From: Candidatus Giovannonibacteria bacterium
Lineage (GTDB): Bacteria > Patescibacteriota > Minisyncoccia > JACPKW01 > UBA11713
Length of the DNA: 43,975 nt
Direction: 5' to 3'
Assembly (NCBI GenBank): GCA_023266875.1
Contig: JAHFOJ010000005.1
Span: forward strand, 1 to 43,975
Shown: piece by piece, positions 1-43,975 of the stretch
Numbering within the stretch: the first letter of the stretch is position 1
How the letters are laid out: each line of letters begins with the position of its first letter
Notes under the pieces: model-generated
The model's database searches: none
What the model saw: only the letters and a program-made list of their open reading frames with translations
What the model was told of the DNA's origin: nothing
Position numbers and translations under genes: made by a program

Positions 1-494
1 TCGTTAAATATTTCTTGCAGCTTTTTTATCGCTCTATGAAGCCGGACGGATATATTGTTCTCGCTCTCATCTAAAATCACGGCTATTTCTGGGATCGACA
101 TATCTTCACCGAAACGCATCACAAGAAGTTCCCGATCCTTCGGCTTAAGATCTTTCATAAGAAATTTCAGTTGATTAATTTCGGTTTTGAATTCAGCAGA
201 TTCAGGGACGTTTACATTCTCCGGATCGAAGCCTATTTCTTTAAGAGAATCAAGCGAAAGAGATTTTTTCTTCCTTATGCGGTCTATGATAAGATTCGTG
301 GCTATCTTATAGAGAAACGCCCTTACGTTTTTTATCTCTCTCCCTGAAGACATATAGCGCCAAGCGTGAAAAAACGTTTCTTGCGTCAAATCAAGCGCTT
401 CTTCGCGGCTAGCGTTAAGGCGAAAAAAACAATGGCGGAATATGGCGCCCGCGAATTGCTCATAGGCCTCGAGAAATAGTTCGTCCGGATTCAT
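1..494 (-). CDS. RNA polymerase sigma factor, sigma-70/ECF-like, partial (runs off window start)
   Basis: Reverse-strand reading from ATG at 494: MNPDELFLEAYEQFAGAIFRHCFFRLNASREEALDLTQETFFHAWRYMSSGREIKNVRAFLYKIATNLIIDRIRKKK...; region 2/4 sigma features; open at the window edge, so absent from the ORF track. Confidence 0.85.
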   Translation of the reverse strand, partial: MNPDELFLEAYEQFAGAIFRHCFFRLNASREEALDLTQETFFHAWRYMSSGREIKNVRAFLYKIATNLIIDRIRKKKSLSLDSLKEIGFDPENVNVPESAEFKTEINQLKFLMKDLKPKDRELLVMRFGEDMSIPEIAVILDESENNISVRLHRAIKKLQEIFN

Positions 495-572
495 ATATTC
501 TTAAATCCTATATACAGACGTTTCTCGGGGCATTTTCTTGCATAGCCAAAGCAAATAAACGTGAACCACAGC

Positions 573-1487
573 CTAAATGCGCAGATAGCGGCGAGTGGCG
601 ATAAGGCTTGAAATAACTCCCAAGACAATCCCAACCGCGGACAGGAGAAAGAAAATAAACGCAAAATTTGATAAATAATAAGAGTTGAGATTAGGGCCGC
701 CGAAAAAAGTTTCCGCTTTCGGGCCAAGCCACACGGCAAGCGGGATAAAAATTATCGCGGTTAATATCGCAGCAAGAAGCCCATGAATCACGCCTTCGAT
801 TAAAAACGGACCCCGAATATATGAATTCGTAGCACCAACAAGCCGCATGATGGAAATTTCGTCCTTGGCAGTGTAGATGGCAAGGCGGATAGTATTGAAC
901 GCCACTAAAATGGCGATTGCGGCAAGCGCGATTGTTATACCCAAACCCAATGCGCGCGAAGCGGCTAGGAGCCTTGTCAATCTTTCAATCACCAGTTGAT
1001 TTTGTTTGTAGTTAACTTTATCAATAATATTTTCAAAAGTTGCAGATTCGAGAAACCTGGAAATAGATTCATATTCTCTCGGATCTTTCGCTTTCACATT
1101 TAAGCTCGCTCCGAGCGGGTTTCCTCCGAGTTCTTCGAGTGATCGCCCAATAAGCGCGTTTGAGCTATGTATGCGCTGAAAATCGGCAAGCGCCTCTTCA
1201 CGCGACACGTAACCAACGCTTTTGACTTCCCCAAGGTTTTCAATTTTTGATTTGAGAGCGGCAATATCAGATTCTAGCGCGTTTGTCTTAAAATAGACCG
1301 TTATATCAACTTTGTCCTGAATCTGCGACAAAGCCGAGGTCAAAAGAACGTTTGAGAAAAAAAGCGCCCCGACCACAAATAATGCGAGCACCATAACCAA
1401 AACAGTCGCTAAAGACACCCATCCGTTCCTCCAGAAATTTATGAAACCCTGCCTGATTGTCCGTTTTATTTCAGTATTGAATGCCAT
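573..1487 (-). CDS. ftsX: Cell division protein FtsX (ABC-type permease)
   Basis: 304 aa, N-terminal TM, extracellular domain and three C-terminal TMs; directly downstream of ftsE. Confidence 0.93.
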   Translation of the reverse strand: MAFNTEIKRTIRQGFINFWRNGWVSLATVLVMVLALFVVGALFFSNVLLTSALSQIQDKVDITVYFKTNALESDIAALKSKIENLGEVKSVGYVSREEALADFQRIHSSNALIGRSLEELGGNPLGASLNVKAKDPREYESISRFLESATFENIIDKVNYKQNQLVIERLTRLLAASRALGLGITIALAAIAILVAFNTIRLAIYTAKDEISIMRLVGATNSYIRGPFLIEGVIHGLLAAILTAIIFIPLAVWLGPKAETFFGGPNLNSYYLSNFAFIFFLLSAVGIVLGVISSLIATRRYLRI

Positions 1488-1497
1488 ATAAATTCAT

Positions 1498-2178
1498 TTA
1501 TAAAACATACCGACCGCGCTTTTCATCGCGAATAAGCTTTCCTTTTTCAAGAGTGATCACGCGGCGCTTTAATGTATTAATAATTTCTTTATCGTGAGTA
1601 GCAAGCATTACTGTTGTGCCTAACTCATTTATTTTCTCAAGTAATTTAATAATGTCCCAAGCGTTTATTGGGTCAAGATTACCAGTAGGCTCGTCAGCAA
1701 CAACAAGATCAGGACGATTCACAATTGCGCGGGCGATTGCAACTCTTTGTATCTCGCCCCCCGAAAGTTCGGAAGGAAAATGCCAAGCTTTATCCATTAA
1801 TCCGACCAATTCCAAGACTTGCGGAACGTCCTGTTTTATTTCTTCCTCTGTTTTTCCAGCCGCTTCCATCGCGAATGCGACATTTTCATATGCGGTTTTT
1901 GTAGGTAAAAGTTTATAATCTTGAAAAACAATGCCCATTCTTCTCCGGACGGCGGGGATTTCTCTTTTTTTCAACTCATGAACATCTAAAGATTCAAAAA
2001 AAACTTTTCCGTCTGATGGTTTTTCTTCTGCCAATAGCAATTTTAGCAGCGTTGATTTACCTGCACCCGATTGCCCTACCAGAGAAACAAATTCCTGCGG
2101 CTCAACAGCAAAAGTCACGCCGTCTAGCGCGATCGAAGTCGGAGAATAAACTTTAGAAACTCTGTCGAAGTAAATCAT
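1498..2178 (-). CDS. ftsE: Cell division ATP-binding protein FtsE
   Basis: Walker [10 protein letters not shown], signature [14 protein letters not shown], Walker [12 protein letters not shown]; adjacent to ftsX. Confidence 0.95.
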
Positions 2179-2252
2179 ATATCTTGAAACTTATAACTCA
2201 GAACTTATAATGAACGTTGAAAGCTGTATGTCTAATATTCCAAGCTCCATGA

Positions 2253-3336
2253 TTACAATGTTAACTCCGCTTCAATGAAAATATCAAGGTTGCCCGCGAG
2301 CACATCTTCGACTTTAGAAGTCTCCATTCCAGTGCGGCTGTCCTTAACCAATTGATACGGATGCAAAACATAAGAACGGATCTGATGACCCCATTCTATT
2401 TCGACCTCTTTTGATTTTTTAAGTGCATCTTTTTCCTCAGCGCGCAGATCGAGGCGAGCGCGATAAAGGCGAGAACGCAAAAGCTCCAAGGCTTTCGATT
2501 TATTCCGTTCCTGCGAACGCTCTGACGAAACATGAATTGAAATTCCGGTTGGCTTATGTTTTACCCGAACAGCCGTTTCGCGTTTGTTTACATTTTGCCC
2601 GCCCGGGCCGCCTGCGCGAGCAAAATCATATTCAATATCTTTCTCATCAATTTCAACTTCAGAAATTTCAACTAATTTCGGCATAACTTCTACCAAAGCA
2701 AAGGAAGTATGCCTGCGCTTGTTTGCGTCAAAAGGAGAAATCCGAACGAGGCGATGTACGCCCGTTTCATTTTTCAAATATCCATAAGCAAATTTCCCTC
2801 CGATCTCGAATGTCGCGTTCTTCACGCCGTTAAGCTGGTTAAAATGGCGATGGAGCGCTCTAAAGCCCCATTTTCTCCTCGCCGAAAATTTTTCATACAT
2901 TTCAGAAAGTATGCGCGCCCAATCTTCAGCATCATCCCCTCCTGCGCCGGCAACTATTGCTAAGACAGCGTCTCCCTTGTCGTAAGAACCTGATAGAAAC
3001 GCTAAGCGCTTTTGATTTTCAAAATCACGATTGAGCTCAAATAAACGTGCCTCGATTTCTACTGGCTCGCCTTTTTCGCCAGAAGATATTTCAGAAAGTT
3101 CAAGAAGCAACGAAACTTCATGCGACAGATTATCCCAAATCGAAATTAATTCTTTGAGCTCCGATATTTTCTGCGTAATTTCCGCGGCGCGCTTTGGATT
3201 GTCCCAAAAATTCGGATGTTTCGTTTCTGATTCGAGTTTTAATATCTCTTCTTTATTCCGGGCTAAGTCAAAGACGGTCCGCAAGCTCGCGGACTCGAGT
3301 TCCTAAATCTTTAATTTTTTCTATAAGAGTTTCCAT
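2253..3336 (-). CDS. prfB: Peptide chain release factor 2, expressed by programmed +1 frameshift (in-frame UGA at 3270..3268)
   Basis: Main ORF has the GGQ motif ([19 protein letters not shown]). Zero-frame ATG at 3336 reads [25 protein letters not shown] with slip site CTT TGA C; +1 frame continues [10 protein letters not shown]. Confidence 0.95.
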
Positions 3337-3365
3337 AATTTATATAATTTCTATTATAACATTTG

Positions 3366-3438
3366 AGCCACCTCCGAGATTCGAACTCGGGACCCCAGCT
3401 TTACGAAAGCTGTGCTCTACCAACTGAGCTAAGGTGGC
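3366..3438 (-). tRNA. tRNA-Thr(CGT)
   Basis: Cloverleaf on reverse strand GCCACCTTAGCTCAGTTGGTAGAGCACAGCTTTCGTAAAGCTGGGGTCCCGAGTTCGAATCTCGGAGGTGGC; anticodon loop TTCGTAA. Confidence 0.95.
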
Positions 3439-3485
3439 ACTTATGCATTTTTGAGTTAAGTTACGGTTGCTATCATAGAATAAAT

Positions 3486-4205
3486 ATGCCGAAAGTTAAA
3501 GCAGGAATATATCATTCAAGAACGCACCTATTGGTTACTCTCCTGTTCATTGTAGTCCCTTTTTTATTCCTTCTCATTTTTTCCCGCCTAGCAAACATCG
3601 CGTCAGGCGCTCTTCTTCTCAATGTTGCAATTTCCGCGGCGCGGCTCTCTATAGCATACATTATCGCCGCAATTTTGGCCTGGATTTTTGCTGTATCGTT
3701 TTATCAGGGGCGCCAAGCAGCGATCGCTCTTCCCATCTTTGATGTGCTCCAAAGTTTCCCGACCTTCGCGCTTCTGCCCCTTGCCACTCTTTTTTGGGGA
3801 CCCTCTAATTTTACGATAATATTTTTTTTGGTGATAACAGTAATATGGCCTCTTTTTTTTTCAATAGTAAGCTCGCTTAAGCTCATCCGCCACGACTGGC
3901 GGGAAGCGGTTAAAATTTATAATCTTTCCGGGTTCGCTTATTTAAAAAACTTTTTGTGGCCGGTAACCATTCCTGGATTTATAACCGGTTCGGTTGTTGG
4001 CCTCGGCGAAGGATGGGAAGCGCTCATAGCCACAGAAATAATCGTGGGAATGAAAAGCGGCCTCGGGAGTTTTTTCCAAACTCATAGCACAAACATCCAT
4101 ATAACAATCTTTGGAGTTTTGGGCTTTTTAATTTTGATATTTACTGTAAATAGAGTTATCTGGCTCCCGCTTCTCGAACGAAGTCATAAAAGGATGGAAG
4201 ATTAG
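3486..4205 (+). CDS. ABC transporter permease, SsuC/TauC/NrtB-like
   Basis: MPKVKAGIYHSRTHLLVTLLF...; multiple TMs and EAA-like loop (DWREAVKIYNLSGFAYLKNFLWPVTIPGFITG); ATG at 3486 follows the tRNA. Confidence 0.8.
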   Translation: MPKVKAGIYHSRTHLLVTLLFIVVPFLFLLIFSRLANIASGALLLNVAISAARLSIAYIIAAILAWIFAVSFYQGRQAAIALPIFDVLQSFPTFALLPLATLFWGPSNFTIIFFLVITVIWPLFFSIVSSLKLIRHDWREAVKIYNLSGFAYLKNFLWPVTIPGFITGSVVGLGEGWEALIATEIIVGMKSGLGSFFQTHSTNIHITIFGVLGFLILIFTVNRVIWLPLLERSHKRMED

Positions 4206-4207
4206 AC

Positions 4208-4945
4208 ATGAATTTAATATCTGTAAAAAATGTATCAAAAATTTTTGATGACCGCCCAGGAGAGCGGCTGGTCGCACTCGAAAATATAAACCTAGAAATA
4301 AAACAGGGCGAAATTTTTGTTCTGCTTGGGCCTTCCGGCTCTGGAAAGTCTACGCTTTTGCGGATAATGAGCGGGCTCGAAAAAGATTTTAAAGGGTCAA
4401 TCACGTATGGCCCCGACGTGTCTGCCAAAGATTTCGGGTTCGTATTTCAACAATTCGCGCTCATGCCATGGCTTACTGTTGAAGAAAATATAAATTTGGG
4501 GCTTGTTTCGCGCGCCATAAGCAATCTCGAGAAAAAAACGCGAGTCGAGCGCGAATTGAAACGCTTAAATCTCACTAAATTTCGAAATACTTATCCAAAA
4601 GAACTCTCCGGCGGAATGCGCCAGCGTCTTGGGATTGCCCGTGCCCTTGCGATCGACCCTAAGGTTATTTTTATGGATGAGCCGTTCTCCGAGCTCGATT
4701 CATTTACAGCTGAAGAATTAAGAAAAGAACTTTTGGATATCTGGCAAGAGCAAAAAGCAACAATAATACAAGTGACTCACATAGTCGCCGAAGCACTTGA
4801 GCTTGGAGACCGCATAGCCGTCCTCACTCCACGTCCGGGCAAAATTGAAAAGATAGTTGAAAATTGGCTTTCGCGGCCGCGAAAACTCCGTTCGGAACAT
4901 TTCTTCAAACTCGAAGACGAGCTATACAAATTGATCAAGCCCTAA
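4208..4945 (+). CDS. ABC transporter ATP-binding protein, SsuB/TauB/NrtD-like
   Basis: Walker A GPSGSGKST, LSGGMRQRLGIARAL, Walker B VIFMDEPFSELD. Confidence 0.88.
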   Translation: MNLISVKNVSKIFDDRPGERLVALENINLEIKQGEIFVLLGPSGSGKSTLLRIMSGLEKDFKGSITYGPDVSAKDFGFVFQQFALMPWLTVEENINLGLVSRAISNLEKKTRVERELKRLNLTKFRNTYPKELSGGMRQRLGIARALAIDPKVIFMDEPFSELDSFTAEELRKELLDIWQEQKATIIQVTHIVAEALELGDRIAVLTPRPGKIEKIVENWLSRPRKLRSEHFFKLEDELYKLIKP

Positions 4946-4953
4946 AGCTTTTG

Positions 4954-5024
4954 TGCGGGATACCAGAATTGAACTGGTGCCTGCTGCATGGGAAGCAGCC
5001 ATTCTGCCACTAAACTAATCCCGC
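4954..5024 (-). tRNA. tRNA-Gly(CCC)
   Basis: Reverse strand GCGGGATTAGTTTAGTGGCAGAATGGCTGCTTCCCATGCAGCAGGCACCAGTTCAATTCTGGTATCCCGC; anticodon loop TTCCCAT. Confidence 0.93.
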
Positions 5025-5041
5025 AAATTTTGTTTAAAATT

Positions 5042-5422
5042 TCATCTGCCCAAAAAATTGGAAATAAAACCCCAAAATCCGCCGCTTGCCTTAATATCGG
5101 ACGAAGTCGGCGCGTTTACGGGATTAACTATAATAAGAACTTCCTCTCCTGGCTTCTTCACGTTGAATCGTTCTTTCGCCTCTTTTTCAAGGCCTTCGGG
5201 CGTGCCAAGCCGTTCTATCCTCTCTTCTAATCTGATTTTTTCCTCCTCTAAATTTCTAGCGCGAGCGGCAATTTCCTCGCTTGTTTTATAAGCGCCGTAT
5301 GCTTTAAATACCGCCTTAACCGCCGCCCCTGCGCTCAAAATAGCTAAAACCAGCATTACCGAAAGCGCCGGCTTTGAAAAAATAATTCTTTTCAGTTTTC
5401 GCCTCTCTTGAAATAAGCGCAT
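5042..5422 (-). CDS. Septum formation initiator, FtsB/DivIC-like
   Basis: 126 aa, one TM then coiled coil, ...EERIERLGTPEGLEKEAKERFNVKKPGEEVLIIV. Confidence 0.8.
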   Translation of the reverse strand: MRLFQERRKLKRIIFSKPALSVMLVLAILSAGAAVKAVFKAYGAYKTSEEIAARARNLEEEKIRLEERIERLGTPEGLEKEAKERFNVKKPGEEVLIIVNPVNAPTSSDIKASGGFWGFISNFLGR

Positions 5423-5574
5423 AAAAAATTATAATTAAATAGTGATTGGTACAAAGCACAAAAAACGATATGAAATAATCTGGAACATAATATCCATCAT
5501 CGCCGTTTTAGGCATGATCGCCTTTCTATTGATTCCGCTCCTAGGCTAATTCTAAATAAGCCTTGCCGTTATGT

Positions 5575-7368
5575 CTATTTTTTTATCATTTGAATAAAAA
5601 CTTCCGGAGGAATTGAAAAGCGCGCTTCTTCTTTCAATCGCTTTTTGCCTTCCTTCTGTTTTTCCCAAAGCTTCATTTTTCGCGTCCGGTCGCCGCCGTA
5701 AAGATACCCCGTCACGTCTTTTTTTAAAGCTTTTTTCGTCCGTGAGGCAATAATGCGTCCAAGAGAGCGCGCCTGAATTTTCAGTGAGAATAAAGCCTGC
5801 GGAAGAATTTTATAGAGTTTTTCTACCGCTTCCTCCGCTTCATGTTCAAGGCGCGATCTAGGAACAATTCTAGAAAAAGCCGCGACCGGGCTTTCGGCGA
5901 CTAAAATATCCATGCGCAAAAGATCGCCGGAGCGCATTCCTAAGAATTCATAATTAAGCGAGGCGTAACCCTGTGAAACAGATTTAAGCTCATCAAAAAA
6001 TCCGCGAGCAAGCTCGCGAAGCGGTATCTCTGCTTCAAGTTTCAAGCGATTTTCTGAAAATCTGTCTGTCGCCCCAGTAACGGCTTCGTGAAGCGTTAAG
6101 AGTTTTAAGACATCCGAAAGCTTATCCGGAGGCAAAAGGATTTCGAGCTTGAGCCACGGCTCGAGGATTTCAATAATGTCATGCTCATCTGGAAATTTAT
6201 GCGGCGAATAAACATCGAATTCCGCCTTCTTGGTTTTTACATGATATTTAACCGTGGGACTTGCCACAATCGTTTCCAAATTAAAATCACGGTGAATTCT
6301 TTCCGCTATTATCTCCAAATGAAGCATGCCTAAAAATCCACATTTAAATCCCCGTCCCAGAATTCCCGATGATTCTTCCTCAAAAGAAAAAGAGCTGTCC
6401 GAGAGCCGCAATCTTTCAAGCGCGCGGCGAAAGTCTTCAAATTGATCCTGATCTTCTGGGTATAGAGATGAAAAAACCACTGGTTTCGGCTCCTCATATC
6501 CTGGATGCGCAGGAAGCGCCGAATCTTCGCGGGTAAGTGTATCTCCCACACGTACGATTTTTGCTTCTTTAAAATTTGTAACTATGTATCCTATTTCACC
6601 GGCTCCAAGTTTTTCGCGCGAAACTAGCTCAGGACGGAAAATCCCCACATCACCAGACGCAAAAGATTCTTTTGACGCGACAAGTTTCAGGCGATCGCCC
6701 CTTTTAATTTCTCCTGAAAACACTCGCACGTGCGCTATAACTCCCCTGTGGGAAGAATATTCAAAATCAAAAATTAACGCTTGTGTCTCGCCTATCACGC
6801 CAGCCCGAGGGTTCGGAGCAGGGATGCGCCGAACAATTTCTTCGAGCAAATGTCCTACGCCCTCGCCCGTCCGCGCTGATACTTCAAGAATTTCACTATC
6901 CGAGACAGAAAGAAAATTTTTAATTTCCTCCCGGACTTCAGAAACCCGAGCGTGAGGCAAATCGATTTTATTTATCGCTGGAATTATAGTTAATTTTTGA
7001 GCGCGCGCGAGCTCAAGAACGGAAAGAGTCTGCGCTTCCACTCCCTGTGTTGCATCCACGAGCAAGACCGCACCTTCAACCGCGGCAAGCGCACGCGAAA
7101 CTTCGTATGAAAAATCTATGTGGCCCGGCGTGTCAATCAAATTCAGAATATACTCGGGCCCTGACCCGTTAAAGGATCGCCAAATCATTCTAACGGGTTG
7201 CATTTTAATGGTTATCCCCCGCTCGCGCTCAAGCGGCATTTGATCCAAATATTGTTCTTTCATTTTCCGGGCTTCAACTGTTTTCGTAATCTCAAGCATC
7301 CGATCAGCAAGAGTGGACTTGCCGTGGTCAATATGGGCAATGATAGAGAAATTTCGAATATTGGACAT
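5575..7368 (-). CDS. lepA: Elongation factor 4 (LepA)
   Basis: MSNIRNFSIIAHIDHGKSTLADRML...; GTPase motifs plus LepA C-terminal domain (YLYGGDRTRKMKLWEKQKEGKKRL). Confidence 0.97.
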   Translation of the reverse strand: MSNIRNFSIIAHIDHGKSTLADRMLEITKTVEARKMKEQYLDQMPLERERGITIKMQPVRMIWRSFNGSGPEYILNLIDTPGHIDFSYEVSRALAAVEGAVLLVDATQGVEAQTLSVLELARAQKLTIIPAINKIDLPHARVSEVREEIKNFLSVSDSEILEVSARTGEGVGHLLEEIVRRIPAPNPRAGVIGETQALIFDFEYSSHRGVIAHVRVFSGEIKRGDRLKLVASKESFASGDVGIFRPELVSREKLGAGEIGYIVTNFKEAKIVRVGDTLTREDSALPAHPGYEEPKPVVFSSLYPEDQDQFEDFRRALERLRLSDSSFSFEEESSGILGRGFKCGFLGMLHLEIIAERIHRDFNLETIVASPTVKYHVKTKKAEFDVYSPHKFPDEHDIIEILEPWLKLEILLPPDKLSDVLKLLTLHEAVTGATDRFSENRLKLEAEIPLRELARGFFDELKSVSQGYASLNYEFLGMRSGDLLRMDILVAESPVAAFSRIVPRSRLEHEAEEAVEKLYKILPQALFSLKIQARSLGRIIASRTKKALKKDVTGYLYGGDRTRKMKLWEKQKEGKKRLKEEARFSIPPEVFIQMIKK

Positions 7369-7395
7369 GGTTCAAGTGTAATTTCAAAAAGAAAT

Positions 7396-7447
7396 AAAAA
7401 AAAGCCCCAGGGTTCTAGCTGAATGGTGTCAGCATTACCCCGGGGCT
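7396..7447 (-). terminator. Rho-independent terminator of the putative ncRNA
   Basis: Stem 7403-7412/7438-7447 with one mismatch, followed on the reverse strand by a T-run. Confidence 0.75.
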
Positions 7448-7823
7448 TGCCTGCGCTATGGACTAGCGCCCTTACGCAAGCTTGCAAAGCCTTTCAAGTC
7501 CATTGCTGGACCTCCTTCCAAAAAGCTTTCAGAACAAATCCGTCCCGCGCGCCTCGTCGCTGCTTTGAACACTCGACTCGACTTTTTTGCGGCAACTCGA
7601 CCGTGGGACTCGCCTGCGATGGCAGACGAGAAAAAGTCCAACACGGGTATGGGCCGCATTTTTTGCTAACGGTCTCGTTTTTCCCGGGACCTGCAGATCC
7701 CGATGGCACAGCCCCAAAAGCTGGGGCGCGCGATATATCTAAAACTTCCAGATAAATGCAGCGGTACGAGGCGCGCGGAAACTTTAAAACTAAAACGTGG
7801 ACGGACGTGCTACACCTCATACC
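7400..7823 (-). ncRNA. Putative structured non-coding RNA of unknown family
   Basis: No credible ORF; 13-bp perfect complement 7545-7557/7766-7778 extended by 7539-7544/7800-7805; internal hairpins 7609-7630, 7685-7702, 7711-7727; promoter-like TTGACA (rc 7854-7859) and TTATAC (rc 7830-7835); terminator at 7396-7447. Confidence 0.6.
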
Positions 7824-7920
7824 TGGATGGTATAAGGTCGCTCTTATCCGCCCTGTCAAAGTGCTATTTAGTGGTCATTGTACTCCCTCCACAGAAATTG
7901 TCAACCGCGCGTAGCAAAAT

Positions 7921-7947
7921 ATATGTCGAGATCGCATCTCGACATAT
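7921..7947 (-). terminator. Hairpin directly after the murJ stop codon
   Basis: Perfect 12-bp stem ATATGTCGAGAT-CGC-ATCTCGACATAT. Confidence 0.6.
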
Positions 7948-9632
7948 TAGGGGAGTTTTTCTGGTTCAGAGGCCACCACAAAAACCCGACTCCATACTTT
8001 TGAGTGAAATGCTTCGGCAAGCTCTTTGAATTCCTGATTTCCAAGCCGCCAAAGTATGATGCCTCCGAGCAAAAGCCCAAGCACGCCAGAGATGAACCCT
8101 TGCAAAAAAATTCCCAAAAATGTTTCAAGATTCAGGATCATTGAAAGCGGCTTGAGCGCGAGATAAACGGAGATGCCAATAAACACACTCGCGGTCAGAG
8201 TGTCCCGAAGAGAGCGCGATAAAACATTATCGCCAAAACTTCCGAAGATTTTTCTAAAATGCCACAATAGTAAGCCTACATTAATCAAACTGCCTAAAGA
8301 TATTGCCAAAGGCAATATGAGAATGGCCGACTGTGAAATATCGCCTACTCTTAGAAAACCAGAAAACCAAGATTGAAACGCCGGAGAATGATTAAACAAA
8401 GAAAGCAGCCAAAACGCGCTGGCTATGGTAGAGACAGACGCAATGATGTTTATGAGAACAGGCAAAAAAGTGTGTCCTGCCGCATAAAAAGCGCGAACCA
8501 AAAGATAGACCAAGCCCTGCGCAAGAATAGAAAGCGAAAATAATAAAAGCGAGGCAGCAGTGAGGCGAGTATCAAGCCAAGAGAACGCGCCCGCGCCCAA
8601 AATAACCCGGACAATTTGCGCGCGAAGCACTATAAATAAAACAGTCGCGGGAAGTGACCAAAATACAATGTGCCGGAGCGTGAGCAAAAAATATTTTAAA
8701 AAATCTTTTTTGTCTTCTTTGGCGAATGAAGCGGCAAGAGTGGGGAAAGCGGAGACGCTGTAGGATAGGCCGATCACCGTGAGCGGAACTGACTGCAAAT
8801 TAGATGCAAGATTAAAGATTGAAACCGCACCAACGCCTAAGGTTGACCCAATCGCCGTCAAAATAGTTAAAACAATCTGATTTAACGAGAGACCAAGGGT
8901 ACGCGGAGCGGAAAGCTTCAGCGCTTCGCGCATATCATCATTAAAACGCGGCAAATTCAGACGCAATTTAAAACCGAGCGAAATCGCGCTTGGGAGCTGG
9001 ACTGCGAGATGCAAGAACGCTCCAATCACTACACCCCAAACAATGCCGCTAATTCCATATCTGGGCAGAAGATATATAATCCCAATAATAATCCCCAAAT
9101 TATAGAGAAGTGGCGAAAGCGCATAGATATAGAAACGCCGGAAAGATTGAATTACCGAGGAAACAAGATTTGAAAGCCCTAAAAAAAGAGGAGAGAGAAG
9201 CAAAATCCGAGAAAGCAGGATAACTTGAGCCCGATCAGCTCCCGAAAAACCGGGCGCGGCTAAGGAAATTAGGTGCGGCATTAAAAAATACGCGAGAATT
9301 ACTAGCGCCAGCACTGCAAATGTGAAAAAAGAAAAAATATTTGATAAAAACTCTTCTCCTTTTCTGTCGCTCTCTTTAAATTTATCAAGGATGATCGGGA
9401 TCAAAGCAGTGGAGGCCGCAAAAAATAGCGAGAGTGTGTAGACAAAATCCGGCACGCGAAACGAGACATAATACAAATCGAGAGTGCGGGATGCTCCAAA
9501 ATGCGCGGCGAGCAATCGATCACGGAGTAACGCTAAAATATCGGCCAGAATTCCGGAGATGGCGAGCAAAAAGGCGGCCTGATGGACGCCCTTTTGCTCC
9601 TGCGAAAAAAAATAAAGAATATTTTTGACCAT
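7947..9632 (-). CDS. murJ: Lipid II flippase MurJ (MviN family)
   Basis: 561 aa polytopic; LLRDRLLAAHFGASRTLDLYYVSFRVPDFVYTL. Confidence 0.92.
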   Translation of the reverse strand: MVKNILYFFSQEQKGVHQAAFLLAISGILADILALLRDRLLAAHFGASRTLDLYYVSFRVPDFVYTLSLFFAASTALIPIILDKFKESDRKGEEFLSNIFSFFTFAVLALVILAYFLMPHLISLAAPGFSGADRAQVILLSRILLLSPLFLGLSNLVSSVIQSFRRFYIYALSPLLYNLGIIIGIIYLLPRYGISGIVWGVVIGAFLHLAVQLPSAISLGFKLRLNLPRFNDDMREALKLSAPRTLGLSLNQIVLTILTAIGSTLGVGAVSIFNLASNLQSVPLTVIGLSYSVSAFPTLAASFAKEDKKDFLKYFLLTLRHIVFWSLPATVLFIVLRAQIVRVILGAGAFSWLDTRLTAASLLLFSLSILAQGLVYLLVRAFYAAGHTFLPVLINIIASVSTIASAFWLLSLFNHSPAFQSWFSGFLRVGDISQSAILILPLAISLGSLINVGLLLWHFRKIFGSFGDNVLSRSLRDTLTASVFIGISVYLALKPLSMILNLETFLGIFLQGFISGVLGLLLGGIILWRLGNQEFKELAEAFHSKVWSRVFVVASEPEKLP

Positions 9633-9659
9633 TCGTGCCTTCAGCTTAAGCCCATGCGG

Positions 9660-12041
9660 TTATTCCGCCGGGCTCGTCTTTTTTGGAGAAATTTCCGGCA
9701 GAGGCGGGGTTTTTCTTTTCTCCGGACTCGGCTCAGGCGGCGAAATCCCATTTAGAGCATTTTTGCCCGAACTTATATTTGAAATAATTTTTTCTATTTC
9801 CGCATTGCCCGGATTTAGCTCAAGAATTTTTTTAAATTCGGAAAGTGCCTTTTCGTTATCCTTCGCTCTCGCGTATAGAAGTCCGAGAAAGTATCTTGCG
9901 TTTGAATAATTTTTATTAAGCTTTACTGCCGCTTCAAATACGGCTTGAGACTCAGAATAGCGCCCGGCCTGATAGTAGAGAAGCCCCAACTGAAATAACG
10001 CACCGATATCGTTTGGAGCAAGAATTACAGTATTTTCAGCGGAAGTGATGGCCTTTGTAAGGTTGCCTAAATTAACTTCGGTTTGCGCCAGTAAAAAATG
10101 CGCGGGCGCATAATCCTTTTTTAGCGCAATCGATTTTACCAAAAATTCCTTAGTTAATTTTAAGCTTGGGTTCGCGCTCGCGAGCTCGACCCTAGCTTCG
10201 GCTAAATACGGCTCGGGATTCGTAGGAAAGCGCTTAAACGCCTCTTCATAAGAATTCTTCGCGAAATCTGCCGAGCCCTGAACTTGAAGAGGAACAACCG
10301 CTTCGTAAACCCTGCCTATATTTATCCAGTTTGCAGGATCTGTGGGATTAAGCGCGATCGCTTGCTGGGCATTCTGAATTACGCTCGATAATGTGGCTTG
10401 AAACTCCGCCCTAAGCTCATCTCGCGTAAGTCCAGTCCTATTAACAGCGAGACTTAGGCGAATCAATCCAAGATCGGTCAGCGTGCGATAATATCGGTCT
10501 TCCGGTCGAATCGCCACCGCGTCGTTTAAATGTTTTTCAGCTCGGTCATAGTTGCCGCGCGAAAGCGCTTCCGCGCCCTTCGCGTAAATAATCGCGCCAT
10601 AATAATTTTCGCCTAAAACATAAAACCATGCGACGCCGAGCACAATCATGAAAATTGTGGCGAGGGCGGTGATGAAGCTCGTTGTGGAACGTTCAAATAT
10701 TGAAATATTTTTTACCGGCAAAACCCCCGCGGAAGATGCGAGCCCGACAAACATGCCAGACAAAACCGACGCGAGAAAAATGCTGAAAAATCCTAAGGGA
10801 TATATGAACGCAAATACCCACAAATAGGCTGCTCCAAGAAAACTTGCCGCCGCGAGAAACGACGTCTGGCTTTCTGATAAAACCAAGACCTTAAATCCGT
10901 ACCAAAAGAAAAAAATGAAAAGCGCGAGCAAGGCGAGCGCCCCTAAGGCGCCGGTTTCAGCAATCAAAGTTGGGATATAGCCGACGCCTGTAACAAATCT
11001 CACTTGCCAGAAAGGAGTTGCCGTAATATCCGAAGAACGATACAAAAACCAATCATAAAGAAATGTATTGGGCCCCGTGCCCAAAAGGAAATTATGCTTA
11101 AGCGAGCCCGCTATCACATCTCCGGTCGCAGCCCAAGACGGCCTAACCTCTATAAATTGGATGCCGGAACTTGTAGCAATTTTTGCAACCAGAGGCGCTG
11201 CCAATATGAAAAAAATGACTATAATAAGCGCGCCGAAAGGCAGGCGGAAAACCGATCTGGTGTCGCGAGAGCGAGAATAAAGATAAGCCAAGAACACGAT
11301 CAAGAATGCCGCAAGCACCCACCAAGTCGGGCCGTAATTTACTACAACAGTTAACACTAATGAGACTGCAAAAATGATACCGGAAAAAATCTTAAAGCCA
11401 GACTTCGGAAGATAATTGAAAAAAGTAAGCGACAATAGCATAATGAGACTTGAAAAAATGCCCAGTTCATTCCAAGATCCCAAGAGATTCGCGGTCTTAT
11501 CACGACCAATCCAGTTCAAGAAACTTATATTAAAAAAGGTCTGGAAAATTTGATAGGCCGCGATTACGGCAAACGACAAGAAAAGGGCTAAAAATGCTTT
11601 TAAGCTTTTGTCGTCATTGCCGAGTATAAGCGAAGTCAATACAAGCGAAACTGCGAAAAATAGTATCGAGCTTAGCGCCGTTGCTTCCTGCCCAAGGCCT
11701 AAAAATGATGACGCTCTAGAAACTGAAAAGAGCGCAGAAAGCAAAGATGCCAAAACTATTCCAGCGACGGACGGGAAAAGCCAGTTTTTAGAAATTTTGA
11801 GCCAGCCATCCTTAAGAATCGATATCAGAAATAATATGCCCGCGATGATTATTAAAAAATACGCCAAGTAACTCTTGTTTAATTCGATGGGGAAGATTGT
11901 AAACTTCAAAGTCCAAAGCGGCGCGAAGAAAATTACCAAATAAAAAATCCATTCGGACGCTTTCGCCCACAAAGAATAATTGCTTAATCCAGAGAACATG
12001 CCAGAAATCTGCTTTGTGACTGATGCATTATTTGATTCCAT
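9660..12041 (-). CDS. O-antigen ligase/polymerase-family membrane protein with C-terminal TPR repeats
   Basis: N-terminal polytopic domain, C-terminal repeats such as PNDIGALFQLGLLYYQAGRYSESQAVFEAAVKLNKNYSNARYFLGLLYA. Confidence 0.85.
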   Translation of the reverse strand: MESNNASVTKQISGMFSGLSNYSLWAKASEWIFYLVIFFAPLWTLKFTIFPIELNKSYLAYFLIIIAGILFLISILKDGWLKISKNWLFPSVAGIVLASLLSALFSVSRASSFLGLGQEATALSSILFFAVSLVLTSLILGNDDKSLKAFLALFLSFAVIAAYQIFQTFFNISFLNWIGRDKTANLLGSWNELGIFSSLIMLLSLTFFNYLPKSGFKIFSGIIFAVSLVLTVVVNYGPTWWVLAAFLIVFLAYLYSRSRDTRSVFRLPFGALIIVIFFILAAPLVAKIATSSGIQFIEVRPSWAATGDVIAGSLKHNFLLGTGPNTFLYDWFLYRSSDITATPFWQVRFVTGVGYIPTLIAETGALGALALLALFIFFFWYGFKVLVLSESQTSFLAAASFLGAAYLWVFAFIYPLGFFSIFLASVLSGMFVGLASSAGVLPVKNISIFERSTTSFITALATIFMIVLGVAWFYVLGENYYGAIIYAKGAEALSRGNYDRAEKHLNDAVAIRPEDRYYRTLTDLGLIRLSLAVNRTGLTRDELRAEFQATLSSVIQNAQQAIALNPTDPANWINIGRVYEAVVPLQVQGSADFAKNSYEEAFKRFPTNPEPYLAEARVELASANPSLKLTKEFLVKSIALKKDYAPAHFLLAQTEVNLGNLTKAITSAENTVILAPNDIGALFQLGLLYYQAGRYSESQAVFEAAVKLNKNYSNARYFLGLLYARAKDNEKALSEFKKILELNPGNAEIEKIISNISSGKNALNGISPPEPSPEKRKTPPLPEISPKKTSPAE

Positions 12042-12153
12042 GTTTTGATTGTATTGTTAATTAAATAATATAATATTAACCAATATATAACAGTCGGCCT
12101 GCAAACGCCAGTACTTTCATCTATCAAAAAAATTGTAAACCAATAAACAAATA

Positions 12154-12363
12154 ATGTCGAGAAAAAAAGTAAAATACATGACAATTAAAGAGGCGGCAGA
12201 CTTTCTGAAAACTAGCATTTCAACATTGCGCTCTTGGGACAAAAGTAAAATTTTGAAAGCGCGGAGGGGCAAGGGAAACGCATACCGCCTTTATTCTATA
12301 ACAGAATTACAAAAATTCAGGGAAAGCCACAAACGCAAATATAATAAAACGAAGAAAGATTAA
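12154..12363 (+). CDS. MerR/excisionase-like helix-turn-helix protein
   Basis: MTIKEAADFLKTSISTLRSWDKSKILKARRGKGNAYRLYSITEL. Confidence 0.7.
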   Translation: MSRKKVKYMTIKEAADFLKTSISTLRSWDKSKILKARRGKGNAYRLYSITELQKFRESHKRKYNKTKKD

Positions 12364-12369
12364 GAAAAC

Positions 12370-12395
12370 CAAAAATCGGCCCTTTAGGGGCCGAC
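12370..12395 (-). terminator. Rho-independent terminator of rnpB
   Basis: TCGGCCC-TTTAG-GGGCCGA stem with flanking A-run, giving a T-run on the reverse strand. Confidence 0.75.
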
Positions 12396-12408
12396 TGATG
12401 GCAATATT

Positions 12409-12836
12409 GATGCGCCTGTAAGCCGAATTCTGTCCCGCCTACTTGCGTTGAGCTCGTGGCGGGGATGATCATTTATCTGTCCGAATCGTTGCCGAGTCGG
12501 ATCAAGCGGCACTCCCAGCCGTAGTTTGAAACCGAACAATTTCCAAAGAAAAAATTTATTTTAACTCCGTTTCAAACTACGGCTGGGCACGGCCTTGCAC
12601 CAGGTAGGGTTTTCCGCATTACGCTGTTGCCAACGTAACGAGTCGCCTTAAGCGACACTTTTCACCTTTTGTCTTGGTAAATTCCAAAACTAGTATTGTC
12701 TCTGTGGCACTTTCCGTCTTTGAGTTTTACCTCAAAGCGTGGCTGTTAGCCACTACCTTTGGCTCGTTTGTAACCAAACGAGGGTGTTCGGACTTTCCTC
12801 CCCGATTTTTCAATTGGAGCGACCACCCAACGCATC
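12409..12836 (-). ncRNA. rnpB: RNase P RNA, bacterial type A
   Basis: Reverse strand contains GGGGAGGAAAGTCCGAACACC and GGCGGGACAGAATTCGGCTTACAGG; P1 pairing GATGCG/CGCATC at the ends. Confidence 0.93.
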
Positions 12837-12975
12837 TTTATTAATTATACTTTTAAAATCCATAAAAATCAAACTCAAATCTAAAACGCAATTTGGTCAC
12901 AATAACTTGCATTAATATACTGCCATCCATTACTATATAAGCCAGAGATCTTTCTCAAGAAAGGGGGTGAGAAGC

Positions 12976-13350
12976 ATGAATAGCTATAAAAAGCTGACCT
13001 TAGCGCTTTTGTCCGCGGTATTGGTTTCATTTTTACTGTCCTCGCCGACGCAAGCCCAGCAGGTCCAGGTTCCGGATCAAGTATTGAAAACAGTCGGATA
13101 TATCGACCTAGCGCCGGTTTCTTGGGCAAATCAAGGAGTGGCTCGTGCCGGCGGCCGCTTGGCGCTTTGGTGGATCCCGGTGTCACAAGATTTGGTCATG
13201 AAAGGAGTTGTGGCACCGATCGCAGAGATGCGTGAGAAACCGCTATCGTCGGGCGCCAAAGTGCTGACATGGCCACTTTGGGTTAGCGCGGTCGGACTGC
13301 AGTCGCTAGGTAAAGTGCTAGGCGACGCATACGACGATGTAAGTAAATAA
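12976..13350 (+). CDS. Hypothetical secreted protein with signal peptide
   Basis: MNSYKKLTLALLSAVLVSFLLSSPTQAQQVQ...; SD GGGGGTG upstream of ATG 12976. Confidence 0.65.
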   Translation: MNSYKKLTLALLSAVLVSFLLSSPTQAQQVQVPDQVLKTVGYIDLAPVSWANQGVARAGGRLALWWIPVSQDLVMKGVVAPIAEMREKPLSSGAKVLTWPLWVSAVGLQSLGKVLGDAYDDVSK

Positions 13351-13373
13351 AGTTCAGCCCCCGCGTGAATAAT

Positions 13374-13399
13374 GGCCGGAACGCATTAGCGTTCCGGCC
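13374..13399. terminator. Perfect hairpin, possible bidirectional terminator
   Basis: GGCCGGAACGC-ATTA-GCGTTCCGGCC. Confidence 0.45.
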
Positions 13400-13414
13400 A
13401 TACCCTTTTAAAAT

Positions 13415-13618
13415 CTAATATTCAATTCCTCGCCGCGCTTTTTTGCCTTCGTTATATAAATGCTTCACTTCTTTTATTTCCGAGACTATATCAGCTATTT
13501 CAATCAATTCTTGCGGCGCGTCTCTGCCGGTTAAAATCAAGTCTATTTTTTTGCCTAACTTAACCGCGCGAAAAACCCATCCGTCTACTTTCCTAATTCT
13601 CAAAACCCAAGTTTTCAT
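13415..13618 (-). pseudogene. Truncated second copy of the C-terminus of the cobA-like gene
   Basis: [45 protein letters not shown] matches the C-terminus of the 14311..14829 product; no P-loop part. Confidence 0.85.
13416..13555. repeat. Direct repeat A1 (copy of cobA 3' end)
   Basis: About 140 bp ungapped against 14312..14451; 13 mismatches by eye; first 61 bases identical. Confidence 0.9.
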
Positions 13619-13690
13619 AATTTATTATCTAGACGCAATAATTTTAAAATGATACCTTGTTCTTAGAAAAATCGGAAGGAGAACATTAAC

Positions 13691-14239
13691 ATGTTTATGA
13701 CAGAATCGGTAGCCAAAAATATAGGCCATGGCTCAGAAAAGCCCTCGTGGGAAAAAGATATTAACCAAGCGTTTCTAGGCGTTTTTATATACACTCGTTT
13801 GCGCAAAGTCATGCACGGCAAAAGCACCAAAGAAGAACAAGAATATCTCAGGAAAGCACTGGATTTTTTCAAGAGCGCCCAAGAAGGATACCAAATACTC
13901 ACAACTAAGAACCATGCAACCATTTCAAAAGCTTTTTTCCGCTCCGACAAAGCAATGGACAATTTAAGCATTATCTTTGAGATATTGACACAGTGCCAGC
14001 AGGATCAGTGTTTCGTCCACGACAAAGACTTTGAAGCCGGGCGGCGAGAACTCTTCGAACTCGCCGCAAAAGAAAATGGAACAAGCGACCTCTTGGAAAA
14101 ATGTATTTCAACGCTTGAAGCAATTCTGGAGGAACGCCCCATAAAACCTTCTGACGTTGCTTTACCGGCTTTTTTCTTCAAGGTATTTTACAAAGAAGCG
14201 CACACGCGACTTTCATATCCAAGAAACGGCTGCTTCTAA
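13691..14239 (+). CDS. Hypothetical protein, accessory cargo between repeats A1 and A2
   Basis: 182 aa; SD GAAGGAG; own terminator at 14267..14303. Confidence 0.7.
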   Translation: MFMTESVAKNIGHGSEKPSWEKDINQAFLGVFIYTRLRKVMHGKSTKEEQEYLRKALDFFKSAQEGYQILTTKNHATISKAFFRSDKAMDNLSIIFEILTQCQQDQCFVHDKDFEAGRRELFELAAKENGTSDLLEKCISTLEAILEERPIKPSDVALPAFFFKVFYKEAHTRLSYPRNGCF

Positions 14240-14266
14240 AATATTAACAACCCAACAAAAAATTCG

Positions 14267-14303
14267 GCCGGTGAGTCGTGTAAGACTCGCCGGCTGTTTT
14301 TTA
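14267..14303 (+). terminator. Rho-independent terminator
   Basis: GCCGGTGAGTC / GACTCGCCGGC stem followed by TGTTTTTTATT. Confidence 0.85.
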
Positions 14304-14310
14304 TTAAATT

Positions 14311-14829
14311 TTAATATTCAATTCCTCGCCGCGCTTTTTTGCCTTCGTTATATAAATGCTTCACTTCTTTTACTTCTGAGACTGTGTCGGCTATTTCAAT
14401 CAATTCCTTAGGCGCATCTCTCCCGGTTAAAATTAAATCTATTTTTCTTGCCCAGCATTCTTCGGCAAATTTTAAAACTTTTTCAAGCTTAATTAAATTT
14501 AGCGCGAGCGCGTTATTTATTTCATCCAAAATAATCATGTTCCATCGGCCAGACTGAAGTTCAGAAAATGCTTCATCCAAAGTTTTCTCGGCGGCTTTTT
14601 CGTGCTCGGCGCGCGGAAGCTTATCGCCCAAAATTCCGACAAAACCCAAACCGCCTTTTCGAAGCTCGAACCCCTTAGGCCAAATTTCTTTATTATCCTC
14701 CCCCGACTTCCAAGGCCCTTTGATAAACTGAAAAATTAAAACTCGCTTCCCGTCGCCAACAGACCGAAAAGCCTGTCCCAAAGCGGATGTTGTTTTACCT
14801 TTTCCGTTACCTGTGATAACTATGAGCAT
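14311..14829 (-). CDS. cobA: Cob(I)yrinic acid a,c-diamide adenosyltransferase (CobA/CobO/BtuR family)
   Basis: MLIVITGNGKGKTTSALGQAFRSVGDGKRVLIFQFIKG...; IILDEINNAL; LTGRDAP. Confidence 0.88.
   Translation of the reverse strand: MLIVITGNGKGKTTSALGQAFRSVGDGKRVLIFQFIKGPWKSGEDNKEIWPKGFELRKGGLGFVGILGDKLPRAEHEKAAEKTLDEAFSELQSGRWNMIILDEINNALALNLIKLEKVLKFAEECWARKIDLILTGRDAPKELIEIADTVSEVKEVKHLYNEGKKARRGIEY
14312..14451. repeat. Direct repeat A2 (3' end of intact cobA)
   Basis: Partner of 13416..13555. Confidence 0.9.
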
Positions 14830-14881
14830 GGACTTTATTTTAACATCGTGCTACATTGTTGAAAACTTGAAAGGAGTATAT

Positions 14882-15286
14882 ATGGGCAGAAAAAGATCTG
14901 CAGACAAATTCAGAGAGAACAGAGAACTCATTGCACAACTGATTGTCGAGGGAATAAAGAGGTCTGGAAGAACAGCAACAGAAATTTGCCGAGAAGCAGG
15001 AGTCGACCCAACATATCTTTCGAAAGTTAAAAAGGGCACTAAGAGTTTCGGCCGGGCTAAAATAAGCGCTTTCGCAAGAGTTCTCGAGATACCAATAGAC
15101 AAGCTGGAGGAGGCTGCGGGCTACAAAATCGAGAATAGAGATATACTGAAAATGCCGTTATCGGAAATAATCTCTACTTGGACGGCGTTCGATCGTTACG
15201 GGATAACAAGAGAACATCTCGCACGAATCAGAAATGATCCGGAATTCGCAAAAACGATCGCCCAAACATTTCGATTGCTGTCATAA
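14882..15286 (+). CDS. HTH (XRE-like) transcriptional regulator
   Basis: MGRKRSADKFRENRELIAQLIVEGIKRSGRTATEICREAGVDPTYLSKVKKGTKSFGRAKISAFARVLEI; SD AAAGGAG. Confidence 0.75.
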   Translation: MGRKRSADKFRENRELIAQLIVEGIKRSGRTATEICREAGVDPTYLSKVKKGTKSFGRAKISAFARVLEIPIDKLEEAAGYKIENRDILKMPLSEIISTWTAFDRYGITREHLARIRNDPEFAKTIAQTFRLLS

Positions 15287-15377
15287 AACCAACCCAAATA
15301 AAAACCTGCCGTCAGGAAAACCTGCTCCGGCGGGTTTTCCTTATTAAAGTGAGAAATATATTTTTTTAGAGCAAATT

Positions 15378-18155
15378 TTATGAGCAGCTCCCCAAATTCT
15401 CTCCGCAGGAGGGACACGTGTAGCAGGAACCAGTTCTGACCATTATCGCCCCGCATCGGCAGGCTGGGGCGTCAGAGAACGAGAATGTTATCGGGCTTTG
15501 TAGAATATTTGCTGAAACAGTTTGCGCCCTAGTCCCTTCAGTTTTAACTTCCGCGGGCGCGTCTGCGACGTGGCCATTTTCTTCCAAATTTTGCGTCGTA
15601 TAAATCCCCATCGCCATCTGATCTTCTACAGACAAGAATTTTATCGCGAGAAATTTTGATATGTAATCCAAAATGGATTTAGCAACCATAATATCTGGAT
15701 TATCTGTGTACCCCGCAGGCTCGAAGCGGGAATGAATCGTCTTTTTTATTAAAGTTTTTACCGGCACGCCGTATTGTAGAGAAACAGACATCAAAATTCC
15801 GATAGAGTCCAAGAGCCCTGAGATTGTTGACCCTTCTTTAGCCATGCGGATAAATATTTCACCGAGCTTCCCATCGTCATATACCCCGTAGTGAATATAG
15901 CCTTCGTGCCCCGCTACTGAAAATTTGTGCCGTCCGGATTTCACATCTGCCGGCAAGCGCCTGCGCCCATCCTCTTCGCGCATCGGATCTTTCGCTTTGA
16001 CTTCGTCTACGGCTTTCTCATTCTCAATTTTCTTTTTGCCGGTGTTGAGCGGTTGCGATCCTTTTGAGCCATCACGATAAATCGCGATGGCTTTAAGGCC
16101 AAGCCGCCATGATTCCATATAAACGTTAGCAACGTCTTCAAGCGTCACAGACGCTGGAAGATTTACAGTTTTTGAAATTGCGCCAGAAATGAATGGCTGT
16201 GCTGCAGCCATCATGCGAACATGGCCCATATAATGAATCGCGCGCAGGCCTGAAGGCGCATGCACGGCGCAATCAAAAACCGCAAGATCTTTATCTTTCA
16301 GATGCGGTGCGCCCTCGATTGTGTCATTCGACAAAATATATTCCGTGATTTCTTTCACGTCCGGATCTGAATATCCAAGATTTTTCAAAGCTTGCTCCAC
16401 AGTCCGGTTTATCATTTTCAAGAATCCCCCGCCCACCAATTTTTTATAAGTAATGAGTGAGAAAGCCGGCTCCACGCCGGTCGTGTCGCAATCCATCATA
16501 AATGAAATTGTTCCGGTCGGGGCAAGCACTGTCGCCTGCGAATTTCTGATGCCGTAAATTTTTCCGCGCTCATACGCCATCGTCCAGCATAAATTCGCCG
16601 CATCCCAAACCGCTTTGGGTAAATATTCTTTTGAAATTTTCTTGGCTTCATCGCCGTGCATACGCAAAACATTTAACATCGGCTCTCTATTTTTTTCAAA
16701 TCCATTGAACGGGCTTACCGCTTCGGCAACGTAAGTTGACGTGACATATGCCTCTCCGGTCATTATCGAGGTGATAGCACCTGCCCAAGCGCGTCCAGCA
16801 TCGGAATCGTATGGAAGTCCCTTAAACATTAGAAATGCTCCGAGGTTCGCATAGCCCAAGCCTAATTCGCGGTAATTTGTGGCGTTCTTCCCGATTTCTT
16901 CTGTCGGATATGAAGAATGCCCAACGATGATGTCTTGCGCAATTATGAAAATTTTTACTGTATGCCGGAAACCCTCTATGTCAAAATTTTCTTTTTCGTC
17001 GAGAAAGCGCATCAAATTGATCGAGGCAAGGTTGCATGCGGAATTATCCAAATGCATATATTCCGAGCATGGGTTTGATCCGTTGATGCGCCCGGTATTT
17101 GAGCAGGTGTGCCACTTATTTATAGTTGTATCAAACTGCATTCCAGGATCGGCGCAGTGCCATGCGGCATCCGAGATTAATTGCATCAAATCTTTCGCCC
17201 GAACGCGCTCAACTGCTTCCCCGGTTTTCACCATTTTCAATTCCCAAGAACCATCATCCTCGACAGCGCGCATAAACTCGTCCGTGGCGCGGACGGAATT
17301 ATTCGCATTCTGGAAAAATACGTTCCCGTAAATTTCCCCATCAATCGCGTCGTCGTAACCAATTTGGATAAGCGCCTTTGCTTTTTCTTCTTCCTTCCAT
17401 TTGCACAAAATAAAATCTCTGATGTCCGGATGATCGGCATTCAAAATTACCATTTTTGCCGCACGACGATTCTTGCCGCCAGACTTAATCGTTCCCGCAA
17501 TCGCATCAGCGCCTTTCATGAATGACACGGGTCCGGATGCTTTGCCTTTGCGCCCGAGAGTCTCCCGCGAAGAACGGATCGCCGAGAGATTCGCCCCGGC
17601 ACCCGAACCGCCGGAAAAAATAAAAAGTTCCGTGCGATACCAATCAGAAATTGATTCTTTTGTGTCTTCAACTTTCAAAATGAAACAAGCCGAGCACTGC
17701 GGCTTTGCTTCTACCCCTACGTTGAACCAAACCGGGGAATTAAATGAGCCCTTTTGGCTTACTAAGATGTGGGTCAATTCTTCGTTGAAAACTTTAGCAT
17801 CTTTATCTGACACAAAATAGCCGGATTCCTTGCCCCAAGCGGTTATTGTGTCAGAAACGCGGGATATTAGCTCTTTTGCCGAAGATTCCCGACCAGCATG
17901 CCCAACATGCCCGGAGAAATATTTCTCCGCGACAATATCGCATGCGGTCTGCGACCAAAAACTGGGGACTTCAACATCGTTTTGTTCAAAAACAATTTCG
18001 CCTTTAGCATTTTTAATTAAGGCGCGGCGTTTCTCCCAACGAAACTGGTCAAAAGGATGGATGTCATCTTTTGAAAAGAAGCGCTTGAGAGAAATGCCCT
18101 TCCCTAAATTAGAAGAAATTCCGGGGAGAGCTTTAGTTAAAACCTCGGGAGACAT
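15378..18155 (-). CDS. nrdJ: Vitamin B12-dependent (class II) ribonucleotide reductase
   Basis: 925 aa; SSKELISRVSDTITAWG, NPCSEYMHLDNSACNLASINL, ATVLAPTGTISFMMDCDTTGVEP, C-terminal CRCGAIMVRTGSCYTCPSCGENLG zinc ribbon. Confidence 0.96.
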   Translation of the reverse strand: MSPEVLTKALPGISSNLGKGISLKRFFSKDDIHPFDQFRWEKRRALIKNAKGEIVFEQNDVEVPSFWSQTACDIVAEKYFSGHVGHAGRESSAKELISRVSDTITAWGKESGYFVSDKDAKVFNEELTHILVSQKGSFNSPVWFNVGVEAKPQCSACFILKVEDTKESISDWYRTELFIFSGGSGAGANLSAIRSSRETLGRKGKASGPVSFMKGADAIAGTIKSGGKNRRAAKMVILNADHPDIRDFILCKWKEEEKAKALIQIGYDDAIDGEIYGNVFFQNANNSVRATDEFMRAVEDDGSWELKMVKTGEAVERVRAKDLMQLISDAAWHCADPGMQFDTTINKWHTCSNTGRINGSNPCSEYMHLDNSACNLASINLMRFLDEKENFDIEGFRHTVKIFIIAQDIIVGHSSYPTEEIGKNATNYRELGLGYANLGAFLMFKGLPYDSDAGRAWAGAITSIMTGEAYVTSTYVAEAVSPFNGFEKNREPMLNVLRMHGDEAKKISKEYLPKAVWDAANLCWTMAYERGKIYGIRNSQATVLAPTGTISFMMDCDTTGVEPAFSLITYKKLVGGGFLKMINRTVEQALKNLGYSDPDVKEITEYILSNDTIEGAPHLKDKDLAVFDCAVHAPSGLRAIHYMGHVRMMAAAQPFISGAISKTVNLPASVTLEDVANVYMESWRLGLKAIAIYRDGSKGSQPLNTGKKKIENEKAVDEVKAKDPMREEDGRRRLPADVKSGRHKFSVAGHEGYIHYGVYDDGKLGEIFIRMAKEGSTISGLLDSIGILMSVSLQYGVPVKTLIKKTIHSRFEPAGYTDNPDIMVAKSILDYISKFLAIKFLSVEDQMAMGIYTTQNLEENGHVADAPAEVKTEGTRAQTVSANILQSPITFSFSDAPACRCGAIMVRTGSCYTCPSCGENLGSCS

Positions 18156-18288
18156 AATATATTCATACTAACTTTAATAAAGATGCAAAACTATGCAAAA
18201 GGTTAAAAAAAGCTGTGCATAACAGACGCCTAAAGAAAAACCGCGCCACAAACTTCGGCGATGCATTAAGAGAAAGCAAAAACTTCAC

Positions 18289-19401
18289 TTAAATCTTTTT
18301 AGAACGCCTCAAGAAAGCTGGGACAGCATCCCAAGTTTCATCAGCATCTTTCAAATCCGTCTCTTGTTCAGGAGTTTTAGATATAACATTCTCGCGTATA
18401 AGCGGCAGCTCTGATGACTGGAAAAGAGTCGACGCGCGCCCGAAACCCGACGGGAAACCGGAAGCGATTACGGTAACTTTAAACTCCCCTTTACGCAATC
18501 TTTCGTCTCTAACCGCTCCAAAAATAATTTTTGCTTCCTTGTCCACGTTCTCCGTGATTAATTTTGCAGCTTCCTGAACCTCCCACATAGACAGGTCGTC
18601 TTTCCCTGCAATAGTGAAAAGCACTCCGCGCGCGCCTTCGGCCGAAATTTCCAGCAGTGGCGAGTTTACAGCGAGCCGCGCGGCTTCCTGCGCCCGATTC
18701 TTTCCCGAAGCAACACCAATTCCGATTATCGCCGATCCGGAATTGGTGAGTACCGTGCGAACATCGGCAAAATCCACGTTAACAATTCCTGGAGTTATTA
18801 TTAAGTCAGTAATTCCCTCAACTGCGTGGCGCAATACTTCGTCACACATCGCAAAAGCCGTTAAAAACGGGGTGTCGCGTTCGACAATGTTCAAGAGTCT
18901 GTCATTAGGTATTGCGATCATGGAGTCAACTGACTTTCGAAGGCGCGCTAAACCTTCTTCGGCGATCCTTCTTCTCGTCTCTCCTTCAAACGCAAATGGT
19001 TTTGTTACAACAGCAACAGTCAACGCACCCAAATTTTTTGCGATGTCCGCGATAATCGAAATTCCTCCCGTGCCAGTGCCTCCTCCCATGCCGCATGTAA
19101 CAAAAATCAAATCCGCACCTCGGAGCATCTCTTCAAGCTCTCTACGGTTTTCTTCTGCAGCCTGCCGCCCAATTTCAGGATTCATTCCCGCACCCAAACC
19201 CCGCGTAATATTTTTACCTACGTGAAGCTTTTTGGGAGCGAGCGCGTTATGCAAATCTTGAGCATCAGTGTTGACTGCAATAAAATCAACTCCTTTGACT
19301 TTAGAGCGAATCATATGGTCGACGGCATTGCAGCCAGAACCGCCTATTCCAACTACCTTCAGGCGCGCCGATGTTTCAAACTCTGGTTTAACTTGGGGCA
19401 T
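18289..19401 (-). CDS. ftsZ: Cell division protein FtsZ
   Basis: VVGIGGSGCNAVDHMI, GGGTGTGG tubulin signature. Confidence 0.97.
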   Translation of the reverse strand: MPQVKPEFETSARLKVVGIGGSGCNAVDHMIRSKVKGVDFIAVNTDAQDLHNALAPKKLHVGKNITRGLGAGMNPEIGRQAAEENRRELEEMLRGADLIFVTCGMGGGTGTGGISIIADIAKNLGALTVAVVTKPFAFEGETRRRIAEEGLARLRKSVDSMIAIPNDRLLNIVERDTPFLTAFAMCDEVLRHAVEGITDLIITPGIVNVDFADVRTVLTNSGSAIIGIGVASGKNRAQEAARLAVNSPLLEISAEGARGVLFTIAGKDDLSMWEVQEAAKLITENVDKEAKIIFGAVRDERLRKGEFKVTVIASGFPSGFGRASTLFQSSELPLIRENVISKTPEQETDLKDADETWDAVPAFLRRSKKI

Positions 19402-19453
19402 AATAGTATGAACTAAGACTAATGGTTTTAAAATCGCGAGTCAAACTCCTATA

Positions 19454-20623
19454 TTAAGGGATGAAAGACTTAAACCAAGTGGCTAATTTTTGCTTAAATT
19501 GCGAAGGTTTTTTAGCCGCGATGCCGGTCTCTTTATCTTCATCAAGAACCAGCAAAGAAACTCCCAAAGCGGCCGCCCAAATCGGATCGGCTATCTTATG
19601 ATTAGTCTCGAGTACTGAATTTCGTCCGAGGCGGGCGGGTAAGCGTAGCGAATTTTTTGCGAAATCCGCAATTCCTTCAAGTCTAGACCCCCCACCCGCA
19701 AGCGCTGCGCCTCCAGGCAAAAGGCCGGATCGCGAAATTTTTTTGAGATGGGTTTCAACAAGTTCGAACATATCCTCCAACCTCGCCTCCACAATATTTT
19801 GAAGTTTTCTTCTGGTTATCTGCGAGGAATCTGGCATTTCAATTCCTAATTTTATTTTTTCCGCGGTATCGAGAGACACTTGAAATCCGAGCGCTATATC
19901 ATTTGTTATGTGATTTGAGCCGAAAGGGAAAACAGCGATTGAAAAAGGAAGTCCATTTTCAAAAACTCCCAGAGCAGAAGTGTCAAAACCTATATCCAAA
20001 ACGAGCGCTCCGACTTCGCGCTCGCGCGGGCTTAGAACAGATCTAGAAACGCCCGCCGGACCTACCAAAACATCATCTATCGCAACGCCGGATTTATCGA
20101 CCGCGTCTATCAAATCAGCAAGCGATTTTCTCTGGGCTGTAAGAAATAATATTTCCCCGTCGAGATTCTCTCCTTTCATGCCCGAGGGGTCTTTCGCGGC
20201 CTCAACACCGTCAACGTTGAAACCAAGGCCGATCGAATCTAAAATTTCTTTATTTTGCAAAGCGACGAGGGAGGAACGCGCCTGCTTTATTACCCTTTCA
20301 ATGTCGTGACTCGTCACCTCGCCATCGGCGCGCGACACCGCGACGCGCGCTCGCGCTTTTTGAAACCCGAGCGCGGTTGAACCAAAACATAAAAAAGCGT
20401 GGCGGAATGGTATCCCGCTTGTTCGTTCTGCAGACCGTACAGCTTCTTTAATTGATTCAATTACAAGTTCTGGCTTAATAATCGCGCCTTTGCGCACGCC
20501 TTCAGATTTCGAAAGTCCCGCCCCTAATATGCGAATACCCGGCAAGTCAGGCCTTCTTTCGGAAATTAAGGCCTTAACGTTTGCCGATCCTATGTCCAAA
20601 ACATTTACAATATGCCGCGCCAT
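19454..20623 (-). CDS. ftsA: Cell division protein FtsA
   Basis: VLDIGSANVKALI, LVLDIGFDTSALGVFENG, GGAALAGGGSRLEGI; upstream of ftsZ. Confidence 0.95.
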   Translation of the reverse strand: MARHIVNVLDIGSANVKALISERRPDLPGIRILGAGLSKSEGVRKGAIIKPELVIESIKEAVRSAERTSGIPFRHAFLCFGSTALGFQKARARVAVSRADGEVTSHDIERVIKQARSSLVALQNKEILDSIGLGFNVDGVEAAKDPSGMKGENLDGEILFLTAQRKSLADLIDAVDKSGVAIDDVLVGPAGVSRSVLSPREREVGALVLDIGFDTSALGVFENGLPFSIAVFPFGSNHITNDIALGFQVSLDTAEKIKLGIEMPDSSQITRRKLQNIVEARLEDMFELVETHLKKISRSGLLPGGAALAGGGSRLEGIADFAKNSLRLPARLGRNSVLETNHKIADPIWAAALGVSLLVLDEDKETGIAAKKPSQFKQKLATWFKSFIP

Positions 20624-20635
20624 TTTTTTAATAAA

Positions 20636-21034
20636 CTAAATAGAATATTTCTTAAGAAGTCTCGCTTCCACAATCTGCATGTTTCGAGCTTTTTTTAGAC
20701 CGCCTTCATGATCAAATCCAGCTAAATGCAAAACCCCGTGCAAAAATAAATACCACAATCTTGATTTGAAAGTAATTTTCTTGGCTTTAGCTTCCTTCCT
20801 TATCAAATCCGCGTCAAAAAAAATTTGTCCACGATATTCATCTAAAGCAAACGACAAAACATTTGTAGTTTTGTCTTCCCCGCGATAAGTTTTGTTTAAA
20901 GTTTTCATAGTTTCGCTTGAAGTAAAAACAAGTTCGAGCCTGTAGGAGCGGCCAAGAATTTCTTGTAACGCCTCGTCGAAAGGGAGGTCTTTTGTTATAT
21001 TTGTTTTTTTAAAATTCTTAAAAAAGAGCATCAC
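20636..21034 (-). CDS. ybeY: Endoribonuclease YbeY
   Basis: Metal site HGVLHLAGFDHEGG. Confidence 0.9.
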   Translation of the reverse strand: MMLFFKNFKKTNITKDLPFDEALQEILGRSYRLELVFTSSETMKTLNKTYRGEDKTTNVLSFALDEYRGQIFFDADLIRKEAKAKKITFKSRLWYLFLHGVLHLAGFDHEGGLKKARNMQIVEARLLKKYSI

Positions 21035-21489
21035 TCGAGTAGCCGATTCAAGATCCGCGAGATTCGCTCTCCAGAGGCCTTGCCCCTTAAGACCGGCATT
21101 GAAATTTTCATTACCCTGCCGAATTCACTCTTTCCTTTGGCGCCGGCTTCGCGTATACCTTCTTTCAGAATTCGTTCAAGTTCCGCATCAGAAAGTTCAG
21201 GCGGTAGGTAGCCGGACAAAATTTCCATTTCTTTGTTTTCATTTTCAGCAAGTTCCGGACGATTGCCTTTCCTGAATTCTTCCGAAGCATCCCGGCGTTT
21301 TTTTACTTCAGAGCGGATGACTTCGAGCACTTCATCGTCAGAAAGGCCTTGATCTTTCTTCAAAAGCTGGATTTCCTTATTACATATCGCCGCTGTAAGC
21401 ATGCGCAACACAGATAATCTCGTCCGTTCTCCGGATTTCATTGCCTCCTTAAGGTTCTTATCTATGATTTTTCTAAGCGTTTCGCCCAT
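21031..21489 (-). CDS. GatB/YqeY domain protein
   Basis: LRKIIDKNLKEAMKSGERTRLSVLRMLTAAICNKEIQ...; YqeY-like. Confidence 0.88.
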   Translation of the reverse strand: MGETLRKIIDKNLKEAMKSGERTRLSVLRMLTAAICNKEIQLLKKDQGLSDDEVLEVIRSEVKKRRDASEEFRKGNRPELAENENKEMEILSGYLPPELSDAELERILKEGIREAGAKGKSEFGRVMKISMPVLRGKASGERISRILNRLLE

Positions 21490-21710
21490 TATTCAATTTT
21501 ACCGAGTTTGCGAAGATATGCCATTTCTTTTTGCCAAGCTATGCGCCGCAATGCTTCCCGGCGTTCTTTGTATTCAGATTTGCTCCGTTCTCTATATTGC
21601 TTCGAGCGAATATCGATAAGAATACCTGAACGCTGAATCTTCCTTGTAAAACGGCGCAATAGGCCCCCAACTGACTCGTTTTCCCTTCGCTTAACTTCAA
21701 CTTTATTCAT
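21489..21710 (-). CDS. rpsU: 30S ribosomal protein S21
   Basis: VEVKRRENESVGGLLRRFTRKIQRSGIL...REALRR. Confidence 0.9.
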   Translation of the reverse strand: MNKVEVKRRENESVGGLLRRFTRKIQRSGILIDIRSKQYRERSKSEYKERREALRRIAWQKEMAYLRKLGKIE

Positions 21711-21734
21711 AGCAAATTTATACGATATTTTGGC

Positions 21735-22106
21735 TTAAACTTCAAGTTTTCCCGGAGAGCTCGGCCATCCGCCAAGCAAATGAAGGTGGATGTGGCTGAT
21801 AATTTGGCCGCCTTCCTGTCCTACATTGAAAACCAATTTATAACCGGATAATTTCTTTCCCTCCGCAATTTTTTTTGCTCCAAGTATAAGGCGTTCCGCG
21901 ACTCCTGCGTTTTCGCTATCCAAATCACTGACAGATTCTATGTGCTTTTTCGGAATAACAAGAATATGGACAGGCGCTTTCGGATTAATATCGTCGAAAG
22001 CCAAAACATCATCCTCCTCCAGAATAAATTCTGTAGGAATTTCTTTTTTGATAATTTTACAGAAAATACAGCTTGCCCCGTCTGAATTTTTAAGCGCGGT
22101 TTCCAT
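21735..22106 (-). CDS. HIT family protein
   Basis: CIFCKIIKKEIPTE..., QIISHIHLHLLGG (HxHxH). Confidence 0.93.
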   Translation of the reverse strand: METALKNSDGASCIFCKIIKKEIPTEFILEEDDVLAFDDINPKAPVHILVIPKKHIESVSDLDSENAGVAERLILGAKKIAEGKKLSGYKLVFNVGQEGGQIISHIHLHLLGGWPSSPGKLEV

Positions 22107-22152
22107 TATAACAAATATTTATTAGTAAAAATTCGTGCGGGGTCCATATTTT

Positions 22153-23523
22153 TTATAATTGATTTAAATCTTCTTCCGAGAACTCGGCCTTTGGCATTCG
22201 CTTCGAAAACGGCACGCTTTTTAATTTCGAATGCAGACGTTCAATAACTTTGGCAAAAGGCAAACTTTCCTGCATCCCCGAATCCATGTCGCGGATTATT
22301 ACCGTTCCATCCATAGCCTCTTTCTGGCCAATAATTAAGCTGAAATCGGCTCCGACTTTCGATGCGATACGAAGCTGTCCGCGTATAGAATCTTTGGATA
22401 ATGACTGCGACAAAGGAATTTTTGCTTTTCGGAATTCTTCCATGAGGTACAAGCTCTTTTTCTTGGCCGCATCACCCAGCTGAATTAAAAATACGCGCGG
22501 CGGCTGACCTTTGTATTCTTCCAAATCCGCGCTTTGACGCAAAACTTCAGCTACCCGATCCACTCCGAATGCGCCGCCCACAGCAGGCACATGCCTCCCG
22601 CCCAAAACATCGCCGAGATAGTCATACCGCCCGCCGCCGCCCACCTCTAGGCGCCGTGCTGGCTCCTTTTCATTTTCAGGCGGGATAGTCACGATAAATT
22701 CAAAAACCGTGCGGCTGTAATAATCAAGACCGCGAACAAGGTATGGGTTTAAGCGATACGAAATTTCAAGCGTATCCATAAATTCCAAAACGCTCTTGAA
22801 ATGCTTCTTGCATTCGTCGCATAGATATTCAATCATCTGCGGCGCCTTCTGCTTCAACTCCGCGCAAGTCGGTTCTTTGCAATCAAGCAGCCGCAACGGA
22901 TTTTCTTTATATCTCCTTTTGCAATCCTTGCAGAGCTGATTAAAATGCTTTCTATAGTACGCGACGAGCTCCTTGCGGTAAATCGGCCTACATTCCTTAT
23001 CGCCAATAGTGTTAAGTTCAAGCGTCGCATCAATTTTTATCTCTTTAAAAATCAAATTGAACATCCGTATTGTGGTAGCATCCGCCACAGCTAGATCTTC
23101 TCCTAAAATATCGAGGTCGAACTGGGTAAATTCGCGGAAGCGTCCTTTTTGCGGAGACTCATGCCTGAAGCAAGAGCCGACAGAGTAAACCATAACCGGC
23201 TGGGGTTCTGACTGCATGCCATGCTCAAAATACGCGCGCATTGTGGGCACGGTTTTTTCCGGGCGCAATACTAAATGATCGCCCCCGCGCGAGCGGAAAG
23301 TATACATTTGCTTTTCGACCATATCGGTCGTGTCACCCAAAGCCGCTAAAAACAAATCCGCGTGCTCGAAAGCGGGCGTCTGAATTTTGTGATAACCGTA
23401 ATAACGCGCGAGCTCCTCCGCCCTCTTTTTAATTTCATCAAAAATAACTAAATCGCTTTCAAGCAAATCCCTCGTGCCACGGGGCGTCTTTAATAATTCT
23501 TTTTTGAATTGTTTTGATAGCAT
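22153..23523 (-). CDS. hisS: Histidyl-tRNA synthetase
   Basis: PRGTRDLLESDLVIFDEI..., class II motifs; GGGGRYDYLGDVLGGRHVPAVGGAFGVDR. Confidence 0.95.
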   Translation of the reverse strand: MLSKQFKKELLKTPRGTRDLLESDLVIFDEIKKRAEELARYYGYHKIQTPAFEHADLFLAALGDTTDMVEKQMYTFRSRGGDHLVLRPEKTVPTMRAYFEHGMQSEPQPVMVYSVGSCFRHESPQKGRFREFTQFDLDILGEDLAVADATTIRMFNLIFKEIKIDATLELNTIGDKECRPIYRKELVAYYRKHFNQLCKDCKRRYKENPLRLLDCKEPTCAELKQKAPQMIEYLCDECKKHFKSVLEFMDTLEISYRLNPYLVRGLDYYSRTVFEFIVTIPPENEKEPARRLEVGGGGRYDYLGDVLGGRHVPAVGGAFGVDRVAEVLRQSADLEEYKGQPPRVFLIQLGDAAKKKSLYLMEEFRKAKIPLSQSLSKDSIRGQLRIASKVGADFSLIIGQKEAMDGTVIIRDMDSGMQESLPFAKVIERLHSKLKSVPFSKRMPKAEFSEEDLNQL

Positions 23524-23528
23524 ATAAA

Positions 23529-24080
23529 TTAATTTGCCTTATAAAATCCGGGCAAATAACCGAATCGGTTCGGAGGCCAAAGCCTGGTTAGCACGCGGCC
23601 AACTACTAAGTTTCGCGAGAGCGGCCCCCAAGCCCGCGAATCCGAAGAAAAAAGTCGATTATCTCCAAGCATGAAATATTCATTTTCTTTTAGAGTAACG
23701 ACGCCGTCTGGAGTGGTCAAAGTTTCTGAAAGATACGGCTCTTTTATTTCTTCGCGTTTTGAACCCTCATCAAGATACACCTTATTATCTTTAACCTCGA
23801 TGGATTCTCCCGGCAGACCGATTATACGTTTTATGAAAAACTTGGAAGTGTCCTGGGGATAGCGAAATACTATAACTTCTCCGCGTTCTGGGGCACGAAA
23901 ATTATAAGATAGTTCGTCTATTATCAAATATTGCCCATCATCGAAAGTCGGCTCCATGGATGCGCCGCGGACAATGAACGGTTGCGCAACCCATGTGCGA
24001 ATAGGGATTATGATAATTGCAGAAATTATTATGAAGCGCAGAAAATCTTTGAAAAAAGACCCTTTTGAGTGTTCTGACAT
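23529..24080 (-). CDS. lepB: Signal peptidase I
   Basis: VRGASMEPTFDDGQYLIIDE; FFIKRIIGLPGES; MLGDNRLFSSDSRAWGPL. Confidence 0.95.
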   Translation of the reverse strand: MSEHSKGSFFKDFLRFIIISAIIIIPIRTWVAQPFIVRGASMEPTFDDGQYLIIDELSYNFRAPERGEVIVFRYPQDTSKFFIKRIIGLPGESIEVKDNKVYLDEGSKREEIKEPYLSETLTTPDGVVTLKENEYFMLGDNRLFSSDSRAWGPLSRNLVVGRVLTRLWPPNRFGYLPGFYKAN

Positions 24081-24138
24081 GCATCAATAGTAATGAAACC
24101 GGCTTTTAAAATCAAGTTTTGATGCTAGAATTATCTAT

Positions 24139-24642
24139 ATGGCTGGCTATTATATAGTAGGGCTTGGGAATCCGGGGTCAGAATTTGACGGCTCGCCCCA
24201 CAACACAGGCAAATTAATGGCCGAGATATTCGCGGAAAAATACAAAGGCAAAAAAGCAAAAGTAATTCTTCCTGATACTTTTATGAATCAGTCAGGAAAA
24301 GCCGTCAAAGGGATCCCAGCGAAATGGTTAATCTTGCTTCATGATGATATTGATCTCCCGCTCGGGAAATTTAAAATAGTCTTTAACCGCGGTTCGGGAG
24401 GGCATAAAGGAGTTGAATCCGTAATACGAGCAATTGGTTCGGAAAAATTCGCGCGCATTCGAATCGGCATTTCCCCAAAAAAGAAACCGAATCATAGGGA
24501 TTTAATGAAATACCTAACCCGCAAATTCAAACCATCCGAATCTGCCGCTATCAAAAAAATATCTAAAAAAGTTTTAGAAGCCCTAGACTCGATCATCGCA
24601 GAAGGCCACGAAAAAGCGATGAGTTTATATAATAGTAATTAA
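24139..24642 (+). CDS. pth: Peptidyl-tRNA hydrolase
   Basis: YIVGLGNPGSEFDGSPHNTGK, FMNQSGKAV, LLHDDIDLPLGK, GGHKGVESVI. Confidence 0.92.
   Translation: MAGYYIVGLGNPGSEFDGSPHNTGKLMAEIFAEKYKGKKAKVILPDTFMNQSGKAVKGIPAKWLILLHDDIDLPLGKFKIVFNRGSGGHKGVESVIRAIGSEKFARIRIGISPKKKPNHRDLMKYLTRKFKPSESAAIKKISKKVLEALDSIIAEGHEKAMSLYNSN
24611..24641. repeat. Direct repeat B1 (pth 3' end)
   Basis: aaaaagcgatgagtttatataatagtaatta; 30/31 match to 25274..25304. Confidence 0.92.
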
Positions 24643-24646
24643 AAAT

Positions 24647-24955
24647 ATGGTTGTGCGATTTTTTGACTCTCAAGTTGAAAAATTCATTCATTCTTTGGAG
24701 CACGAAACTATTGCCAAAGTTTTACGCACTATTGATCTCTTAGAATTATTCGGAAATAATTTAAGTCTGCCGCATAGCAGAAAAGTTGGAAACGGCTTAT
24801 TTGAACTCCGTATTAGGGGCAAGCAAGAAGTTAGAATTTTTTATACTTTCCATAAAAATGAAACTATACTTTTGTATGGATTTCTAAAGAAGGCCCAACG
24901 CACACCACAGAAAGAAATTAGATATGCCATACAAAAAATTAAAAAGTTGACTTAA
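24647..24955 (+). CDS. RelE/HigB (Gp49-like) family toxin
   Basis: KVGNGLFELRIRGKQEVRIFYTFHKNETILLYGFLKKAQRTPQKEI; followed by HTH antitoxin. Confidence 0.88.
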   Translation: MVVRFFDSQVEKFIHSLEHETIAKVLRTIDLLELFGNNLSLPHSRKVGNGLFELRIRGKQEVRIFYTFHKNETILLYGFLKKAQRTPQKEIRYAIQKIKKLT

Positions 24956-24975
24956 TATAACATATCCGTTATATT
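24947..24975 (+). promoter_or_regulatory. Promoter and operator for the antitoxin gene
   Basis: TTGACT-17 nt-TATATT; inverted repeat AATATAAC-ATATCC-GTTATATT at 24954..24975. Confidence 0.65.
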
Positions 24976-24981
24976 GGAACT

Positions 24982-25260
24982 ATGAACAATTATTCAAAAT
25001 TTAAAAAACAAATCTTAAAGAATCCCGCTGTTAAAAAGGAATATGAAAAACTCGGTCCAGAATTCGAGATTATTAGTCTATTAATAAAAAAGCGCATTGA
25101 TCAAGGGCTAAGCCAAGGAGAGCTTGCCGAAAAAATAGGAACTAAACAGTCCTCAATCTCCCGTTTTGAATCAGGAACATATAACCCTACAATAGATTTC
25201 CTCCAAAAAATCGCGTCAGGCCTAGATTCAAAATTAAAAATTTCCATCGGTGCAAAATGA
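24982..25260 (+). CDS. XRE/HigA-family HTH antitoxin
   Basis: DQGLSQGELAEKIGTKQSSISRFESGTYNPTIDFLQKIASGL. Confidence 0.9.
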   Translation: MNNYSKFKKQILKNPAVKKEYEKLGPEFEIISLLIKKRIDQGLSQGELAEKIGTKQSSISRFESGTYNPTIDFLQKIASGLDSKLKISIGAK

Positions 25261-25273
25261 AAACAGATCAACA

Positions 25274-25304
25274 AAAAAGCGATGAGTTTGTATAATAGTA
25301 ATTA
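25274..25304. repeat. Direct repeat B2 (copy of pth 3' end)
   Basis: Encodes KAMSLYNSN-stop like the pth C-terminus. Confidence 0.92.
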
Positions 25305-25307
25305 ATT

Positions 25308-25658
25308 ATGGAAACTTTAGTCCTCTTTTTTCTATTATTTGGTTCAAGCAATTTAGCTTCCCTAGGATTTATAGGGATGATTTTAGGAAAAATAAAACTT
25401 CTAGGTAGTTATGCAACGCGATCTATTAATCCATTTGATATGTCGCGTAAAAATTTTGTGCGTCAAGGGATTCAAGCTAGATTATTTGGGGGAGGAATTT
25501 TCATCTTAAGTGTACTTGCCTGTTTATTTTTTTCATTTCTCTTGCATAAAAAACTGCCTAATAATGAGTCTAGAAATATAATAATTAGCATTCCTATGAT
25601 CTCAGGAATTATCGCCGGGTCGTGGCTCTATAAAAGGTTTGATCAAACAATTAAATAG
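25308..25658 (+). CDS. Hypothetical membrane protein
   Basis: 116 aa with three hydrophobic segments; ATG after repeat B2. Confidence 0.6.
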   Translation: METLVLFFLLFGSSNLASLGFIGMILGKIKLLGSYATRSINPFDMSRKNFVRQGIQARLFGGGIFILSVLACLFFSFLLHKKLPNNESRNIIISIPMISGIIAGSWLYKRFDQTIK

Positions 25659-25670
25659 CAAATAACATGA

Positions 25671-27629
25671 ATGACCGGACCGCCTAAAACATATAGAGAG
25701 ATAATGATCGCCGCCCCTACCCCGTCTTTTCTGGAACGGGGCGATTTGCCATTGGCGGAAAAATTAGACGAATATAAAAATCTTGCCTTAAAAAATAATT
25801 TCTGGCGCAGAAATATTATTTTTATTGAGATTGGGCAGACGAAAAAACTCTCAGAGTTTATTCGCGAATTAACGGACATGGGATATGTCCGACATATAGG
25901 TGATTTGCATAAAGGAGAATTTTTCGGGCAAGGCGGACTTATAACTATTTATCCAATAAATTCTGAAACCCCAATAATAATCGAGTTCGAGGGAAACATA
26001 ATAGCGACCATACGCGAGGCTAAGATTATCCCTCACGAGAAGAAATTGCCTAAGATCGCAAAGCACGATTTAGAGCCCGGAGATTATGTTGTTCATGAAG
26101 ACCATGGGATAGGAACATACCGCGGCAAAAATGAGAACGATTTTCTTGTTCTCGAGTATGCCCCTGCGCGCGCCGGGGGCGAGGCAGACAAGTTATTAAT
26201 CCCTGAAAATATGGCAGCTAAGATATCTCCGTATCTTGGGCTTAAAAATCCAAAAATAAATCGGCTAGGAACTCCGTTATGGTTTGAGACAAGAAAGAAA
26301 GCTAAAGAAGATATAATCGCTTTTGCAAAAGAACTCCTAGTTCTATACAAAACGCGCTCTGAAATTAAGCGCCCTCCCTATGAGTCATCGCACTTCGAAA
26401 AAAATATTTGGGAGGATTTTTCCGCCGAAGGCGGATCCGCCTCTAGCGGAGAATACGAACTTACGCCGTCGCAAGAAGGAGCAATCGAGGAAATATTTGA
26501 AGATTTCGAAAAGCCCGAGCCGATGGAACGGCTTGTCGTGGGCGACGTCGGATTCGGAAAAACGGAAGTTGCCCTTCGCGCGGCGCTCAGAGTTGTCCTG
26601 AATGGGAAACAAGTCGCAATTCTCGCCCCGACAACGATATTGGCCGATCAGCATTCGCAAATATTTCGAAAAAGGTTAGAGAAAGAAGGAATTGAGATCG
26701 AAAGACTGACCCGTCTTGAATCAAGAGAAAAAACAAAAGAAATTTTGCATAAGTTACGGGACGGGAAAATAGATATTGTTGTCGGGACACATAGAATCTT
26801 GTCCAAAGATATTGAGTTTATAAATCTTGGATTGTTAATTATAGACGAAGAACAAAGGTTCGGAGTTAAACATAAAGAAATCTTGAAACAAAAATACCCC
26901 AGCGTGGATATTCTCTATCTTTCCGCAACTCCGATCCCGCGAACTCTGGCTTTTTCACTATCTAAAATTCGTCCTCTCTCGCAGATTACAGATCCCCCTC
27001 TTGGCAGAATGCCAATTAAAACATTCGTTCTGCCAAGAACAGAGAAAATAATCGAGGAGGCAATATCCCAAGAATTAAAAAGAGGCGGGCAGATCTATTT
27101 CCTCTCGCCGCGAATTATGAAAATGCCTTTTATCCTTGAAAAACTTGAGCATCAGTTTCCAAAAATTACAAAAGCGATACTCCACGGCAAAGTCGGCGAG
27201 AAACATTTGGTCAAAACAATGCGCGAATTTCGCGAAGGGAAAATAAAAATATTAGTCTCGACAACAATTATTGAAAACGGACTGGATATTTCATCCGTAA
27301 ATACATTAATTGTTGAAGATGCAACCCGGCTCGGGCTTTCGCAATCTCATCAGCTAAGAGGTCGCGTTGGACGAACAAATATCCAGGCGTATGCGTACTT
27401 TTTATATCCGTCCCAAAAGTTAACGCCAAAGGCCGAAAACCGCCTTGAAGCATTGCTGTCGTTTCAAGAACTCGGCGCGGGGTTTGAAATTGCAAAGCGC
27501 GATCTCGAGCTCCGAGGCGCGGGCAACATCCTAGGCCGCGAACAAACTGGAGTCTTAAATAAAATTGGGTGGAATTTATATTTCCAGATGTTGGGCGAAT
27601 CACTTGAAGATTTAACCGCGCCCGCATAA
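25671..27629 (+). CDS. Mfd/TRCF-like DEAD-box helicase with CarD/RID domain, lacking the N-terminal UvrB-like and C-terminal D7 regions
   Basis: LEPGDYVVHEDHGIGTYRGK (RID), VVGDVGFGKTEVALRAALRVV (Walker A), LLIIDEEQRFGVKHKE, LRGRVGRTNIQAYAYFLYP; 652 aa. Confidence 0.88.
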   Translation: MTGPPKTYREIMIAAPTPSFLERGDLPLAEKLDEYKNLALKNNFWRRNIIFIEIGQTKKLSEFIRELTDMGYVRHIGDLHKGEFFGQGGLITIYPINSETPIIIEFEGNIIATIREAKIIPHEKKLPKIAKHDLEPGDYVVHEDHGIGTYRGKNENDFLVLEYAPARAGGEADKLLIPENMAAKISPYLGLKNPKINRLGTPLWFETRKKAKEDIIAFAKELLVLYKTRSEIKRPPYESSHFEKNIWEDFSAEGGSASSGEYELTPSQEGAIEEIFEDFEKPEPMERLVVGDVGFGKTEVALRAALRVVLNGKQVAILAPTTILADQHSQIFRKRLEKEGIEIERLTRLESREKTKEILHKLRDGKIDIVVGTHRILSKDIEFINLGLLIIDEEQRFGVKHKEILKQKYPSVDILYLSATPIPRTLAFSLSKIRPLSQITDPPLGRMPIKTFVLPRTEKIIEEAISQELKRGGQIYFLSPRIMKMPFILEKLEHQFPKITKAILHGKVGEKHLVKTMREFREGKIKILVSTTIIENGLDISSVNTLIVEDATRLGLSQSHQLRGRVGRTNIQAYAYFLYPSQKLTPKAENRLEALLSFQELGAGFEIAKRDLELRGAGNILGREQTGVLNKIGWNLYFQMLGESLEDLTAPA

Positions 27630-27692
27630 ATTGTTTGAAGAACTTTTGGAGGGGAAATAAAAAACACCTCGCGAGATCATTGACCTCGCGAG
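27603..27692. repeat. Direct repeat C1 (mfd-like 3' end and downstream hairpin)
   Basis: Matches 28782..28874 at roughly 85-90% by eye with small indels; includes the stop codon and CTCGCGAG hairpin. Confidence 0.88.
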
Positions 27693-27721
27693 GCTTACTG
27701 TGCGACAAAACGATTGAGAAA

Positions 27722-28060
27722 CTACCCATGGCGAGCGTGGAGCCGCAATTTACGGTTGAGCTCTCTAGCACGGGCGACGTGGTCTTCGTTATGCATAGGC
27801 GTAGGCGGGATATGAAAATTGATTGTTTGACCTTCTTCGCCCGATCTTGTCCCCAAAGCAAAGAAGGTCATATTTTGATTGACTCCCTTTTTGATCACTG
27901 CTGGATCAACCCAAATGTAAAAACCTTGTCCCATTGCTCTTAGCGCTTTACCACCGCCTCTGGCAGTTGCTTCCTGAAAGTGAAGATCAGGAAGCTGATC
28001 CCAAATCTCCCAATGCAACTCATCGAGACGGTTTGTCGGTTTGCAACGAACGTATTCCAT
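27722..28060 (-). CDS. Hypothetical protein, cargo between repeats C1 and C2
   Basis: SD TAGGAGGT upstream of ATG 28060; 112 aa. Confidence 0.6.
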   Translation of the reverse strand: MEYVRCKPTNRLDELHWEIWDQLPDLHFQEATARGGGKALRAMGQGFYIWVDPAVIKKGVNQNMTFFALGTRSGEEGQTINFHIPPTPMHNEDHVARARELNRKLRLHARHG

Positions 28061-28123
28061 TTTTAATTACCTCCTAGAAATTTTTATCACTGTAACATAG
28101 ACTCTTAAAATTTGCAAGCACTA

Positions 28124-28152
28124 TAAAAGCCCCATTCCTAAGGCTTTTTGGA
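28124..28152. terminator. Likely bidirectional terminator
   Basis: AAAAGCC...AAGGCTTTTT. Confidence 0.55.
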
Positions 28153-28170
28153 ATAGTTCAAAGCGAGGCT

Positions 28171-28416
28171 TTATTTTGGATGGGATTTTATTGAATGCAG
28201 AACATACACATCGCCTTCGATTGTAAAATAAAAGCGCCACCCTCCGGTGACGCGCGCTTGCCATAAATCTCTGGCCTCATCGTATTTCTTGGCATGCAGA
28301 GAAGAGTGGCGAAGATTTTGGAGAAGTAATATTATTTTTCGGTCAAATACTCTCTGGATAGTTTCCGGCGCTTTAGCATAGTCATCATCAAATTTATTTG
28401 TCGTGCGAAATTTCAC
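28171..28416 (-). CDS. RelE/ParE-superfamily toxin-like protein
   Basis: MKFRTTNKFDDDYAKAPETIQRVFDRKIILLLQNLRHSSLHAKKYDEARDLWQARVTGGWRFYFTIEGDVYVLHSIKSHPK. Confidence 0.82.
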   Translation of the reverse strand: MKFRTTNKFDDDYAKAPETIQRVFDRKIILLLQNLRHSSLHAKKYDEARDLWQARVTGGWRFYFTIEGDVYVLHSIKSHPK

Positions 28417-28679
28417 TTAGACTTTTTAAGTTTCTTTGCTTCGCGATGGAGATGACGAATAAGATCGCGCGCAGAGGAAAAAACAGGAGAAACCTTTCCT
28501 TCGCGGTATTGTCGAAGCGAAATTGCGATATCACGATCTACAATACTTTTAGGAGTAAGGGTTATTTTTTTGCCTTGCGTTGTAACTTCCAACAAATCCC
28601 CCACTTCCAAACCCGCCTGTGTGCGAAGCGCGACCGGAAGCGTTACCTGATATTTATCTTTGATTTTTACTATTGCCAT
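28413..28679 (-). CDS. AbrB/MazE-like antitoxin
   Basis: MAIVKIKDKYQVTLPVALRTQAGLEVGDLLEVTTQGKKITLTPK (SpoVT-AbrB); overlaps the toxin gene by 4 nt. Confidence 0.85.
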   Translation of the reverse strand: MAIVKIKDKYQVTLPVALRTQAGLEVGDLLEVTTQGKKITLTPKSIVDRDIAISLRQYREGKVSPVFSSARDLIRHLHREAKKLKKSK

Positions 28680-28689
28680 AAAGTTGGAA

Positions 28690-28706
28690 AGTTAGAATTT
28701 CTAACT
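28690..28706. promoter_or_regulatory. Operator-like palindrome upstream of the antitoxin
   Basis: AGTTAGA-ATT-TCTAACT, next to TACAAT -10-like sequence on the reverse strand. Confidence 0.55.
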
Positions 28707-28781
28707 ATTGTAGTATATAAGATGCAAGAAAATGAGTCAAATATTTGCGCATAAGACATCCTAACAGGGCTGTTTGCAATT

Positions 28782-28874
28782 CTTGGAAGATTTAACCACG
28801 CCCGCATAAATGTTTGAAAAACTCTTGGCGGGTGGAATAAAAAACACCTCGCGAGATCATGACGACCTCGCGAG
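28782..28874. repeat. Direct repeat C2 (copy of mfd-like 3' end and hairpin)
   Basis: Reads LEDLTTPA-stop, like the mfd-like C-terminus SLEDLTAPA-stop, plus the same hairpin. Confidence 0.88.
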
Positions 28875-28911
28875 ATTTTTAGCGCTAAGACAACGCGGCC
28901 CTAGAAACAAA

Positions 28912-28936
28912 AAACCCTAAAATAGGGCTTTTTTTG
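28912..28936. terminator. Hairpin terminator downstream of rpsA
   Basis: AAACCCTAAAATAGGGCTTTTTTTG. Confidence 0.6.
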
Positions 28937-28955
28937 TTTTCCTAAATCCCATCTC

Positions 28956-30116
28956 CTATTTTCCTTCTTCTGCAGGAGCTTTCTTTGCCTCATCTCCCAA
29001 AAATGACAAAGCCATTCTTCGTTCCTTTGGTTCAAAAAGCGTTATTTGAAAAGGATATTTTGATCCGATTGCGAGTTTTTCTTTCATTTTTGTTTCAGAG
29101 CCATATTCTGATATGTGCGAAAGCCCGGAAACACCGTCGGAAATGGCTATGAGCGCGCCGTATTTATTGAATCTCAAAACTTTTCCTTCAATTATGTCGC
29201 CTTTCTTAAACTTTCCCGACGCCTCAACCCATGGGTCGGGCTTAAGAGCTTTCGCCGACAAAGAAACGCGCCCGCCTTCAATTCCTATTATTTTCGCTTT
29301 AACTTTATCGCCCACTTTGAAGTGATCGTTCGGATTTTCAATGAGTGACCAATCGAGTTCAGATAAATGACAAAGGCCTTCGAGCCCGTCCTCCAGCTTT
29401 ATGAAAATTCCGAAATCAACTACGCCCGTAACCTCCCCTTCTATAATCTGGCCAACTTCATATTTTGAGGTTATTGCCCTTAACTCGTCAGATTCCGCGC
29501 CCTTCTCGGAAAAAATAACTTTCTCTTCTTTTGGGTCGATAGAAATAATCGCCACGCTAAGCGATGTGCCCACAAATTTTCTAAGCTCATCTAAAATTCT
29601 ATCTTTGTCTCCGCCTTCCACCCTCGGGTAATGCCCCACCTTCAGCTGGGAAGCCGGCAGGAAGCCCTTCATTTTTTTCCATTCAAGAACCAAACCTCCT
29701 TTATTCGCATCAACTACAGCGAGACTTATAGTCTCTTTTTTCTTTATAAGATCCCTCGCTTCCTGCCAAATTAGATCCTGACTTGCTTCGTTAAGCGAAA
29801 GCTCGACATAACCGTCCTCACCCTCAAGTTCTATGACTTTCGCGCTCGCTTTATCGCCCGGCTTCATTCCCTTAATAATCTCCCTCGCTTTCATAAATTC
29901 GCGCCCAAAAATCATTCCGCATCCGTACGAACCCAAATCGACAAAAACTCGAAGACCCTTTCTTCCTATAACAGTCCCCTCAACGATGTCGCCTACTTTA
30001 GGAAGCGTTAAAAAAACTCTTTTGTAGAGCTCGTCCATCAGATTGTCTTTTTTTGTCGCGGTGAGTGCGGTCTTCTGGATCTCATCAGCCGCTGATATTT
30101 GATTCATTTTCGGCAT
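28956..30116 (-). CDS. rpsA: 30S ribosomal protein S1 (four S1 domains)
   Basis: Repeated S1 motifs, e.g. VGQIIEGEVTGVVDFGIFIKLEDGLEGLCHLSEL. Confidence 0.92.
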   Translation of the reverse strand: MPKMNQISAADEIQKTALTATKKDNLMDELYKRVFLTLPKVGDIVEGTVIGRKGLRVFVDLGSYGCGMIFGREFMKAREIIKGMKPGDKASAKVIELEGEDGYVELSLNEASQDLIWQEARDLIKKKETISLAVVDANKGGLVLEWKKMKGFLPASQLKVGHYPRVEGGDKDRILDELRKFVGTSLSVAIISIDPKEEKVIFSEKGAESDELRAITSKYEVGQIIEGEVTGVVDFGIFIKLEDGLEGLCHLSELDWSLIENPNDHFKVGDKVKAKIIGIEGGRVSLSAKALKPDPWVEASGKFKKGDIIEGKVLRFNKYGALIAISDGVSGLSHISEYGSETKMKEKLAIGSKYPFQITLFEPKERRMALSFLGDEAKKAPAEEGK

Positions 30117-30209
30117 TGAATGAGTATAACTCGAGTCCGTTTCATCGTCAATAATGAATTTAAAAATCTATATTTAAAAATCAAGCGAAATATGATATAA
30201 TTTTCTAAT

Positions 30210-30872
30210 ATGGTCATCACTTATTATGGGCTCTCTTGTTTTAAGGCGCAGTCGGGGAATCTCGTTATCGCCTTCGATCCTCCGTCTAAGAATTCCGATC
30301 TGAAACCGCCACGCTTTGTGGCGGATATAGTTCTCTCAAGCCACAATCATCCGGCGCATAACGGGCTTGGAGAACTTTCTGCAAAAGATGATAACGGGCC
30401 TTTTTTGATCTCGGGTCCTGGCGAATACGAAATTAAGGAAGTCCAAATCCACGGGATTGGATCATTCCACGATAATGAACATGGTAAAAAACTTGGGGCA
30501 AATACGATCTATACAGTGGAAATTGAAGGCATCAGACTTTGCCACCTAGGCGATCTCGGCGAAGAAGAACTCGCGGCCCAAACAATCGAAGCGATCGGAG
30601 AAGTCGACATATTATTTCTTCCGGTCGGCGGCAAAGATGTAATCGGCGCAGAAACCGCGGTCAAAATTGCAAACCAAATTGAGCCAAAAATAGCCGTCCC
30701 AATGCATTACTCGATCCCAAAAACTCCGATCAAAGGAGAAAAAGTTGAAATATTCTTAAAGGAATTAGGAGAAGAGAAAGTGGAGCCAGAAGAAAAATTC
30801 ACATTCAAGAAAAAAGATCTCCCGGAGGAAGGACTCAAAGTAGTCTTGCTTGAGCCATCAATTAGCTTATAG
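30210..30872 (+). CDS. MBL-fold metal-dependent hydrolase (UlaG-like)
   Basis: MVITYYGLSCFKAQSGNLVIAFDPP..., SSHNHPAHNG, HLGDLGEEE. Confidence 0.82.
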   Translation: MVITYYGLSCFKAQSGNLVIAFDPPSKNSDLKPPRFVADIVLSSHNHPAHNGLGELSAKDDNGPFLISGPGEYEIKEVQIHGIGSFHDNEHGKKLGANTIYTVEIEGIRLCHLGDLGEEELAAQTIEAIGEVDILFLPVGGKDVIGAETAVKIANQIEPKIAVPMHYSIPKTPIKGEKVEIFLKELGEEKVEPEEKFTFKKKDLPEEGLKVVLLEPSISL

Positions 30873-30875
30873 AAT

Positions 30876-30985
30876 GGCTTGCCCTGTTAGAAAATTCTTT
30901 ATGAACCACAAGACAAAAAAAAGTTTATTTATGGAAATTAATAAAGCTTAATCGTCGCATAAGCCAGTTAAATTTTCTAACGGGG
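30876..30985. repeat. Short element with terminal inverted repeats (MITE-like)
   Basis: GCCCTGTTAGAAAATT at the left, AATTTTCTAACGGGG at the right (one mismatch), ~70 nt between. Confidence 0.5.
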
Positions 30986-31266
30986 TGAATTTTTTTGAAA
31001 CACTTGAGCGTGCAAGATCTAAGCCAGAAGAAACGCGCCGCAAAATCACTATTATAATTGTGGCGTCAATAATGTTTTTCATTGTCGCGATTTGGACTTT
31101 TACTATTAATTTTTCTATAAGAAATAATGCAAGCGCCGGCAATGAAGGGCCCCGACCCGGAGAAATTTTTTCGGATACAGTTAGATCTGGGGGCGAGAAA
31201 TTGAAATGGGCCGCAGAAGGCGCCATGAAAGCAATATTTAGAAATGAGGAGTATAATAATAATTAA
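30985..31266 (+). CDS. Hypothetical single-TM protein
   Basis: GTG start; [44 protein letters not shown]. Confidence 0.6.
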
Positions 31267-31295
31267 TTCGCGAATCAGACTTCCATAAAAATCGC

Positions 31296-33755
31296 ATGGC
31301 CGATAAAGATAAAAAAGAAATCATTATAAGGGAGCCGGAAAAGACCGACATCGTTTTAGAAATGAGAAAGTCTTATTTGGATTACGCGATGAGCGTGATT
31401 GTTTCGCGCGCGCTGCCGGATGTCCGGGACGGGCTCAAGCCCGTGCACAGGAGAATTTTGTGGGCCATGTGGGAAAACAGCAATACCGCCTCATCAAAAA
31501 CTCGGAAATCTGCAAATACGGTTGGATATGTTATGGGGAAATACCACCCGCACGGCGATTCCGCTATTTACGATTCGCTCGTGCGCATGGCCCAGGATTT
31601 TTCTCTCCGCTATCCGTTAATACAAGGACAGGGAAATTTCGGATCAATTGACGGTGACAACGCCGCCGCCATGCGCTACACAGAAGCGCGACTTTCCCGC
31701 ATATCGGATGAAATGCTTAGAGATATCGAAAAAGAAACTGTTGACTGGCGTCCAAACTATGACGATACGACCAAAGAACCGGTTGTTCTTCCGGCGGCCA
31801 TCCCCAATTTGCTTCTAAACGGGCAGACAGGAATCGCCGTGGGCATGGCAACTAACATACCGCCTCACAATTTAAAAGAAGTCATAGACGCAGCCTCTCA
31901 TCTCCTTGATCATTCGAAAGCCACCACGGAAGACCTGATGAATTTCGTAAAAGGGCCGGATTTTCCTACCGGAGGAATCGCATTTTCTAAAAAAGATCTC
32001 GCGGCCGCCTATGGAACCGGCAGAGGCGCCGTTGTCACGCGAGGCGAGACTGAAATATTTGAAAAATCAAAAGGACACTTTCAAATTTTAATCTCATCTA
32101 TCCCATATCAAGTGAATAAAGCTGAACTAATAATAAAAATGGCGGATTTAGTCCATGAAAAAAGGATTGAAGGCATCCGCGATATACGTGATGAATCTGA
32201 CAAATCCGGACTGTCGATCGCGATTGACCTGAAAAACGACGCGGTGCCTGAAAAAATCCTAAACAGTCTTTATAGATACACAGAACTCGAAAAATCATTT
32301 CATTTCAACATGATCGCGCTAGTCGACGGCATTATGCCGCAAGTTCTTTCGCTTAAAGCTATTTTGGAGAATTTCATTTCTCATAGAAAAGTTGTTGTCG
32401 AGCGAAGAGCCAAATTCGATCTTAAAAAAGCCGAAGAACGGGCGCATGTCCTCGAAGGGCTCGCGCGCGCCCTTGACCACATTGACGCAGTAATCAAGAC
32501 CATTAAGGCATCGCGCGACCGCGACGTGGCGCGGGAGAATTTGATGAAAAAATTTGATCTTACCGAAATTCAGGCATCCGCAATTCTGGAAATGCGCCTT
32601 CAGACTCTCGCGGGGCTCGAACGCCAGAAAATTTCCGACGAACTAAAAGAAAAACAAAAACTTATCCGTGACCTAAAAGCGCTTCTTAAAGACCCGACAA
32701 AAATAGCTGCTCTTATAAAAGAAGAACTCGCCAAAATCAAAGAAAAATACGGGGATGAGCGAAAAACAAAAATTGTCGCGGGCGAAATTAAAACTTTTTC
32801 GATGGAAGATTTGATTCCGGAACGAGAAACGGTTGTTGTATTAACTCAAGGCGGATACATCAAAAGAGTAAACCCTGAAGAATATAGAACCCAAAGGCGC
32901 GGCGGGAAAGGGATAATCGGTCTTGAAACCAAAGAAGAGGATGTTGTTGAAAACTTTCTCGCCGCCCAAACTCACGATGATTTATTGTTTTTCACGTCGA
33001 GAGGAAAAGTTTTTCAGACAAAAATGTATGAAATCCCCGAAGGCAAGCGAGTTTCTAAAGGAAAGGCTGTGGTAAATTTTCTCCCGATAAGCGCTGAGGA
33101 ACGAATTACTTCGATGCTCGCCGTTCCCAAAGCCAAAAAGGGCGAGAGCGTATCTTTTGTCATGGTTACCGAAGCGGGCATAATCAAAAAAGTTGGCGCG
33201 GAGCATTTCAAAGACGTTCGCAGATCCGGAATCATCGCGATCAAACTTCAAAAAAATGATCTGTTGCGATGGGTTTTGATAGCGGAAAAAGGAGATCATA
33301 TAATTCTTGCTACGCGCAAGGGTCAAGCTATCCGCTTTAAAGAAACAGACGCGAGACAAATGGGAAGAGCGGCGCAGGGCGTTCGCGCGATGCGGCTTAA
33401 GAAAGGAGATATTCTCGTCGGCGCAGACGCGATAAAAGGAAATGAAAAAGAGGCAGAACTATTGGTTGTCTCGGAGTTGGGATACGGCAAAAAAACTAAC
33501 ATCAAAGAATATAGGATCCAAAAGAGAGGCGGCTCGGGCATAAAAACCGCCAAGATTACTTCAAAAACAGGCAATTTAGTCACGGCGAAAATAGTAAATG
33601 CCGGAGAATACGAGGGCCTGATCGCAATATCTAAAAAAGGGCAGGCAATCCGCACCCGGCTCGAAGAAATCCACGCTCATGGGCGCGCGACCCAAGGAGT
33701 ACGCATTATGAAGCTTGGTTCAAAAGACTCTCTCGCCTCCATAACATGCTTATAA
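31296..33755 (+). CDS. gyrA: DNA gyrase subunit A
   Basis: [43 protein letters not shown]; GyrA C-terminal repeats. Confidence 0.97.
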
Positions 33756-34292
33756 ATGAATTTTGCCGAACCTGAAAAAATAATTGAAGTTCTCGACATC
33801 ATCCCGGGCTTAAGCGCGGTTGATTTCGGGTGCGGCGCGGGATTTTACACAATTGCTCTCGCGCGCGCTTGCGGCTCACAAGGAAAAGTCTACGCTCTCG
33901 ACATTAGAAAAGAAATGCTTGAAATGGTCCGTTCCAAGGCGCGCACTTTCAGGCTCACGAATATCGAAACATTTTGGACAGATCTTGAAAAACCGCACGC
34001 ATCGAATCTCAAAGACCAGTCAATGGATATCGCCATCATCTCAAACGTTCTTTTCCAGATAGAAAATAAGGAAAATTTGGCAAGCGAGGCCGCGAGGATA
34101 CTCAAACCCGCAGGCAAGCTCTTATTGGTGGAATGGGCGGAAGAAGAGCGCCCCATTGGCCCGCCTATAAAATTCCGTATCAACCGAAACGAAGCGGAAA
34201 GCCTATTTCTGAAAGCAAATCTAATCCTTGACCGGGAAATCAGCGCGGGCGAACATCATTACGGCCTCTTATTCAAAAAATCTGTTCATTAG
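33756..34292 (+). CDS. Class I SAM-dependent methyltransferase
   Basis: AVDFGCGAGFYTIALARACGSQGKVYALDIRKEMLEM. Confidence 0.88.
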   Translation: MNFAEPEKIIEVLDIIPGLSAVDFGCGAGFYTIALARACGSQGKVYALDIRKEMLEMVRSKARTFRLTNIETFWTDLEKPHASNLKDQSMDIAIISNVLFQIENKENLASEAARILKPAGKLLLVEWAEEERPIGPPIKFRINRNEAESLFLKANLILDREISAGEHHYGLLFKKSVH

Positions 34293-34324
34293 AATTTTTT
34301 GCCGCTCCGCGTTAAACTGTAAAT

Positions 34325-35620
34325 ATGCAGGCAAGCAAAGTGCAGATAGGAATAATCATTTTGGCTTTGGTTTTGACTTTTGTCGCTATTTTGGTGTTCT
34401 CGGGCGTGCTCCCTGGCATCCGCCCGTCTGGATCGACTGAAAAAGCCACTCTCAAAATCTGGGGGCCTATCCCAAAAGAGGAAATTTCAGAAATTATTTC
34501 AGACGCGCAAAAAAGCTTATACAACATAACACTTGAATATTCGCAAAGAAATTCGGCGTCAATTGAAAGTGATTACGTAAGCGCGATTGCATCCGGACAA
34601 GGGCCGGACATTGTCATCTTGCCTTCTGATTCCATAATAAGGCAGTCTGGGACGCTTTTCCCCTTATCAGAAATGATAACAAAGCGCGATTTCCAAGATA
34701 CCTTCGCCGATGCGGCAGGCATTCTCGATGTCACGGGAATAATTTACGGTCTGCCCCTCACGATTGATCCATTGATACTTTATTGGAATAAAGACATGTT
34801 CCAAAGCGCGTCAATTTCCAGATCGCCCGGAGCTTGGGACGAATTCGTCGCAGACGCGAAAGCGCTTACTAAAATAGACTCGTCCGGAAACATAATCCAG
34901 TCAGGAGCCGCCTTGGGGCTTTTTTCAAACATTTCTCATCCGAAAGAAATTCTCTCGGCGCTTGCTATGCAGGCGGGCGACCCGATTGTCGAGCGCGCCA
35001 CGCTCAATGCAACCTTGGGAGACACGCCCAGCAATCAGGCCTCAGCCATGGAGAACGCACTTCGTTTCTACACTGAATTTGCGGGCCAAAATAAAGCTTC
35101 TTTTTCATGGTCACCTTCGCTTCCAAAAGACATCGGGCTTTTTGAGCGCGGAGACCTTGCCATGTATTTCGGGTTTGCATCAGAAGCGATGCAGATACGG
35201 GATGCGAATCCACACTTGAATTTCGATGTCGCAAGCATTCCTCAAATTCGCGGATTATCTCTAAAAATTACTTTCGGAAGATTTCTCTACCTCGCTATTT
35301 CCAAATCCGGCGCGCACATCGCCGCTTCTTGGTCCTCATCCCAGAAACTGACCGACAAATACGCGCTGCAAAAGCTGGCAGACCATACCTCCCTGCCTCC
35401 GTCGAGGCGCGATCTTCTGCAAACCATCCAAAAAGATCCGATAAAAGCGATTTTCTGGCAGGAGGCCGTCCGTAGCCGGAACTGGCTTGACGCCAATCCA
35501 CAAACCACTTCGGATATTTTCCGCGATATGGTAAACTCTGTTTATAGCGGATCTAAAACAATAAATGAAGCAGTTCGCGACGCTTCCGTCAAATTCAAAT
35601 CGCTCTATCAATCGCGATAG
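34325..35620 (+). CDS. Extracellular solute-binding protein (family 1-like)
   Basis: N-terminal TM/signal, GQGPDIVILPSD, GIIYGLPLTIDPLILYWNKDMF. Confidence 0.85.
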   Translation: MQASKVQIGIIILALVLTFVAILVFSGVLPGIRPSGSTEKATLKIWGPIPKEEISEIISDAQKSLYNITLEYSQRNSASIESDYVSAIASGQGPDIVILPSDSIIRQSGTLFPLSEMITKRDFQDTFADAAGILDVTGIIYGLPLTIDPLILYWNKDMFQSASISRSPGAWDEFVADAKALTKIDSSGNIIQSGAALGLFSNISHPKEILSALAMQAGDPIVERATLNATLGDTPSNQASAMENALRFYTEFAGQNKASFSWSPSLPKDIGLFERGDLAMYFGFASEAMQIRDANPHLNFDVASIPQIRGLSLKITFGRFLYLAISKSGAHIAASWSSSQKLTDKYALQKLADHTSLPPSRRDLLQTIQKDPIKAIFWQEAVRSRNWLDANPQTTSDIFRDMVNSVYSGSKTINEAVRDASVKFKSLYQSR

Positions 35621-36530
35621 CAAAATCAATTTAATATACGGGCCTGCCGTTCTTTTCGGAATGGCCTTTTTATTTTTAATCTTAGTTCCCCTTCTCGCGC
35701 GAGCCCAAGCCCCGCTCGTTCCTTGTAACGGCGTGGATTGCAATGTCTGTCATCTGTATGAAGGCACGAGGCGAATGATGAATTTCTTGCTTTACGATAT
35801 TACCCTTCCCATGTTTGTGGTCGCGATTTTATGGGGCGGCTTTTTATGGTTAACATCCGGCGGGTCGGAGCAGAGAGTATCACAAGGCAAACAAATTCTA
35901 GGTTACGCCCTTACCGGCTTTCTTATCGCCTTCGGCGCGTGGGTCATTGTAAACACTCTCCTAGATACTCTCGGATTTAAAATCCCGGGCAGAGGCAATT
36001 GGAATGATACAAGCATTTGCTCTGAATTGGATTCAGTAAACGCGAGGGTAAGTGCGCCGTCGGCAACTGGACCAACATCCGCAGGAACAGCTCCAAGCAC
36101 CGGCGGAGCAAGCTTAAGCGAAGTTGCCGCTCGGAACTTTCTCGCCCAGAACGGAATCACCGGACTTAAAAACCCATGCCCTGCGGGAGTGGCATATCAA
36201 AATGTTACGGGTGGATGCACGTCGCTTGACGGGATGAAACAAAGCACGCTTGACGCGGTGGTTGCTTTTAAAGATGCTTGCGTTCAATACAACGCGGGAT
36301 GCGCCGTTAAAATAACTGGAGGCTCGGAATTGGGGCATGCTACCGGGGTAGCAAGCCACGCTACTGGCGATAAAGTTGATATTGCCGCAACTCCAATAGT
36401 AACTTCCTTCATTCGAAGCACATACACGCCGGCAGGCACCAGACCCGACGGAGCAGCTCTTTATAAGAGCTCAAACGGCATTATATTCGCGGATGAAGGG
36501 AACCATATAGACACCACTGTCCCAATCTAG
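35565..36530 (+). CDS. VirB2/TrbC-like pilin N-terminus fused to a putative M15/Hedgehog-fold peptidase domain
   Basis: Two-TM segment (MMNFLLYDITLPMFVVAILWGGFLWLTSGG...LGYALTGFLIAFGAWVIVNTLL); C-terminal SHATGDKVDIAA and NHIDTT match His-Asp...His M15-like spacing. Start uncertain (35565 overlaps the SBP; internal ATG near 35661). Confidence 0.65.
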   Translation: MKQFATLPSNSNRSINRDSKINLIYGPAVLFGMAFLFLILVPLLARAQAPLVPCNGVDCNVCHLYEGTRRMMNFLLYDITLPMFVVAILWGGFLWLTSGGSEQRVSQGKQILGYALTGFLIAFGAWVIVNTLLDTLGFKIPGRGNWNDTSICSELDSVNARVSAPSATGPTSAGTAPSTGGASLSEVAARNFLAQNGITGLKNPCPAGVAYQNVTGGCTSLDGMKQSTLDAVVAFKDACVQYNAGCAVKITGGSELGHATGVASHATGDKVDIAATPIVTSFIRSTYTPAGTRPDGAALYKSSNGIIFADEGNHIDTTVPI

Positions 36531-36602
36531 TTTTTTCCTTTTACTTTATTATGTCGCGTATCATAATGAATCTAGCTAAGCAATTGCGGTCTCAACCATC
36601 TC

Positions 36603-37340
36603 ATGTCCAAAAATAGAAAGAAAATAGCAATCACATATATAGTAATAGGCCTTATAGTTTTAAGAGTTGCCTTTCGTGAATTTCCCGCGCGAGCGATCTT
36701 TGAATCGCGCCCGATTATTGCCCAAAATAACACCGAAGGAAGCATTGAGTTAGACGCTTCGGGGTTTCATAAACCAAATGATAATAGATCTACCCGCACA
36801 GCAGGAACCAGAGGCACATCTAGCTCAAGCGGAACAGCTGGGACTGGGAATATCCCTTCCGGACTCGGGACTACTACCGGGACTACTACACAGACTGGCG
36901 GCAATAGTTCAACCACAAACACGCAAATTGTTCCTCTTTCAGAAAGGTTAAGTCACCGAGACGCTTGCGGACTCTTGGCTAGAGTCGGCATTGATTTATT
37001 TTCGAGTACTCGTAATTTAAATTGTTCCGACACAAGCAGCAGAATAAGCCTCGAAGGAGCCCCAGCGACCGCTATACAGAAACTTATACAACTTGCTAAG
37101 GACTGCAAGTGTTCATTTGACCTCATGGGAGGTACTGAAACATCTATTCATGGCCCAAACACTGAACACGGCCCGGGAAAAAGCGCATTTGATCTAAAAA
37201 TAAAAGGGAATACAACCTATGCCAAATTAGAAACCGCGGTGAGAAAAGCCGGCTGGAGTTTAGAATGTGATACATTCGGGAAAGAATCACCCGTCCCTTG
37301 CTCAAGCACGGATATCAGATACATGCATATAAGGATTTAA
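36603..37340 (+). CDS. Hypothetical membrane-anchored protein with putative M15/Hedgehog-like domain
   Basis: N-terminal TM, Thr/Gly/Ser linker, C-terminal TEHGPGKSAFDLKI...IRYMHIRI. Confidence 0.55.
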   Translation: MSKNRKKIAITYIVIGLIVLRVAFREFPARAIFESRPIIAQNNTEGSIELDASGFHKPNDNRSTRTAGTRGTSSSSGTAGTGNIPSGLGTTTGTTTQTGGNSSTTNTQIVPLSERLSHRDACGLLARVGIDLFSSTRNLNCSDTSSRISLEGAPATAIQKLIQLAKDCKCSFDLMGGTETSIHGPNTEHGPGKSAFDLKIKGNTTYAKLETAVRKAGWSLECDTFGKESPVPCSSTDIRYMHIRI

Positions 37341-37347
37341 TTTCACT

Positions 37348-38634
37348 CTAGAACTGATAGCAGTGGGAATCTGCTGCGTCTATTTGACCATCGCGGTCAT
37401 TGTCTATGCCGTCAGCGCATTCTAATATTCTGATTCTGCCGTCCGCTGCCGGAGGAAAAGTTTTATCGGCTTGTATAATAAGGTCTTGAGCCGCGGCATC
37501 TCCAATGATCGGCTTAAGGTCGGCAACATTTGCCTGAACCGAACTAAAATTTACCCTCAAGGCCGAGATAATCGCCCCCTTCATAGCCGCTTGATCCTGA
37601 GTCGAAAGCGAAGAAAAATTTGTGTTTACTGTCCCCCCTAAAACTGCTTCTATAAAACTGTCCTGTGAATAGTCGTTCAACCCGTCAATTGCCGCTGCAT
37701 AATCTTGGGCATTTGCATTTGTAGTGCCTGCAATAGCTGTAGCAGAACCAAAAATACTTGACGCGAAACCGGCCATTGGGCCGCTAATAAACCCTGCATC
37801 AATCAGACCAGCTGCTCTCGCCGCCGAGATAAGCGCACTTGCTATTGTACTAGCCGGGAAAGGCGCGCCGAGAAGCCCAACCTGAACTAAATCAAAAAAG
37901 GTCCCCAAATTCAGACCAAATTCGGCATAGCCCGGAGGAGGCGGCGATATTTCTCCAATTGCGACTCCAACCGCCGCTGTTTGAGCTGCTGCTGCTGCGT
38001 TATTAGCATAACCCTGAGCCGCTTGGGCTGCTGGAGAATCTGGGTCAAGATCCTGAGCCATAGTAGCTACCTCTTGGGCTATCGCCGCATAACCTCTTGC
38101 CTCATCAACACCGATTTGGGTCCCTTTAGCCGCTGAAATCGCAGTCATTTCATTTAAGTCTCTGGCTGTTTCCGCAAAAGAGGCTGCAAGCGCACTTGGA
38201 TCAGATGGCGGCCCAGGAGTGAGAGTTGATGTATCAACTTGAGGATCTAAAGCTTCAAAATCAATTACTCCGTAATCATTAATACCAGCGGGGTCAGCGG
38301 CAGCGGGATCAAAGCCGCCTAAGGAAAATCCGGAAGATTCTTCGCCTGTGGTGCCTGAGCTTGTATCTGCGTTGGAATCTCCATACCCACCAGAAGCAAA
38401 ACCAGATGTAAAAGCGCTATCAAATTCTGTAGAAGGGTCGAAGGAATAGTCATCGCCTATGGCACTTGCGTCTGCGCTAGCGTCTGCGCCTGCGCTAGCG
38501 TCTGCGTCTGCGCCTGCGCTATCGCCACCATCGCCACCATCTTGAGCATAAACATTAAGAAATTGAAAAGAAAAAACAAAAACAAGAATTAGGCACAGCG
38601 CCAGAGAAATAAATTTTGTTTTTGTGTTCTTCAC
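37348..38634 (-). CDS. Secreted Ala/Asp/Gly-rich protein with C-terminal ECADGIDNDRDGQIDAADSHC motif
   Basis: Signal peptide, low-complexity GADADASAGADASADASA, C-terminal D-rich calcium-binding-like motif. Confidence 0.65.
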   Translation of the reverse strand: MKNTKTKFISLALCLILVFVFSFQFLNVYAQDGGDGGDSAGADADASAGADASADASAIGDDYSFDPSTEFDSAFTSGFASGGYGDSNADTSSGTTGEESSGFSLGGFDPAAADPAGINDYGVIDFEALDPQVDTSTLTPGPPSDPSALAASFAETARDLNEMTAISAAKGTQIGVDEARGYAAIAQEVATMAQDLDPDSPAAQAAQGYANNAAAAAQTAAVGVAIGEISPPPPGYAEFGLNLGTFFDLVQVGLLGAPFPASTIASALISAARAAGLIDAGFISGPMAGFASSIFGSATAIAGTTNANAQDYAAAIDGLNDYSQDSFIEAVLGGTVNTNFSSLSTQDQAAMKGAIISALRVNFSSVQANVADLKPIIGDAAAQDLIIQADKTFPPAADGRIRILECADGIDNDRDGQIDAADSHCYQF

Positions 38635-38637
38635 AAT

Positions 38638-39738
38638 TTAAAACGGTACGCCGAATGTTTCATTTGGTATCTGCAGTAAAATGTGGTTAAACCACAGAGT
38701 ATCAATTGATTGTTTATCAACTTTTCCGTTCGCGATCTTCCTAGAGAAGGCCCCATCGCCGTTCGCAAGCGGGCTTTTTTGAAAATCAACGTTCTCTAAA
38801 ATCAGATATTGCATCAGTCCCTTCAATTCATTTATATATCTATCCTCTTTCGTGAAGTTATAAAGCGAAGCTAACAATTCGCCGCAGACAAGCCCCGGGT
38901 GTATTATCACTCCGTTTAACACATCCGATTTATTGAAATCTTTCGCATGCGCCGCGAGAGCCGCGCTTTCCGCAAAATCGCGCGCCGAATTCAAGTCATC
39001 TTTATTGCCAGTAAGGCTATAGACATACATCCCCCCCAAAGGTTCGAAACAGCTCGCCCTTGTTATAGATAGCGTATTTTCTTTATAAACCAGCTTGCTT
39101 TCTCGACTAAATAACGCGCCTCCATCATCAAAAACTTGCCTTGCGCGGGTGATATCGGCATCTTTCCCAGTTACTTTAGCCAACAACACAAATCTTTCCA
39201 GTTTTTGAATCCAAGTAACAAGATTCTGCGGCTTTATCCCAAAATCGTTTATTAAAAAAGCTCCTAATAGACTGACGTTAAATTTATAATCCGCATCGGC
39301 ATTCACGATCGCCGAAAAATTTCTCCTGCAAAGATCAGGTTTAATCTTGCATATCTGCACTTGATACAGCGTTTCGGCTATTTCCCTCTTTTTTATCTCA
39401 CGGTCATCGGCAGCCGCCGCCAGCAATCTTAAGTTTTGAATGTGCAAAGTCGGCAGGTAATAGGTCGAAAAAAGCTCCCCATCCCTGATTAGAATTTCCG
39501 GATTACATTTTGCTTGGCTACATAAAAAGTGCGGGCGCCAAAAATCGCCGTATCCCCTTCGATCCTTTTTTATAGCCACATTCTCTATAAAATTGTTACT
39601 AATTCGGGCTATTTCAAGCGCCGAAAGTGTGCTTTTAGTGCTTCGCCGGTCCCCAAAAAGCCCCCCTTGGTAAGCGAAATAAGCCGCCCCCGCAATAATA
39701 ACGACGAGTATTAGTATGAAAAGATTTTTATTAGTCAT
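38638..39738 (-). CDS. Hypothetical membrane-anchored protein, possible alpha/alpha-toroid
   Basis: 366 aa, N-terminal TM, predominantly helical. Confidence 0.6.
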   Translation of the reverse strand: MTNKNLFILILVVIIAGAAYFAYQGGLFGDRRSTKSTLSALEIARISNNFIENVAIKKDRRGYGDFWRPHFLCSQAKCNPEILIRDGELFSTYYLPTLHIQNLRLLAAAADDREIKKREIAETLYQVQICKIKPDLCRRNFSAIVNADADYKFNVSLLGAFLINDFGIKPQNLVTWIQKLERFVLLAKVTGKDADITRARQVFDDGGALFSRESKLVYKENTLSITRASCFEPLGGMYVYSLTGNKDDLNSARDFAESAALAAHAKDFNKSDVLNGVIIHPGLVCGELLASLYNFTKEDRYINELKGLMQYLILENVDFQKSPLANGDGAFSRKIANGKVDKQSIDTLWFNHILLQIPNETFGVPF

Positions 39739-39869
39739 AAGTTTATTTTATATGTTTTGCCGTACAAACAAAAGTTGATAAGAAAAAGTAATAATAATCA
39801 TTGCGACTCTCATTATAATAACACTTACTGGTTTTGTATCGCAATTTTCCCAATTTGTTCGACATTTAA

Positions 39870-40070
39870 TCCAAACTATCTATCAAACCAAGAAGCGCTC
39901 TTGAAGTTAAGAAACAAGATCCAGGAATAATAATTCATGATGCGACAGCTTGGAATAGAGGCCTCCCAGAGGCCATCGAAATTATCGAAGAAGTGATAAA
40001 AAAGGTGCAGAGCGCTAATATTGTGAAAAGTGTACCGAATCACAAAAAATATACTTTCTCATATGCATTA
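39870..40070 (+). pseudogene. Possible gene remnant resembling the C-terminus of a polysaccharide deacetylase
   Basis: Open frame without start: SALEVKKQDPGIIIHDATAWNRGLPEAIEIIEEVIKKVQSANIV. Confidence 0.35.
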
Positions 40071-40086
40071 TCCTTAATTCTAGCCC

Positions 40087-40127
40087 TGTGGATAAGAAAT
40101 ATCAAAATATGTTACAATTTAAGCATT
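40087..40127. repeat. Direct repeat D1
   Basis: tgtggataagaaatatcaaaatatgttacaatttaagcatt; 38/41 match to 41918..41958. Confidence 0.88.
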
Positions 40128-40224
40128 AAATTGTATCTCTCAAATAAAAATGCGCATAAAATGTTATGCACAGAGCTATATGAACACCGTGACAAGCAAT
40201 TAAAGGCTTTTCTGCGCTAGCAGC

Positions 40225-40275
40225 TTGACTATCAGCTATAAACAGCTATAATCAGACATATAGGTTATAGCCTAT
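40225..40275 (+). promoter_or_regulatory. Promoter and operator-like palindrome upstream of fic
   Basis: TTGACT-16 nt-TATAAT at 40225..40252; ATAGG-TTATAG-CCTAT at 40260..40275. Confidence 0.65.
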
Positions 40276-40280
40276 TATTT

Positions 40281-41345
40281 GTGACTGAAATTACACAAAA
40301 ATTTGACCACAGAATCAAGTCGCCCGAACCGCACATCGTGGCCCTTTTGGCCGCCATCGATGAGGCGAAAGGTCAATTCAAAGCCGGCCTCCGGATGATG
40401 CCGCAAGCGAATACGAACCTGAAAAAATCAGTGCTGATCACCTCGGCCGGCGCCTCGACTCGTATCGAAGGCGCAAAGCTCAATGACGAGGATGTTGCGA
40501 AAGTTATGCGGGGGCTCGCGATCTCAAAATTCGCCGATCGAGATTCGCAGGAAGTGCAAGGCTATCTTGAAACGCTGCAAAATGTGTTTGACAATTTTGA
40601 GACGCTGCCTATTCGAGAGGGCGTCATCACTTCGCTTCACAAAGAGCTGCTCAAGTATTCAACCAAAGACGAACTCCAGCGCGGCCGATACAAGAAAAAA
40701 GAAAATACAGTCGGCATGCTAGGTCCCGACCGCAAGGTCGCGCGCATAATGTTCGAAACAACCAAAGCATATCTGACACCGAAAGAAATGCAGGAACTCG
40801 TAGATTGGACTGCTGAAGCCCTGCAAGAAAATCGATTTCATCCACTGCTCATCATCGCCAACTTTATTGTTGAGTTATTGAAGATCCATCCGTTCGAAGA
40901 TGGCAACGGGCGTCTTTCGCGCGTCCTGACCAACCTTCTTTTGCTCCGCGCCGGCTATTCATTTGTGCAATATGTCTCGCATGAGCAGCTTGTCGAGAAA
41001 AGAAAAGATGAATATTACATCGCGCTGCGGAAATCGCAGGAGACATTCAAAACCGATCACGACACAATCGCACCATGGCTGAATTTCTTCCTTGCGGTGA
41101 TAAAAGAACAGGCGACCAATGCGCTTACTTATCTTGAAGAAGAAAAAGTTGAGGATACGCTCTCGCCAAAACAATACGAGGTTTGGAAGTATGTCGCAAG
41201 CGTTGGCGAGGCAAGCCCGGGCGATATCGTGAAAGCGACCAGCGTAGGTATGCCAACTGTCAAACAAGCGCTCGACAGGCTTCTTGAGCTTGGAAAAATA
41301 AAGCGGATTGGCCGGGGACCGGGGACGCGGTACGTTAAAATATAA
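40281..41345 (+). CDS. Fic-family protein with N-terminal inhibitory-helix motif and C-terminal winged HTH
   Basis: HPFEDGNGRLSR Fic core; STRIEG fits (S/T)xxxE(G/N); C-terminal SPGDIVKATSVGMPTVKQALDRLLELGKIKRIG. Confidence 0.92.
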   Translation: MTEITQKFDHRIKSPEPHIVALLAAIDEAKGQFKAGLRMMPQANTNLKKSVLITSAGASTRIEGAKLNDEDVAKVMRGLAISKFADRDSQEVQGYLETLQNVFDNFETLPIREGVITSLHKELLKYSTKDELQRGRYKKKENTVGMLGPDRKVARIMFETTKAYLTPKEMQELVDWTAEALQENRFHPLLIIANFIVELLKIHPFEDGNGRLSRVLTNLLLLRAGYSFVQYVSHEQLVEKRKDEYYIALRKSQETFKTDHDTIAPWLNFFLAVIKEQATNALTYLEEEKVEDTLSPKQYEVWKYVASVGEASPGDIVKATSVGMPTVKQALDRLLELGKIKRIGRGPGTRYVKI

Positions 41346-41348
41346 GAC

Positions 41349-41426
41349 ATGGAAAACTATTTACCAAACAAGAAAATTCTTTTGATTATCATATTGGCAA
41401 TTGGCGCTCTATTTTTTTATTTTTGA
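41349..41426 (+). pseudogene. Short ORF, possible truncated membrane-protein N-terminus
   Basis: MENYLPNKKILLIIILAIGALFFYF-stop. Confidence 0.35.
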
Positions 41427-41498
41427 TTTTTCTGATGCTGAAGCTGATTTAAACCCCTTGATTGCCCTTGGCCTAAAAAATATTCCAGCCATAGAGTT

Positions 41499-41708
41499 TT
41501 ATTTCACTCCAGAAAATTTAATTCTCTTTTGATTTTTTGGGTCAGCTAAAGCATCTTTTAATCTTATAGTATCTTCTATATCTTCTCGTGCATCTTCCCA
41601 CTTTTTATAAGTGTCCCAATCCAAAACAACATAGCGCGGGGAGCCGTGCTCATTTATTATAGCTGGTTTTTTTGTTTTTATCGCCAGTGAAATTGCTTGT
41701 GTAGTCAT
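41499..41708 (-). CDS. Phd/YefM-family antitoxin
   Basis: MTTQAISLAIKTKKPAIINEHGSPRYVVLDWDTYKKWEDAREDIEDTIRLKDAL. Confidence 0.8.
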   Translation of the reverse strand: MTTQAISLAIKTKKPAIINEHGSPRYVVLDWDTYKKWEDAREDIEDTIRLKDALADPKNQKRIKFSGVK

Positions 41709-41917
41709 GTATTTATTTTATTATGTCTATAGAATAAATCAATCTTCCGAAAACTTTATTTTTCTTGCCCACTTAAATGCTCCGGCTTTTGGCGGGTTAT
41801 CGTGTAAGTGGATTAAATATTTATATTTATTCTTCATTCCACATAACTCTCAATTATGGCCAAATATATTGAAATGGGACTTCAATAATAGGCACCAAAA
41901 TCTTTGGTGTGGGGGCT

Positions 41918-41958
41918 TGTGGATAAGAAATATCCAAGTGTGTTACAATTTAAGCATT
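41918..41958. repeat. Direct repeat D2 (promoter-like region of the pilin operon)
   Basis: Partner of 40087..40127; contains TACAAT -10-like sequence. Confidence 0.88.
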
Positions 41959-42024
41959 GATTATAAGCCGCTTCCAGGTCGAAAAGGAGGCGTAATATTA
42001 TAAGAATTAATTAATAACTTATTA

Positions 42025-42378
42025 ATGAAAACATTTAAAAAAGCCCTCCCTTACATAATCGCTGTATCGCTCCCGATCTTGGCATTTGCCCAAAACGCTG
42101 GGCAAATTACGACCTCGCTTACGAACATACAGAACATATTGAACAGTATAATTCCGATTCTGCTCATTATCGCGACTATAGTTTTCTTGTGGGGAGTCAT
42201 CCAGTTCATCACAGCAGGCGCGGATGAAGAAAAGCGCGGAAACGCGAGATCGCTCATGATCTACGGGCTAATCGCGCTATTCGTCATGGTTGCAGTTTGG
42301 GGAATCGTTCGCGTGCTTGTCCAGTTCTTCGGAGTTGGTGGGGTAGTCCAGCCGCTTCGCCCGGGCGACATTCAATAA
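42025..42378 (+). CDS. VirB2/TrbC-like pilin protein 1
   Basis: Signal sequence, two TMs, FLWGVIQFITAGADEEKRGNARSLMIYGLIALFVMVAVWGIVRVLVQFFG. Confidence 0.8.
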   Translation: MKTFKKALPYIIAVSLPILAFAQNAGQITTSLTNIQNILNSIIPILLIIATIVFLWGVIQFITAGADEEKRGNARSLMIYGLIALFVMVAVWGIVRVLVQFFGVGGVVQPLRPGDIQ

Positions 42379-42383
42379 TTTTT

Positions 42384-42650
42384 GTGAACGTTGCATACGC
42401 CAAAACAGCGGAACAGGTCATTGGCGTTATAAGTTCAGGCATTCTCCAGCCGATAATTTATGTGCTCTTTGCGCTCGCCTTTGTAATATTCCTTTATGGA
42501 GTTGTGGAGTTTATCGCAAACGCGTCCAATGAAGAAAGGCGGACTGAAGGCAAACGGCATATGATTTGGGGAGCGCTCGGACTTTTTCTAATGTTTGCCG
42601 TAGGCGGAATCTTGAGGATATTAATAAATTTTGTGTCATCAATTCGCTAA
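42384..42650 (+). CDS. VirB2/TrbC-like pilin protein 2 (GTG start)
   Basis: MNVAYAKTAEQVIGVISSGILQPIIYVLFALAFVIFLYGVVEFIANASNEERRTEGKRHMIWGALGLFLMF; paralogous to neighbours. Confidence 0.78.
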   Translation: MNVAYAKTAEQVIGVISSGILQPIIYVLFALAFVIFLYGVVEFIANASNEERRTEGKRHMIWGALGLFLMFAVGGILRILINFVSSIR

Positions 42651-42651
42651 T

Positions 42652-43227
42652 ATGCCTAAGAAAAGCAAAAAAACAAAAATTAAATTCACTGTCATTGAGA
42701 AAATCGGGATGACTTTTGTATTCGCCATGCTAATCGTTTCTATAGCATCCGCCCAGACATTCCAAGGCATTGCTACAAACATTGGCAATCTTCTTAACTT
42801 GGTTGTTCCAATATTGTTTATGGCGGCAACAGTTGTGTTTCTCGCCGGAGTAGTCAAATACATAGCGGCCGCGGGAAACGAAGAGAAACGCGAGGAAGGA
42901 AAGCAATTTATTTTCTGGGGTTTGATCGGCCTTTTTGTGATGGTCGCGATCTGGGGAATCATCAATCTTTTCGTAATGTTCTTCTTTAGTGGACGCCTGC
43001 CAAGCGCGCCAGACGTGCCTCAACTTCCGGGATATACTGGGGGAACAAGCGGAGGAGGTACTGGGAGTGGAGGTGGTGGTACCGGAGGAGGCGGAACTGG
43101 TGGCGGGGCAACTGGAGCCGACATTTGGGACCAAGGCGGTTTTGGAGGCTCCACTGCAAATAATAACCAACAAGCATGCGAGCAATCAGGTGGTATATGG
43201 ACAGGAACAGCTTGTAACGTTTATTGA
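42652..43227 (+). CDS. VirB2/TrbC-like pilin protein 3 with Gly-rich C-terminal extension
   Basis: FLAGVVKYIAAAGNEEKREEGKQFIFWGLIGLFVMVAIWGIINLFV followed by GGTSGGGTGSGGGGTGGGGTGGG. Confidence 0.8.
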   Translation: MPKKSKKTKIKFTVIEKIGMTFVFAMLIVSIASAQTFQGIATNIGNLLNLVVPILFMAATVVFLAGVVKYIAAAGNEEKREEGKQFIFWGLIGLFVMVAIWGIINLFVMFFFSGRLPSAPDVPQLPGYTGGTSGGGTGSGGGGTGGGGTGGGATGADIWDQGGFGGSTANNNQQACEQSGGIWTGTACNVY

Positions 43228-43264
43228 TTCCTTATATTGAATAATAAATAAGTCGAAGTTTCAA

Positions 43265-43290
43265 AATCCCCGCGCTCGCGGGGATTTTGA
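43265..43290. terminator. Bidirectional terminator between pilin operon and tRNA-Gly
   Basis: AAAATCCCCGCG/CGCGGGGATTTT perfect stem. Confidence 0.8.
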
Positions 43291-43296
43291 ATTGTG

Positions 43297-43367
43297 TGCG
43301 GCCAGCGGTAATCGAAACCGCGTCTGTTCCTTGGCAAGGAACCGTTCTGCCACTAAACCATGGCCGC
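43297..43367 (-). tRNA. tRNA-Gly(GCC)
   Basis: Reverse strand GCGGCCATGGTTTAGTGGCAGAACGGTTCCTTGCCAAGGAACAGACGCGGTTTCGATTACCGCTGGCCGC; anticodon loop TTGCCAA. Confidence 0.93.
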
Positions 43368-43610
43368 ATTATTTACTAATTTCTCTATTGCGCTACGCTT
43401 TTTCCAAGATTTTATTTGCGTCTCTTTTTCTCTGGCATCACTCAAACTCGGATATTCCATATTATAAACTAACCGCCACGGCATATAACGTTTAGTAGAA
43501 GTGACCATGCCCGAGTTATGTAATTTTAACCTTTTATAAATATCTTTAGTACTTCCGATATAATATGATTCGTTTGCGTCTGACTTTAATATATAAACAT
43601 AAAATTTCAT
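43353..43610 (-). CDS. GIY-YIG nuclease superfamily protein; stop codon lies inside tRNA-Gly
   Basis: MKFYVYILKSDANESYYIGSTKDIYKRLKLHNSG...; 3' end overlaps the first ~15 nt of the tRNA. Confidence 0.88.
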   Translation of the reverse strand: MKFYVYILKSDANESYYIGSTKDIYKRLKLHNSGMVTSTKRYMPWRLVYNMEYPSLSDAREKETQIKSWKKRSAIEKLVNNAAMV

Positions 43611-43625
43611 GAAATTGATACGCTG

Positions 43626-43719
43626 CTGCCACTAAATCCCGATCCCCGACTTTAGTCGGGGATCATGGATCCTCGACTTCGCTATTATATTTTTAATTGA
43701 AAGTCGGGACCATGGCCGC
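43626..43719. repeat. Split second copy of the tRNA-Gly 5' segment
   Basis: ctgccactaaa (43626..43636) and accatggccgc (43709..43719) are contiguous in tRNA-Gly (43347..43367) but separated here by a ~72-nt hairpin-rich insert. Confidence 0.65.
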
Positions 43720-43975
43720 TCTTATTTTTTTAAAATTTATCACAGTATTGCAATTTCCTTTCTGGTGCAGTAATTATACACTTTGCGCGAACCTTTTTTG
43801 AACGGAACTGACCGCCTCCGCTTCGCTCCGGCGGAACGCTCGGGCGCGGCGGAATTCCCCCCACCCCCCTCTTCCGCCGCGCCCTCGCGGGAGACCAAAA
43901 CTTTTTCGCCGTCAATTCCATTCCATATATGGAATTATACCTCCATATTGAGATGAAGCGCAATAGTTGATAATA

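Follow-up and report, generated by a model that had tools for sequence, protein, structure and literature searches.

The window, a 43,975-nucleotide stretch of DNA from a Candidatus Giovannonibacteria bacterium, contains five modules (A to E; Table 1) that are probably small insertion cassettes, each with its own copy of the conserved end of its target. We would give this reading, in which A to D arose by recombination and E is a dedicated element, a probability of roughly 0.6. The cargo units are 0.3-1.8 kb in size and lie at five unrelated sites, all within 30 kb. They consist mostly of toxin-antitoxin pairs, with one nuclease gene, located at a tRNA (module E).

Table 1. Features of the five modules in the window
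Feature	Coordinates	Strand	Remarks
A displaced copy of cobA 3' end	13408..13555	-	without a complete cobA attached; pairs with 14304-14452 (149 columns, 90%, 198 bits; window self-BLAST)
A cargo, 182-aa ORF of unknown family	13691..14239	+	ORF list, profile searches
A resident gene, cobA/BtuR-type adenosyltransferase	14311..14829	-	3' end 14304-14452 is the second repeat copy
B resident gene pth	24139..24642	+	intact-gene repeat copy 24608-24642, ending exactly at the stop codon
B cargo	24647..25260	+	Gp49/RelE-type toxin 24647-24955 and HTH_3 antitoxin 24982-25260, both above Pfam cutoffs
B displaced copy of pth 3' end	25271..25305	+	pairs with 24608-24642 (35 bp, 94%, 55 bits; window self-BLAST)
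C resident gene, short mfd-like helicase	25671..27629	+	first repeat copy 27606-27692 spans the 3' end and hairpin
C cargo	27722..28679	-	112-aa unknown ORF 27722-28060; RelE-like ORF 28171-28416; MazE/AbrB-type antitoxin 28413-28679
C displaced copy of mfd-like 3' end and hairpin	28786..28874	+	pairs with 27606-27692 (90 columns, 89%, 108 bits; window self-BLAST)
D outer copy of pilin promoter	40087..40127	+	pairs with 41918-41958 (41 bp, 93%, 62 bits; window self-BLAST)
D cargo, Fic/DOC-family protein	40281..41345	+	Pfam, above cutoff
D cargo, Phd/YefM-like antitoxin ORF	41499..41708	-	27.5 bits, just under the Pfam cutoff of 29.8
D pilin promoter	41918..41958	+	lies immediately before the pilin gene (42025)
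E intact tRNA-Gly(gcc)	43296..43367	-	tRNA search
E cargo, GIY-YIG gene	43353..43610	-	last codons and stop within the tRNA 5' end; PF01541, 63.7 bits against a cutoff of 22.6 (Pfam)
E displaced tRNA-Gly 5' fragment	43626..43719	-	parts 43626-43636 and 43710-43719, split by palindromic insert 43637-43709

A self-BLAST of the window yields exactly four significant direct repeats whose copies are separated by less than 3 kb, and these are the repeats of modules A, B, C and D. Their scores range from 55 to 198 bits, whereas 38 bits was never exceeded in ten dinucleotide shuffles. The repeats vary in length (35, 41, 90 and 149 columns in B, D, C and A), and module E, in which the GIY-YIG gene lies between tRNA-Gly and a copy of its 5' end, has only a split 21 nt. 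The five bracketed modules proposed in an earlier, sequence-only reading are thus real, and its view that each repeat derives from the local resident gene also holds: one copy in A, B and C is the 3' terminus of the undamaged resident gene (cobA, pth and the mfd-like gene, respectively), while the pilin promoter and the tRNA-Gly 5' end are the sources in D and E. The copies are imperfect, as that reading stated, but they differ by 6-11% rather than by the 3-15% it gave. Its statement that the window encodes no integrase or transposase agrees with the ORF list; outside the window, both a recombinase-like ORF and a RAYT-like transposase occur.

The cargoes of B, C and D are predicted to be type II toxin-antitoxin modules, judging from adjacent toxin and antitoxin family domains (the Phd match in D falls just below its cutoff). 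The MazE-type antitoxin of C scores above its Pfam cutoff, and the toxin is RelE-like by PHROG only. Profile searches gave no convincing family match for the 112-aa ORF of C, nor for the 182-aa ORF of A (Pfam; best PHROG E = 0.025).

For modules B to E, empty sites with just one copy of the sequence concerned are present in sister genomes. In particular, pth adjoins mfd in three of them (G004, G006 and G003), mfd and rpsA are nearly adjacent in G003 and G005, a TGTGGATAA...TATAAT-type promoter is conserved as a single copy before pil1 in most sisters, and tRNA-Gly occurs at the same place without a GIY-YIG gene in G004, G002, G006 and G005. For A, an empty site is not findable because the sister genomes do not contain cobA. 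The D repeat is not a dispersed promoter, since it has no second instance elsewhere in the sampled genome. Relatives of the C toxin-antitoxin pair occur in just 7 of 286 genomes, and the close relative, in G002, occupies the same position, between mfd and rpsA, and lacks the repeat; mobility of this pair was accordingly rejected, and C may be partly inherited in place.

The differences between copies bear on where the copies came from. When six coding copy pairs from several genomes are pooled, 35 of the 54 differences are synonymous, a bias with P=3e-12 if both copies are neutral and 9e-7 if only one is. Inside the window, the bias is significant for A (9 synonymous versus 3 nonsynonymous differences) and the B pair is uninformative. 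Taken together, the pairs indicate that the coding copies were functional genes in different lineages while they diverged, and were brought together only afterwards. The synonymous bias, together with the extent of divergence, indicates that one copy probably came with the cargo, and thus favors two proposals of the sequence-only reading, namely that one copy arrived from a relative and that recombination with a foreign homologue was involved. In B and D the repeats are short, which puts the origin of either copy beyond reach.

The same differences weigh on plain target duplication, in which the target is copied on insertion and the displaced copy decays afterwards. Empty sites exist, as it would predict, and repeats of tens to more than 100 bp around addiction-type genes match those of Helicobacter RM genes (PMC1643837, PMC3874152). 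The explanation may still apply to B and D taken alone, or more widely if resident genes were later exchanged. However, two copies taken from the recipient's target and identical when made would not be expected to show the mostly synonymous differences of the six pooled pairs; even with one copy free to decay, this explanation is rejected at about 1e-6 (P about 9e-7). Also, the far pth-end copy at one locus (L246) can still be read as a pth C-terminus. We therefore consider target duplication unlikely, although it survives better than the other alternatives. At L246 it is the resident end, rather than the displaced end, that is closer to a genus-mate, which suggests that the foreign copy can be either the resident or the displaced one.

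The pth 3' end acts as a hotspot at which different cargo is found repeatedly. In G002, for instance, a PIN-type toxin-antitoxin pair, other than the cargo of B, lies 3' of pth and is followed by a diverged pth end. In two further families, copies of the pth end surround other ORFs; one of the families contains two cassettes, with copies that are 95% and 81% alike with distance. Consecutive cassettes are noted after pth at locus L242 and in G081.

Module E belongs to a distinct, nuclease-bearing class of tRNA-linked GIY-YIG elements. The first 21 nt of tRNA-Gly recur in the displaced fragment, the insert that splits them is a 73-bp palindrome, and the ORF ends inside the tRNA, its final codons (GCG GCC ATG GTT TAG) being tRNA nucleotides 1-15. 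A displaced target end, a restored intact target and empty sites in relatives are all present. Among the sampled GIY-YIG loci, 45 of 92 are near a tRNA, compared with a 3.5% null, and the pattern recurs in 14 of 19 cases of a phylum-wide set. The usual layout is a displaced, palindrome-split tRNA 5' fragment, then the GIY-YIG gene and then the intact tRNA. Displaced fragments are found in most of the 28 upstream GIY-YIG cases as against 4 of 114 control tRNAs, and long stems at a frequency of 41% as against 5.5%. In addition, the nuclease lineage follows the tRNA type (0 of 200 shuffles were as low) and palindromes are common to related nucleases. In G001 a native-like tRNA-Gly fragment precedes a divergent tRNA-Gly; elsewhere the short fragment shows no difference from the intact tRNA, and plain duplication would give the same identity as that seen in many displaced fragments. 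Displaced 3' fragments are almost absent from the downstream GIY-YIG loci, so this group may be different. The palindrome does not appear to relieve tRNA misfolding: in transcripts folded at equilibrium, pairing of the displaced 5' half mostly prevails over the acceptor stem of the intact tRNA, whether or not the palindrome is present. Our literature search found no description of this class. Of the single shared process proposed in the sequence-only reading, the addition of cargo beside core genes with the resident gene left intact is upheld, but one process for all five modules is not, since E represents a separate class with a travelling palindrome.

Classical attachment sites include conserved gene ends and tRNAs, and the modules could in principle be remnants of integrase-type islands whose integrase was lost or acts in trans; a large recombinase-like ORF does occur beside repeated tRNA 3' ends elsewhere (L019, 1476-3026). 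This origin is improbable, however, given that the cargoes are so small, show no integrase traces in the window ORF list and occupy so many unrelated sites so close together, and that E restores the 5' end of its tRNA where the 3' end is usual. Slightly less probable again is an assembly artifact, in which sequences from two co-occurring strains, with and without cargo, were merged and now show the two forms of a gene end one after the other. The assembly does consist of 25 contigs and the copies do resemble orthologues from two lineages, but the copies differ more than one would expect of strains that an assembler collapses, candidate promoter/terminator brackets are also present in a single-contig genome (G061), dozens of genomes carry the tRNA elements with common palindromes, and the consecutive cassettes of G081 argue against chimeras as well. 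Independent tandem duplications, or repeated regulatory sites, flanking small genes by accident, as pairs resembling operators or palindromes around regulators at L018 and L051 might illustrate, are very improbable here, because the A-D repeats are gene ends or a core promoter, the resident gene always owns one copy, and sisters are single-copy at the syntenic place for B-D.

For the insertion cassettes, we envisage that DNA from a relative, carrying a gene end or promoter plus cargo, would recombine in A-D at the matching end of the resident gene. The resident gene would keep or regain a working end, with the cargo beside it and the other end copy left on the far side. A cassette with two flanking copies could then move again, as a circle or an ends-in fragment, to another site with that conserved gene end, and toxin-antitoxin cargo may persist because its loss by repeat recombination would be penalised. 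In E, the GIY-YIG nuclease gene would insert at a tRNA gene with duplication of the tRNA 5' part, leaving an intact tRNA and a palindrome-split fragment upstream. We infer how the DNA is joined (candidates are RecA-type recombination, circles or an enzyme acting in trans), in which direction replacement ran, the addiction effect, and cutting of the tRNA site by the nuclease. No recombinase, circle or transfer event was observed for the cassettes, and this counts against the explanation.

A genome-wide excess of such brackets, a further expectation of the sequence-only reading, was not evident: the approximately 491 kb sampled outside the window, which with the window make up about 78% of the genome, hold few bracket-like pairs, mostly of other kinds. 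Comparable brackets occur in other genomes at uvrA, miaA and promoter sites. Nor is bracketing a general trait of RelE/GIY-YIG loci by BLAST repeats (3 of about 51 versus a 1.7% null, not significant), which likewise speaks against the cassette explanation, although this test misses most tRNA fragments because they are short or interrupted. It is tentatively suggested, at somewhat less than even odds, that Patescibacteria-like genomes have a cassette system that works without an integrase and uses conserved gene ends, above all that of pth (3'), as recurrent landing sites for end-carrying cargo, together with a widespread, undescribed class of tRNA-overlapping GIY-YIG elements that exploit tRNA genes in a similar way and of which the palindrome is an integral part.

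Several known systems resemble parts of this arrangement, RM-gene insertions and fungal mitochondrial mobile ORFs most closely. In integron cassette arrays, successive small cassettes are gathered at one site, much like the pair at L242, whereas each site here uses its own local gene end, and neither an attC-like site common to the loci nor an integron integrase was noticed. RM genes are described as inserting with long, variable target duplication (Nobusato et al. 2000; Furuta et al. 2010, via PMC1643837, PMC3031569, PMC3874152). The likeness lies in small addiction-type modules beside core genes, in variable direct target repeats and in their recognition by comparing related genomes; unlike there, the copies here are 6-11% diverged with a synonymous bias in coding pairs, the cargo is toxin-antitoxin genes, unknown ORFs or GIY-YIG, and the pth end has received more than one kind of cargo. 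In fungal mitochondria, mobile ORFs of the GIY-YIG or LAGLIDADG type supply a foreign gene C-terminus that displaces the native one (Beaudet et al. 2013, PMC3630166). They likewise combine an endonuclease gene with a gene end that restores the host gene, the native end being left on the far side, and the foreign end makes a hybrid gene. In contrast, E targets bacterial tRNA genes, restores a 5' end and has a palindrome in the displaced part, and its nuclease cleavage is putative. In Arabidopsis, genes are excised as circles and re-inserted through flanking repeats (Woodhouse et al. 2010, PMC2869330); there too the moved genes lie between direct repeats homologous to the empty target, and circles inserting by homology are the explanation, but these are plant nuclear genes, with no conserved gene-end hotspots and no toxin-antitoxin or nuclease cargo.

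These observations suggest a route by which very small, streamlined genomes could gain single genes without transposons, with conserved gene ends serving as portable homology. They also offer a concrete test of the long-suspected independent mobility of toxin-antitoxin modules and, through the pth hotspot, a way to measure cassette turnover. If confirmed, the tRNA-linked GIY-YIG class would be a new kind of tRNA-gene parasite, apparently common across the sampled phylum, and may account for the abundance of small GIY-YIG genes in these genomes.

Self-BLAST of the window, which is contig C19 of a 684-kb genome in 25 contigs whose size and gene content suggest Patescibacteria/CPR, recovers four strong direct repeats less than 3 kb apart and none besides; the top score of the shuffled window never exceeded 38 bits. 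These four pairs are identical to the repeats that the sequence-only reading had described around cargo genes at the resident ends of cobA (cassette A), pth (B) and an mfd-like gene (C) and at a pilin promoter (D). Its fifth module, E, whose match to the tRNA 5' part is 21 nt long and split, is real by its exact anatomy: tRNA-Gly is followed by a GIY-YIG ORF that takes its last codons and stop from tRNA nucleotides 1-15, and then by a 5' piece of the tRNA into which 73 bp of palindromic sequence are inserted. The claim of five repeat-bracketed accessory modules is confirmed.

The single-copy empty sites to be sought in sister genomes were found for B, C, D and E by synteny with six same-family genomes. 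The pth gene adjoins mfd in G003, G004 and G006; mfd nearly adjoins rpsA in G003 and G005; one pilin promoter copy precedes pil1 in most sisters; and tRNA-Gly stands in the same place behind the pilins, with no GIY-YIG gene, in G002, G004, G005 and G006. cobA is absent from the family, so the comparison does not apply to A. In G002, the toxin pair of C also lies between mfd and rpsA, but the repeat is missing.

Gene ends are also occupied elsewhere, and the pth end is a hotspot that other cargo reuses. Among 30 pth loci across the class, clear copies of the pth end lie within 1.5 kb in the window's genome, G068 and G081, and the copy in G002 is short. In G002, a different pair fills the pth-mfd gap: one ORF of 54 aa and one, named by eye, of PIN type. 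Behind them comes a pth end that has diverged and reads KAMTLYNQ-stop. G081 carries two successive cassettes, with copies 95% and then 81% alike; in G068, a copy of 85 bp, still readable as a pth C-terminus, accompanies two small ORFs. Several candidate promoter/terminator brackets occur in the single-contig genome G061, which speaks against pure assembly error as the source of brackets.

Differences between coding copies are mainly synonymous (synonymous versus nonsynonymous: cobA 9 and 3, uvrA 4 and 0, miaA 10 and 10, G068 pth 9 and 5, the G006 pair 2 and 0, the window's pth 1 and 1); among the window's own pairs, A alone has the length for this test, and B is uninformative. Pooled, 35/54 differences are synonymous (P=3e-12 with both copies free, 9e-7 with one copy free); both copies were therefore, on the whole, functional gene ends in separate lineages before coming together. 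The earlier interpretation, a shared process in which one copy arrives with the cargo from a related genome, is supported in part. In G068, the resident pth copy is nearer a genus-mate (66/87) than the displaced copy (58/87), so the far copy there looks foreign; at other sites it may be the resident copy that is foreign.

E belongs to a class of tRNA-linked GIY-YIG genes. Among 92 GIY-YIG loci (class-wide matches, the window and G005; the top of a score-ranked list rather than a random sample), 45 have a tRNA no more than 250 bp away, compared with 3.5% of random positions. At 28 loci, an intact tRNA follows the gene immediately and in the same direction; at most of these, a stretch from the 5' part of that tRNA sits displaced in front of the gene, as against 4/114 control tRNAs (minimum fragment lengths differed slightly, 10 and 12 nt). 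Stems of at least 9 bp occur in 41% of upstream-locus leaders and 5.5% of random windows, several GIY-YIG ORFs end within the tRNA, and the arrangement recurs in a phylum-wide set, where 14 of 19 upstream matches have the fragment. The tRNA type follows nuclease lineage (27 changes versus 35.8 shuffled; 0/200 shuffles as low), although the E lineage covers Gly, Ile and Ala tRNAs. Leader sequence outside the tRNA part is common to 67% of nuclease pairs above 55% identity (versus ~16%), and the E palindrome recurs in a tRNA-Ile element of another class (L266); the palindrome thus appears to move together with the element. G001 has a native-like 5' fragment of tRNA-Gly, with a palindrome, ahead of an intact tRNA-Gly that is clearly unlike the native gene retained by sisters at this place. 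This single case, a possible tRNA replacement, is what would be expected had an element displaced the tRNA and its nuclease been lost afterwards.

Repeat pairs in the ~491 kb sampled from the rest of the genome consist mostly of low-complexity sequence, tRNA genes, paralogues or a dispersed CCCGTTAGAAA...TTTCTAACGGGG element; a few are palindromes flanking regulators or a RAYT-like transposase. A-D are therefore clustered in the window, a post hoc statement since the window was picked for them.

Brackets and other features in the window and compared genomes
Feature	Location	Position	Remarks
cobA adjoining nrdJ (B12-dependent ribonucleotide reductase)	window	14311-18155	sisters lack both here
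mfd-like gene, 652 aa	window	25671-27629	short; TIGR00580 positions 307-819, below cutoff; a reduced transcription-repair coupling factor
GIY-YIG bracket	L110		uvrA end
RelE pair bracket	L087		miaA 5' end
RelE/HTH pair bracket	L074		between promoter copies
ORF pair bracket	G006		duplicated gene start
Divergent tRNA-Gly	L065 (G001)	near 12601-12672	
Dispersed element, 110-116 bp	L020 (own genome)	7097-7206, 7596-7711	intergenic; neighbours of the element include rpsM, rpsK
Dispersed element	L027 (own genome)	3376-3491, 3937-4052	
RAYT-like (Y1 transposase-like) ORF, 212 aa	L056 (own C14)	12767-13476	two flanking 29-bp palindromes; assigned by eye; candidate source of mobile palindromes
Recombinase-like ORF, 516 aa	L019 (own C5)	1196-3026	repeats of tRNA-Ser 3' ends alongside; likely an integrated element
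PaaX-like regulator ORF	L139 (G061)	8393-9043	30-34 bp palindromic repeats on both sides, either operators or cassette ends
PaaX-like regulator ORF	L018 (own genome)	6741-7423	as in G061, a distant genome
Degenerate tandem-like repeats, few hundred bases each	L144 (G106)	6314-19973	with short ORFs
Degenerate tandem-like repeats	L154 (G045)	430-4943	as L144

The nearest bacterial precedent is insertion with long target duplication, which implies that both copies stem from the target in the recipient; for E, the nearest mechanism is that of fungal mobile ORFs carrying a foreign gene C-terminus. The cassettes as a whole vary an already known kind, and the newest part is the tRNA-linked GIY-YIG class, of which searches of open-licence titles and abstracts that joined tRNA and these bacteria with homing or GIY-YIG endonucleases gave no description. 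Patescibacteria reportedly retain recombination genes and DNA uptake (PMC12455944), which makes a homology-based route plausible. In the best supported reading, the cargo would bring along a copy of a conserved end and would be joined to the resident gene where the two ends match; the repeats then flanking the cargo would permit further homology-driven moves. Toxin-antitoxin cargo would withstand loss, possibly through addiction, and GIY-YIG cargo could favour its own propagation through cleavage of the empty tRNA site.
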